A stretch of DNA of 44,199 bases from an uncultured Oscillospiraceae bacterium (GTDB taxonomy: Bacteria > Bacillota > Clostridia > Oscillospirales > Oscillospiraceae): NCBI GenBank assembly GCA_947627715.1, contig CANQXK010000022.1, positions 1 through 44,199 of the forward strand, written 5' to 3'. Positions 1-44,199 of this stretch are shown piece after piece; position 1 is the stretch's first letter; each line of letters begins with the position of its first letter. A program made the position numbers and the translations under genes. The notes beneath the pieces were generated by a model. It worked only from the letters and a program-made list of their open reading frames with translations. It ran no database searches and was not told the origin of the DNA.

Positions 1-77
1 TCGGCAAGACCGTCAACTTCTCCTTCAATCCCGCCCTTGCCCACCTCTTTGGGCCGGACGGCAACAACCTTCTGTAA
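1..77 (+). CDS. C-terminal end of sugar ABC transporter ATP-binding protein (MsmK/UgpC type), partial
   Basis: Only the last 24 codons are inside the window, read from base 3 to a TAA at 75-77. The peptide ends NFSFNPALAHLFGPDGNNLL. The pattern hydrophobic-Phe-x-hydrophobic-x-x-x-x-x-HLF-x-x-x-(T/G)-x-x-L is what the final TOBE strand of MsmK/UgpC/MalK-type ATPases looks like, where these proteins usually end in FD(P)xxxHLFDPxTxxxL. These ATPases power several CUT1 sugar importers in Firmicutes. That makes this gene a possible energy partner for the ATPase-less importer at 10341-14717. The identification rests on a short tail, so it is moderate. The gene is followed at once by a strong terminator. 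Confidence 0.55.
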   Translation, partial: GKTVNFSFNPALAHLFGPDGNNLL

Positions 78-93
78 GTTTTTCAAGCAACTG

Positions 94-124
94 AAATTGC
101 CGCCGGCTCTGCCGGCGGCAATTT
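94..124 (+). terminator. Intrinsic terminator after the ABC ATPase gene
   Basis: A perfect 14-bp stem (94-107 with 111-124) with a 3-base TCT loop, GC-rich in its upper part. Its right arm ends in TTTT. It lies 17 bases after the stop codon of the partial ATPase gene and closes that transcript. Confidence 0.85.
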
Positions 125-141
125 TGACCTGTCTAAAAAGG

Positions 142-173
142 TTTTTTCCCAAGGCTCATGTCCTTGGAAAAAA
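142..173. other. AT-footed inverted repeat upstream of the tRNA methyltransferase gene
   Basis: Six T, then CCCAAGG, a 7-base spacer, CCTTGG and six A form a stem with one unpaired C. On neither strand is it a textbook terminator followed by extra T. A TATAAT box lies downstream at 192-197, but no convincing -35 box is found 16-18 bases ahead of it. The stretch 78-227 otherwise holds only the terminator, this repeat and the GGGAGGCGGGAGG ribosome binding site of the next gene. Confidence 0.4.
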
Positions 174-227
174 TATTTGACGAGTTGGGGCTATAATCAT
201 ACGCAGATATAAAAGGGAGGCGGGAGG

Positions 228-950
228 ATGGAGGACTTTTCCCTCTGGCCGGGCGGGCCGAGGCTGGAGGCGTCCCCGGACGCGGAGCCGGTTTGCACCG
301 ACTCGGTACTGCTGGGGCATTTCCCGTCTCTGGCGGGCGTTGGCCGGGCCGCCGATCTGGGGGCCGGAAGCGGGCTTCTGGCGCTGATCCTGGCCTCGCG
401 CTCAAAGGCCCTGCGGGTCGATCTTGTGGAGCTGGACGGGGCGGCGGCCGCGCTGGCGCGGCGGAACGTGGAGCGCAACGGCATGAATGACCGGCTCACG
501 GTGTACAACCGGGATCTGCGCACCCTCCGGGAGGCGGAGATGGGGCGCTACGGGCTGATCGTCTCCAATCCCCCCTATTTCCACCCGGATTCCGGCGCGG
601 ACCCGGCGGCGGGGCGGCAGAACGCCCGGCAGGAGCGGACCTGCACCCTGGAGGATCTGGCGGCGTGCGCCTCCCGGCTTTTGGGGGACGGGGGGCGGTT
701 TGCCCTGGTCTACCCCTGCTCCAGGCTCAGCCGGGCGCTTGTGACGCTCACCGGGGCGCAGCTTGAACCCAAGCGGCTCAGGCTGGTACAGGCGCGGGCC
801 GGGGCCGCGCCCAGCGTGGCGCTTATCGAGTGCCGGAAGCGCGGGAGGCCGGGGGTGCGCGTCGAGCCTGTCCTGGTGCTCAAGAACCCCGACGGCACGG
901 ACAGCGAGGAGACGCGGCGGATCTACCGCCTTGAACAGGAGGAGCTATGA
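228..950 (+). CDS. tRNA1(Val) (adenine-37-N6)-methyltransferase-like SAM methyltransferase (TrmN6/YabB family)
   Basis: A 240-residue class I SAM-dependent methyltransferase. The glycine-rich SAM loop DLGAGSG is at residues 43-49, the acidic end of strand 2 (VELDG) near 67-71, and the NPPY catalytic motif of N6-adenine methyltransferases at 114-117. The N-terminal TDSVLLGHF segment is typical of the TrmN6/YabB family, which methylates A37 of tRNA1(Val) in Escherichia coli. The start is set by a strong GGGAGG site just ahead of ATG 228. The stop overlaps the start of rsmI (ATGA at 947-950), so the two are translationally coupled. The same yabB-rsmI pairing occurs near yabA in Bacillus subtilis. 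Substrate assignment is by family only. Confidence 0.85.
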   Translation: MEDFSLWPGGPRLEASPDAEPVCTDSVLLGHFPSLAGVGRAADLGAGSGLLALILASRSKALRVDLVELDGAAAALARRNVERNGMNDRLTVYNRDLRTLREAEMGRYGLIVSNPPYFHPDSGADPAAGRQNARQERTCTLEDLAACASRLLGDGGRFALVYPCSRLSRALVTLTGAQLEPKRLRLVQARAGAAPSVALIECRKRGRPGVRVEPVLVLKNPDGTDSEETRRIYRLEQEEL

Positions 951-1771
951 GCGGAACGCTTTTTGTGGTGGGGACGCCCATCGGCAATTTGGGGGATATG
1001 TCCCCGCGGGCGGCGGAAACCCTTGAGCAGGCCGATTTTGTGGCCGCCGAGGACACGCGGGTGACGCTGAAGCTGCTGAGCCATTTTGGCCTTCACAAGC
1101 CCCTTGTCAGCTACTACGAGCACAACAAGGCCGAGAGCGGCCGGGCCATCCTTGCCCGTCTCAAGGCCGGGGAGAGCTGCGCCCTGGTGACGGACGCGGG
1201 GATGCCGGCCATCTCCGACCCCGGAGAGGACCTGGTGCGGCTGTGCGCCGGGGAGGGCGTGGAGGTGCGGGTGGTGCCCGGTCCCAGCGCCGTGGTCTCC
1301 GCCCTGGCCCTGTCGGGCCTGCCCACGGGGCGCTTCACCTTTGAGGGGTTCCTCTCCGTCAACAAGAGCGCCCGGTTCGCCCACTTAGACTCCCTGCGGG
1401 GGGAGCGGCGCACCATGGTCTTTTACGAGGCGCCCCACAAGCTGGCGGACACCCTGCGGGATATGCTGGAGGTGCTGGGCGACCGGCGGGTCGCCCTGTG
1501 CCGGGAGCTTACCAAGCTTCACGAGGAGACGGTGCGGACCACCCTGGCCCAGGCGGCGGAACGCTGGCGGGACGATACGCCCCGCGGGGAGTTCGTGCTG
1601 GTGGTGGAGGGGGCGCGGGAGGACGCCGCCCCGTCGGCAACCCTTGAGGACGCGGTGGCCATGGCGCTGGAGCTGCGCCGGTCCGGCATGAGCCTCAAGG
1701 ACGCGGCGAAGCGGGCCAGCCTTCGCACCGGGCAGCCGAAAAACGCCATCTACGACGCTATCTGCGGGTAG
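947..1771 (+). CDS. rsmI: 16S rRNA (cytidine-1402-2'-O)-methyltransferase RsmI
   Basis: 274 residues, the usual length. RsmI is a tetrapyrrole-methylase-fold enzyme that methylates the 2'-oxygen of C1402 in the ribosomal P site. The N-terminal signature VVGTPIGNLGDMSPRA and the AAEDTRVT segment are visible, followed by the GLPTGRFTFEGFL segment that is diagnostic for this family within the fold. The C-terminal helical tail (residues about 235-274) is also present. It starts four bases inside the upstream methyltransferase gene. A 57-bp piece of its 3' end (1652-1708) has been copied to 2904-2960 during the duplication of the downstream lipoprotein gene. The rsmI gene itself is intact. Confidence 0.95.
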   Translation: MSGTLFVVGTPIGNLGDMSPRAAETLEQADFVAAEDTRVTLKLLSHFGLHKPLVSYYEHNKAESGRAILARLKAGESCALVTDAGMPAISDPGEDLVRLCAGEGVEVRVVPGPSAVVSALALSGLPTGRFTFEGFLSVNKSARFAHLDSLRGERRTMVFYEAPHKLADTLRDMLEVLGDRRVALCRELTKLHEETVRTTLAQAAERWRDDTPRGEFVLVVEGAREDAAPSATLEDAVAMALELRRSGMSLKDAAKRASLRTGQPKNAIYDAICG

Positions 1772-1809
1772 GCGCGGCCTTTTTGAATACGGTTTTTCAT
1801 GGAAAGTGC

Positions 1810-1838
1810 TTGCAATGCAATGAGGAACATGCTAAAAT
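1810..1838 (+). promoter_or_regulatory. Promoter of the lipoprotein gene pair
   Basis: TTGCAA at 1810-1815, a 17-base spacer and TAAAAT at 1833-1838 form a sigma-A-type promoter about 90 bases ahead of the first lipoprotein start. The duplicated segment before the second lipoprotein gene lacks this stretch, because bases 1709-1874 are deleted there. This is therefore the only visible promoter for both copies. Confidence 0.6.
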
Positions 1839-1874
1839 GAAATTTGAAAACGCGAAAGCTGGCAGGGCGCGGCG

Positions 1875-2903
1875 GGGGATCTCCCACGTCCGGCGGCGCT
1901 GTCGGAAATAATTTTTGGAGGAAAGAGATATGAAAAAACTGCTTGCGCTCCTGCTGGCGATGCTGCTTGCTTTCAGCCTCGCCGCCTGCGGGACGGACAA
2001 CGAGAGTTCCGGCGGGGATAAACCGTCCGAAACCGACACGGAGGATCCCGGCGAGACGGCGAAGCCTCCCAAGGACGACAACGCAGACGAACCGCCTGAG
2101 GAGGACGGAACGCAGCCCCCCGAGGAGGACGAGACGCCGGAGGAGCCCGACCCCTTCGGGCCGGAGACCCTTGCGCTTATCGCCTCTGTCAACGAGGACA
2201 CCGCCAAGGCTTCCGGGACATGCGGAGAGGATCTCACCTGGTATTTTCTCGATAACATGCTGATCATCCGGGGCACCGGGGAAATGGAGGACTACAACTT
2301 GGATCCTCGTCCGTGGTCCAGAGCCGCCGGTCAGATCGAGCTTGTCTATCTGGAGGACGGCGTGACCAGCATTGGCCAAAACGCCTTTAGAGAACTGAAG
2401 GAGATGCGCGCGTTCTACATGCCCGACAGCGTGACCTCCATCCACGAGCTCGCGTTTTGTTTCTGCTACAAGCTTACCTACGTCAGATTGTCAGAGAACC
2501 TGGCGGAGATCGGCGAGGGGGCTTTTATTAGCACCGGTTTTTCGTCGTTCACCTTCCCCCAGGGGATCACCAAGCTTGAACGGAGTGTCTTTTCGAGCGC
2601 CGATTTGACCTCCTTGGAGATCCCGGACAGCATCACCGAGATTGGGGATTGGGCGTTCGATAGTTGTAACCTTACATCGGTAACGATCCCGGACAGCGTC
2701 ACCAGCATCGGCAGGGACGCGTTTGTGAACTGTCCCCTGACCACCGTCACCTTTTTGGGTGACGCGCCGGAAATGCCAGATTACGAAGGTCGTCTGATGG
2801 GCCTGCAGGATGGCGTGACGATCCAATACTCCGGGTCGGGCTTTGAGCCGTATATCGAGACTTACTTCCAGTACAACTGGGTCAAGCAATGAGCCATAAC
2901 CAA
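1875..2903 (+). repeat. Tandem duplication unit, copy A
   Basis: This segment runs from GGGGATCTCCC to TGAGCCATAACCAA and is repeated, with divergence, at 2961-4031. Both ends and the ribosome binding region are almost identical between the copies. The middle, coding for the leucine-rich repeats, has diverged. Confidence 0.85.
1930..2892 (+). CDS. Leucine-rich-repeat (BspA-type) lipoprotein, copy A
   Basis: A 320-residue predicted surface lipoprotein. Residues 1-19 are a signal peptide with a lipobox (LAAC) and the lipidated cysteine is C20. A low-complexity Glu/Pro/Asp linker follows (about 22-80). Next is the short domain with a SGTCGEDLTW-like segment that often precedes BspA repeats in Clostridia. 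The C-terminal half carries five or so LRR_5 repeats of the form IPDSVTxIGxxAFxxC-LTxV. Such proteins are usually surface-exposed binding proteins; the ligand is unknown. ATG 1930 is preferred over an upstream in-frame TTG at 1915, because that TTG overlaps the GGAGGAAA ribosome binding site. No terminator lies between it and copy B. Confidence 0.85.
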   Translation: MKKLLALLLAMLLAFSLAACGTDNESSGGDKPSETDTEDPGETAKPPKDDNADEPPEEDGTQPPEEDETPEEPDPFGPETLALIASVNEDTAKASGTCGEDLTWYFLDNMLIIRGTGEMEDYNLDPRPWSRAAGQIELVYLEDGVTSIGQNAFRELKEMRAFYMPDSVTSIHELAFCFCYKLTYVRLSENLAEIGEGAFISTGFSSFTFPQGITKLERSVFSSADLTSLEIPDSITEIGDWAFDSCNLTSVTIPDSVTSIGRDAFVNCPLTTVTFLGDAPEMPDYEGRLMGLQDGVTIQYSGSGFEPYIETYFQYNWVKQ

Positions 2904-2960
2904 GCGGTGGCCATGGCGCTGGAGCTGCGCCGGTCCGGCATGAGCCTCAAGGACGCGGCG
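2904..2960 (+). pseudogene. 57-bp copied fragment of the rsmI 3' end
   Basis: Bases 2904-2960 match rsmI 1652-1708 base for base and encode the same MALELRRSGMSLKDAA peptide. The fragment then jumps to the lipoprotein leader at the shared heptamer CGCGGCG (1702-1708 and 1868-1874). It is a scar of the duplication and not a gene. A 72-codon open frame starting at 2889 (ATGA over the copy A stop) crosses it and then runs out of frame through copy B, and is not considered real. Confidence 0.9.
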
Positions 2961-4031
2961 GGGGATCTCCCACGTCCGGCGGCGCTGTCGGAAATAATTT
3001 TTGGAGGAAAGAGATATGAAAAAACTGCTTGCGCTCCTGCTGGCGATGCTGCTCGTTTTCAGCCTCGCCGCCTGCGGGACGGACAACGAGAGTTCCGGCA
3101 AGGATAAACCGTCCGAAACCGGCACGGAGGATCCCGGCGAGACGGCGAAGCCCGCCACGGACGACAACGCGGACGAGACGCCGGAGGAGGACGAGACGCC
3201 GGAGGAGCCCGACCCCTTCGGGCCGGAGACCCTTGCGCTTATCGCCTCTGTCAACGAGGACACCGCCGAAAAAACCGGGACCTGCGGCGAGGACCTCACC
3301 TGGTATTGTCTTGACAACGTCCTGGTCATCCGGGGCACGGGGGACATGGAGGATTATGACGACAACGCCGAGACGCCGTGGTCTGACCTTGACAGTCAAA
3401 TTGAGCTTGTGTATCTGGAGGACGGCGTCACCTCCGTTGGCGAACACGCGTTTTCTCCGTTGAAAGGGATGCAGGCCCTCTATATATCGGACAGCGTGAC
3501 GGTCATACGACCTTGGGCGTGCAGCTGGTGCGAAAAGCTTACCTATGTCAGATGCTCGGAAAACCTGACGGAAATCGGCAGCAACGCTTTGGAAAAGACC
3601 GGCATTCAATCGTTTTCCTTCCCCCGGGGGATCGCTAGGATTGAAGACAGAGTCTTCCTCAACTCCGCATTGACCTCCGTGGAGATCCCGGACAGCGTCA
3701 CCGAGATCGGCAAAAGCGCGTTCGCCGGATGTGATCTTACATCGGTCACGCTCCCGGACAGCGTCACCACCATCGAGGAGGACGCGTTTTATTTCACTGA
3801 TATTACAGCGATCACGATCCCGGCAAGCGTCACGTTTATGGGACCCGCGTTCGTAAATTCTCACATGACCACCGTCACCTTTTTGGGCGACGCGCCGGAA
3901 ATGGAGGAGCACGACAAACTTCTGCTGGGCCTGAAGGAGGGCGCGACGATCCAATACTCCGGGTCCGGCTTTGAGCCGTATATCGAGACTTACTCCCAGT
4001 ACAACTGGGTCAAGCAATGAGCCATAACCAA
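2961..4031 (+). repeat. Tandem duplication unit, copy B
   Basis: Second copy of the unit at 1875-2903. It continues past the shared TGAGCCATAACCAA end into AAATACAAAA and the terminator, so copy B keeps the original downstream flank. Copy A's right end is the new junction. Confidence 0.85.
3016..4020 (+). CDS. Leucine-rich-repeat (BspA-type) lipoprotein, copy B
   Basis: A 334-residue paralogue of the protein encoded just upstream. The signal peptide and lipobox (LAAC, C20) are nearly identical, and the last 20 residues differ by only one or two positions. The acidic linker is about 8 residues shorter. The repeat region is about 22 residues longer, consistent with one extra LRR_5 unit around the stretch AFYFTDITAITIPASV. 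ATG 3016 is chosen for the GGAGGAAA site at 3003-3010. The gene has no promoter of its own in view, and is expected to be transcribed from the copy A promoter to the terminator at 4037-4071. Function as for copy A: surface protein, ligand unknown. Confidence 0.85.
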   Translation: MKKLLALLLAMLLVFSLAACGTDNESSGKDKPSETGTEDPGETAKPATDDNADETPEEDETPEEPDPFGPETLALIASVNEDTAEKTGTCGEDLTWYCLDNVLVIRGTGDMEDYDDNAETPWSDLDSQIELVYLEDGVTSVGEHAFSPLKGMQALYISDSVTVIRPWACSWCEKLTYVRCSENLTEIGSNALEKTGIQSFSFPRGIARIEDRVFLNSALTSVEIPDSVTEIGKSAFAGCDLTSVTLPDSVTTIEEDAFYFTDITAITIPASVTFMGPAFVNSHMTTVTFLGDAPEMEEHDKLLLGLKEGATIQYSGSGFEPYIETYSQYNWVKQ

Positions 4032-4036
4032 AATAC

Positions 4037-4071
4037 AAAACTCCCTGAATTTGCGAAATTCAGGGAGTTTT
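4037..4071. terminator. Bidirectional intrinsic terminator
   Basis: A perfect 16-bp stem (4037-4052 with 4056-4071) with a GCG loop, A-rich on one side and T-rich on the other. It ends the lipoprotein transcript on the plus strand. Read from the minus strand it can also end the long sugar operon whose last gene stops at 4130. Confidence 0.9.
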
Positions 4072-4129
4072 TCTTTGTCCGGGGCGCGTGTCCCCGAAAG
4101 ACAACATCTTTTTTGTCGCGGCGGCCCGG

Positions 4130-5254
4130 TCACCCGGCGCATCGGTAGACGCGGCGCATCAGCTCCGGGTGGAGCTGGGCGTAGTTAGGCAGGTAGTTGA
4201 GCACGTGCTGGGTGTAGATGACGCTGAGGCGGCGGCTTGGCTCCATGACGGCCAGCGCGCCGGCCGCGCCGTCCCAGCCGAACTCCCCGGCGGGGAACTC
4301 GTCGCCGCCCAGGTGGATGCGCATTCCCAGGGCGTACCCCTCGCTCTCCGAGGGCTTCATGGTGTCGTGGTAGTCCCGCAGGGTCTGCCCGGTGAGCTGG
4401 TTCTCCGTCATCTGCCTGACGGTGGCGGGCTTTAAAATTTCCGCGCCGTTGGCCCCCGTGCCGCCGCAGGCCAGGGCGTCCAGAAAGACGGCGTAGTCCT
4501 CCGCCCGGCAGCAGATCCCCGCGCCGCCGGAGTCGTAGGCGGGGGTGAGCTGGTGGGTGTTGTCCCGCTCCACCTCAAACATATAAAGCTCCCGGTCGTG
4601 CCAGCAGAGCTGCGCGGGCATACGCTCCATCTGTTCCCGGCCCGGCCGGAAGGCGACGCCCGTGACCCCCAGCGGAGCGAAGATGTGCTCCCGCAAATAG
4701 TCGGAAAACCGCTGGCCGGAGACCTCCTCGATCACTGCGGCCATCACGTCGTGGCACATACTGTAGCGGAAATGGGTACCGGGGTCGAACTCCAGGGGTT
4801 CCGCGGCCAGCATTCGGATCAGCTCCCGTGTCCCGGCGTTCTTCTCCTTCGCCCTTTGGATGGAGGGGAGGGTCTGGTCGTAGCTGAACCCGCCGGTCAT
4901 GGTCATCAGGTGCCGGAGGGTCATCACCGTTTTGGCCGGCCTCACCCCGTCCCCGTCCCGGACGGTGACGGCGGCGTACTCCGGCAGATACCGGCTCACA
5001 GGGTCGTCCAGGCCCACAAGTCCCCGCTCCCACAGCTGCATGGCGGCGGTCATGGTGGCGATCTTCGTGCAGGAGTAGATCCAGTACCACTCCCCGCCCC
5101 GGACGGGTTCCCCGCCCTTCCAGCCCATGTGGCCGGCGGCGTGGCGGTAGATGGGCCTGTGGTCCCGGCAGACGATGCACTCACAGGCGGGCACGCCGTA
5201 GAGGCGCTCCACGCTGTCAAGAAATTCGGTCACGGCCTCGAAGCTCATACCCAT
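4130..5254 (-). CDS. Serine hydrolase of the beta-lactamase / class C family
   Basis: 374 residues. The catalytic tetrad S-x-x-K is visible as SCTK at residues 61-64. The second motif is YSM at 164-166, where many family members have Y-A/S-N. A third-motif-like GWDGAAG lies near the C-terminus. No signal peptide is seen, so it should be cytoplasmic, which argues against a beta-lactamase or penicillin-binding protein and for an esterase or amidase. It is the last gene of the sugar operon and overlaps the GH42 gene by 10 bases. The internal ATG at 5248 forms an ATGA overlap with the GH42 stop and is an equally possible start. Removal of acetyl groups from imported oligosaccharides would fit the context, but that is inference. 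Confidence 0.8.
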   Translation of the reverse strand: MGMSFEAVTEFLDSVERLYGVPACECIVCRDHRPIYRHAAGHMGWKGGEPVRGGEWYWIYSCTKIATMTAAMQLWERGLVGLDDPVSRYLPEYAAVTVRDGDGVRPAKTVMTLRHLMTMTGGFSYDQTLPSIQRAKEKNAGTRELIRMLAAEPLEFDPGTHFRYSMCHDVMAAVIEEVSGQRFSDYLREHIFAPLGVTGVAFRPGREQMERMPAQLCWHDRELYMFEVERDNTHQLTPAYDSGGAGICCRAEDYAVFLDALACGGTGANGAEILKPATVRQMTENQLTGQTLRDYHDTMKPSESEGYALGMRIHLGGDEFPAGEFGWDGAAGALAVMEPSRRLSVIYTQHVLNYLPNYAQLHPELMRRVYRCAG

Positions 5255-7209
5255 TTCCCCTCCCCTGTCCGAATGGCCATCTCAAAGGGCCGGAGGGACA
5301 CCGTCTCCCCCTCCAGGGGGAAGTGGCACCCCACGGGCTGGTTATTGAAGAAGAAGCGGTAGACGCCGCCCGCGCCCGACCGGGTGGTGACCTCCACGCA
5401 CCGGGGGAGGGTGGTCAGCATGGGGACGGCCTGTTCCCGGAGGATCTCGGTCATCAGCGCGCGGTACAGGGCCTTCTCCCCCACCGTGCCCACGTAATAT
5501 GCCCTGCCGCTGCCGAAGGCGTTCTTTGTCACGGCGGCGGTCCCGGCGTAGAAACGCCCCTCATACCGCGCCCAGACCTCCGCCGTCTCAGGCTTTATAA
5601 GGTCGCACCAGCCCGTGACGGCGTAGCTCTCGCCCTTGGAGGCGGAGATGCGCTGCCGGGCCTTGCCGATGGGGTCGTACTCCTCCACAAAGCAGCCGCA
5701 CAGGGTGCGGAAGGGGCCGGGGAGGGGCTGCCCGAAGAGGCAGTTGCCGGTCTTGTCCTTGACGCCGGAGCGGTTGGTCAGCACCACCGTACCGCCCTGG
5801 GCGGCGAAGTCCTCCAGCTTTTGGGCCATCGACGGCTCCACGATGTGGTGGGTGGGGACGATGACCACCTTGTAGCCCTCAAGGCTCTCCGTCTCGTGGA
5901 TCACGTCCGTGTTGACGCCAAGGCCGGCGCACGCCTCCTGGAAGAGCCGGAGCTGCGTCCAATAGGCGAAGTCCACCGCCTGGCGCTGGTTTTTCAGGGC
6001 AAATTCCTGGTCCGCGGAGTAGAGGATGGCCACGTCGCTTTGGACGGTGGTTTTGTCAAGGCCGGGCAGGCGCTCAAGCCTCTTGAAAAGCGCCCGGAAC
6101 TCGGCGCAGCGGCGGTTTTCCCGGTTGTCGTGGTCCAAGAGGCCGTGGCCCATCATCTCCGCGCCGGACAGGGCGGAGCGCCAGCGGTAGACGCACATCA
6201 GGTCCGCGCCGTGGGCCACTGTCTGGAGGGCGTAGCCCGTCAGCTGTCCCGGCTCCGTGGTGGGGCCGAAGGGGACCCAGCACCCGCCGGGGCCGGCCAG
6301 CTCCTCTAAGATCCAGAAGTTTTTCCGTTTGAAGCCCCGCACAAAATCCAGGGCGAAGCCGTTGGAATAGAGCGCCTCCGGGTCCTCCGGGGGGCGGATG
6401 GGCGGGTAGTTGTCGTAGGCGGCCACGTCCAGGCCCTGGAACTCCCGGTGGAAGTCCGGCATATGGGCGGGGAAGCAGGCGTTGGTGGTGACGATGGCCG
6501 CAGGGTCGGCCTTTCGGATGATGTCCCGCTGGAAGTTCACGTAGTCCGTGGTGCGGGAGGCCCCGAAACGCTCAAAATCCAGCATGAAGGCCGGGTTGTG
6601 CCAGTCGGTCATGCAGTCCGGGGAGAGGAGGGGGTCGATCTCCGACCAGTCGCTGTACTCCCCGCTCCACACCGCGTTGCCCCAGGCGCTGTTCAGCGCC
6701 TCCACGGTCCCGTATTTCTTCTTCAGCCAGTCACGGAACGCCGCGCGGCAGGCGGGGCAGGTGCAGTGGCTGTTTTCAAGCTCGTTGTCTATCTGCCAGG
6801 CGAAGATCTCCGGCCTTCCGGCGTAGCGGCCGGCCATCTCCCTCACGATCCGCCCGGCGTATTCCCGAAAGACGGGGCTGACGATGCACCTGTGACCGCG
6901 GATGCCGGGGTCCGTGGGCTTGCCGTCCCGGCCCCACTGGAGGGTCTCCGGGCGGCTCTTGTAGAGCCACAGCGGGGCGCAGTTGGTGGGCGTGCCCAGG
7001 ATGATCTTCATGCCGTGGCGGGAGAAGATCTCAATGGCCTCGTCCAGCCACGCAAAATCAAAGCGGCCCTCCCTCGGCTCCAGACGGCTCCAGGAAAACT
7101 CCGCAAAGCGCACCACTTGGACGCCCAGCGTCTCCATGCGTTGGGCGTCCTCCTCCCAAATCTCCCGCGGCCAGTGCTCAGGGTAATAGGCCATTCCTAT
7201 GGTGATCAT
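5245..7209 (-). CDS. GH42 beta-galactosidase
   Basis: 654 residues, a typical GH42 length. The TIM-barrel start (GMAYYPEHWPREIWEED) is characteristic. The acid/base glutamate is E143 in IDNE143L and the likely nucleophile is E302 in WILE302E. The four cysteines that bind zinc in several GH42 enzymes are present (C108, C149, C151, C154). The trimerisation and C-terminal beta domains follow. No signal peptide, so it acts inside the cell on imported oligosaccharides. GH42 enzymes release terminal beta-galactose, and some release alpha-L-arabinopyranose. In this operon the expected substrate is the galactose side chain of xyloglucan fragments. The start has GGGGAGG seven bases upstream. It sits 14 bases after the GH31 gene. 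Confidence 0.92.
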   Translation of the reverse strand: MITIGMAYYPEHWPREIWEEDAQRMETLGVQVVRFAEFSWSRLEPREGRFDFAWLDEAIEIFSRHGMKIILGTPTNCAPLWLYKSRPETLQWGRDGKPTDPGIRGHRCIVSPVFREYAGRIVREMAGRYAGRPEIFAWQIDNELENSHCTCPACRAAFRDWLKKKYGTVEALNSAWGNAVWSGEYSDWSEIDPLLSPDCMTDWHNPAFMLDFERFGASRTTDYVNFQRDIIRKADPAAIVTTNACFPAHMPDFHREFQGLDVAAYDNYPPIRPPEDPEALYSNGFALDFVRGFKRKNFWILEELAGPGGCWVPFGPTTEPGQLTGYALQTVAHGADLMCVYRWRSALSGAEMMGHGLLDHDNRENRRCAEFRALFKRLERLPGLDKTTVQSDVAILYSADQEFALKNQRQAVDFAYWTQLRLFQEACAGLGVNTDVIHETESLEGYKVVIVPTHHIVEPSMAQKLEDFAAQGGTVVLTNRSGVKDKTGNCLFGQPLPGPFRTLCGCFVEEYDPIGKARQRISASKGESYAVTGWCDLIKPETAEVWARYEGRFYAGTAAVTKNAFGSGRAYYVGTVGEKALYRALMTEILREQAVPMLTTLPRCVEVTTRSGAGGVYRFFFNNQPVGCHFPLEGETVSLRPFEMAIRTGEGKWV

Positions 7210-7223
7210 AAGCGATCCTCCCC

Positions 7224-9473
7224 TTATTTGCCGGTGACTATCCGGCAGTCCGTGCCCACCTGCTCCACGGTGAAGGCGCAGGGCCTGTCGCAGGTCACGG
7301 TGACGGTATCGCCGTCTCTGGCGGCGGTGAAGGTGAGCGCCGGGGCGCCGGCGGTATCCACCACCGTGCGCGTGAGGACGGCGCCGTCGGACAGGTTGTA
7401 AAGCCGCAGCGTCAGGCCGCTGGTATAGTCGTAATCGGGACGGGAATCCACGCTCCCCACGGGGAGGATGGTGTTCTCACGCACAAAGAGGGGCAGGGAG
7501 AAGAAGTCGTACCGCTCCCGCCTCCAGCCGGTCCCCTCCACGGTCTCGCCAGTGAGCAGGTGTGTCCACCTGCCGCGGGGCAGGTAGTAGTCCACCGTGC
7601 CGTCTTCCCGCATCACCGGGGCCACCAAAAGGGCGTCCCCCAGCATATACTGGCGATCCAGGTCCTCGCAGCCGGGGTCGTCCTCAAATTCCAGCATCAT
7701 GGCCCGCAGCATGGGCACGCCCGTCCCGTGGGTGAAGGCCGCCTGGGCGTAAAGATAGGGCATGAGGGTATTTTTCAGCTTGGAGAAGGCCCGGCACACG
7801 TCCACGGCCTCCTCGCCGAAGAGCCAGGGCACCCGGTAGGAGGTGGACCCGTGGAGCCGGGAGTGGGTGCTGAGAAGGCCGAAGGCCAGCCAACGCTTGT
7901 AGAGGTCCGCCGGGGCCGTGCCCTCAAAGCCGCCGATGTCGTGGCTCCAGAAGCCGAAGCCCGACAGGCACAGGCTCAGCCCGCCCCGCAGGGACTCGGC
8001 CATGGAGACATAGGTGGAGTTGCAGTCCCCGCCCCAGTGGACGGGGAATTTCTGTCCGCCCACGGTGGCCGAGCGGGCGAACAGGACGGCCTCGCCGCGG
8101 CCCTTGACCTCCTCCACCACCTCAAAGACGGCCTTGTTGTAGAGGTAGGTGTAATAATTGTGCATCCGCTCCGGGTCACTGCCGTCAAAATACGCAACGT
8201 CGGTGGGGATGCGCTCGCCGAAGTCGGTCTTGAAGCAGTCCACCCCCTGGGCCATGAGCGCGCGGAGCTTATCCTGATACCACTTCACCGCCTCCGGGTT
8301 TGTGAAGTCCACCACGGCAAGGCCGGCCTGCCACAGGTCCCACTGCCAGATGTCGCCGTTGGGCCGGCGCAGCAGGTAGCCCTTCTCCGCCGCCTCGTCG
8401 AACGCGGCGCTCTTCTGCCCCAGGTAGGGGTTGATCCAGACGCAGACCTTCAGACCCTTCTGGTGCATACGCCTCAGCATCCCCTCCACGTCGGGGAACA
8501 TACTCTTGTCCCACTCAAAGCCGCACCACTCGTTCTCCCGCATCCAGAAGCAGTCGAAGTGAAAGACCCGGAGGGGGATGTCGCGCTCCGCCATACCGTC
8601 CACGAAGGACATGACGGTCTTTTCATCGTAGGAGGTGGTGAAGGAGGAGGTGAGCCACAGGCCGAAGGTCCACGCCGGGGGCAGGGCCGGGCGGCCGGAG
8701 AGGGAGGCGTACCGCTCCAAAACGCCCTTGCGGTCCGGCGCGCCTATGAGGATGAAGTCCAGGCGCTGGCCGGGGACGGAGAACTGCACCTTGGTCACCG
8801 CCTCGGAGCAGACCTCGAAGGAGACGGAGCCGGGGTCATTCACCAGCACCCCGTAGTGCCGGGAGCTGATGTAGAAGGGGATGTTCTTGTAGCTGATCTC
8901 GCTGGAGGTGCCGCCGTCCTCGTTCCATATGTCCACCACCTGCCCGTTGCGGACAAAGGGGGTGAACCGCTCGCCCAGGCCGTAGATCTTCTCCCCCACG
9001 TCCACCTGGAGCTGACAGCGCATGAAGGGTCCCTCCGGGGTGTCCATGAAGCTGAGCATGGACGAGCCGTAGCGGCTGCCGATGTTGGTAAGGGTCTCTC
9101 CGTTGTAGGTCCATGTGAAGAGGCAGGGGTCCTTCTTCTGAACGACCAGCCTGAGCGCGCCGGAGGCGATCTCCACCCGGTCCCCCTCCTCCCGGACCTC
9201 CATGGGGAGGCTTTGGTCGTCCAGCTCAAAGCGCGGCATTTTGCGCCTGTCGCCCTTGAAATGGACGGAGCGGAGCCGGAGCATATCCTTCTGCGGCGCG
9301 GTGACGGTCAGCTCCTGGACGGGGCCGTCCATGCTGCGCTCGTCCTTGCGGTAGGGCACGGCGAAGAGGTACACCTCCCGCCCGTCGGGGGAGACGCGGA
9401 CCTCGCGGATCTGCTCGCAGTTATAGCTTTTGACGCCGGGGCGCATACGCCACTCGCCAAGGTTGAATTTCAT
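7224..9473 (-). CDS. yicI: GH31 alpha-xylosidase (YicI type)
   Basis: 749 residues. The nucleophile region FKTDFGERIPTD (D417) and the acid/base region HWGGDCNSTY (D483) match the signatures of E. coli YicI, whose catalytic residues are D416 and D482. YicI-type enzymes release alpha-1,6-linked xylose from isoprimeverose and xyloglucan oligosaccharides, rather than glucose. The N-terminal galactose-mutarotase-like beta domain, the barrel and the C-terminal beta domains are all present. No signal peptide is seen. ATG 9473 is chosen because GGAGGG lies eight bases upstream; an in-frame TTG at 9527 has no such site. This gene is the strongest single pointer to xyloglucan as the operon's substrate. 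Confidence 0.93.
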   Translation of the reverse strand: MKFNLGEWRMRPGVKSYNCEQIREVRVSPDGREVYLFAVPYRKDERSMDGPVQELTVTAPQKDMLRLRSVHFKGDRRKMPRFELDDQSLPMEVREEGDRVEIASGALRLVVQKKDPCLFTWTYNGETLTNIGSRYGSSMLSFMDTPEGPFMRCQLQVDVGEKIYGLGERFTPFVRNGQVVDIWNEDGGTSSEISYKNIPFYISSRHYGVLVNDPGSVSFEVCSEAVTKVQFSVPGQRLDFILIGAPDRKGVLERYASLSGRPALPPAWTFGLWLTSSFTTSYDEKTVMSFVDGMAERDIPLRVFHFDCFWMRENEWCGFEWDKSMFPDVEGMLRRMHQKGLKVCVWINPYLGQKSAAFDEAAEKGYLLRRPNGDIWQWDLWQAGLAVVDFTNPEAVKWYQDKLRALMAQGVDCFKTDFGERIPTDVAYFDGSDPERMHNYYTYLYNKAVFEVVEEVKGRGEAVLFARSATVGGQKFPVHWGGDCNSTYVSMAESLRGGLSLCLSGFGFWSHDIGGFEGTAPADLYKRWLAFGLLSTHSRLHGSTSYRVPWLFGEEAVDVCRAFSKLKNTLMPYLYAQAAFTHGTGVPMLRAMMLEFEDDPGCEDLDRQYMLGDALLVAPVMREDGTVDYYLPRGRWTHLLTGETVEGTGWRRERYDFFSLPLFVRENTILPVGSVDSRPDYDYTSGLTLRLYNLSDGAVLTRTVVDTAGAPALTFTAARDGDTVTVTCDRPCAFTVEQVGTDCRIVTGK

Positions 9474-9533
9474 ATATGGTTCCCTCCGTATATCGTGATC
9501 GGCGTTAGCCGGAAATGTCCAGGTCAAAAACCG

Positions 9534-10202
9534 TCAATAGTTGACGGACGGGCCTTCCTTCTGGTTGATGGTAAAGCCGTCGGAGGCGGCGCCGTTGGCC
9601 TCTATTTTTCGGAAGATGGGCATGATGACCTGACTTGTGGTGTAGATCATCAAAATAGGCAGGACGAACAGTCCCACGTAGAAGAGAAAATCGTTGATCC
9701 CCATGAAAAGGAGCACCTGGATGACAAGGATGCCCAGAAGCCCCAGGGAGCGAAGGAAGAAGCGGATAAAAATTTTCCGGGAGTTGGCGAGATTTTTGAA
9801 CATGGTGTTCTCGTAACGCGCCTCCAGGGGGAAGACGTAGATGTAGTGGACAAAGACCACGAAGAGGACGATGAGGCCGATGATGAGGAAGGGCAGGGCG
9901 TTCTCCTCAAGGTTGTTGAAGAGCTGAAAATCCAGCCACACGCCGTAGAGAAGCACGCCGGCGATGAGCGTCAGGGGGATGCCGTGCTTCATGTTGTGGA
10001 CGTAGGCGCTCCAGAAGGCGCGAAAAACGCCGGCGCTCTCGCGCTTTTCCGCCATCTTCAGGGTCACCGTGAAGGCGGCGATGGTGGAGGCGCCGATGGT
10101 CACCAGCGGAATACAGCCGATGGCCCACATGATGTTGAGGAGCAGAAGGTCCACGACCCGTGAGCCGTAGTAGAGGAAAGCCGATTCGGCGTTGAATTTC
10201 AT
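9534..10202 (-). CDS. YesL-like (DUF624) membrane protein
   Basis: 222 residues with about five hydrophobic segments. The opening, MKFNAESAFLYYGSRVVDLLLLNIMW and onward, and the TIGASTIAAFTVTLKM motif are typical of the YesL/DUF624 family. These proteins are regularly encoded beside LplABC-type sugar importers in Firmicutes, yet their exact role is not established; an accessory part in transport or sensing is usually supposed. ATG 10202 has AAAGGAG upstream, while the in-frame start at 10265 lacks a site. It lies between the binding protein gene and the GH31 gene, after a strong hairpin at 10271-10299. Confidence 0.85.
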   Translation of the reverse strand: MKFNAESAFLYYGSRVVDLLLLNIMWAIGCIPLVTIGASTIAAFTVTLKMAEKRESAGVFRAFWSAYVHNMKHGIPLTLIAGVLLYGVWLDFQLFNNLEENALPFLIIGLIVLFVVFVHYIYVFPLEARYENTMFKNLANSRKIFIRFFLRSLGLLGILVIQVLLFMGINDFLFYVGLFVLPILMIYTTSQVIMPIFRKIEANGAASDGFTINQKEGPSVNY

Positions 10203-10270
10203 GGCGGAGCTCCTTTCGCGGAAAGTAAGCGGAGAGGCGGCCGGAACGGTTTTCCGGCGGGGCAAAGGCG

Positions 10271-10299
10271 CGGGGAGGGGGAGAAACTCCCCCTCCCCG
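10271..10299 (-). promoter_or_regulatory. Strong intercistronic hairpin after the binding protein gene
   Basis: A perfect 13-bp, almost all-GC stem (10271-10283 with 10287-10299) with an AAA loop on the plus strand. On the transcribed (minus) sense it follows the binding protein stop by about 40 bases and is not followed by a T run. It is therefore better read as an mRNA-stabilising or partly attenuating element than as a full terminator. Such hairpins commonly let a binding protein be made in excess of the downstream enzymes. Confidence 0.6.
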
Positions 10300-10340
10300 G
10301 AATTATAGCAGATGACGCTTTGGCGGTGTGAACAAAGTTT

Positions 10341-12173
10341 TTACTTGGAGAAGCCGGCGTCTACCTGCATCTGATAGAGACGGGCGGCCTCGTTCTTGGC
10401 CCACTCGATGCACTGGTCGTAGCCGTACTCGTCGCACCTGGTCTTCATCTCCGCCACGATGGCGTCAAACTCGGCGTCGGTCTTGGCGTACATGGCCTGA
10501 TAGGTGTACTGCTTGACAGCGGTGCCCACCTGGCTGCGGGTCATGGACAGCTCCTGGGACATATCGCTGGCGGTGTAGTTGACGGTGGGGGCCAGGATGT
10601 AGTTCTGGTCGTCCAGGTACTCGTTGATGTTGTTGTAGCCCATGTGGTCACGCCAATCCTGCTCCATCTCGCAGCGGGCGTCGGTGGCGTAGCTGGCCCA
10701 GGAGGTCTTGTTGAAGGTCTCGCCCTCGATGGACTCCGGGTTCTCAGCGTACAGGGACCAGGGGTTGAAGTTGAACTGGAAGTGGCCGTCGTTGAAGGTG
10801 CCGTCCAGGGTGTAGGTCCTGCCGGTCCAGGGGGAGGTCCACTCGGTGCCGCTCAGGTCATAGGAGGGGTCGTTGGCGACCTTCAGGCCCAGGTCGGTGA
10901 AGTAGGTGGAGCCGTCCTCGGCATAGTCCCACATCAGGCCCTGGAGGCCGTAGAGGGAGGTCATCATTCCTTCGGGGGTGTAGAGCCAGTCAAGGAAGTG
11001 CATGATGTCCTCGGGGTACTCGGTGCGGCTGCCGATGCAGACCACATAGGAGCTGCCGGAGAGGGACAGGCCGTTGACGAAGTTGGTGGCGGCCTTGGGC
11101 TGGATGGTGGTCATGAACTCACCGGCGGCCATATGGTCGGGGGTGTTGAACTGGTCGGAGCCGGCGTAGTTAAAGATGGAGAACAGGGTGCCGCCGGCCT
11201 GGACCTTAGCGGCGTACTTCTCCCAGGTGTTGGTGGCGGAGTCGGGGTCCAGAAGGCCGCGCTGATAGAGCTTGTTGGCGAACTTCAGGGCCTGGAGGTA
11301 GGGGCTGTCGTCGTCGAGGCAGCCGTAGAAGTTGCCGGTCTCAGGATCATAGAAGCCCATAGCTCCCTTGTCCCCGTCGAAGCCGGTCATGCCGGTGGCA
11401 AGGCACTTGATGTACATACTCATGTCGCCGTCCCAGTCCGGCCACAAGCTCAGGCCGTAGGTGGGGTTGCCGTTGTCGTCGGTGGGGTCAAGCTCGTGCA
11501 TATCCGCAAGGACGTCCACCAGGTCGTCCAGGGTGTTGATCTCAGGATAGCCCAGCTGCTTGTAGAGGTCCCAACGGATCTCCCAGGTGTAGGAGAAGTC
11601 GGCGTGGTCGGAGTCGTCCAGCGCCAGCTCGTTGTGGATGCCGTAGAGCTTGCCGTCCTCGGTGAGCTCCTTCATGGCATCGATGGCCACGGGGAAGGTG
11701 GACTTGATGTTGGGGGCGTAGTCATCCAGAATGCCCTCGTCCTCCCAGTCGAAGAGGAGGCCCTGCGCGGCGGCATTGCGGAAGTTCTCGCCGGCGTCGC
11801 CCAAAACCACGATGTCGCCCAGGTCGCCGTTCTCCATACGGGTCTCCAGAGCGCCCTCGGTGTTGGGGATGAAGTTCAGCTCAATGCCGAACTTGTCCTT
11901 CAGGACGATGGCGCCCCAGCCGCCCTGCTTGCCGGAGTAGTTGGCTACCTGGCTGAAGACGTTGAGGGTGATGGGATTGTCGGGGTCGCCGGCCAGATAG
12001 AGATCGGTGTCGCTGGTGGACGGGGTATCGCTGCCGCTATCCGTCTTCCCTCCGGCGCTGGTCTGGCCGCTGGTCTGGCTCTGTCCGCCCGTGGTGTCGC
12101 CGCAGCCCGCCAGAACGCCGACGAGCATCATGAGCGCCAGGAGCACAGCCGTGAGTTTCCTGTACTTTTTCAT
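10341..12173 (-). CDS. Extracellular solute-binding lipoprotein of a CUT1/LplA-type sugar ABC importer
   Basis: 610 residues, long even for this type. Residues 1-23 form a lipoprotein signal peptide and the lipobox is LAGC with the acylated C24. A Ser/Thr/Gly linker follows (25-55). Next comes the two-lobed type 1 solute-binding domain, as in LplA-like proteins for oligosaccharides. It captures sugar outside the cell and hands it to the two permeases encoded just upstream in the same operon. By context the ligand is probably a xyloglucan or cello-oligosaccharide; the sequence does not prove this. The ATG has AAGGATG ahead. Hairpins flank the gene on both sides. Confidence 0.9.
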   Translation of the reverse strand: MKKYRKLTAVLLALMMLVGVLAGCGDTTGGQSQTSGQTSAGGKTDSGSDTPSTSDTDLYLAGDPDNPITLNVFSQVANYSGKQGGWGAIVLKDKFGIELNFIPNTEGALETRMENGDLGDIVVLGDAGENFRNAAAQGLLFDWEDEGILDDYAPNIKSTFPVAIDAMKELTEDGKLYGIHNELALDDSDHADFSYTWEIRWDLYKQLGYPEINTLDDLVDVLADMHELDPTDDNGNPTYGLSLWPDWDGDMSMYIKCLATGMTGFDGDKGAMGFYDPETGNFYGCLDDDSPYLQALKFANKLYQRGLLDPDSATNTWEKYAAKVQAGGTLFSIFNYAGSDQFNTPDHMAAGEFMTTIQPKAATNFVNGLSLSGSSYVVCIGSRTEYPEDIMHFLDWLYTPEGMMTSLYGLQGLMWDYAEDGSTYFTDLGLKVANDPSYDLSGTEWTSPWTGRTYTLDGTFNDGHFQFNFNPWSLYAENPESIEGETFNKTSWASYATDARCEMEQDWRDHMGYNNINEYLDDQNYILAPTVNYTASDMSQELSMTRSQVGTAVKQYTYQAMYAKTDAEFDAIVAEMKTRCDEYGYDQCIEWAKNEAARLYQMQVDAGFSK

Positions 12174-12242
12174 TTTTCTTCATCCTTTCTTATAATTTGG
12201 CTTGCGCCTATGTTCACCGAAGCCTGTTCGGAAAACAACGTT

Positions 12243-12292
12243 TTTTCTGAAAAGGGTCCCCCCTTTTCAGAAAATTTCCCGCGGGAAATTTT
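12243..12292 (-). promoter_or_regulatory. Two overlapping hairpins between permease and binding protein genes
   Basis: One stem pairs 12243-12256 with 12261-12274 perfectly (14 bp, 4-base loop). A second is a perfect 22-bp palindrome at 12271-12292. They share the bases AAAA at 12271-12274, so the full stems exclude each other in one RNA. No T run follows in the direction of transcription. They occupy most of the 144-base gap between permease and binding protein and may act in mRNA processing or differential expression. Confidence 0.6.
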
Positions 12293-12317
12293 CGATCCGT
12301 CCGCCTGGCTTATCAGA

Positions 12318-13256
12318 TCAGCCCTTGACGGCCCCCAGCATGATGCCCTCTTCAAAGTACTGCTGCATGAAGGGGTACACGAACATGATGGGGATGATGG
12401 TCACCATGGAGATGGTGTACTGGATGACCTTGGTGTTCAGCATGGCCGCCGACACGTTGCCGCCGGACTGCATCACGTTTGCAAGGTTGGAGGAGCTGTT
12501 GAGGTACACGTACAGCCTGTGCTGGAGGGTGTAGAGCGCGGGGGTGTTGGCCATGAGGATCAGGGAGTCCTGGAAGCTGTTCCAGTTGCCCACCGCGCCG
12601 AAGACGGCGATGGTGGCCAGGATCGGCTTGGAGAGGGGCAGGATGATCCGGGAGAACACCTGCATATTGGACGCGCCGTCGATCCGGGCGCTCTCCTCCA
12701 ATTCGCTTGGGATGGACTCGATGTACGTCTTGACCAGGATGATGTTGTAGGGCTGGACGATGCCGGGGATGATGTAGCCCAGGTAGTTGTCCGTGAGGCC
12801 CAGGCCCAGCATATTCAGGTACCAGGGCACGAGGCCGGCGTTGAAGTACATGGTGATGACCAGCAGCCTGTACCAAAGGCTGCGCCGCCACATCTCCTTC
12901 TTGGTGGTCAGATACCCCGCGAAGGCGGAGGCCAGGACCATGACGGCGGTGCCCAGGATGGTGCGGGTCACGGAGATGAACACGGACTGCCCGAAGTCGG
13001 AGACGTTCTTCAGGGCGATGTAGTTCTGGATGTGGATCCCCTGGGGCAGTAGGGTGATAACGCCCCGGTTGACAAGGTCGTTGTCGGAGATGGTGTTGAT
13101 AAAGAGATAGTAGAACGGGAAGATGCAAAGGATGGTAAAGAGTATGAAGAAGGTGACGTTGAGCACCATGAACACCCGGTCCATGGGCGATCTTTTGTAC
13201 TCGATCCCCATGGCGGTGTGGCGCGCATGAGCTATTTTTTTGACGTTCTCAGCCAT
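12318..13256 (-). CDS. Sugar ABC transporter permease, LplC/YtcP type
   Basis: 312 residues with six predicted membrane segments. The permease EAA loop that docks with the ATPase is visible as LEESARIDGASNMQVFSRIILP. The start (MDRVFMVLNVTFFILFTILCIFPFYY) is typical of the LplC/YtcP/CarB subgroup that handles oligosaccharides. It partners with the longer permease encoded 12 bases upstream and with the lipoprotein encoded downstream. No ATPase gene is found in this operon, so a shared MsmK-type ATPase is needed. Confidence 0.93.
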   Translation of the reverse strand: MAENVKKIAHARHTAMGIEYKRSPMDRVFMVLNVTFFILFTILCIFPFYYLFINTISDNDLVNRGVITLLPQGIHIQNYIALKNVSDFGQSVFISVTRTILGTAVMVLASAFAGYLTTKKEMWRRSLWYRLLVITMYFNAGLVPWYLNMLGLGLTDNYLGYIIPGIVQPYNIILVKTYIESIPSELEESARIDGASNMQVFSRIILPLSKPILATIAVFGAVGNWNSFQDSLILMANTPALYTLQHRLYVYLNSSSNLANVMQSGGNVSAAMLNTKVIQYTISMVTIIPIMFVYPFMQQYFEEGIMLGAVKG

Positions 13257-13268
13257 ATTCGCACCTCC

Positions 13269-14717
13269 TTATATGATGCTCTCGCCGCGCAGGCTCTTGG
13301 AGACCTGGTTGGCGGAGAAGAGCAGGGTGACGCTGATGAGGGACTTGGCCATGCCCACCACGGTGGACATGGGGATGAGGCCGTTGCTGATACCGATGTT
13401 GTAGACGTACAGGTCCAGCACCTCGATGGCGTCGTGGTTCATGGCGTTCTCAAAGACCAGGTACTGGTCCAGGCCGTTGGAGAGGATACCCGCGATGCTC
13501 ATGAGCAGCAGGACGAAGAAGGTGGGCATCAGCTGGGGGATGGTGACGTTCCAGATCTTCCCGAACCGGCCCGCGCCGTCGATGGTGGCGGCCTCGTAGA
13601 GCATGGGGTCGATGCCGGAGATGGAGCTTATGTAGATGATGGCGCTCCAGCCCAGGCCCTTCCAGGTGCCCCACAGCCACATCTTGATCCACATATGGGA
13701 GTTGTCCATCAGGTAGTTGGTCCCGGCCTTGATGTGGAGGATGTTGTTCAGGAAGTTGTTGATGAAGCCGTCGGTGGAGAAGATCGCCAGAGCCACGGCG
13801 TAGACGATGACCCAGCCCAAGAAGTTGGGGACCGTGGTGAAGGTCTGGACCGTCCGGCGGAAGCGCTTGGAGTTGATCTGGGTCAGCAGGATGGCGAACA
13901 CCATGGGCAGCCAGCTGGTGACGATGCCGATGCCGCTCATGGCCAGCGTGTTCTTAATGACGCGCACAAGGTCCGCGCGGGTGGCGGAGTTCTGGAAGAG
14001 ATAGGTGAACCACTTGAACCCCACGAAGTTCTCCATGCTCAGCTCCTGCCCGGCGGAGTAATCAAAGAAGGCGTACCGCCAGCCCCAGAGGGGGAGGTAG
14101 GAGAACACGAAGGCCAGCGCCAGAATGGGGAGGAACAGCAGGAACAGGTGGTACTCCTCCTTCATGCCCATCTTGCTCTCGGACAGGTCCTCCTTCTTCC
14201 CGTTGAGGAAGAGGATGGCCAGGCTCGTGAGGAAGATGAGGACGGTGAGGACGATGAAGAGGTAGAAGCCCATGGAGACGTTGGGCGGCACCCGGTCGTT
14301 GCCGGCGGCCACGATCTGCCCGTGGGCGACGTTGATGAGGACAAGCCCCACGGCCATCACCACAGAGCCGATGAGCGGGAAGCGCGCGCCGTAGAAGCGC
14401 ATCCGGTCGTTTCCCACGGACATACACCCGCCGATGGCAGCGAGGATGATGCCGATGAGCAGGACGGCGCTGGCAGCCATCAGCAGCCGGAAGGTGGACG
14501 CCTGCACCCACCCACGGCTCAGCGCCCGGCCGATGTTGCCCACCAGGGACTTATAGGAGATGCAGGAGGTGAGCAGCGAGGTGTAGCGGCTGATCTCCGT
14601 GGTGATGCGTCCGGGGTTGAATCCCGGATAAAACACCGCAGCGCAGGTGAACAGGATGGCGACCCTGTGCAGGATAACCATGATCCCGCCGCGGGTCTTC
14701 GCTTTTGTTTGAGTCAT
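13269..14717 (-). CDS. Sugar ABC transporter permease, LplB type, with a large N-terminal membrane extension
   Basis: 482 residues, whereas LplB-type permeases are usually near 300-330. The standard permease starts around residue 185 (MKEEYHLFLLFLPILAL) and has the EAA loop YEAATIDGAGRFGKIWNVTIP. Residues 1-184 are extra and contain about four predicted membrane segments (near 12-32, 76-98, 112-134, 148-172) with conserved-looking loops. The start at 14717 is well supported by GGAGGG six bases upstream, so the extension is translated. It is the first transport gene after a LacI/CcpA-like operator at 14745-14758. What the extension does is unknown. Confidence 0.9.
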   Translation of the reverse strand: MTQTKAKTRGGIMVILHRVAILFTCAAVFYPGFNPGRITTEISRYTSLLTSCISYKSLVGNIGRALSRGWVQASTFRLLMAASAVLLIGIILAAIGGCMSVGNDRMRFYGARFPLIGSVVMAVGLVLINVAHGQIVAAGNDRVPPNVSMGFYLFIVLTVLIFLTSLAILFLNGKKEDLSESKMGMKEEYHLFLLFLPILALAFVFSYLPLWGWRYAFFDYSAGQELSMENFVGFKWFTYLFQNSATRADLVRVIKNTLAMSGIGIVTSWLPMVFAILLTQINSKRFRRTVQTFTTVPNFLGWVIVYAVALAIFSTDGFINNFLNNILHIKAGTNYLMDNSHMWIKMWLWGTWKGLGWSAIIYISSISGIDPMLYEAATIDGAGRFGKIWNVTIPQLMPTFFVLLLMSIAGILSNGLDQYLVFENAMNHDAIEVLDLYVYNIGISNGLIPMSTVVGMAKSLISVTLLFSANQVSKSLRGESII

Positions 14718-14744
14718 TTACATCCCTCCAATTAATTTTTTGCG

Positions 14745-14758
14745 TGAAAACGTTTTCT
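14745..14758 (-). promoter_or_regulatory. LacI-family operator or cre site ahead of the transporter genes
   Basis: Contains a perfect 12-bp palindrome GAAAACGTTTTC at 14746-14757 with the central CpG expected for LacI-family repressors. It also comes close to the CcpA cre consensus, so local LacI or global CcpA control are both possible. It sits 28 bases upstream of the permease start, in the leader, where a bound repressor would block RNA polymerase. Confidence 0.65.
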
Positions 14759-14812
14759 TTCCCGTGGGCACCCCCCAACCTTCTTGCGTTCTATAATTGC
14801 CAAATCAAGGCC

Positions 14813-14818
14813 ATTATA
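14813..14818 (-). promoter_or_regulatory. Possible -10 box for an internal promoter of the transporter genes
   Basis: On the minus strand these bases read TATAAT, ten bases from the end of the phosphorylase gene. No clear -35 hexamer is found 16-18 bases further upstream, so this is only a candidate. The operator at 14745-14758, about 50 bases downstream, is the main reason to expect a promoter in the 105-base gap 14718-14822. Confidence 0.35.
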
Positions 14819-14822
14819 CGGT

Positions 14823-17720
14823 TTAAAGCTCCACCTGCACGGTGTGCGTCCGCCCGTCGCAGGGCCTTTTGAAGGTCAGCGGGGAGGGGACGCCGTCCAG
14901 GAGGCAGACGGAACTTTCCGAGACCCGGAAGCGTCCGCCGTGGGAGACCGCCTCCACCTGAAGCCGGCACTCCGGGAGGCGGACCGTGTAGGCCAGCCGT
15001 TTCCTGCCGGGGAGCATCACCGGGGAGACGGCGATCGTGTCCCGGCTGACGTCCAGCCCCAGGAACTCGTAGACGGCGAGGTTCAGCCAGGAGGCCGTGC
15101 CGGAGAGCATGGGGCCGATGTTCTCGCGTGTCTCGGAGTTGTTGTACTGGGTGCAGAAGCGCGGATTGCCCTTCAGCACGAAGGGGTCCTTCAGCGTGCC
15201 GTAGGGCACTGTGCGGTCGATCATAAAGAAGGCCAAGTCCGCAAGGCGTTTTGCCAGCGCCTCGCTCTTCACAAGCTTGGCCGCCTTGAGGGAGGCCACG
15301 GTGGCCATCATGGCCGCGTGCTTGAACACGCCGCCGTTCTCCCGGTCGCCGGGGAAGTAGAGGGCGGTGCCGGTGGCGACGCCCAGGAGGTCGTAGTTCA
15401 CCAGGGTGCAGAGCTTCAGCCCGGCCTCGGTTTTAAGGGTCCTCTCCACCGTGTCCAGCATGGAGGCGATCTGTTCCTCCGCCGCCACGCCGGCGAGGAT
15501 GGGCCAGCTGTAGGAGTTGAGGTAATAGCTTCCGTCAACGGCGGGGTCCAGGCTCAGGCCGTCGCCCCTGGCGCCCAGGTATTTGTAGGGCCTGCCGTCG
15601 TTGATGAGGCACCGGGCGAAGTAGCCGTCCTTCCAGGCGTTTTGCTGGATGCTGGCGGCGACCTTCCCGGAGAGGCGCTTACACTCCTCCGCGTCCGCGT
15701 CCCGGCCGATCATCCGCCCCAGCTCGGCGGCGGCGTCGGCGGCAATGACGTAGAGGCAGGCGTTCATGACGCTCTCGGAGAGGGTATTTTCAAGGGGCGC
15801 GCCCCACTCCTGGCCCTTTTCCTTCAGCTGCTTTCTGTAGAGGGCCTCCTTCTCCGGCCCCTGCATCACCACGTGGTCCAGGCGCAGGGTGTCGTTCCAG
15901 TCGGCCTTGTCCAGGAGGGGCAGCCCGTGGACGCCCACGGAGATCTTGCCGGAGTAGGTGAGGATGGCCATGATGGTGTCCCAAAGGGGGCGCTCCCTGT
16001 CCGTCCCGGCCATGGGGTAGGGCTGGGTCAAAAACTGCGTGTCGCCCGTGAGCTTCACGTAGCGGTACACCGCCTGAAGGAGCCAAAGCTGGTCGTCGGA
16101 GCAGTCGCCGGGGTTCTTGCCCCGGACGGTGAAATCGTGGTAGGCGTAGCCCATCTCAAAGACGTTGCGCACCCAGTTTTCGATGAGCTTTCGCACCAGG
16201 GGCGCGCGGCCCATGGCGGCGAGATAGTACATGGAGGCGAAGATGTCCTGGATCTCCCGGAAGCCCGTCTCCCGGAAGGACTTCTGCGTCCAGGCGAAGG
16301 CGCGGGACACATAGGTCTGATACAGCACCTGGAAGGGCAGGTTGCGGCCTATGTAGGTGTCCATGAGCGCGTCCCCGGTGTCCGTCTGGAGGTAGGCCGG
16401 GTAGCGGTCCCAGAAGTCCACCACCTTTTGAAGCGTCCCGGCCAGAGCGGCGGGGTCGGCGTATTTGGTGAGAAGCCTGTCAAGCTGGCTGTCAAACGCC
16501 GCCGACACGTCCCCCTCCCCCTCCGTCATTCCCACAAGCTCGTCGATGACGGCGGTCTCCCCGTCCTTGACGGCGAAGCTCCTGCCCATGGCGAAGAACG
16601 GGGCCATCTTCCTCTGGTAGCGGCTGGGCAGACGCCCAGAGGACTCAGGGCGGGCCAGGGTCCCGGAGCCGATGAAATCGGAGATATTCCCGCAGAAGTC
16701 GTCAAAGCCCCGGCCGTCCTTCAAAAGCGCGGCGAACCGCTTCTCCCCGGCGCACTCTTTCGGCTTGTGGTGGAGCGTCATGGCGGCGGGCGCGCCGTTT
16801 TTGTAGTAGATCTCGCTCTCGGCCACGATGTTGGTGTAGACCACGTCGTTGGCGATGCCCTCGGCCATGCCGATGCCGAACATCCCGGTCATGACGATCT
16901 TCAGGTCCCTGTCGCGCCCGGAGCGGTTGACGATCTCCACCCGCTGGGCCTCCACCGCCGTGGGCATCCCCTCCTCCTGGGGCAGGAGGAAGATGGTGCG
17001 CCTGACCGTCAGGCCGCAGTTCGTCTCATACGTGATCACCGAGCGGTTTTGGGAGTGGACGCAGGTGGCAGAGAAAACGTTTTCGTTCACATCACAAGAA
17101 TAGAAGATCTGGCGTCCGTCCTCAAAAAGATAAAACTGCCTGTTGGCGGGCTCGCCGTTCTCCTCCGGGGCGAGCACGTAACGGGTGGAGAGCACCTGCT
17201 TGGGTCCGGCGGCGCGGAAGGAGCCGCGTCCCAGCCCGTCCAGGGCGCTCTTGGGGGTGGTGTACAGGGGTTCGGGGTAGTCGGAGCGGTCCCCCAAAAG
17301 GAGGTTCACCGGGTAGTGGGGGCCGACGGGGCAGGTCTTCAGATCCAGGACCAGCTCGCCCCTCTCGTTGAGCTTTCCGGGGCTGGCCAGGACCTTGCGG
17401 GCGATGGAGAGGATGGACCGCTCCACCTCCTGCGGGAGCCGACGCTCCCCCTCCTGCGTCCTGTGGACGGCCCTGTCCCCCTCCAGCGAGATGAGCTGGC
17501 ACCCCGCAAAGCCGCTCAGGTATTTTGCGGCGGCGGGGTCGTTGAGGATGCGGACGCACACGGGCGCGGTGTAGGGAAGCCCGGAGACGCCGAAGGCGCT
17601 GCGCCTTCCGGCGTCAAAAAACTCGGCGTCCAGCGCCCCGGTAAGGCCGGGGAACGCCTCCCGGATAAGCCCCTCCGCCGTCACGGTCTGTGTGCGGGCC
17701 TGTTCTGCGGTAAAAACCAT
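14823..17720 (-). CDS. cdp: Cellodextrin phosphorylase (GH94)
   Basis: 965 residues, close to the roughly 980 of characterised cellodextrin phosphorylases, and clearly longer than cellobiose phosphorylases. Many segments resemble the Clostridium thermocellum enzyme as I know it, such as LFEDGRQIFYS, the RFREIQDIFASMYY region, LPLLDKADWND and FYFGDRENGxVFKHA-type motifs. The catalytic aspartate lies in the ADWND motif at 606-610. It cleaves cellotriose and longer chains with phosphate to glucose-1-phosphate. No signal peptide is present. ATG 17720 has GGAGG eight bases upstream and is preferred to ATG 17747, which would overlap the lacI stop. It lies 23 bases after the regulator gene. A 12-bp operator-like palindrome lies within it. 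Confidence 0.93.
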   Translation of the reverse strand: MVFTAEQARTQTVTAEGLIREAFPGLTGALDAEFFDAGRRSAFGVSGLPYTAPVCVRILNDPAAAKYLSGFAGCQLISLEGDRAVHRTQEGERRLPQEVERSILSIARKVLASPGKLNERGELVLDLKTCPVGPHYPVNLLLGDRSDYPEPLYTTPKSALDGLGRGSFRAAGPKQVLSTRYVLAPEENGEPANRQFYLFEDGRQIFYSCDVNENVFSATCVHSQNRSVITYETNCGLTVRRTIFLLPQEEGMPTAVEAQRVEIVNRSGRDRDLKIVMTGMFGIGMAEGIANDVVYTNIVAESEIYYKNGAPAAMTLHHKPKECAGEKRFAALLKDGRGFDDFCGNISDFIGSGTLARPESSGRLPSRYQRKMAPFFAMGRSFAVKDGETAVIDELVGMTEGEGDVSAAFDSQLDRLLTKYADPAALAGTLQKVVDFWDRYPAYLQTDTGDALMDTYIGRNLPFQVLYQTYVSRAFAWTQKSFRETGFREIQDIFASMYYLAAMGRAPLVRKLIENWVRNVFEMGYAYHDFTVRGKNPGDCSDDQLWLLQAVYRYVKLTGDTQFLTQPYPMAGTDRERPLWDTIMAILTYSGKISVGVHGLPLLDKADWNDTLRLDHVVMQGPEKEALYRKQLKEKGQEWGAPLENTLSESVMNACLYVIAADAAAELGRMIGRDADAEECKRLSGKVAASIQQNAWKDGYFARCLINDGRPYKYLGARGDGLSLDPAVDGSYYLNSYSWPILAGVAAEEQIASMLDTVERTLKTEAGLKLCTLVNYDLLGVATGTALYFPGDRENGGVFKHAAMMATVASLKAAKLVKSEALAKRLADLAFFMIDRTVPYGTLKDPFVLKGNPRFCTQYNNSETRENIGPMLSGTASWLNLAVYEFLGLDVSRDTIAVSPVMLPGRKRLAYTVRLPECRLQVEAVSHGGRFRVSESSVCLLDGVPSPLTFKRPCDGRTHTVQVEL
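17073..17084 (-). promoter_or_regulatory. Intragenic palindrome identical to the transporter operator
   Basis: GAAAACGTTTTC occurs here inside the cellodextrin phosphorylase gene, exactly as at 14746-14757. It encodes part of a NENVFSAT peptide, a stretch where related enzymes also vary. It may be an auxiliary operator about 640 bases into the gene, or chance. Confidence 0.45.
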
Positions 17721-17743
17721 ACGGATGTCCTCCAAAGGAATGA

Positions 17744-18760
17744 TCATTTTTGTTCAGCGCCCGTCAGGCGTTTCACCGTGCCTCCCGGCTGAACGGAGCC
17801 TGAGATGGTGATGACTCCGGGCACGTAGCATTTGGGGTCCTCAATGGCGCTGATGAGCTGTTCGGTAGCCGTCGCGCCGATGCCCCAGCCATTCTGCCTG
17901 TAGGTGGCAAGGCTGGGCCGCAGGACGCCGGCCATGCGGATCCCGTCGAAGCCGAAGCAGCTGACGTCGCCGGGGATGGAAAGGCCCTGGGCCTCCAGCT
18001 CCGCCTGCCCGCCAAGGTAGGCGATGTCGTCCGGGTACATGATGCAGGTGGGCCTGACCCGGCACTGAAGGAGCTTTCTCGTGGCGAGGGCCGAATCGGC
18101 AGGCTCCTGATAGCGGGCGGGGACCACATACTCAGACGGCACCGCGATCCCCAGATCGCGGCAGGCCCGGTAAAAGCCCGCCAGCCGCTGGCTGGTCACG
18201 TCGCCGTTCTCGCCGTGGATAAAGGCGATGCGGGTGTGCCCCATGCCGTAGAGGTAACGGACGATCTCCTCAACGCTGGCCACATTCTCCCCCGTGACGG
18301 TGGTGCGGCCCGGAAACACGTCGTCAATGGCCACCACCGGCAGCTCGCTCTCCGCGAGGCGGCGGACGGCCGCCCTGGCGTCCTCCCCGTAGCCGGGCTG
18401 GACAATGAGGATGCCGTCGCACTGACGGCGCTTGGCGTGCTCGTAATACCCCTGCTCGCGGCTGGGGTTGTTGAGGAAGGTGATGTCGTAGCCCCGCTTT
18501 TCGGCGGTGTCCCTCACTGCCTCCAGAATGACGGAGAAATATTCGTGGGCCAGCACGTTCTTGAAGAGGATGCCGATGTTCATGCTCCTGTTGGTCTTCA
18601 GCGTCCGCGCCGCGGCGTTGGGGAAGTAGCCCAGCTCCTGGGCGGTTTGGCGCACCATCTCCGCCTTCTCAGGGCTGACGCCGGGCCGGCCGTTCAGAGC
18701 CTTGGAAACGGCGGCCACAGAGAGGCCGCACTTCTCCGAAATTGTCCTGATGGTCACCAT
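17744..18760 (-). CDS. LacI-family transcriptional regulator of the sugar regulon
   Basis: 338 residues. The N-terminal helix-turn-helix (TIRTISEKCGLSVAAVSKALN, about 3-23) and the hinge helix with ARTLK, whose leucine inserts into a central CpG in this family, are clear. The rest is a periplasmic-binding-like sugar sensor domain. It is encoded first in the minus-strand operon, divergent from the GH95 operon, and its own promoter carries an AAACCGTTT palindrome near the start point. It probably represses both operons until a sugar from the imported oligosaccharide binds; which sugar is unknown. The ribosome binding site is weak (GGGGAAGG some ten bases upstream), in keeping with low expression. 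Confidence 0.92.
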   Translation of the reverse strand: MVTIRTISEKCGLSVAAVSKALNGRPGVSPEKAEMVRQTAQELGYFPNAAARTLKTNRSMNIGILFKNVLAHEYFSVILEAVRDTAEKRGYDITFLNNPSREQGYYEHAKRRQCDGILIVQPGYGEDARAAVRRLAESELPVVAIDDVFPGRTTVTGENVASVEEIVRYLYGMGHTRIAFIHGENGDVTSQRLAGFYRACRDLGIAVPSEYVVPARYQEPADSALATRKLLQCRVRPTCIMYPDDIAYLGGQAELEAQGLSIPGDVSCFGFDGIRMAGVLRPSLATYRQNGWGIGATATEQLISAIEDPKCYVPGVITISGSVQPGGTVKRLTGAEQK

Positions 18761-18796
18761 ACTTTATGCAACCTTCCCCGCTGTAAGACTTAGGTT

Positions 18797-18805
18797 AAAC
18801 GGTTT
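18797..18805 (-). promoter_or_regulatory. Operator-like palindrome at the lacI promoter
   Basis: AAACCGTTT on the minus strand (AAACGGTTT on the plus), within GAAACCGTTTAA, resembles the sites at 14745 and 18982. It begins a few bases past the expected transcription start of the regulator gene, suited to autorepression. Confidence 0.55.
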
Positions 18806-18815
18806 CTCTGTGCAA

Positions 18816-18844
18816 ATTATACAGCGTCCCGCCAAAAACGTCAA
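18816..18844 (-). promoter_or_regulatory. Promoter of lacI and the minus-strand sugar operon
   Basis: On the minus strand TTGACG (18839-18844), a 17-base spacer and TATAAT (18816-18821) form a near-consensus sigma-A promoter. The expected start point is about 18809, roughly 50 bases ahead of the lacI ATG. Confidence 0.8.
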
Positions 18845-18935
18845 CAAATATTTCAAAAGTTTTAAAAATTTTGTCAGTTTTACCAACCGTGAAAACCCGA
18901 TTTGTGCAAAAAATGAAAAACGGGGCAAAAAAAGA

Positions 18936-18965
18936 TTGCGTTTTTCGCCGTTTTGTGCCTATAAT
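18936..18965 (+). promoter_or_regulatory. Promoter of the GH95-phosphorylase-xylulokinase operon
   Basis: TTGCGT (18936-18941), an 18-base spacer and TATAAT (18960-18965). An imperfect inverted repeat (AAAACGG...CCGTTTT, about 18917-18953) surrounds the -35 box and may bind a second regulator. The expected start is about 18972. Confidence 0.65.
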
Positions 18966-18981
18966 GGAAGTTGTGGAAATA

Positions 18982-18989
18982 AAACGTTT
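18982..18989 (+). promoter_or_regulatory. Operator-like palindrome at the GH95 operon promoter
   Basis: AAACGTTT, within TAAAACGTTTAA, lies about ten bases past the predicted start point. It shares its core with the sites at 14746, 17073 and 18797. The 275-base gap 18761-19035 thus holds two divergent promoters, each with one palindrome, and otherwise AT-rich DNA. Confidence 0.6.
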
Positions 18990-19035
18990 AAGCGGCGAGG
19001 GGCGCGGACTTCCGCCGCTTCAAAAGGAGCCGGCA

Positions 19036-21258
19036 ATGAAAAACGCATCTGAGTCCCCCCATCTTCTTTGGTATCGCGCCCCCGCCCCGGACTGGAACAG
19101 CGCCCTGCCTCTGGGCAGCGGGACGCTGGGCATGATGGTGTTCGGCGGGACGGCACGGGAGGAGCTTCAGCTCAACGAGGAGAGCCTTTGGAGCGGCTTT
19201 CCCGGCGACTGGGACGCGCCGGAGTGCCGGGAGGCCCTGCCTGAGATGCGGCGGCTCCTTTTTGACCGGGAGCTGAGGCGCGCGGAGGCGCTGTGCAAGG
19301 AGCGCCTGGTCTGCCGCGGCCGGGGCAGCGACGACCCCTATTACGGCAGCTTTCAGACGGCGGGTTCCCTCATTCTGGAGGCCCCGGCGGAGGACGTCTC
19401 CGGCTATGTGCGCCTTCTCGATCTGAGGGCGGCCCGCGCCGAGACGCGCTTCGGCCCGATTTGCCGCGTCCACACCGTCTCCCACCGCTATCAGGTCACC
19501 GCCAGCCGCGTCACCGGGCAGAGCTGTCTGCGCCTCACCTTTGAGCGGGAGGACTGCTCCGTGGCGTATCGGGGCGCGGAGATCGTCGTCACCGGGCGAA
19601 ATCCCGGCCCCGGCGCCGTGGGCTTTTGCACCGTGGTGCGCGTGGAGACGGACGGCGCTGTCTCCCCTTCCGGCGACTCCCTTGCGGTCAGCGGGGCGCG
19701 GACGGTCACCATATATACCTGCACCGCCACCACTTACCGGGCGGACGAGGACCCGGAGCGCGTCTGCCGCCGGCGCATCGATAAGGCGGCCGGGGCCGGC
19801 TTTGACGCGGTTTTGGAGGACGAGGCCGCCTTTGCCGGGGAGGCCATGGGCCGCTGCACCCTGACGCTGGAGGACGACCCGCTCCTTGCGTCCCTCACCA
19901 CGGACCGGCGCCTTGCGCGGGTACAGGAGGGCGGGACGGACATAGGGCTTGTGCGCCTTTGGTTCGAGTTTGGAAAATACCTCTTCCTCTGCTCCGCGCC
20001 TGGGCGGCTGCCTGCCAACCTCCAGGGGGTTTGGTCCAAGGATATGTGGACGCCCTGGACGGGGGACTACCACCTGAACATCAACCTTCAGATGAACTAC
20101 TGGCCCATGGAGGCGCTGGGGTTTGCCGGCCTGGGGGAGAATCTGTGGGCGTATCTGCGCTTTCTCCGGGAGCACGGGACCCGCACCGCCCGCGTCATGT
20201 ACGGCTGCCGGGGCTGGGTGGCCCACACCCTCAGCAACCCCTGGGGCTTCACCGCGCCGGGGCAGGACCCGGACTGGGGGGCGTTTCTGTGCGGCGGGGC
20301 CTGGTGCTGCCGCCACATCTGGGAGCACTGGCTCTACACCGGGGACCTGGCCTTTCTGCGGGAAAACTGGCCCGTCCTCCGGGACGCCGCCCTGTTTTTC
20401 ACAGACTTCCTGGCGGAGGACCCGAAAACCGGGTATCTGGTCACCGCGCCCTCCAATTCCCCGGAGAACAGCTACATAGACCCGGAGGACGGCGGGAAGA
20501 TCGCCGTGACGCCGGGGCCGGCCATGGACTCCCAGATCGTCCGGGAGCTTTTTTCCCACACGCTGGAGGCCGCAAAGGTCCTGGGCGCGGAGGACGGTCT
20601 GACGGACAAAATAGCGAGGCTTCTCCCCCGCCTGCCGCCTGTGAAGATCAGCCGGTACGGCACCGTCCAGGAGTGGCTGGAGGACTACGAGGAGTGGGAG
20701 CCGGGCCACCGGCATATAAGCCAGCTCTACGGCCTCTATCCCGGCTCGGAGATCGACCCGGACGCCACGCCGGAGCTTGCGCGGGCGGCGGAAGAGACCC
20801 TCCGGCGGCGCCTCTCCCACGGGGGCGGCCACACGGGGTGGAGCCGCGCCTGGATCGTCAGCTTCTACGCCCGCCTTCGGGACGGGGCGGAGGCGGAGCG
20901 CCACCTCTACGCGCTTTTGCGAAAAAGCACTCTCCCCAACCTCTTCGACACCCACCCGCCCTTCCAGATCGACGGCAACTTCGGCGGCACGGCGGGGATC
21001 CTGGAGTGCCTCGTTCAGAGCCACGCCGGCGCTCTCCGCCTTCTCCCCGCCCTGCCGCCGGATTGGCAAAGCGGCAGACTCGACGGCGTGCGCGTCCGAG
21101 GGGGGCTTACAGTCTCGTTCGGGTGGAAAAAAGGCAAAGTCACGGAACTTTCTATAGTTTCTCCTGATGACAGGGACGCGGTTTTGGTGTATAATGGCGG
21201 TAAACGCACCGTACACCTGCGCGCCGGGGAAAACTCGGTGGAGGGCAGCCATGTATAA
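19036..21258 (+). CDS. GH95 alpha-L-fucosidase
   Basis: 740 residues. Visible GH95 signatures are LWYRAPAPDWNSALPLGSG at the start, LNEESLWSG, the active-site region HLNINLQMNYWP, the SPEN segment and DGNFGGTAGI near the C-terminus. The (alpha/alpha)6 barrel follows an N-terminal beta domain, and no signal peptide is seen. GH95 enzymes remove alpha-1,2-linked L-fucose; a few act on L-galactose. Both sugars cap the galactose side chains of xyloglucans. ATG 19036 is fixed by AAAAGGAG six bases upstream; a longer open frame from 18871 would run through the promoter and operator. The stop overlaps the start of a decayed esterase gene. Confidence 0.92.
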   Translation: MKNASESPHLLWYRAPAPDWNSALPLGSGTLGMMVFGGTAREELQLNEESLWSGFPGDWDAPECREALPEMRRLLFDRELRRAEALCKERLVCRGRGSDDPYYGSFQTAGSLILEAPAEDVSGYVRLLDLRAARAETRFGPICRVHTVSHRYQVTASRVTGQSCLRLTFEREDCSVAYRGAEIVVTGRNPGPGAVGFCTVVRVETDGAVSPSGDSLAVSGARTVTIYTCTATTYRADEDPERVCRRRIDKAAGAGFDAVLEDEAAFAGEAMGRCTLTLEDDPLLASLTTDRRLARVQEGGTDIGLVRLWFEFGKYLFLCSAPGRLPANLQGVWSKDMWTPWTGDYHLNINLQMNYWPMEALGFAGLGENLWAYLRFLREHGTRTARVMYGCRGWVAHTLSNPWGFTAPGQDPDWGAFLCGGAWCCRHIWEHWLYTGDLAFLRENWPVLRDAALFFTDFLAEDPKTGYLVTAPSNSPENSYIDPEDGGKIAVTPGPAMDSQIVRELFSHTLEAAKVLGAEDGLTDKIARLLPRLPPVKISRYGTVQEWLEDYEEWEPGHRHISQLYGLYPGSEIDPDATPELARAAEETLRRRLSHGGGHTGWSRAWIVSFYARLRDGAEAERHLYALLRKSTLPNLFDTHPPFQIDGNFGGTAGILECLVQSHAGALRLLPALPPDWQSGRLDGVRVRGGLTVSFGWKKGKVTELSIVSPDDRDAVLVYNGGKRTVHLRAGENSVEGSHV

Positions 21259-21461
21259 AACGTTACCCATTGATCCTGGCCGTCCCCGGTTCGGCGCGGC
21301 GCGGGCAGGAGCTGTACAACGATATCCCCAACTACGCCGCTCTTGCCCGCAGGGGGTTTGTTGTGGCGGTAATCGCCGCGCTGCTATCGGCCCACGGCGG
21401 CCCCGCGTTTTTCAGCGGACCGATCCTCGATATCCTTTCAGACTTCTGCCAAAGAGCGTAA
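21251..21461 (+). pseudogene. Decayed alpha/beta-hydrolase (esterase) gene remnant
   Basis: An ATG at 21251 overlaps the GH95 stop, as in coupled operons. Reading MYK from it and then removing one A of the run 21257-21260 gives MYKRYPLILAVPG and later NDIPNYAALARRGFVVAVI. That resembles the first strands of alpha/beta-hydrolase esterases, which typically read YPLIL-x-x-PG and later LARRGYVVA-x-x-YR. After this point the frame goes into unrelated sequence and stops at 21461, so most of the gene, including the catalytic serine, is gone. Both the frameshift and the truncation are inferred from one sequence. It suggests the operon once carried a deacetylating esterase. The gap 21259-21482 holds nothing else apart from the next ribosome binding site. 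Confidence 0.5.
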
Positions 21462-21482
21462 CATGACAAAAGAGGTGTACAC

Positions 21483-23900
21483 ATGAAATTCGGCCATTTT
21501 GACGACGAAAAGCGGGAGTATGTCATTGATACCCCCGAAACCCCTCTGCCCTGGATCAATTACCTGGGCAGCGAGGAGTTTTTCGGCCTCATCTCCAACA
21601 CCATGGGGGGCTACTGCTTCTACCGGGACGCGAAGTTACAGCGGCTTGTGCGTTACCGCTACAACGACGTGCCGGGGGACACCGGCGGGCGGTTCTACTA
21701 CATCAAGGAGGCGGGCAAGCCCGCGTGGAACCCCGGCTTTCTCCCCACGCGCACGGCTCTGGACAGCTATCGGTGCCGGGTGGGCATGGGCTACAGCGTC
21801 TTTGAGGCCGCGAAGGACGGGCTGGAGGCCGCCGTCACCGCCTTCGTGCCCCTGGGGGAAAACTGCGAGCTGCACGACGTGACGCTCACCAACAGGACGG
21901 ACAGGCCCAAATCCGTCAAGCTCTACGGGTGCGTGGAGTTTTGCCTGTGGAACGCGGTGGACGACGCCCAGAACTACCAGCGGAATCTGAACATCGCCGA
22001 GTGCGAGGCGGAACCAGGCGTCATCTACCACAAGACCGAGTACCGGGAGCGGCGGGACCACTACGCCTTCTACGGCGTCAATGTGCCTGCCTCGGGCTGG
22101 GACACGGACCGAAACGCCTTCCTGGGCCACATGGGCAGCTGGGCGGACCCGCAGCTTGTCCGGGAGGAGCGCAGCGCCCAATCCCTCCGGGTGGGCTGGT
22201 ACCCCATCGGCTGCCACCGCGTCGATGTGGACCTCAAGCCCGGAGAGAGCTTCCGGGCGGTGTTCGTCCTGGGGTACGGGAAGAACCCCAGGGATCAGAA
22301 ATTCCTGTCCCCCGGCGTTATCCGCAAGGACACGGCCAGGCGGGTGATGGAGAAATTCTCCACCGGCGAGGCCGTGGACGCCGCCTTCAGGGAGCTTTCG
22401 GACTACTGGACGCGGCTTCTCACCAAGTTCACCCTGCGCTCCCCGGATGAGCGGCTGGACCGCATGGTGAACATCTGGCACCAATATCAGTGCATGGTGA
22501 CCTTCAACATGAGCCGCTCCGCCTCCTATTACGAGACGGGCACGGGCCGGGGCATGGGCTTTCGGGACTCCTGCCAGGATCTTTTGGGCTTTGTCCACAT
22601 CGTCCCGGACCGGGCACGGGAGCGGATCCTCGACCTGGCCTCCGTTCAGCTTGAGAACGGCGGGGCCTTCCACCAGTATCAGCCCCTCACCAAGCGGGGC
22701 AACAACGACGCGGGGTCCGGCTTCAACGACGATCCCCTGTGGCTGGTGGGCGCGGTGTGCGCCTATGTGAAGGAGACGGGGGACTTCACCATCCTGGACC
22801 ACCCCACCCCCTTCAACAGCACCCCCGGCACGGAGGCGCCGCTGATGGAGCATCTGCGCCGCTCCGTCCAGTATTCGCTCCGCAGCCTGGGTCCCCACGG
22901 CCTGCCCCTCATCGGCCGCGCGGACTGGAACGACTGCCTCAACCTCAACTGCTTCTCCGACGAACCCGGCGAGAGCTTTCAGACCACCGGCCCCTCGGAG
23001 GGTCCCGTGGCGGAGTCCGTGTTCATCGCCGCCATGTTCGTCAAATACGGCGGCGAGTACGCCGCCCTCTGCCGCCGGGTGGGCCTGGAGGCCGAGGCGC
23101 AGGAGACGGAGAAGGCGGTGAAGGCCATGGAGGCCGCCGTCCTCACCGACGGCTGGGACGGGGATTGGTTCCTGAGAGCCTACGACTCCTTCGGCGGCAA
23201 GGTGGGCAGCCATGAGTGCGAGGAGGGCCAGATCTACATTGAACCCCAGGGCTTCTGCGCTCTGGCCGGCATCGGGAAGGAGAGCGGCCAAGCGGAAAAG
23301 GCCCTCAACTCCGTCCGGGAGCGGCTTTTGGGGAAGTACGGCGTGGAGCTTCTGGCCCCCTGCTACACAAGGTATCACCTGGAGCTGGGGGAGATCTCCT
23401 CCTATCCCCCTGGATTTAAGGAAAACGGCTCGGTCTTCTGCCACAACAACCCCTGGGTGGTCATCGGCGAGACCGTTCTGGGCCGGGGCGAGGAGGCGTT
23501 TGACGTCTACAGGCGCATCTGCCCGGCCTATCTGGAGGAGGAGAGCGAGGTCCACGAGACCGAACCCTACGTCTACTCCCAGACCGTCACGGGCAGGGCC
23601 TCCGGCGCGCCCGGCCACGCCCGGAACAGCTGGCTCACCGGCACCGCCTCCTGGACGTTCCTGAGCATCAGCCAGGCGATCCTGGGCATCCGCCCGGACT
23701 ACGACGGTCTGCGCGTCCAGCCGTGTCTGCCGGAGGCGCTGAACGACCTCACCGTGACGCGGGCCTTCCGGGGGGCGACGTACGTTATCCATATCCGGCG
23801 CACGGGAGAACGCTCCGTGCGCGTCGGTGGCAAAAAAATCAGCGGCGACACCCTCCCCCTCGCCGGGGCCGGGCGCGTTGCCGTGGAAGTAACTCTATAG
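21483..23900 (+). CDS. cbpA: Cellobiose phosphorylase (GH94)
   Basis: 805 residues, close to the 811 or so of the Clostridium thermocellum enzyme, and recognisably similar along its full length. Examples are MKFGHFDD at the start, PWINYLGSEEFF, FCLWNAVDDAQNYQRN, RGMGFRDSCQDLLGF and GLPLIGRADWNDCLNLN. The catalytic aspartate lies in the ADWND motif (480-484). It splits cellobiose with inorganic phosphate into glucose-1-phosphate and glucose in the cytoplasm, saving one ATP compared with hydrolysis. It complements the cellodextrin phosphorylase encoded at 14823-17720, which handles longer chains. AGAGGTG lies ahead of the ATG. It is in one operon with GH95 and xylB. Confidence 0.96.
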   Translation: MKFGHFDDEKREYVIDTPETPLPWINYLGSEEFFGLISNTMGGYCFYRDAKLQRLVRYRYNDVPGDTGGRFYYIKEAGKPAWNPGFLPTRTALDSYRCRVGMGYSVFEAAKDGLEAAVTAFVPLGENCELHDVTLTNRTDRPKSVKLYGCVEFCLWNAVDDAQNYQRNLNIAECEAEPGVIYHKTEYRERRDHYAFYGVNVPASGWDTDRNAFLGHMGSWADPQLVREERSAQSLRVGWYPIGCHRVDVDLKPGESFRAVFVLGYGKNPRDQKFLSPGVIRKDTARRVMEKFSTGEAVDAAFRELSDYWTRLLTKFTLRSPDERLDRMVNIWHQYQCMVTFNMSRSASYYETGTGRGMGFRDSCQDLLGFVHIVPDRARERILDLASVQLENGGAFHQYQPLTKRGNNDAGSGFNDDPLWLVGAVCAYVKETGDFTILDHPTPFNSTPGTEAPLMEHLRRSVQYSLRSLGPHGLPLIGRADWNDCLNLNCFSDEPGESFQTTGPSEGPVAESVFIAAMFVKYGGEYAALCRRVGLEAEAQETEKAVKAMEAAVLTDGWDGDWFLRAYDSFGGKVGSHECEEGQIYIEPQGFCALAGIGKESGQAEKALNSVRERLLGKYGVELLAPCYTRYHLELGEISSYPPGFKENGSVFCHNNPWVVIGETVLGRGEEAFDVYRRICPAYLEEESEVHETEPYVYSQTVTGRASGAPGHARNSWLTGTASWTFLSISQAILGIRPDYDGLRVQPCLPEALNDLTVTRAFRGATYVIHIRRTGERSVRVGGKKISGDTLPLAGAGRVAVEVTL

Positions 23901-23913
23901 AGGAGGAATCGGC

Positions 23914-25392
23914 ATGAACTACTACATAGGCATTGACCTTGGCACATCGGCTGTGAAGCTCCTGCTGGTGGACGAGGCCGGGAAGGTGGTGGGCGAGGTC
24001 ACGAAGGAGTACCCGCTGAGCTTCCCCCACCCCGGCTGGAGCGAGCAGGAACCCGCGGACTGGTGGAACGCCGTGCTGGCGGGCGTCCCGGAGCTGGTCT
24101 CCGGCGTGGACGCCCGGAACGTCCGGGCCATCGGCCTGGGCGGCCAGATGCACGGCCTTGTGGCCCTGGACGGGCAGGACAACGTCCTGCGCCCCGCCAT
24201 CCTGTGGAACGACGGGCGCACCGCCAGGGAGGTGGACTACCTCAACGAGACCGTCGGCCGCGAGAAGCTCAGCGCGTACACCGCCAACATCGCCTTCGCC
24301 GGCTTCACCGCGCCCAAGCTTCTGTGGATGCGGGAAAACGAGCCGGACAAATTCGCGAAGATTGCAAAGATCATGCTCCCCAAGGACTACCTGGTCTACA
24401 AGATGACCGGCGTTCACGCCACCGACTACTCCGACGCCTCAGGTATGCTGCTTTTGGACGTGCAGCACAAGTGCTGGTCCGGGGAGATGATGGACATCTG
24501 CGGCGTCACGGGATCCCAGCTGCCCACGCTCCACGAGAGCTGGGAGTGCGTGGGGACCTTAAAGCGGGAGGTCGCCGCGGCCTTCGGCCTATCGGACAGC
24601 GTCAAGGTCTGCGCCGGGGCCGGGGACAACGCCGCCGCTGCCGTGGGAACCGGCACCGTGGGCGTGGGCGGGTGCAACATCAGCCTGGGCACCTCCGGGA
24701 CCGTGTTCATCTCCTCGGACAAGTTCGGCGTGGACCCCCACAACGCCCTGCACTCCTTCGCCCACGCCGACGGCGGCTACCACCTCATGGGCTGTATGCT
24801 CTCCGCCGCCTCCTGCAACAAGTGGTGGATGGACGAGGTCTCCGGCGACACAGACTACTCCGCCGAACAGGCGAAGATCGCGCCGGAGAAGCTGGGCCGC
24901 AACCACGTCTATTTCCTCCCCTATCTCATGGGGGAGCGCAGCCCCATCAACGACGTAAACGCCCGCGGCACCTTCACGGGCCTCACCATGGACACCACCC
25001 ACGCGGACATGACCCAGGCAGTGCTGGAGGGCGTCGCCTTCGCCATCCGGGACAGCTTTGAGGTGGCGAAGGCCCTGGGCGTCTCCATCCCCCGCTCCAA
25101 CGTCTGCGGCGGCGGTGCCAAATCCCCCCTGTGGCGGACGATCCTGGCCAACGTGCTGGGCATCCCCCTGGACATGGTGGCCACGGAGCAGGGACCCGGC
25201 TACGGCGGCGCGGTCCTGGCCATGGTGGCCGACGGGCGCTACCCCACCGTTCAGGCCGCCTGCGACGCCCTGGTCACCGTGGCCGGCACCACCGAGCCGG
25301 ACCCGGCGCTCACCGCCCTCTACGACCAGCGTTACCAGCAGTTTAAGAACATCTACCCCGCCATGAAAGCCCTTTTCCCCAAACTTCTGTAA
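23914..25392 (+). CDS. xylB: Xylulokinase
   Basis: 492 residues, the usual length. FGGY-kinase motifs are clear: IGIDLGTSAVKLLLVD at the N-terminus, GLGGQMHGLVALD (the MHG xylulose-binding signature), ISLGTSGTVF and the C-terminal CGGGAKSPLWRTILANVL. It phosphorylates D-xylulose to xylulose-5-phosphate for the pentose phosphate pathway. The xylose would come from the GH31 alpha-xylosidase. AGGAGG lies just ahead of the ATG, and the gene follows the phosphorylase by 13 bases. No xylose isomerase gene of the XylA type is found in the window. Confidence 0.95.
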   Translation: MNYYIGIDLGTSAVKLLLVDEAGKVVGEVTKEYPLSFPHPGWSEQEPADWWNAVLAGVPELVSGVDARNVRAIGLGGQMHGLVALDGQDNVLRPAILWNDGRTAREVDYLNETVGREKLSAYTANIAFAGFTAPKLLWMRENEPDKFAKIAKIMLPKDYLVYKMTGVHATDYSDASGMLLLDVQHKCWSGEMMDICGVTGSQLPTLHESWECVGTLKREVAAAFGLSDSVKVCAGAGDNAAAAVGTGTVGVGGCNISLGTSGTVFISSDKFGVDPHNALHSFAHADGGYHLMGCMLSAASCNKWWMDEVSGDTDYSAEQAKIAPEKLGRNHVYFLPYLMGERSPINDVNARGTFTGLTMDTTHADMTQAVLEGVAFAIRDSFEVAKALGVSIPRSNVCGGGAKSPLWRTILANVLGIPLDMVATEQGPGYGGAVLAMVADGRYPTVQAACDALVTVAGTTEPDPALTALYDQRYQQFKNIYPAMKALFPKLL

Positions 25393-25408
25393 AAAGGAGG
25401 ACATCATT

Positions 25409-26044
25409 ATGAAAATCTATTCCGTCTATGACCCCGAATTCAAGCCCTACGGCAAGGTCCTGGAGGGCTACGACACCGCCGGCCTGATCCGCGCCGCCAG
25501 CGCCATCCCGCTCCCCGCCTCCGGCACGGCCTATGAACCCAGCATCCCGGCCCTGGAGGCCACGGACGTCTACGGTCTTCTCCAGAACAACGCCTACGGC
25601 GGGATGCCCGTGGAGATCGGTATGTGCTGGGGCCGGAACACCAGGCTCAACTGCCTTGAGTATCACCGCGACAGCGAGGTGAACATCGGGGAGGGCGACT
25701 TCATCCTCCTTTTGGCAAAGCAGTCCGAAATCGAGGGCGGCGTTCTGGACACCTCCAAAGTCAAGGCGTTCCGCGCCCCCGCCGGGGTGCCCGTGGAGGT
25801 CTACGCCACCACGCTCCACTACGCCCCCTGCAACGCCGGGAAGGACGGCTCCTTCCGCGTCGTGGTGGTGCTTCCGCGCGGCACGAATTTCCCCGCCCCG
25901 GCCATCGCCCCTCTGAACGAGGAGGACACGTGGATGACGGCCCGCAACAAGTGGCTCCTGGCCCACCCGGACTCCGACGAGGCCAGATCCGGCGCGCACA
26001 TCGGTCTCTCCGGCGAGAACATCGACATCGCCGCCCTTCTTTGA
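25409..26044 (+). CDS. DUF4867 family protein, cupin-like; possible sugar isomerase
   Basis: 211 residues, cytoplasmic. I recognise the family as DUF4867, of unknown function, often found beside xylulokinase in Clostridia. The middle reads like a small beta-barrel: CWGRNTRLNCLEYHRDSE then NIGEGDFILLLA. E84, H86, E90 and the later H137 (in LHYAP) are placed like the metal ligands of cupin-type aldose isomerases. The gene follows xylB by 16 bases with AAGGAGG and ends at a strong terminator. Because the regulon lacks a normal xylose isomerase, conversion of xylose (or lyxose) to xylulose is an attractive but unproven role. Another cupin function, such as mutarotation or sugar sensing, is possible. 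Confidence 0.75.
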   Translation: MKIYSVYDPEFKPYGKVLEGYDTAGLIRAASAIPLPASGTAYEPSIPALEATDVYGLLQNNAYGGMPVEIGMCWGRNTRLNCLEYHRDSEVNIGEGDFILLLAKQSEIEGGVLDTSKVKAFRAPAGVPVEVYATTLHYAPCNAGKDGSFRVVVVLPRGTNFPAPAIAPLNEEDTWMTARNKWLLAHPDSDEARSGAHIGLSGENIDIAALL

Positions 26045-26064
26045 AATTTCGGCCCATAAAAAAT

Positions 26065-26090
26065 CGGGACCCCGTACTTGCGGGGTCCCG
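26065..26090. terminator. Bidirectional terminator between convergent DUF4867 and GH43 genes
   Basis: A perfect 10-bp GC-rich stem (26065-26074 with 26081-26090) flanked by six A on the left and six T on the right, so it works in both directions. The T run overlaps the stop codon of the GH43 gene. Confidence 0.9.
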
Positions 26091-26095
26091 GTTTT

Positions 26096-27571
26096 TTATT
26101 CTATGTATTCCAATCTGAAATTCTCAAAATCTCCCGTGCCGCCTGTGGCCCAGAGGCCCAGCATCACGCCGGTGAAGCCGCCAGAGACCTCGCTTGAGAG
26201 GTACTTGGACGCCCCCTGTCCCAGGCAGACCTCCCGCTCCCCCTGCCGGACGAAAAACCGATAGGTAAGGGCGTCGCCCCGGACCGTCAGGCGCGCAGGT
26301 CCTGCGCTCAGAGCCGCCGTGCTCTCCTCGTGGCGGATCCCGCCGATATTCAGCCTCAGCACCGCCTCGGCCCCGGCCGGTCCCCGGCGCACGGCCAGGT
26401 CGTAATGCTCCAGCTCGCACATATACGCCGTGACGCCCGCCTCCCCTTCGCCGGCCGTCACGTCCACGCCCAGCTCAAAGTCAAAGCCCCTCTGCCGGAG
26501 GGCCATGAACGTGGGCGAGCCGGGGTCGCTGAGGCCCAGGCCGTTCCCCTGAAGCGTCACCCTCCCCGGGGTGAAGCGGCAGCGGTCCGTTCCGGGCTTT
26601 CTAAGCCACACCCACTCCATGCCGGGGGCGGTGTCGGAGAAGGTGTAGACCCGCTTTCTCTCCTGGAGGAAATCCCCGTCAAGCCGGTATTCCGCCTCCG
26701 CCGTCCCGTCGCGTCCGGCCCGGATCCACCCCTCCGGGGTGAAGGTCACCGGCACCAGGAACGTCTCGCGCCCCAGGGTGTGGTAGGGCTGCCAGGGGTG
26801 GATCTGCCTGAATCCCAGGCAGACCATGTGCCATCCCCCGGCGGCGTCCTGCACCAGGTCCCCGTGGCCGATGCCCTGAATGACGGCGGGCGCCCTGTCG
26901 CGGTTTGTCAGGATGGGGTTGAACGGGCAGTTTTCAAACGGTCCCCAGGGGCTGCGGCTTCTGGCGCAGACCTCCATGTGGCCGTATTCCGTCCCGCCCT
27001 CGGCGGCTATGAGGTAGTACCACCCGCCGATGTGGAACATATGGGGCGCTTCCAGATAGCGGCCTCCCGCGCCGTGCCAGATGCACCGGCTCTCCGTGAG
27101 GCGCTTGCCTGTGGCCGGGTCGATCTCGCACTGCACGATGCAGGCGCGCCCCTCCGCGTCCTCCCCATTGCTGATGAAGTAGGCCCTGTCCCCGTCAAAA
27201 AGGAGGGACGGGTCGATGCCACCCTGGTCCACCTCCACAGGCTCCGACCATTCCCCGCGTATGTCGTCTGTCCAGACGTAGAAATTCACGTTCTTCGTGT
27301 TGTTGTTGGTGACCATGTAGAAGCGGCCCCGGTGGTATCGGATCGTCGGGGCGAACACCCCGCCGGAGGCGGGCACGTCCTCCAGCTCCACCTGGCTCGG
27401 CCGCGTCAGAGCGTGGCCGATCTGCCGCCAGTTCACAAGGTCGCCGCTTTCAAATAGGGGAACGCCCGGAAAATACTGAAAGGAGCTGGCCGCCAGGTAG
27501 TACCTGTCCCCTGCGCGGCACACGCTGGGATCGGGGTAAAAGCCGGGGATCACGGGATTTTTGTATCTCAT
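26096..27571 (-). CDS. GH43 family glycosidase (beta-xylosidase / alpha-L-arabinofuranosidase)
   Basis: 491 residues. The five-bladed propeller with catalytic residues is clear: base D14 (FYPD14PS), pKa-modulating D120 (GGID120PS) and acid E174 (RYLE174APHM). The opening NPVIPGFYPDPSVCRAG is typical of subfamilies that carry a C-terminal beta-sandwich, here about residues 300-491. No signal peptide is seen, so it is intracellular. Such enzymes remove xylose or arabinose from oligosaccharides. It has its own promoter at 27610-27638 without the palindrome seen at the other sugar promoters, so it may be regulated separately. GGAGGG precedes the ATG. Confidence 0.9.
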   Translation of the reverse strand: MRYKNPVIPGFYPDPSVCRAGDRYYLAASSFQYFPGVPLFESGDLVNWRQIGHALTRPSQVELEDVPASGGVFAPTIRYHRGRFYMVTNNNTKNVNFYVWTDDIRGEWSEPVEVDQGGIDPSLLFDGDRAYFISNGEDAEGRACIVQCEIDPATGKRLTESRCIWHGAGGRYLEAPHMFHIGGWYYLIAAEGGTEYGHMEVCARSRSPWGPFENCPFNPILTNRDRAPAVIQGIGHGDLVQDAAGGWHMVCLGFRQIHPWQPYHTLGRETFLVPVTFTPEGWIRAGRDGTAEAEYRLDGDFLQERKRVYTFSDTAPGMEWVWLRKPGTDRCRFTPGRVTLQGNGLGLSDPGSPTFMALRQRGFDFELGVDVTAGEGEAGVTAYMCELEHYDLAVRRGPAGAEAVLRLNIGGIRHEESTAALSAGPARLTVRGDALTYRFFVRQGEREVCLGQGASKYLSSEVSGGFTGVMLGLWATGGTGDFENFRLEYIE

Positions 27572-27609
27572 TGCGCACCCTCCTCCGCCTTCCGGCGAAT
27601 TTCAGGTCC

Positions 27610-27638
27610 ATTATACGGCAAAGTCCCCGCCTTCGCAA
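27610..27638 (-). promoter_or_regulatory. Promoter of the GH43 gene
   Basis: On the minus strand TTGCGA (27633-27638), a 17-base spacer and TATAAT (27610-27615), about 38 bases ahead of the GH43 start. No AACGTT-type palindrome is present. Confidence 0.7.
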
Positions 27639-27642
27639 CAGG

Positions 27643-27660
27643 AAAAACGCCGTCCCGGCG
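27643..27660 (-). terminator. Terminator of spoVAC
   Basis: On the minus strand CGCCG, GGA, CGGCG followed by five T, ten bases after the spoVAC stop. The stem is short (5 bp) but all GC. It separates spoVAC from the GH43 promoter. Confidence 0.65.
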
Positions 27661-27669
27661 CGTCAACGC

Positions 27670-28113
27670 TCACAGGAGCTTAAAAAGCACCAGCGCGATG
27701 CCGTAGATGATGCTGGAGGCGATGCCGAAGACGATCACGGGGCCGGCGATGATGAACATTTTGGCCGCCGTGCCGGTGATATACCCCTCGGTCTTGAACT
27801 CTAAGGCGGGCGAGACCACGGAGTTGGCAAACCCGGTGATGGGCACCAGCGTCCCCGCTCCGGCGAACTTGGCAATGTTGTCGTAGATACCCACGCCCGT
27901 CAAAAGCGCGCCCAGCAGGACCATCAGGATGCTCTCCGCCGTGGCGGCGTTCTCCTCGGAGAGGCCCGCCGCCCCCAGCCCGTCTAAAATGCCCTGTCCG
28001 ATGCAGCAGATGAGACCGCCCACAACGAACGCCTTGAGCATATTGGGGATGAGCTTTGAGTTGGGCGTTTTCTTTTTTACGTACTCGGCATATTCCTTGT
28101 TTGTCATCTTCAT
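27670..28113 (-). CDS. spoVAC: Stage V sporulation protein AC
   Basis: 147 residues with about four membrane segments. The family signature is clear: YVKKKTPNSKLIPNMLKAF at the start, GGLICCIGQG, and FAGAGTLVPITGFANSVVSPALEFKTEG. SpoVAC is an inner spore membrane channel component through which dipicolinic acid enters the forespore and leaves at germination, and it marks an endospore former. ATG 28113 is chosen for the GAGGTG site six bases upstream; the open frame extends much further but through promoter-like DNA. spoVAD and spoVAE, which normally follow, are not here, so this copy is alone. No sigma-G promoter could be assigned with confidence. Confidence 0.92.
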   Translation of the reverse strand: MKMTNKEYAEYVKKKTPNSKLIPNMLKAFVVGGLICCIGQGILDGLGAAGLSEENAATAESILMVLLGALLTGVGIYDNIAKFAGAGTLVPITGFANSVVSPALEFKTEGYITGTAAKMFIIAGPVIVFGIASSIIYGIALVLFKLL

Positions 28114-28216
28114 ACCGTTCACCTCGTTTGGTTTTTCTGCGTATTCAGTTTTTCCCGCCCCGCCCCGTTTACTCATGTATTTTTTTCCAACCCCTCGTCC
28201 GCGGGGCAAATAGTTA

Positions 28217-28245
28217 TTGAATCCCCCTAAAAAGTGTGATATAAT
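28217..28245 (+). promoter_or_regulatory. Promoter of the YkuD-fold gene pair
   Basis: TTGAAT (28217-28222), a 17-base spacer and TATAAT (28240-28245) with an extended -10 TGA just ahead. The transcript would have a leader of about 115 bases. Confidence 0.8.
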
Positions 28246-28281
28246 ATCTGTAATATGGTCATTATATGATTTTAAGCCGTC

Positions 28282-28332
28282 TTTCCCCGGCAGTGCCGGG
28301 GAAAAGAGCGGCATATTCTGCGGCTTTGCCGC
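28282..28332 (+). promoter_or_regulatory. Hairpins in the 5' leader of the YkuD-fold pair
   Basis: A perfect 10-bp hairpin (28282-28291 with 28295-28304, AGT loop) is followed by a smaller GCGGC-TTT-GCCGC stem (28320-28332). A second GCGGC at 28308-28312 could pair with the same right arm, so alternative structures are possible. No T run follows, so this is not a terminator. Confidence 0.45.
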
Positions 28333-28367
28333 CTGTCTCACCTATCTTTTGGGAGGAGATGAACGTT

Positions 28368-30071
28368 ATGTTTTGTCCCAAGTGCGGACGGCAGCTCCCT
28401 GACACCGCCAAATTCTGCCCCAGCTGCGGCAGCGCGGTGAGCTTCCCGCGCTCCGCGCCCTCTCAGCCCGCGCCACCCAAGCTCGCGCCCGAAAAGAAGC
28501 CGGGCCTCTCCGGCACGGCCATCGGCGTCATCGCGGGCGTCTCCGCCACCGTGGCGATCCTTCTGTGCGCCGTTCTCTTCCTGTACATCCGGGGGATCGC
28601 GCCCTTCGGCTCCGGGAAGGACCTCTCCGGGGACAACTCCCACGCCGGTTCGCAGACAGAGGACAGCTCCGGCGGCAAGGACAGCGAAAAGGAAGACCGG
28701 CCCGATACCACCCGGACGGAGGGGACAGGCGGCGGCGATGAGCAGACCACCGCCCCGGAAGAGGACCCCTACGCCGACAGCGTTGACCTCGCCTCCCTTG
28801 TTTCCGATCCGGCCTCCTACGTGGGCCAGCGTATCTGCGTCAACGCCGCCGTCTCCGATGTCTTCCTCCAGAATATCCAGGCCGACGTCGTCTCCGGCGA
28901 CGGCGCTGTGCTCCCGGTGAACCTGGCCTTTGAGGACGGCATCCTCCGCGGCTCCCCCAACCGGGGCGACACCCTGTACATAGACGGCGAGTTTGCCGCC
29001 CAGGGCGAGGACTTCTACTACTTCACCGACGCCTTCGTCGCCTTCACCGGCGGCACATCCGAGGGCCTGATGTGCGAATCCTCCGCCTCTATCCCCTGGG
29101 GCGTCCCCCTGCCTGTTACGGACTACGGAAAATTCGCCGGTACCTTCGCCACGGCGGGCGACGCCGACGCCTTTCTCGCCGCCGGAGGGCCGCTGGCGGT
29201 TTTGACCGTCACCCCCACCGAGATCGCCTACACCGTCACCGGCTACGACCCGGCAACCGGGGCCGCCGCGCAGATCTCCGGGACCGCCCCCGCCGACGGC
29301 TCCCCCGTCATCACCTACTACGGCGACGACGGCTGGGGCGGCGCCATAGAGTGCCAGCTCTCCCTGCTGTCCTCCGGCACGCTCCTTTTCTCCGCCTCCG
29401 GCGCCGCCGGCAGCGCGTATGTCTGGGATCTGGATCAGGGCTTTGCCCGCCTCATCCCCTGCTCCGGCTATATCCCCCAGCTCTATGAACCGCGCACCGA
29501 CCACACCCAGGAGCTGATCGTCTCCAGCCGAGGCTCCTCCGCCACGCTGACCCTGCGCAACTGGGACCGGGGCGCTTGGGCGGACCAGTTCACCGCCTCC
29601 GCGTACCTGGGTTCCAACGGCATCAGCTACAACAAGACGGAGGGGGACAAGTGCACCCCCGCCGGGATCTTTGACATCCTCTTCGCCTTCGGCACCGGGG
29701 ACCGCGCCCTGAACATCGACTACTACAAGATCAAGGCCGGGGACGTGTGGGTGGACGACGTAAACTCCTACTTCTACAACACCATGCAGACGACCTCCAC
29801 CCCCGGCAAGGACTGGAAGAGCGCGGAGGACCTGTACGCCAAATTCACCGGGAACCGCTCCGTGGCCTGCATCTACTTCAACTACAACGGGGACGGCCTC
29901 ACCGGCGGCTCGGCCTATTACCGGGGCGGCTCGGACCTGTTCATCGACGGCCTGGGTTCCGCCTCCTCCATGGGTCCCGGCTACGGCGACATTCGGATCA
30001 CCTCCGCCGACATGGAGACGCTCCTGACGCTCCTTGATTCCCCCCGGAATCCGAAGCTGATCATCTCCTGA
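28368..30071 (+). CDS. Zinc-ribbon membrane protein with OB-like domain and a degenerate YkuD (L,D-transpeptidase-like) domain
   Basis: 567 residues. A zinc ribbon (C3, C6, C17, C20), a Pro-rich linker, one membrane helix (about 50-74) and an acidic linker come first. Then follows an OB-fold-like segment (about 136-235; SLVSDPASYVGQRICVNAAV), a beta-rich region, and a C-terminal YkuD-like domain (about 382-567). That last domain keeps NKTEGDKCTPAGIF and VWVDDVNSYFYN but lacks the H...S-x-G-C motif; the matching stretch reads FIDGLGSASSMGPGYGDIRI. It should therefore be catalytically dead. ATG 28368 lies nine bases after GGGAGGAG. The next gene, an intact family member, begins one base after its stop. 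A scaffold or regulatory role in the cell wall is plausible but unproven. Confidence 0.8.
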   Translation: MFCPKCGRQLPDTAKFCPSCGSAVSFPRSAPSQPAPPKLAPEKKPGLSGTAIGVIAGVSATVAILLCAVLFLYIRGIAPFGSGKDLSGDNSHAGSQTEDSSGGKDSEKEDRPDTTRTEGTGGGDEQTTAPEEDPYADSVDLASLVSDPASYVGQRICVNAAVSDVFLQNIQADVVSGDGAVLPVNLAFEDGILRGSPNRGDTLYIDGEFAAQGEDFYYFTDAFVAFTGGTSEGLMCESSASIPWGVPLPVTDYGKFAGTFATAGDADAFLAAGGPLAVLTVTPTEIAYTVTGYDPATGAAAQISGTAPADGSPVITYYGDDGWGGAIECQLSLLSSGTLLFSASGAAGSAYVWDLDQGFARLIPCSGYIPQLYEPRTDHTQELIVSSRGSSATLTLRNWDRGAWADQFTASAYLGSNGISYNKTEGDKCTPAGIFDILFAFGTGDRALNIDYYKIKAGDVWVDDVNSYFYNTMQTTSTPGKDWKSAEDLYAKFTGNRSVACIYFNYNGDGLTGGSAYYRGGSDLFIDGLGSASSMGPGYGDIRITSADMETLLTLLDSPRNPKLIIS

Positions 30072-30072
30072 T

Positions 30073-30963
30073 ATGAAAAAGACATTGAGACTCCTTATCG
30101 GCGTCGCGGCGGCGGCTGTCCTCCTTCTCACCCTCCCGGCGGTGGGTGAGATCGCCTCCCCCTCCACCGACGCGCCCTCCGCGCCCCCGGAGGGGACCGA
30201 TCCCACGCAGCCGCCCCACAGCGGCAGCGCCGCCGCCGGGTCGCCGTCGGAGACGAAACCGCCGGAAACGGCCACCGCCGCCACCGATCCCCCCGCCGGG
30301 GAAGACGCATCCTCCGCCCCCTTGGAGGAGAGCGGCGAGACCGCCGCGGAACCCCCCGCGTCCATGCCGGACCTGATGGCGCAGCGCCTCTCCGAGGCCG
30401 GGTTTGAGCCGTCGGACATCACAGGCTCCCAGCTGATCATCGTCAAATCCTCCGGCAGCAGTGCGCGGGTGAGCGCCTTTGAGCGGGTCGAGGGCAACGT
30501 CTGGAGCGCGGTCCTGGAGGAGTGTTCTGGCCACGTGGGCCGCAGCGGCGTCTCCGCCTCCAAGAGCGAGGGCGACGGCGCGACGCCCATGGGCCTCTTT
30601 CCCCTGCCCAGCGCTTTCGGCAACGAGCCGGATCCGGGCTGCCTTCTCCCCTACCGGCAGGCCACGTCCAAAAGCTACTGGGTGGACGACCCGGCGTCCG
30701 CAAGCTACAACACCTGGGTGGAGGACGACGGCACACGCGACTGGACCAGCGCCGAGCACATCAGCGACTATTCCGCCGCCTACGCCTACGCCGCCGTCAT
30801 CGGCTACAACTGCGACCCCATCACCCCTGGGGCCGGGTCCGCCATCTTCCTCCACGTGGGGTCCAATCCCACGTCGGGCTGTGTGTCCGTCTCAAGGGCC
30901 GATCTCCTCACCCTGCTGCGCTGGCTCGACCCGGAGAAGGACCCGAAAATTCTGATTTTCTGA
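30073..30963 (+). CDS. L,D-transpeptidase-like (YkuD/ErfK) exported protein
   Basis: 296 residues. Residues 1-22 form a signal peptide or N-terminal anchor. A long Pro/Ser/Thr/Glu-rich linker (about 25-100) would span the cell wall. The YkuD domain begins near residue 115 and has KSEGDGATPMGLFPLP, the SYWVDDPASASYNTWV segment, and the catalytic pair H261 and C270 in HVGSNPTSGC. It would act outside the membrane, joining or trimming peptidoglycan peptides; many members of this subgroup have no tested activity. It starts one base after the stop of the partner gene and shows no clear ribosome binding site, so translation is probably coupled. Both end at the terminator 31046-31080. Confidence 0.88.
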   Translation: MKKTLRLLIGVAAAAVLLLTLPAVGEIASPSTDAPSAPPEGTDPTQPPHSGSAAAGSPSETKPPETATAATDPPAGEDASSAPLEESGETAAEPPASMPDLMAQRLSEAGFEPSDITGSQLIIVKSSGSSARVSAFERVEGNVWSAVLEECSGHVGRSGVSASKSEGDGATPMGLFPLPSAFGNEPDPGCLLPYRQATSKSYWVDDPASASYNTWVEDDGTRDWTSAEHISDYSAAYAYAAVIGYNCDPITPGAGSAIFLHVGSNPTSGCVSVSRADLLTLLRWLDPEKDPKILIF

Positions 30964-31045
30964 CGGGCCTTAGCGCCAGGTAATTTTCAAAAGCATTTGT
31001 CAAAAAACGCAAGCGTCGGGAAAAATCCCTTTTGTTGAAATATGA

Positions 31046-31080
31046 AATAAAACTGCCGCCCACAGGGCGGCAGTTTTATT
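31046..31080. terminator. Bidirectional terminator between the YkuD pair and the ribosomal operon
   Basis: A perfect 16-bp stem (31046-31061 with 31065-31080) with an ACA loop. GC-rich in the centre and A/T-rich at the foot on both sides, so it ends transcripts from both directions. Confidence 0.92.
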
Positions 31081-31081
31081 C

Positions 31082-31108
31082 GTTATATAAGCTCGGTTAT
31101 ATAAGCTC
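31082..31108. repeat. 13-bp tandem direct repeat at the rplQ stop
   Basis: GTTATATAAGCTC occurs at 31082-31094 and again at 31096-31108. The second copy contains the rplQ stop codon and its last codons; the first lies just past the gene. It looks like a small recent slippage duplication. Confidence 0.8.
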
Positions 31109-31438
31109 AATGACTCCCATTTCCGCTCCGTCACCGCGGCGGTTATCCGTGCGGGTGACGCGGGTGTAGCCGCCGTCACGGGTGGCATACTTGGGGGCCA
31201 GCTCCTTGAAGACCTTGGTCACCACGTCCTCGCGGGTGATGAAAGCAAGGGCCTCGCGGCGGGCGGCCAGCGTGCCGTCCTTGCCGAGGGTGATCATCTT
31301 CTCGGCCATGGGCTGGATCTCCTTGCAGCGGGTGAAGGTGGTCTCCATGCGGCCCTTATCAAGGAAATCGGTGACCAGCTGACGAAGCATGGCCTTGCGC
31401 TGATCTGTCGTCCTGCCGAGCTTGCGTGTTCCAGGCAT
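31097..31438 (-). CDS. rplQ: 50S ribosomal protein L17
   Basis: 113 residues, full length. The start [21 protein letters not shown] and the [14 protein letters not shown] segment are family signatures. L17 lies near the peptide exit side of the large subunit. It is the last gene of the S10-spc-alpha operon, 37 bases after rpoA, and precedes the terminator at 31046-31080. Confidence 0.98.
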
Positions 31439-31475
31439 ATCTTTTCTCCTCCTTCTTCAGGAAATTGGTTTTCGC

Positions 31476-32432
31476 TCAGTTGCTGTCGTCGCTGGCCAGG
31501 GACAGGCCCATCATGGCCAGCTTGTGGATGACCTCCTCCAGAGACTTGTGGCCCAGGTTGCGGACCTTGATCATCTCGGCCTCGGTCTTGGAGATAAGCT
31601 CCTCCACGGTGTTGATATTGGCTCTCTTCAGGCAGTTGAAGCTGCGGACGGAGAGGTCCAGCTCCTCAATGGTCATTTCCAGGACCTTGTCTCTCTGGGT
31701 CTCGTTCTTTTCAACGATCAGCGACTTGGAGCCGGCCGACTCGGAGAGGTCGGTAAACAGGGTGAAGTGATCGCACAGGATCTTCGCGCCCATGCTCACC
31801 GCGTCCCTGGCGGAGATGGTCTTGTCCGTCCAGACCTCCAGCGTCAGCTTGTCAAAGTCGGTCATGTTGCCCACGCGGGTGTTCTCCACGGTGTAATTGA
31901 CCTTCAGCACCGGGGTGTATATGGAGTCCACGGGGATCACGCCGATGACCTGCTGGGTCTGGCTGGCCTTGTTCCGCTCGGCGCTGACATATCCTCTGCC
32001 GTGGGCCAGGGTAAGCTCCATGCGCAGCTGCGCGTCAGGTCCCAGGGTGGCGATGTGCTGTTCGGGATTGAGGATCTCAACCTCGCCGTCGGCCTTGATG
32101 TCCCCCGCGGTGACCTCCCCTTCCCCGATGGCCTCAATGTAGACGCTCTTCTCGCCGTCGCAGTGGAGCTTGGCGATGATGCTCTTGATGTTGAGGACGA
32201 TCTCGGTGACATCCTCCTTGACGCCGGGGATGGTGCTGAACTCATGCTGTACGCCGGAGATCTTGACGCTGGTTACCGCCGTTCCGGGCAGTGACGAGAG
32301 GAGTATCCGTCTGAGAGAGTTTCCCAACGTAATGCCGTAGCCGCGCTCCAGAGGCTCCACGACATACTTGCCGTAGGAGTCGTTGTCCGGGGACTCGATG
32401 CACTCGATACGCGGCTTTTCAATTTCAATCAC
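31476..32432 (-). CDS. rpoA: DNA-directed RNA polymerase subunit alpha
   Basis: 318 residues. The N-terminal assembly domain ([31 protein letters not shown]) and the C-terminal helix-hairpin-helix domain that contacts UP elements and activators ([24 protein letters not shown]) are both complete. The start codon is GTG, nine bases after GGAGGG. It is separated from rpsD by 122 bases that contain two hairpins. Confidence 0.98.
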
Positions 32433-32459
32433 TAATATATACCCTCCTTATTTAGTTCG

Positions 32460-32545
32460 GCGCCTCAGCAGGCGCTGTGTGCGGATTTCCAAATGAGGGT
32501 TTACCCGGGCGCCCGTAGGAAACCGCATGGATGCGCGGCGCCCGG
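32460..32545 (-). promoter_or_regulatory. Two hairpins in the rpsD-rpoA gap
   Basis: A perfect 9-bp GC stem pairs 32505-32513 with 32537-32545 and encloses a smaller CGC/GCG stem. A second stem pairs 32460-32465 with 32470-32475 (loop CAGC). The gap is unusually long for this operon. The structures may bind S4, which represses its own operon in other bacteria, or control rpoA expression. No T run follows the first stem. Confidence 0.45.
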
Positions 32546-32554
32546 CAAAACGGA

Positions 32555-33166
32555 TTACTTGGAATAAAGCTCGACGATGAGCTGCTCCTCAACAGGCAGG
32601 TCGATGTCCTCACGGGCGGGCATGGTCAAGACCTTGCCCTGGAACTTCGTGAGATCCTTCTCGAGCCACTTCGGAGGGTTGATGATGACGGCGTCCTCGC
32701 CGGTGAGGCGCTTGAACATGGCGCTCTGGCGGCTCTTCTCCCGGACCTCGATCACGTCGCCGGGCTTCACGAGATAGGACGGGATGTCCACTCTCCTGCC
32801 GTTGACGTTGAAGTGGCCGTGATTCACCGCCTGACGGGCCTCGCGGCGGGTCATGGCGAAGCCAAGCCGGTAGATAACGTTGTCAAGACGGCGCTCGATG
32901 GTGGTCAGCAGGACCTCGCCGGTCTGGCCGGGGGCCTTGGCGGCCTTCTCATAGTAGTCGCGGAACTGACGCTCCAGGATGCCGTATACGAACTTGACCT
33001 TCTGCTTTTCATTGAGCTGCATGGCGTACTCGCCCTGCTTACGGCGCATCTGACCCTTGGGATTGCGGATGGTGTCAGACTTGGTCTTCGCGGTATAACC
33101 CATGTAAGCAGGAGAAATGCCCAGCGCCTTGCAGCGTTTCACGATGGGCTGCATATTCTTAGCCAT
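32555..33166 (-). CDS. rpsD: 30S ribosomal protein S4
   Basis: 203 residues. The start reads [19 protein letters not shown], and the S4 RNA-binding domain ([31 protein letters not shown]) is clear. S4 is a primary 16S rRNA binder that nucleates the small-subunit body. The N-terminal zinc-cysteine cluster of some bacterial S4 proteins is absent: only one cysteine is present near residue 12. Confidence 0.98.
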
Positions 33167-33190
33167 AGTAAATTCTTCCTCCTTCTTCGA

Positions 33191-33595
33191 TTATACGCGG
33201 CGGCGCTTCGGGGGGCGGCAGCCGTTGTGGGCGATGGGGGTCACGTCCTTGATCATGGTGACCTCAAGTCCCACGGTCTGGAGCGCACGGATCGCGGCCT
33301 CGCGTCCGGCGCCGGGACCCTTGACAAAAACCTCGACGGTCTTCAGGCCGTGCTCCATGGCGGCGCGTGCGGCCGTCTCAGCGGCGGTCTGAGCCGCGAA
33401 GGGGGTGCTCTTCTTGCTTCCACGGAAGCCCATTCCGCCGGCGGAGGCCCAGGAGAGGGCATTGCCGAAGGAGTCGGTCACGGTGACCATGGTGTTGTTG
33501 AAGCTGGAGCTGATATGCACCTGGCCCTTTTCTATGTTCTTGCGCTCGCGGCGGCGGGTGCGGACGACCTTGCCTTTTGTGGTGTTACCTGCCAT
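33191..33595 (-). CDS. rpsK: 30S ribosomal protein S11
   Basis: 134 residues. The segments [40 protein letters not shown] and the C-terminal [12 protein letters not shown] are characteristic. S11 forms part of the platform near the mRNA exit. It lies between rpsD and rpsM in the standard order. Confidence 0.98.
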
Positions 33596-33610
33596 AGTGA
33601 TACCCCTCCC

Positions 33611-33979
33611 TTACTTCTTCTTATTGGCGATGGTACGCTTCGGACCCTTGCGGGTACGGGCGTTGGTCTTGCTTCTCTGGCCGCGAACGGGCAGGCCGCG
33701 CCTGTGGCGGGTGCCGCGGTAGCAACCGATCTCGGTGAGGCGCTTGATGTCCAGAGCCACCTGGCGGCGCAGGTCGCCCTCCACCACGTAGTTGTGGTCG
33801 ATGCACTCTCTCAGAGCCGCCTCCTGCGCCTCGGTGAGGTCCTTGACGCGGGTGTCGGGGTTGATCCCGGTTTTCTCCAAAATCTTCTTCGCGCTGGTTC
33901 TGCCGATGCCGTAAACATAGGTGAGGCCGATCTCGACTCTCTTCTCCCTGGGCAGGTCAACGCCGGAAATTCTTGCCAT
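33611..33979 (-). CDS. rpsM: 30S ribosomal protein S13
   Basis: 122 residues. [21 protein letters not shown] and the helix-two-turn-helix region [16 protein letters not shown] are typical, as is the basic tail [21 protein letters not shown]13 sits in the head of the small subunit and contacts P-site tRNA. It follows rpmJ by 25 bases. Confidence 0.98.
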
Positions 33980-34004
33980 ACTTTATGACCATTCCTTTCT
34001 TCAA

Positions 34005-34151
<147 letters not shown>

Positions 34152-34370
34152 TTATTTTGTGCGCCATGTGATCCTGCCCCGCGTCAGGTCATAGGGACTC
34201 ATCTGAACCGTGACCTTGTCTCCGGGCAGGATCCTGATAAAGTTCATACGGAGCTTACCGGAGATATGGGCAAGGATAATATGTCCGTTTCCAATATCAA
34301 CGTTGAACATCGTGTTGGGCAGGGACTCAACGACCGTGCCCTCCAGCTCGATAACGTCATCTTTTGCCAA
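34152..34370 (-). CDS. infA: Translation initiation factor IF-1
   Basis: 72 residues, the usual length, forming a single OB fold: [42 protein letters not shown], and the [11 protein letters not shown] ending. IF-1 occupies the ribosomal A site during initiation. The start codon is TTG, eight bases after GGAGG. The nearby ATG in another frame would yield only six codons. It begins three bases after the stop of the KOW-domain gene. Confidence 0.97.
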
Positions 34371-34373
34371 GCT

Positions 34374-34652
34374 TCATACCTCCTTTTGATCGATGCCGGC
34401 CCTCTCGGCCAGCGCGCGCCGAAGCTCGCTGTTTGTCACCCTGTCGCCCTGGCGGAGCTTCTCGTCCGTTCGTCCGAGGCCGCGCTCCACAAAGGCCAGG
34501 TGCCGGAGCTTCTTTTTTTTCGGTTTATCTGTCCGCCGGTCCTTCCCGTTGACGATCAGGGCGTACTGCCCGTCGGTGGAGAGCACGTAGAAAAGCTCCC
34601 CCGCGTCGCGTCCGGCAAGCGATTTGACCACGTCGGCCTTTTCGATCTCCAT
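34374..34652 (-). CDS. KOW-domain RNA-binding protein (L14e/L27e-like)
   Basis: 92 residues. The first half is a KOW barrel (VVKSLAGRDAGELFYVLSTDGQYALIVNG) followed by a lysine-rich stretch DKPKKKKLRH. Small proteins of this kind are encoded between map and infA in many Firmicutes and are assumed to bind ribosomal RNA; their role is not settled. The gene is tightly packed: two bases after map, three bases before infA. Confidence 0.85.
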   Translation of the reverse strand: MEIEKADVVKSLAGRDAGELFYVLSTDGQYALIVNGKDRRTDKPKKKKLRHLAFVERGLGRTDEKLRQGDRVTNSELRRALAERAGIDQKEV

Positions 34653-34654
34653 AC

Positions 34655-35416
34655 TCAGACCTCCGGCTCCGGGACCGTCAGGATCTCCGGCTCCCCATCG
34701 GTGATGAGCACGGTGTTCTCGTAGTGGGCCGCCATGGAGCCGTCCCGGGTGAGGACCGTCCAGCCGTCCTTCAGGACCTTGACCGGCCAGTCGCCCGCGG
34801 CGACCATGGGTTCGATGCAGATGGTCATGCCCTTCACGAGCCTTGCCCCGTGGCCGGGTCTGCCGAAATTCGGCACCTCCGGCTCCTCGTGCATCTCCTT
34901 GCCCACGCCGTGACCCACATAATCACGGATGACAGAAAAACCATTTTCCTCCACAAACCGCTGGACGGCGGCGCTGATGTCGGAGACCCGGTAACCGGGC
35001 CGGGCGTATTTCAGCCCCTCGTAAAACGCCTGCCTAGTGATTGACAGGAGCCTCACGTCCTCGTCGCACCTCGCCTTTCCCGCTATGAAGGTCGCCGCGC
35101 AATCCCCGATGTAGCCCTCGAAGCCGACGTCCAGGTCGATCTTGACCAGGTCGCCGTCCCGGATGACCCGTTTCCCCGGTATGCCGTGGATGACCCCGTC
35201 GTTGACGGAGATGCACGTGGCGGCCGGGTACCCGCAGTAACCGATGCAGGTGGGGATTGCGTTTTGGGATCGAATGAATGCCTCTACCTTTTTGTCAATT
35301 TCCTGGGTGGTCGCGCCGGGGACGATCAATTTTCCCGCAAGCTCGCGGGCAGCCGCTGCGATCTGTCCGGCACGGCGCATCTTTTCAATTTCCCGGGGGG
35401 ACTTCAACCGTATCAT
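34655..35416 (-). CDS. map: Type I methionine aminopeptidase
   Basis: 253 residues. The pita-bread-fold metal ligands are visible in the segments DLDVGFEGYIGDCAATF (two Asp), GHGVGKEMHEEP (His), and toward the C-terminus ICIEPM and ENTVLI (Glu). It removes initiator methionine from new proteins. It begins one base after the adk stop (TGATATG), so translation is coupled. Confidence 0.97.
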   Translation of the reverse strand: MIRLKSPREIEKMRRAGQIAAAARELAGKLIVPGATTQEIDKKVEAFIRSQNAIPTCIGYCGYPAATCISVNDGVIHGIPGKRVIRDGDLVKIDLDVGFEGYIGDCAATFIAGKARCDEDVRLLSITRQAFYEGLKYARPGYRVSDISAAVQRFVEENGFSVIRDYVGHGVGKEMHEEPEVPNFGRPGHGARLVKGMTICIEPMVAAGDWPVKVLKDGWTVLTRDGSMAAHYENTVLITDGEPEILTVPEPEV

Positions 35417-35417
35417 A

Positions 35418-36053
35418 TCAGTCGATCCCCAGGGCCTTGAACACTTTATGGGAGGTGGCCTCGATGGTGGCCTCCCCCGTTACCGTCACGAGCTTCCCCT
35501 TGGCCCTGTAGTAGGCCAGGAGCGGCTCGGTCTGGGCGTGGTACACCTCAAGACGGCTGAGGACCGTCTCAGGCTGGTCGTCCTTTCGGACGGTGAGCGC
35601 CCCGCCGCAGGCGTCGCAGACGCCCTCCACCTTGGGGGGATTGCTCTCCACATGGTAGGTGGCGGAGCAGACGGAGCAGGTACGGCGGCCGGACATACGC
35701 TTGATGATGACCTGGTCGGGCACATCGATACAGAGCGCGCATTCCACCTCGATGCCGTTCGCCTCCAGGGCGTCGGCCTGGGCGACCGTGCGGGGCACAC
35801 CGTCCAGGATGTAGCCCCGCCGGCAGTCGTCCTTCGCCACGCGCTCGGCCACAATGCCGATGATCACGTCGTCAGGGACCAGCTGCCCGGCCTCGATGAT
35901 GGCCTTCGCCCGAAGTCCCACGGGGGTGCCCTCCCGGACAGCCGCCCGCAGGATGTTGCCTGTGGAAATGGTGGGAATTTCAAGCTTGCGGGAGAGGATG
36001 TCCGCCTGGGTGCCCTTTCCGGCGCCAGGCGCTCCAAGAAGGATGAGCTTCAT
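35418..36053 (-). CDS. adk: Adenylate kinase
   Basis: 211 residues. The P-loop GAPGAGKGTQ is at 7-16 and the AMP-binding segment STGNILRAAV follows. The LID domain carries two CxxC pairs (CSVC and CDAC), so it binds zinc, as in other Gram-positive adenylate kinases. It balances ATP, ADP and AMP. It lies 17 bases after secY, as usual for the Firmicutes spc operon. Confidence 0.98.
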   Translation of the reverse strand: MKLILLGAPGAGKGTQADILSRKLEIPTISTGNILRAAVREGTPVGLRAKAIIEAGQLVPDDVIIGIVAERVAKDDCRRGYILDGVPRTVAQADALEANGIEVECALCIDVPDQVIIKRMSGRRTCSVCSATYHVESNPPKVEGVCDACGGALTVRKDDQPETVLSRLEVYHAQTEPLLAYYRAKGKLVTVTGEATIEATSHKVFKALGID

Positions 36054-36070
36054 AATGGATACTCCTTCAA

Positions 36071-37378
36071 TTATTCAAGAAATCCCTTGTAGTTGCGCAT
36101 GATAAGCTGTGCCTCCAGCGCCCTCACCGTCTCAAGGGCGACGCCCACCACGATGATGAGGGACGTACCGCCGATGGAGATGCCCGTGTTGGACGCGGTG
36201 GGGGAGACGGCTCCCACGATCAGCGGCACAAGCGCGATGATGGCAAGGTAAATGGCGCCGAAGAGCGTCACCTTATTGAGGACCTTGGCAATAAACGCGC
36301 CGGTGGGCTTGCCGGGACGGAAGCCGGGGATATACCCGCCGTTCTTCATGAGGTTGTTGGATACCTCGATGGGGTTGAACTGGATGGTGCTGTAGAAGTA
36401 GCTGAAGAAGATGATCAGCAGGAAGTAGATCACCATATAGAGCACGCTGGTCTGATTGAACAGTCTGAGGAAGGTCCCCCAGCCTCCGGCGGACTCGCTG
36501 GTCTTGCCGAAGAACATACCCACCGTGGCGGGCAGGGAGGCGATGGAGCTTGCGAAGATCACGGGCAGCACGCCGGACATATTCACCTTCAGGGGAAGGT
36601 GGGTGTTCTGGCCGCCGTAGCTCTTGCGCCCCACAACGCGCTTGGCATACACCACGGGGATGCGCCGCTCGGCGTTGGTGACGATGACGATGAGGACGAT
36701 CATGGCAAGGCCGCCCAGGATCATCAGCGGATAGACAACGTAGGTCTTCCAAGTCGCGCTGGAGGAGAAGAGGTTGCCGATCATGTTGACGAAGGTGTTG
36801 GGGACCCTGGCGATGATGCCCGCGAAGAGGATAACGGAGATGCCGTTTCCGATGCCAAACTCCGTGATCTGCTCACCCATCCACATAACGAGGCAGGAGC
36901 CGGCCACCAGGGTAGCCACGATGACGATGGCGGACCACACGCCGGTCTTGGCCAGCAGGCTGTTGGTGGAGAGGATCACATAGTAGCCGTACGCCTGCAA
37001 AAGGGCGATGGCCACGGTGGAGTAGCGGGTGATGTTCTCCAGCTTCTTCTTGCCCTCTTCGCCGCCCTCCTTGGAGAGCCTCTCCAGGGCGGGGATGGCG
37101 ATGGTGAGAAGCTGGATGATGATGCTGGCGTTGATATAGGGCTGGATGCTCAGGGCGAAGACCGTTCCCGTGGAGAAGGCGGAGCCGCTCATCACGTTAT
37201 ACAGTCCCAGGATCGTGTTGCTGAGAGAAGAGGTAAAATACTGTCCCAGAAGAGCCGTGTCGATGTTCGGCACCGGGATGGCATTTCCCAGCCGGAAGAG
37301 GAGGATGATGAACAGGGTGAAGAGCATCTTCTTCCTGATCTCCTCGACCTTCCAGGCGTTCCTTAATGTCTGCAGCAC
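36071..37378 (-). CDS. secY: Protein translocase subunit SecY
   Basis: 435 residues with ten membrane helices. RLGNAIPVPNID near the N-terminus, the plug and pore segments, the cytoplasmic loop with GRKSYGGQNTHLPLKVN and the C-terminal GGTSLIIVVGVALETVRALEAQ are typical. It forms the protein-conducting channel. The start codon is GTG, overlapping the end region of rplO by position (one base gap), with GAGGTGA six bases upstream. Confidence 0.98.
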   Translation of the reverse strand: MLQTLRNAWKVEEIRKKMLFTLFIILLFRLGNAIPVPNIDTALLGQYFTSSLSNTILGLYNVMSGSAFSTGTVFALSIQPYINASIIIQLLTIAIPALERLSKEGGEEGKKKLENITRYSTVAIALLQAYGYYVILSTNSLLAKTGVWSAIVIVATLVAGSCLVMWMGEQITEFGIGNGISVILFAGIIARVPNTFVNMIGNLFSSSATWKTYVVYPLMILGGLAMIVLIVIVTNAERRIPVVYAKRVVGRKSYGGQNTHLPLKVNMSGVLPVIFASSIASLPATVGMFFGKTSESAGGWGTFLRLFNQTSVLYMVIYFLLIIFFSYFYSTIQFNPIEVSNNLMKNGGYIPGFRPGKPTGAFIAKVLNKVTLFGAIYLAIIALVPLIVGAVSPTASNTGISIGGTSLIIVVGVALETVRALEAQLIMRNYKGFLE

Positions 37379-37379
37379 C

Positions 37380-37820
37380 TCAGATCACCTCAGCCTTCCC
37401 GCCAGCAGCCTCGATTTTCGCCTTGGCCGTCTCGGAAAAAGCAGAAGCTTTGACTGTCAGTTTCTTGGTGAGTTCGCCGTTTCCGATGACTTTGACGCCG
37501 TACTTGACGCCGGAGAGGATGCCGGCCTTCTCAAGAGCCTCCACATCCACGGTGGCGCCGTCCTCAAAACGGTTGAGCATGGACACGTTCACCGCGTCCA
37601 GGGGCTTTGCGAAGATGTTGTTGAAGCCGCGCTTGGGGATGCGGCGGGCAAGGGGCATCTGGCCGCCTTCAAAGCCCACGCGCACACCGCCGCCGCTGCG
37701 GGCCTTCTGGCCCTTGTGGCCGCGCCCGCCGGTCTTACCGTTCCCGGAGCCGATGCCGCGACCCTTGCGCCATGCCTTGGCGGTGGAGCCGGCGGCGGGA
37801 GAAAGATCATTCAGTTTCAT
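37380..37820 (-). CDS. rplO: 50S ribosomal protein L15
   Basis: 146 residues. The flexible Gly/Lys/Arg-rich N-terminus ([37 protein letters not shown]) reaches deep into the 23S rRNA, and the globular C-terminal half follows. It is 14 bases after rpmD and immediately ahead of secY. Confidence 0.98.
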
Positions 37821-37834
37821 TGGCTCATTCCTCC

Positions 37835-38017
37835 TTATTTTTCTTCCGTGACCTGAAGGAGGTAACCGATCTTGGCGATCTTTCCTCTGGTCTGTGGATT
37901 GTCGGGCTGGGTGGTGGTATCGCCGATCCTGCGAAGCCCCAGGGACTCGGCGGTGGCGATATGCTTGGCGATACGCCCGTTGAGGCTCTTGACGAGCTTA
38001 ATGTTTATATTAGCCAT
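37835..38017 (-). CDS. rpmD: 50S ribosomal protein L30
   Basis: 60 residues: [41 protein letters not shown] and so on. The family pattern of a basic strand, then SLGLRR and an NP turn is clear. It sits between rpsE and rplO in the standard order. Confidence 0.97.
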
Positions 38018-38029
38018 TTCAAGTCCTCC

Positions 38030-38560
38030 TTAGCCCAAGATCTCTTCGGGAGTCTTGCCGCGAGTGGCCGCGACCTGCTCCACATTGCGCAGGGACTTCA
38101 GCCCCTTCATGGTGGCGGCCACCACGTTGGCGGGGTTGTTGCTGCGCAGGCACTTTGTACGGATGTCCGTGATGCCGGCGGCCTCCACCACCGCACGGAC
38201 AGCGCCGCCGGCGATAACGCCGGTACCGGCGGGGGCGGGCTTTAAGAGCACGCGGCCCGCGCCGAACTCACCGATGACCTCGTGGGGGATGGTGCCGCCC
38301 TTGAGGGTGACGTGGGTGAAGTTCTTCTTGGCGTCCTCGATGCCCTTGCGGATGGCCTCGGAGACCTCGGCGGCCTTGCCCAGGCCGAAGCCCACCTTGC
38401 CCTTGCCGTCGCCCACGACGACAAGCGCGGAGAATTTCATGATGCGTCCGCCCTTGACGGTCTTGGAAACGCGGTTGAGGGAGACGACCTTTTCAATATA
38501 CTCGCTCTTGACCTCTTCGCGGTCGCGGCGGTTTCCTCTCTGATTGCTGCTGTAAGGCAT
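38030..38560 (-). CDS. rpsE: 30S ribosomal protein S5
   Basis: 176 residues. The N-terminal RNA-binding domain ([32 protein letters not shown]) and the C-terminal domain ([20 protein letters not shown]) are typical. S5 lies at the mRNA entry and affects decoding accuracy. It has a short basic N-terminal tail ([10 protein letters not shown]). Confidence 0.98.
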
Positions 38561-38580
38561 ATTCTCGTTCCCTCCCTGCG

Positions 38581-38940
38581 TTAAAAGTTGAGTCCGCCCT
38601 CGCGGGCGCCCTCGGCCAGCTCCTGGACACGGCCGTGGTAGATATAGCCGCCGCGGTCAAAGACCACGTCCTCTATCCCCTTCGCCTTTGCCCGCTCGGC
38701 AATGAGCTTGCCCACCTTGCGGGCGCCCTCCTTGTTGGAGCCGGAACCTTCAAAATCCTTTTCAACGGAAGACGCGGCGGCCAGCGTGACGCCGTTCACA
38801 TCGTCGATGAGCTGGGCGTAGATGTTCTTCTCACTTCTGAATACGTTGAGTCTGGGGCACTCCGGCGTGCCGGAGATCTTCGCTCTGACTCTCTTATGGC
38901 GCTTCAGGCGCTGTGCGTTTGTATCGGGTCTTTTGATCAT
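38581..38940 (-). CDS. rplR: 50S ribosomal protein L18
   Basis: 119 residues. It binds 5S rRNA with L5. The segments [23 protein letters not shown] and [24 protein letters not shown] are diagnostic. Standard position between rplF and rpsE. Confidence 0.98.
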
Positions 38941-38956
38941 TTAGGCACACCTCCTT

Positions 38957-39496
38957 TTATTTACCAGTCTTGCCTTCTTTGCGGCGAATGACTTCGTCTG
39001 CATACTTGATGCCCTTGCCCTTGTAGGGTTCCGGCGGTCTCTTGTTCCTGACGTCCGCGGCGAACTGTCCCACGAGCTGCTTGTCAACGCCGTGGATCAC
39101 CACCTGGTTGGGATTGGGAACGTCGATGCCGATGCCCTCGATCTCAGGGACGATGACCTGATGGGAGTAGCCCAGGTTCATGACCAGGTTCTTCCCCTCC
39201 TTGGCCGCCCTGTAGCCGACGCCGTTGATCTCCAGAGTCTTGGAGTACTCATGGGTGACGCCGTGGACCATGTTGTTGAGGAGCGTGCGGGTGAGGCCGT
39301 GGACGCTGCGCTCAAACTTCTCGTCGTTGGGGCGCTTGACGTGCAGGACCGCGCCGTCCTTCTCGATGGTCATTTCGGGACGCAGGGTCTTGGTGATGGT
39401 TCCCTTGGGGCCCTTGACGGTGACCACGTTGCCCTCGGCAATGGTGACCTCGACGCCCGCGGGGATGGCAATGGGAGCTCTACCGATTCTTGACAT
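38957..39496 (-). CDS. rplF: 50S ribosomal protein L6
   Basis: 179 residues. It is a two-domain protein near the factor-binding site: MSRIGRAPIAIPAGVEVTI at the start, then GVGYRAAKEGKNLVMNLGYSH, and the KRPPEPYKGKGIKY signature near the C-terminus. Standard position between rpsH and rplR. Confidence 0.98.
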   Translation of the reverse strand: MSRIGRAPIAIPAGVEVTIAEGNVVTVKGPKGTITKTLRPEMTIEKDGAVLHVKRPNDEKFERSVHGLTRTLLNNMVHGVTHEYSKTLEINGVGYRAAKEGKNLVMNLGYSHQVIVPEIEGIGIDVPNPNQVVIHGVDKQLVGQFAADVRNKRPPEPYKGKGIKYADEVIRRKEGKTGK

Positions 39497-39511
39497 ATTC
39501 CGTACCCTCCC

Positions 39512-39907
39512 TTACCAAATAAACGCAAGGACTTCGCCGCCGACGTGTTCTTTCCGAGCCTGCTTGTCGGTCATGACGCCCTTGGACGTGGAAACGATGG
39601 CTGTACCCAGGCCCTTGAGAACATAGGGGATCTCGTCGGTGCCGGAGTAGACGCGAAGGCCGGGCTTGGACACGCGGCGCAGGCCCTGGATGACCTTCTC
39701 GTTGCCGTTATACTTGAGGGTGACTTTGATCACTCCCTGGCCTCCGTCGGGGACGACCTGGAAGCTCTTGATGTATCCCTCGTCAAGCAGGATCTGGGCG
39801 ATGGCCTTTTTCATGTTTGAGCAGGGGATGTCCACCGTGGGGTGCTTTGCGGAGTTGGCGTTCCTGATACGGGTCAGCATATCCGCAATGGGGTCTGTTA
39901 CTTGCAT
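39512..39907 (-). CDS. rpsH: 30S ribosomal protein S8
   Basis: 131 residues. [22 protein letters not shown] at the start and the C-terminal [26 protein letters not shown] are typical. S8 is a primary 16S binder and, in E. coli, the autorepressor of the spc operon. It is separated from rpsN by an exceptionally long, structured gap (39908-40151). Confidence 0.98.
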
Positions 39908-39932
39908 GGATTGTTCCTCCTTGATCAGAGTT

Positions 39933-40060
39933 ACCGTCCGCTCACGCGGTACGGTTCAGGCGGCGAGGTATCCACGGCAATACGTGATTGCCGCGGACCT
40001 TTCGCCATCCTATTTAACTGTTTGTAGTAATCCGCACGGTCATGTAGACCTTGGCGGATT
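39933..40060 (-). other. Three hairpins in the rpsN-rpsH gap
   Basis: Within the 244-base gap there are three stems next to the palindromic element. One pairs 39933-39941 with 39946-39955 (ACCGT plus CCGC arms, one bulge). One spans 39971-39997, with 11 paired positions and one mismatch, and can extend to 39962-40006. One pairs 40029-40035 with 40054-40060, with an inner GGTC/GACC stem. No open frame of note lies here. They could be a regulatory RNA region upstream of rpsH or remnants of an inserted element. Confidence 0.55.
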
Positions 40061-40158
40061 GGTGAAGATTTTTTCGTCAGGCAAGGCGCGGTGCCCGAAG
40101 CTGTATTAAAATACAGCGAGGGCGCCGCAACGCAGCATGGCGGAAAAAGATTCACCAA
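40059..40158. repeat. 100-bp palindromic (MITE- or REP-like) element between rpsH and rpsN
   Basis: The ends are TTGGTGAA (40059-40066) and its complement TTCACCAA (40151-40158). Inward, the T-rich arm at 40069-40079 pairs with 40138-40148. The stretch 40088-40096 pairs with 40120-40128, and GCTGTATT with AATACAGC (40100-40107 with 40110-40117) around an AA loop. A few mismatches aside, the whole element folds into one long hairpin. It has no coding capacity. Its right end contains the stop codon of rpsN (TGG TGA in the gene's sense). Whether it is dispersed in the genome cannot be seen here. Confidence 0.7.
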
Positions 40159-40337
40159 GACGCCTTTTTAACGCCGGGGATCTCGCCCTTATAGGCAAGC
40201 TCTCTGAAGCAGATACGGCAGATGCCGTAGTTCCTGAGGTAGGCGTGGGGGCGGCCGCAGATCTTGCAGCGGTTGTAGCGGCGGGTGGAGAACTTGGGAT
40301 CACGCTGCTGCTTGAGGATCATGGATTTCTTAGCCAT
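40152..40337 (-). CDS. rpsN: 30S ribosomal protein S14, zinc-binding type
   Basis: 61 residues, the short C+ form. Zinc ligands C24, C27, C40 and C43 are present in CKICGR and CRICF. The usual ending GVKKASW is intact. The last codon and the stop (TGG TGA) coincide with the terminal repeat TTGGTGAA of the palindromic element that follows. Confidence 0.97.
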
Positions 40338-40352
40338 TACTTTTCTCCTCCC

Positions 40353-40952
40353 TTAGTTTCTGTAGAACGGGGCGCCCAGCAGGCTGAGAAGCTCGCGGGC
40401 CTCCTCGTCGGTCCTGGCGGTGGTGCACATCACGATGTCCATGCCGCGGATCTTGTCGATCTTGTCGTAGTCGATCTCCGGGAAAATGAGCTGCTCCTTG
40501 ATGCCCAGGGCGTAGTTGCCGCGCCCGTCAAAGGAGTTGGGGTTGATGCCGTGGAAGTCGCGCACGCGGGGCAGGGCCACGTTGAAGAGCCTGTCCAGGA
40601 ACTCCCACATTCTGTCGCGGCGGAGGGTGACCTTCACGCCGATGCTCATTCCCTCACGGATCTTGAAGTTGGCCACGGACTTGCGGGCCTTCGTCACCAC
40701 GGCGTGCTGACCGGCGATGGCGCTGATCTCGCGGACGACGTTCTCGGTGACCTTGGCGTTGTCCTTGGCGTCTCCGCAGCCCACGTTGATGACGATCTTC
40801 TCAAGGCGGGGGATCTGCATGACGCTCTTGTAGCCGAACTTCTTCATGAGAGCGGGGGCGATCTCGGACTGGTACTTTGCTTTCAGGTTAGGAACCTTCT
40901 TGGCGGGCGCCGCGACGGGGGTCTCGGCGGCCTTCGCTTTCTTTTCAGCCAT
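40353..40952 (-). CDS. rplE: 50S ribosomal protein L5 with N-terminal extension
   Basis: 199 residues against the usual 179-180. The extra residues are a Lys/Ala/Pro-rich head ([19 protein letters not shown]) ahead of the conserved [20 protein letters not shown]. The core 5S-binding protein is complete and ends in [15 protein letters not shown] 40952 is preferred over the in-frame TTG at 40958, because the latter is only four bases from GGAGG. Confidence 0.97.
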
Positions 40953-40972
40953 GTTCAATCACTCCTCCTCTC

Positions 40973-41278
40973 TCAGATGGCCGCGCCGCACTTTTTGCAG
41001 GCGCGGACTTTCTTGTCGCCGTCCATCTTGTGGGCGACGCGGGTAGGCTTGCCGCACTTGGGGCAGACGAGCATGACCTTGGAGACATAGATGGGGGTCT
41101 CCTTCTTGATGATGCCGCTCTGCTCATCCTGACGGCGGGCCTTCTGGTGACGCTTGGCAACGTTCACGCCCTCCACAATGACCTTGAGGCCTTTGGGATC
41201 GGCGGAGAGGACCTTGCCCTGCTTGCCCTTGTCCTTGCCGGACAGGACGACAACTGTATCGTTGGTTTTAATGTTCAT
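40973..41278 (-). CDS. rplX: 50S ribosomal protein L24
   Basis: 101 residues. An N-terminal KOW domain (VVVLSGKDKGKQGKVLSADP) begins 50S assembly at the 5' end of 23S rRNA. A C-terminal zinc ribbon is present (CPKC and CKKC). Standard position between rplN and rplE. Confidence 0.98.
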   Translation of the reverse strand: MNIKTNDTVVVLSGKDKGKQGKVLSADPKGLKVIVEGVNVAKRHQKARRQDEQSGIIKKETPIYVSKVMLVCPKCGKPTRVAHKMDGDKKVRACKKCGAAI

Positions 41279-41291
41279 GTTCCGGACCTCC

Positions 41292-41660
41292 TCATATGAC
41301 TTCGGGAGCCAGGGACAGGATCTTCATGTAGTCCTTGTCGCGGAGCTCTCTGGCCACCGGCCCGAAGATACGGGTACCGACGGGGTTCTTATCGTCGCGG
41401 ATCAGCACCGCCGCGTTCTCATCGAAGCGGACATAGGTGCCGTCGGCGCGGCGGACGCCCTTGGCGGAGCGGACGATGACGGCCTTGACCACGTCGCCCT
41501 TCTTCACCTGGCCGCCGGGGGCGGCCTTACGGACGGAGGCGACGATGACATCGCCGATGTTGCCCCACTTGCGCTTGGCGCCGCCAAGCACGCGGATGCA
41601 CTTGATCTCCTTGGCGCCGGTGTTGTCGGCGACCTTCAGATAACTTTCCTGCTGTATCAT
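41292..41660 (-). CDS. rplN: 50S ribosomal protein L14
   Basis: 122 residues, the universal length. [27 protein letters not shown] and the [22 protein letters not shown] ending are diagnostic. It contacts the small subunit at bridge B5/B8. Confidence 0.99.
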
Positions 41661-41673
41661 TTATGCCGCCTCC

Positions 41674-41937
41674 TTACTTCGCCTTTTCCACGATCTCAAC
41701 AAGGCGCCATCTCTTATCCTTGGACAGGGGACGGGTCTCCATGACGCGGACGGTGTCGCCGATGCCGCACTCGTTCTTCTCATCATGGGCCTTGAGCTTG
41801 TATGTCCTCTTGACTATCTTCTTATAGAGGGGGTGGGGAACGCGGTCAGCGATGGCGACCACGATGGTCTTGTCCATCTTGTCGGATATGACCTTGCCCA
41901 CCAGAGTCTTTCTGGAAGATGTTCTTACTTCACTCAT
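41674..41937 (-). CDS. rpsQ: 30S ribosomal protein S17
   Basis: 87 residues, an OB fold that binds 16S rRNA early. [36 protein letters not shown] and the [21 protein letters not shown] ending are typical. Confidence 0.98.
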
Positions 41938-41950
41938 CTAAGCTTCCTCC

Positions 41951-42145
41951 TCACTGCTCGAGCGACTTCTCGCGGATTATCGTCTGGACTCGGGCAATAT
42001 CCTTCTTGACAAGGGATATCCTGACAGGATTGTCGAGCTGATTGGTGGCGTGCTGCATACGGAGTGTGAACAGATCCTTCTTCAGGTCCGCCAGCTTCGC
42101 GTTCAGCTCCGCCTCGCTCATCTTTCTGACTTCTTTTGCCTTCAT
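41951..42145 (-). CDS. rpmC: 50S ribosomal protein L29
   Basis: 64 residues, a helical hairpin at the exit tunnel where signal recognition particle docks: MKAKEVRKMSEAELNAKLADLKKDLFTLRMQHATNQL and onward. ATG 42145 is chosen because GGAGG lies nine bases upstream and the gene then starts one base after the rplP stop. The open frame extends eight codons further up, into rplP. Confidence 0.96.
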   Translation of the reverse strand: MKAKEVRKMSEAELNAKLADLKKDLFTLRMQHATNQLDNPVRISLVKKDIARVQTIIREKSLEQ

Positions 42146-42146
42146 C

Positions 42147-42569
42147 TCATTCACCCTCCTCGGTCTCACGGGCGACTATCTTTGTCTTGCAGGGCAGCTT
42201 GTGGGCGCCCAGGCGCAGAGCCTCCTGCGCGTCCTCCACGCTGACGCCGGCGATCTCAAAGAGCACGCGGCCGGGCTTCACCACGGAAACCCAATATTCG
42301 GGAGCGCCCTTGCCGGAACCCATACGGGTCTCGGCGGGCTTGGCGGTGACGGGCTTGTCGGGGAAGATCTTGATCCAGACCTTGCCGCCGCGCTTGGTGT
42401 AACGGGTGATAGCCACACGGGCCGCCTCGATCTGATTGGAGGTGATCCACGCAGGTTCGGTGGCCACAAGGCCCCACTCGCCGTAGGTAACGGTGTTGCC
42501 GCGTGTGGCGACGCCGGTCATACGGCCGCGCTGCTGCTTGCGGTATTTGACTCTCTTAGGTAACAGCAT
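42147..42569 (-). CDS. rplP: 50S ribosomal protein L16
   Basis: 140 residues. [24 protein letters not shown] and the [27 protein letters not shown] segment are diagnostic. It shapes the A-site tRNA elbow contact. Its start overlaps the rpsC stop by one base (TGATG). Confidence 0.98.
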
Positions 42570-43399
42570 CAGTTGCTTCCTCCTTCTTTAGGAGTATTGG
42601 GGCGCGGAGCGCGGGGGGCGTAGCCGCCCTGCTGGCGGGGCGCGCCCTGACGGTCGCGGTTGTAGCCGCCCTGGCCCTGGGGACGGGGACCCCGGCGGTC
42701 ATCCCGGCGCTCGCGGCGCTCACGGGGAGGACGGGAGGTGTCCATGGTCCTGGGGGTGGTGCGGAGTGTGCTGGAGAGGATCTCGCCCTTGTAGATCCAG
42801 ACCTTCACGCCGATGCGGCCGTAGGTGGTGGCCGCCTCAGCAAAGCCGTACTCGATGTCGGCGCGGAGGGTCTGCAGGGGGATGGTCCCCTCGTGATAGC
42901 TCTCGTTCCGGGCGATCTCGGCGCCGCCGATACGGCCGGAGAGCTTGATCTTGATGCCGCGCACGCCAAGGCGCATGGCTCTGGACATGGCGTTCTTCAT
43001 GGCGCGGCGGTAGCTGACGCGCTTCTCCAGCTGCTGGGCGATGGACTCGGCCACCAGCTGCGCGTCGGAATCGGGGTTCTTCACCTCGATGATGGAGATA
43101 GCCACCGGCTTGCCCAGCATCTTCTCCATGTCCGTGCGAAGCTTCTCAATGGCCTCGCCGCCCTTGCCGATGACAAGGCCCGGACGGGAGCAGTGCAGGA
43201 AGATCTTGACCTTGGAGCTGTCGCGCTCGATCTCGATCTTGGGGATGCCCGTGTCATAGAGGCGCTTCTTCAGCACCTTGCGGATGTTGTGGTCCTCGAC
43301 GATGAGGTCGCCGACCTTGTCTTCCCTGGCGTACCAGCGGGAATCCCAGTCCTTGATAACGCCGACCCGAAGGCCGTGAGGATTAACTTTCTGTCCCAT
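42569..43399 (-). CDS. rpsC: 30S ribosomal protein S3 with an Arg/Gly/Gln-rich tail
   Basis: 276 residues; the core ends near residue 212 as in other bacteria. The KH domain with [11 protein letters not shown] (79-89) and the C-terminal domain with [14 protein letters not shown] are intact. Residues 213-276 are a disordered tail rich in Arg, Gly, Gln and Pro, with [20 protein letters not shown]-like and [13 protein letters not shown]-like runs. Tails of this sort occur in some Clostridia and may bind RNA. S3 lies at the mRNA entry and helps unwind mRNA. Confidence 0.97.
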
Positions 43400-43402
43400 A
43401 CT

Positions 43403-43741
43403 TTACGCCTCCTTTTCCTTCAGCACGATGGTGATGTGGCTGGTGCGCTTGTTGATGCGGTAGCCGCGCCCCTTGGAAACGGGCTGCATCCTCTTGAGGA
43501 TGGGGCCGGGATTGGCGTAGACCTGCGCCACATAGAGCTTGGAAGGATCCATGTTGAAGTTGTTCTCGGCGTTGGCGATGGCGGAGTTGAGGACCTTCAC
43601 CATCAGCTCGCTGGCGTGCTTGGGCGTATTCATAAGGATGGCGCGGGCCACATTGGCGTCCTTGCCCCTTATGATGTCGCAGACGATCTTCACCTTACGG
43701 GGAGAGATCAGCGCGTACTTGATTTGTGCTCTTGCTTCCAT
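43403..43741 (-). CDS. rplV: 50S ribosomal protein L22
   Basis: 112 residues. The start ARAQIKYALISPRKVKIVCD and the long tunnel-lining hairpin (YVAQVYANPGPILKRMQPVSKGRGYRINKRTSHITIVL) are diagnostic; macrolide sensitivity maps to this hairpin in other bacteria. Standard position between rpsS and rpsC. Confidence 0.98.
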   Translation of the reverse strand: MEARAQIKYALISPRKVKIVCDIIRGKDANVARAILMNTPKHASELMVKVLNSAIANAENNFNMDPSKLYVAQVYANPGPILKRMQPVSKGRGYRINKRTSHITIVLKEKEA

Positions 43742-43752
43742 GTCTGTCCTCC

Positions 43753-44034
43753 TTATTTCGCGGCCGCGGCGGTCTTGCTGCCGGCGTGACCGCGGAAGGT
43801 CCTCGTCGGGGCGAACTCGCCCAGCTTGTGGCCCACCATATCCTCGGTGATGTACACGGGGATGTGGCGGCGGCCGTCATGGACGGCGATGGTGTGACCG
43901 ACGAAGGAGGGGAAAATGGTGGAGGCCCGGCTCCAGGTCTTGAGGACCTTCTTCTCGCCGGTCTTGTTCATCTCGTCAACTCTCTTCAAAAGCTCAGGAG
44001 CCGCGTAGGGTCCCTTTTTGATACTTCTGCTCAT
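43753..44034 (-). CDS. rpsS: 30S ribosomal protein S19
   Basis: 93 residues. [19 protein letters not shown] and the [42 protein letters not shown] stretch are typical. It lies in the head and pairs with S13. Confidence 0.98.
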
Positions 44035-44049
44035 TTATTCAGTCCCTCC

Positions 44050-44199
44050 TTACTTCGCGTTGCGGCGCTTGACGATGAACTTATCGGTGCGGTTCTTGGT
44101 CTTGCGGGTCTTGTAGCCCAGCGCCGGCTTACCCCAGGGGGTAACGGGGCCGGGACGGCCGATGGGGCTCTTGCCCTCGCCGCCGCCGTGGGGGTGGTC
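44050..44199 (-). CDS. rplB: 50S ribosomal protein L2, C-terminal part
   Basis: The last 49 codons and the stop; the rest lies beyond the window. The peptide begins [21 protein letters not shown], the conserved loop near the peptidyl transferase centre, and ends in a basic tail [13 protein letters not shown]. It precedes rpsS in the S10 part of the operon. Confidence 0.97.

Follow-up and report, generated by a model that had tools for sequence, protein, structure and literature searches.

The closest described systems

Among the described systems, the xyloglucan cluster of Ruminiclostridium cellulolyticum (Ccel_2451-2458) comes closest to the locus presented here, with which it shares the importer clade and the cytoplasmic GH31 and GH42 enzymes (PMC4780118, PMC8576529). 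The alpha-xylosidase of that pathway works from the non-reducing end, so that one backbone glucose has to be removed before the next round can start (PMC4780118). The GH3 enzyme Glu3A takes this glucose, and the remaining cellobiose is finished by a cellobiose phosphorylase (PMC8576529); one XXXG thus ends as two glucoses plus a cellobiose, with a single glucose-1-phosphate gained from the latter. The present locus differs in that a cellodextrin phosphorylase (CDP, GH94) occupies the place of Glu3A, a LacI-type regulator that of the XygS/XygR two-component system, and in that the cellobiose phosphorylase (CBP, GH94) lies within the locus and a GH95 enzyme is added. A preliminary description of this DNA had regarded the known clostridial pathways as hydrolytic on the backbone, which is true of Glu3A but overlooks the cellobiose phosphorylase of R. 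cellulolyticum (PMC8576529).

Three further systems are similar in single components. The GH31 enzyme resembles E. coli YicI, whose entries are its best PDB matches, but its gene is embedded in a complete oligosaccharide locus that also encodes phosphorylases for the backbone. The xyloglucan loci of Xanthomonas and Bacteroides, in which GH95 and GH31 act together on fucosylated xyloglucan, are Gram-negative and hydrolase-based, and to our knowledge they hold no backbone phosphorylase, in contrast to the locus described here. The known GH94 CDPs (PDB 5nz7/8h6h; PMC5667895) are full-length kin of the CDP found here and share with it the catalytic Asp, the platform Trp and the +1 and +2 residues; the CDP of this locus differs in its linkage to an alpha-xylosidase and a beta-galactosidase.

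Organization of the locus

The window, a stretch of 44,199 nucleotides from an uncultured Oscillospiraceae bacterium of the gut, carries two divergent operons with a LacI-family gene between them, and together they encode an importer, GH31, GH42, GH95, CDP, CBP and a xylulokinase. Profile and PDB matches placed all of these genes where the preliminary description had located them, and also bore out its confidence in the enzyme families. The regulator gene (17744-18760, minus strand; PF00356, PF13377, PF00532) is followed on the same strand by the CDP gene (14823-17747), the product of which matches cellodextrin phosphorylases of the PDB over residues 16-946 (1.4e-249). Next are the two importer permeases (both PF00528), a MalF-like protein of 482 aa (13269-14717) with about 160 additional N-terminal residues and a MalG-like protein (12318-13256). 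The solute-binding lipoprotein (10341-12173) was assigned to no family in a Pfam search and matches family-1 binding proteins of the PDB (best 2.6e-9). A DUF624/MusI-like membrane protein (9534-10265; PF04854, NF052431 under its cut-off) precedes the YicI-type GH31 alpha-xylosidase (7224-9527), which reaches 1176.5 bits with the curated NCBIfam equivalog model NF007940 (cut-off 606 bits) and has its TDFGE motif at residue 434. The GH42 beta-galactosidase (5245-7209; PF02449 1.9e-120, PF08532, PDB GH42) is only 30-32% identical to the GH42 enzymes of R. cellulolyticum-type loci. Its gene overlaps by 10 bases with one that was absent from the earlier gene list and encodes a serine hydrolase of beta-lactamase/esterase fold (4130-5254; PF00144 1.6e-54), a candidate deacetylase.

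The plus-strand operon begins with the GH95 gene (ATG at 19036, end at 21258; PF22124 1.7e-153, PF14498, PF21307), predicted to encode an alpha-L-fucosidase; the GH95 family includes both fucose-specific and L-galactose-specific enzymes. Its best PDB matches, 7kmq and 4ufc, are GH95 enzymes that we take to come from the Xanthomonas and Bacteroides xyloglucan loci. A minus-strand frame of 760 aa (18988-21270), which was the first GH95 candidate, proved to be a spurious shadow of this gene, as nothing in Pfam (E <= 10) or in the PDB (E <= 1) matched its product. GH95 is separated from CBP by the decayed remnant of an alpha/beta-hydrolase gene (21252-21461), called an esterase by eye from the translation of the gap and corresponding to a longer open frame in a related locus (L065). 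CBP (21483-23900; PF17167 1.2e-152) is homologous over residues 1-804 to solved cellobiose phosphorylases (E = 0) and carries DWND at 481. The xylulokinase gene (23914-25392; TIGR01312 565 bits, cut-off 380) starts 13 bases past it, followed by a DUF4867 cupin gene (25409-26044; PF16161 1.1e-78, PDB 9gyy).

Conservation in related genomes

In a comparison of neighborhoods, three related genomes keep much of the arrangement and a fourth keeps part of it, and it is therefore not due to chance. GH31 is accompanied by GH42 in four of the five loci, the fifth being truncated where its contig ends, and GH95 is likewise present in four and absent in G017. One relative (L067) has no CBP within 6 kb after GH95. 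The serine hydrolase is the same neighbor in G012 (L085) and is relocated in G005 (L082). As to the xylulokinase, its place in the set holds for the window, where it adjoins CBP, but not for the relatives, as this adjacency is limited to the window genome among the four genomes with CBP examined and the xylulokinase-DUF4867 pair lies outside the conserved unit.

The same gene set was also searched for in other genomes, and the unit of CDP with GH31 and GH42 was found in the relatives, while none of 23 other CDP loci contains GH31, GH42 or GH95 and none of 40 other fetched GH31 loci contains CDP. GH3, on the other hand, is present in 13 of these 40 GH31 loci, and in seven of the ten that also hold GH42 or GH95 (CDP in none of the ten). 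The view that a phosphorylase stands where a hydrolase is usual is thus upheld. The CDPs of the xyloglucan-linked loci form a group of their own (68-86% identity within the group), and the window CDP is 41-46% identical to the 23 others. A CDP gene beside GH31 and GH42 can serve as a sequence signature for finding more such loci.

Backbone degradation

From gene families, importer kinship, conserved operator-like sites and conservation in relatives, we consider it fairly probable that the locus forms a regulon under LacI control that serves the import of xyloglucan oligosaccharides and their cytoplasmic breakdown, with GH31 and CDP alternating and CBP acting last. The importer would take up four-glucose units, e.g. 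XXXG or XLFG, from which GH95 and GH42 would remove fucose and galactose. GH31 would then strip the xylose from the non-reducing-end glucose and CDP would release that glucose as glucose-1-phosphate, and the alternation of both would lead from XXXG to GXXG, to XXG and glucose-1-phosphate, to GXG, to XG and glucose-1-phosphate, and finally to cellobiose, which CBP would split. The net yield from XXXG would be three xyloses, three glucose-1-phosphates and one glucose. Three of four glucoses would thus leave as glucose-1-phosphate, against one in the published pathway; for anaerobes, each glucosidic bond that is cut by phosphate instead of water saves one ATP-equivalent. The order of the steps is inferred, as is the acceptance by CDP of backbones with xylose on acceptor-side glucoses. 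In this respect the backbone mechanism as first outlined needs a correction: the replacement of the hydrolase by a phosphorylase stands, but CDP would have to phosphorolyse oligosaccharides that are still xylosylated. We see an even chance that CDP is indeed a xyloglucan-oligosaccharide phosphorylase acting on GXXG and GXG, by which the backbone except its last glucose would be recovered as glucose-1-phosphate. Should CDP take acceptors that carry xylose, GH94 would gain a new substrate class, and the enzyme would be a possible tool for the reverse synthesis of defined xyloglucan oligosaccharides.

The active site of the window CDP includes W617 as platform Trp and D619 as catalytic Asp, with conserved residues at -1, +1 and +2, and the catalytic Asp, the +1 Tyr and Glu and the +2 Asp are common to all 23 other CDPs. 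Although 29 columns differ between the five xyloglucan-linked and the 23 other CDPs, the mapped sugar-contact columns are not cleanly different, and such specificity columns were therefore discarded as a marker. As the mapped columns are canonical, the sequence does not show a tolerance of xylosylated glucose. In the solved CDP, the acceptor cleft beyond +1 forms a wide canyon (PMC5667895). By docking, O6 of the sugar at +1 comes to lie close to the catalytic Asp (PMC9293210), a position that could hinder a substituent on this sugar. A report of CDP phosphorolysis of xylosylated oligosaccharides was not found in the literature searched, which included few subscription journals and is weak evidence of absence.

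These canonical columns would also suit a different division of labor, in which the xyloglucan oligosaccharides are imported but a GH3 beta-glucosidase encoded elsewhere removes the glucose between the xyloses, while CDP and CBP finish unsubstituted stretches (GG in XXGG-type) or co-imported cellodextrins. The window genome has ten GH3 matches, some of which are pieces of one gene, and two of its GH3 proteins, on contigs C60 (56% identity) and C5 (54%), resemble one from another locus (L256), where the GH3 gene has GH31, GH42 and a serine hydrolase as neighbors. However, the C60 and C5 genes are accompanied by separate importer genes, the permeases of which fall outside the xyloglucan clade, and GH3 was neither found in the window locus nor seen in the conserved unit. 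Moreover, none of the seven own GH3 proteins compared (C1 encodes at least one more) is near the Glu3A type over its full length (best 30%), although one other reaches 41% over 225 residues; the GH3 proteins of five other xyloglucan-type loci are 48-84% alike. We therefore hold a separate GH3 enzyme to be unlikely, at roughly one chance in a few, and keep to the alternation of GH31 and CDP.

Regulation

The palindrome GAAAACGTTTTC, which is of LacI type, occurs between CDP and permease (14746-14757) and inside the CDP gene (17073-17084), and the two exact copies are found at the same places in the three related loci L066, L083 and L085, i.e. in each of four genomes with this locus. Looser operator-like sites stand ahead of both operons: AAAACGTTTA (18981-18990) upstream of GH95, with counterparts in the same three loci, and TAAACGGTTT (18796-18805) upstream of LacI. 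These conserved sites support the earlier proposal of a single regulon for both operons. The palindrome GAAAACGTTTTC resembles the cre consensus, and it might be argued that such palindromes are general catabolite (CcpA/cre-like) sites instead of local LacI operators and that the operons do not form a dedicated regulon. Against this, an exact copy of GAAAACGTTTTC is absent from the 543,634 bases of 34 control loci, 31 of which are from the genus and many of which contain carbohydrate genes, and we think that a CcpA-like function is improbable.

Importer and substrate

A fetched locus (L244) has the order GH42-response regulator-sensor-GH3-GH31 with a divergent permease-permease-binding protein set, and it is probably that of R. 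cellulolyticum. The window permeases are 51% and 51% and the binding protein 29% (252 bits) identical to its importer, and the MalG-like permease falls into one clade with the permeases of xyloglucan clusters (support 98/98). The gene order of L244 agrees with the published order of the R. cellulolyticum xyloglucan cluster (PMC4780118). The next-closest importer is that of L224 (52%, 66% and 40%), the neighbors of which are GH95, a GH2 beta-galactosidase, GH31 and a BNR-repeat protein (Pfam BNR/Sortilin). We assume that this last protein resembles GH74. Outside L224, L241, L243, L244, L245 and the copies of the relatives, permeases reach at most 39%, and the best binding proteins score 102 bits (L225, a piece at the edge of a contig) and then 75 bits. 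Not every locus with GH31 and GH95 uses this importer clade, as L230 has GH95, GH3 and GH31 but a permease of 33% identity outside the clade.

This kinship suggests xyloglucan oligosaccharides as the substrate, as had been proposed. That the substrate is another glycan, such as cellodextrins or other alpha-xylosylated or alpha-glucosylated oligosaccharides with GH31, GH42 and GH95 in side roles, would fit the occurrence of CBP near CDP in 14 of the 23 other CDP loci, where the pair is typical without xyloglucan enzymes, and of YicI-type GH31 with neither GH42 nor GH95 nearby in 30 of the 40 loci fetched, but is made very improbable by the relation to a published xyloglucan importer and by the joint conservation with GH31, GH42 and GH95.

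Endo-glucanases, fucose and pentose metabolism

It had been suggested that a secreted endo-xyloglucanase is missing and that the organism hence depends on cross-feeding, but this reflected the limit of the window: a search of the genome for GH5, the one endo-glucanase family covered, gave three matches, one of which, a GH5 cellulase encoded elsewhere in the genome with CBM2 and a leader-like N-terminus, is a candidate for this role. Neither an L-fucose isomerase domain nor XylA was found in the assembly, from which a role of DUF4867 as lone xylose isomerase might have been suggested. This idea was dropped, as a protein search recovered the last 23 residues of a FucI-like isomerase of about 500 aa at the edge of a contig of 70,618 bases (G000:C11:70545-70613) and an equal piece in C46. 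Because these pieces lie at contig ends, the FucI-like isomerase gene is most likely present and was lost in assembly gaps. In three reports consulted, no function is demonstrated for DUF4867 (PMC11968277, PMC9594981, PMC6158908). In 31 fetched loci of relatives, to which some genomes contribute two or three, DUF4867 is near xylulokinase in 22 and beside a FucI-like gene in ten.

Conservation of the locus

The locus is probably a variant of the known kind of xyloglucan locus, set apart from the other loci compared by the pairing of a cellodextrin phosphorylase (CDP, GH94, 14823-17747) with a YicI-type alpha-xylosidase (GH31). All genes named in the preliminary description are present with strong family matches in the window, which is contig 22 of a genome of 2.64 Mb (100 contigs, 99.6% complete). 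That description did not list a serine hydrolase gene (4130-5254), a decayed esterase-like gene of the alpha/beta-hydrolase kind (21252-21461) and a DUF4867 gene (25409-26044).

Full-length CDP relatives (80-83%) occur in 3 of 118 other relatives, the genomes G005, G012 and G017. The order in G005 is CBP-GH95-GH43 <> LacI-CDP-permeases-binding protein-DUF624-GH31-GH42, with a serine hydrolase further on, CBP being the cellobiose phosphorylase (GH94; 21483-23900 in the window). G017 agrees with G005 from CBP to GH42, where its contig ends, and lacks GH95, while G012 holds two halves of the locus on two separate contigs. Another locus, L067, extends from GH31, cut by the contig end, through LacI and includes GH95; CBP was not found within 6 kb past GH95. 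Counting the window, importer, GH31, CDP and LacI are conserved in 5 of 5 loci, and GH42 (the fifth locus being cut by a contig end), CBP and GH95 in four each. The conserved unit is therefore formed by importer, GH31, CDP and LacI, with GH42, CBP and GH95 in most. Among named loci, the GH95 of the window is closest to those of three uncultured Oscillospiraceae MAGs with rabbit names ('Lapin'; 80, 77 and 65% identity); a relative is encoded in 16 of 28 matched stretches, the remaining 13 of these 16 at 28-45% identity.

Three relatives have an added GH43 between LacI and GH95 or CBP. It is of another type than the window GH43 (26096-27571; 68-69 versus 275 bits to PF04616), which carries a C-terminal beta-xylosidase domain and is convergent with DUF4867. 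Two tandem BspA-type leucine-rich repeat proteins (1915-4020) adjoin the other end of the locus. The alpha/beta-hydrolase-like gene is a long open frame in L065, from G012 (about 3966-4775), and has decayed to unlike remnants in the window and in L066, from G005 (about 12200-12440).

Regulation

Two exact copies of the palindrome GAAAACGTTTTC lie in the window, at 14746 and 17073, and the loci L066, L083 and L085 have it at corresponding places; L067 has it just as a one-mismatch site before LacI. Control loci, 34 in all with 543,634 bases, of which 31 were from the genus and three from other genera, gave no exact copy and a single one-mismatch site. As the 17073 site lies inside CDP, part of its conservation may stem from the protein. 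The form AAACGTTT is present three times in the window versus 0.26 expected, a number reached by 1 of 100 shuffles, and a looser palindrome pattern gave 7 matches at 4 distinct places versus 1.09 expected, which none of 100 shuffles reached. Looser operator-like sites at 18981, before GH95, and 18796, before LacI, mean that both operons carry putative sites; these patterns gave no site directly before xylulokinase in the window. Xylulokinase starts 13 bases past CBP, and co-transcription of the two is thus likely in this genome. Operator-like sites on both operons, some of them conserved at matched places, strengthen the earlier proposal that the operons may form a single regulon.

Importer and substrate

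A search of 391 class genomes for YicI-type GH31 (E <= 1e-150) gave 43 positives, 42 besides that of the window, and 40 of these 42 neighbourhoods were fetched, several cut by contig ends and three (L199, L218, L247) just 3-4 kb long. GH31 is visible in all 40, GH3 in 13, CBP in one and CDP in none, several being cut by contig ends. Ten of the 40 also contain GH42 or GH95, seven of them with GH3 and none with CDP.

One of these loci, L244, is ordered GH42, AraC-type response regulator, sensor kinase, GH3, GH31, with a divergent permease-permease-binding protein set. Judged by this order, it is probably R. cellulolyticum H10. The permeases of the window are each 51% identical to those of L244, and the binding protein 29% (252 bits). 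If the relatives' copies, the four R. cellulolyticum-type loci and L224 are set aside, the best permease identity is 39%, and the best binding-protein score is 102 bits, from a 235-residue contig-edge piece in a GH31-GH42-GH95 locus (L225), followed by 75 bits. A tree of 28 MalG-like permeases unites the window group with L224 and the four R. cellulolyticum-type rows in a single clade (support 98/98), next to which long branches meet, as a program warning indicated. L224 combines the importer with GH95, GH2, GH31 and a BNR-repeat protein that presumably resembles GH74. Counting against the link between importer and substrate, the importer of L230 (GH95, GH3, GH31) falls outside the clade. The order of L244 is the published R. 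cellulolyticum order, and the binding protein of that species binds XXXG tightly and its importer is needed on xyloglucan, according to the available text of PMC4780118. This kinship strengthens the substrate proposed earlier, and the importer of the window would probably take up xyloglucan oligosaccharides.

The MalF-like permease (13269-14717) is 482 aa long, with some 160 additional residues at its N-terminus; its counterpart in L224 (11490-12935) has 481 aa, versus 321 aa in the R. cellulolyticum-type loci.

Backbone cleavage

That the backbone is handled by phosphorylases agrees with the phosphorylase genes and with the lack of GH3 in the locus, but the mechanism first suggested, with GH94 enzymes acting on freed cellotetraose, gives way to one in which GH31 and CDP would alternate, CDP acting on GXXG and then GXG, and CBP on GG (G, unsubstituted; X, xylosylated backbone glucose). 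In the R. cellulolyticum pathway of PMC4780118, the alpha-xylosidase starts at the non-reducing end, and GH3 takes off backbone glucose between its rounds. In the accessible part of PMC6720390, R. cellulolyticum CDPs act on backbones of at least three and CBP on two, which fits these steps. CDP would have to accept xylosylated sugars at subsites +1 and +2. Such tolerance is favoured by a CDP cleft that widens past +1 (in the available text of PMC5667895) and by NMR data in which the hydroxymethyl of the non-reducing acceptor sugar is the weakest contact, whereas a docking model from the same source, as far as available, places the hydroxyl of this group near the catalytic Asp (PMC9293210). Also against it, the residues mapped by hand to R. 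thermocellum numbering (catalytic, +1 and +2 Asp) are identical in 23 other aligned CDPs. The bold part of our reading, that this CDP may be a phosphorylase for xylosylated oligosaccharides, has in our view an even chance of being right.

These 23 come from other genomes among the 391 (E <= 1e-100). The neighbourhoods fetched for them, in part truncated at contig ends, show CBP near CDP in 14 cases and GH31, GH42 or GH95 in none. The five GH31-linked CDPs are 68-86% alike, and the window CDP is 41-46% identical to the 23. Five genomes (G176, G203, G348, G354, G417) have CDP and GH31 on separate contigs; in G348, where GH31-GH42-GH95 stand together at L225, two separate loci could thus support this chemistry.

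A real rival to cleavage by CDP is the removal of backbone glucose by a GH3 encoded elsewhere, as the genome has 10 GH3 matches, some being pieces of one gene, and two of its GH3 proteins are 54-56% identical to that of L256, which stands alongside GH31, GH42 and a serine hydrolase.

The genome also has three GH5 matches, one with CBM2 and a leader-like N-terminus. On its contig C32 (L184) lies a cluster of GH106-like, GH5, GH2 and two GH3 proteins, in the latter of which the C-terminal domain precedes the N-terminal domain. A 2536-aa frame with GH94 matches (C11:8721-10076; L002, L004) resembles, in size and domains, a cyclic beta-glucan synthase, and many relatives show weak CDP matches in frames of about 2200-2750 aa.

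Fucose isomerase and DUF4867

The L-fucose isomerase domain was not found in this assembly, where contig ends interrupt a FucI-like gene. Short pieces lie at or near contig ends here (C11, C46), in G005 (C26, C40) and in G022 (C20, C146), which points to a gene in several copies at which assemblies break and which is hence scored absent by domain search.

In the three relatives having CBP, this gene is never followed by xylulokinase-DUF4867, and in G002 the pair adjoins a SpoVA gene, the phosphorylases being missing there. Of 31 loci fetched for DUF4867, a metal cupin (L087-L099, L106-L123), 22 have its gene near xylulokinase and 10 have it beside a FucI-like isomerase of about 500 aa. XylA exceeds the cut-off in just 18 of 119 relatives, and DUF4867, xylulokinase and the FucI-like isomerase may constitute an alternative xylose route. 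The metal ligands of DUF4867 given in the available text of PMC11968277, Glu-x-His-x3-Glu plus a later His, are apparently there in the window protein (EYHRDSE, TLHYAP).
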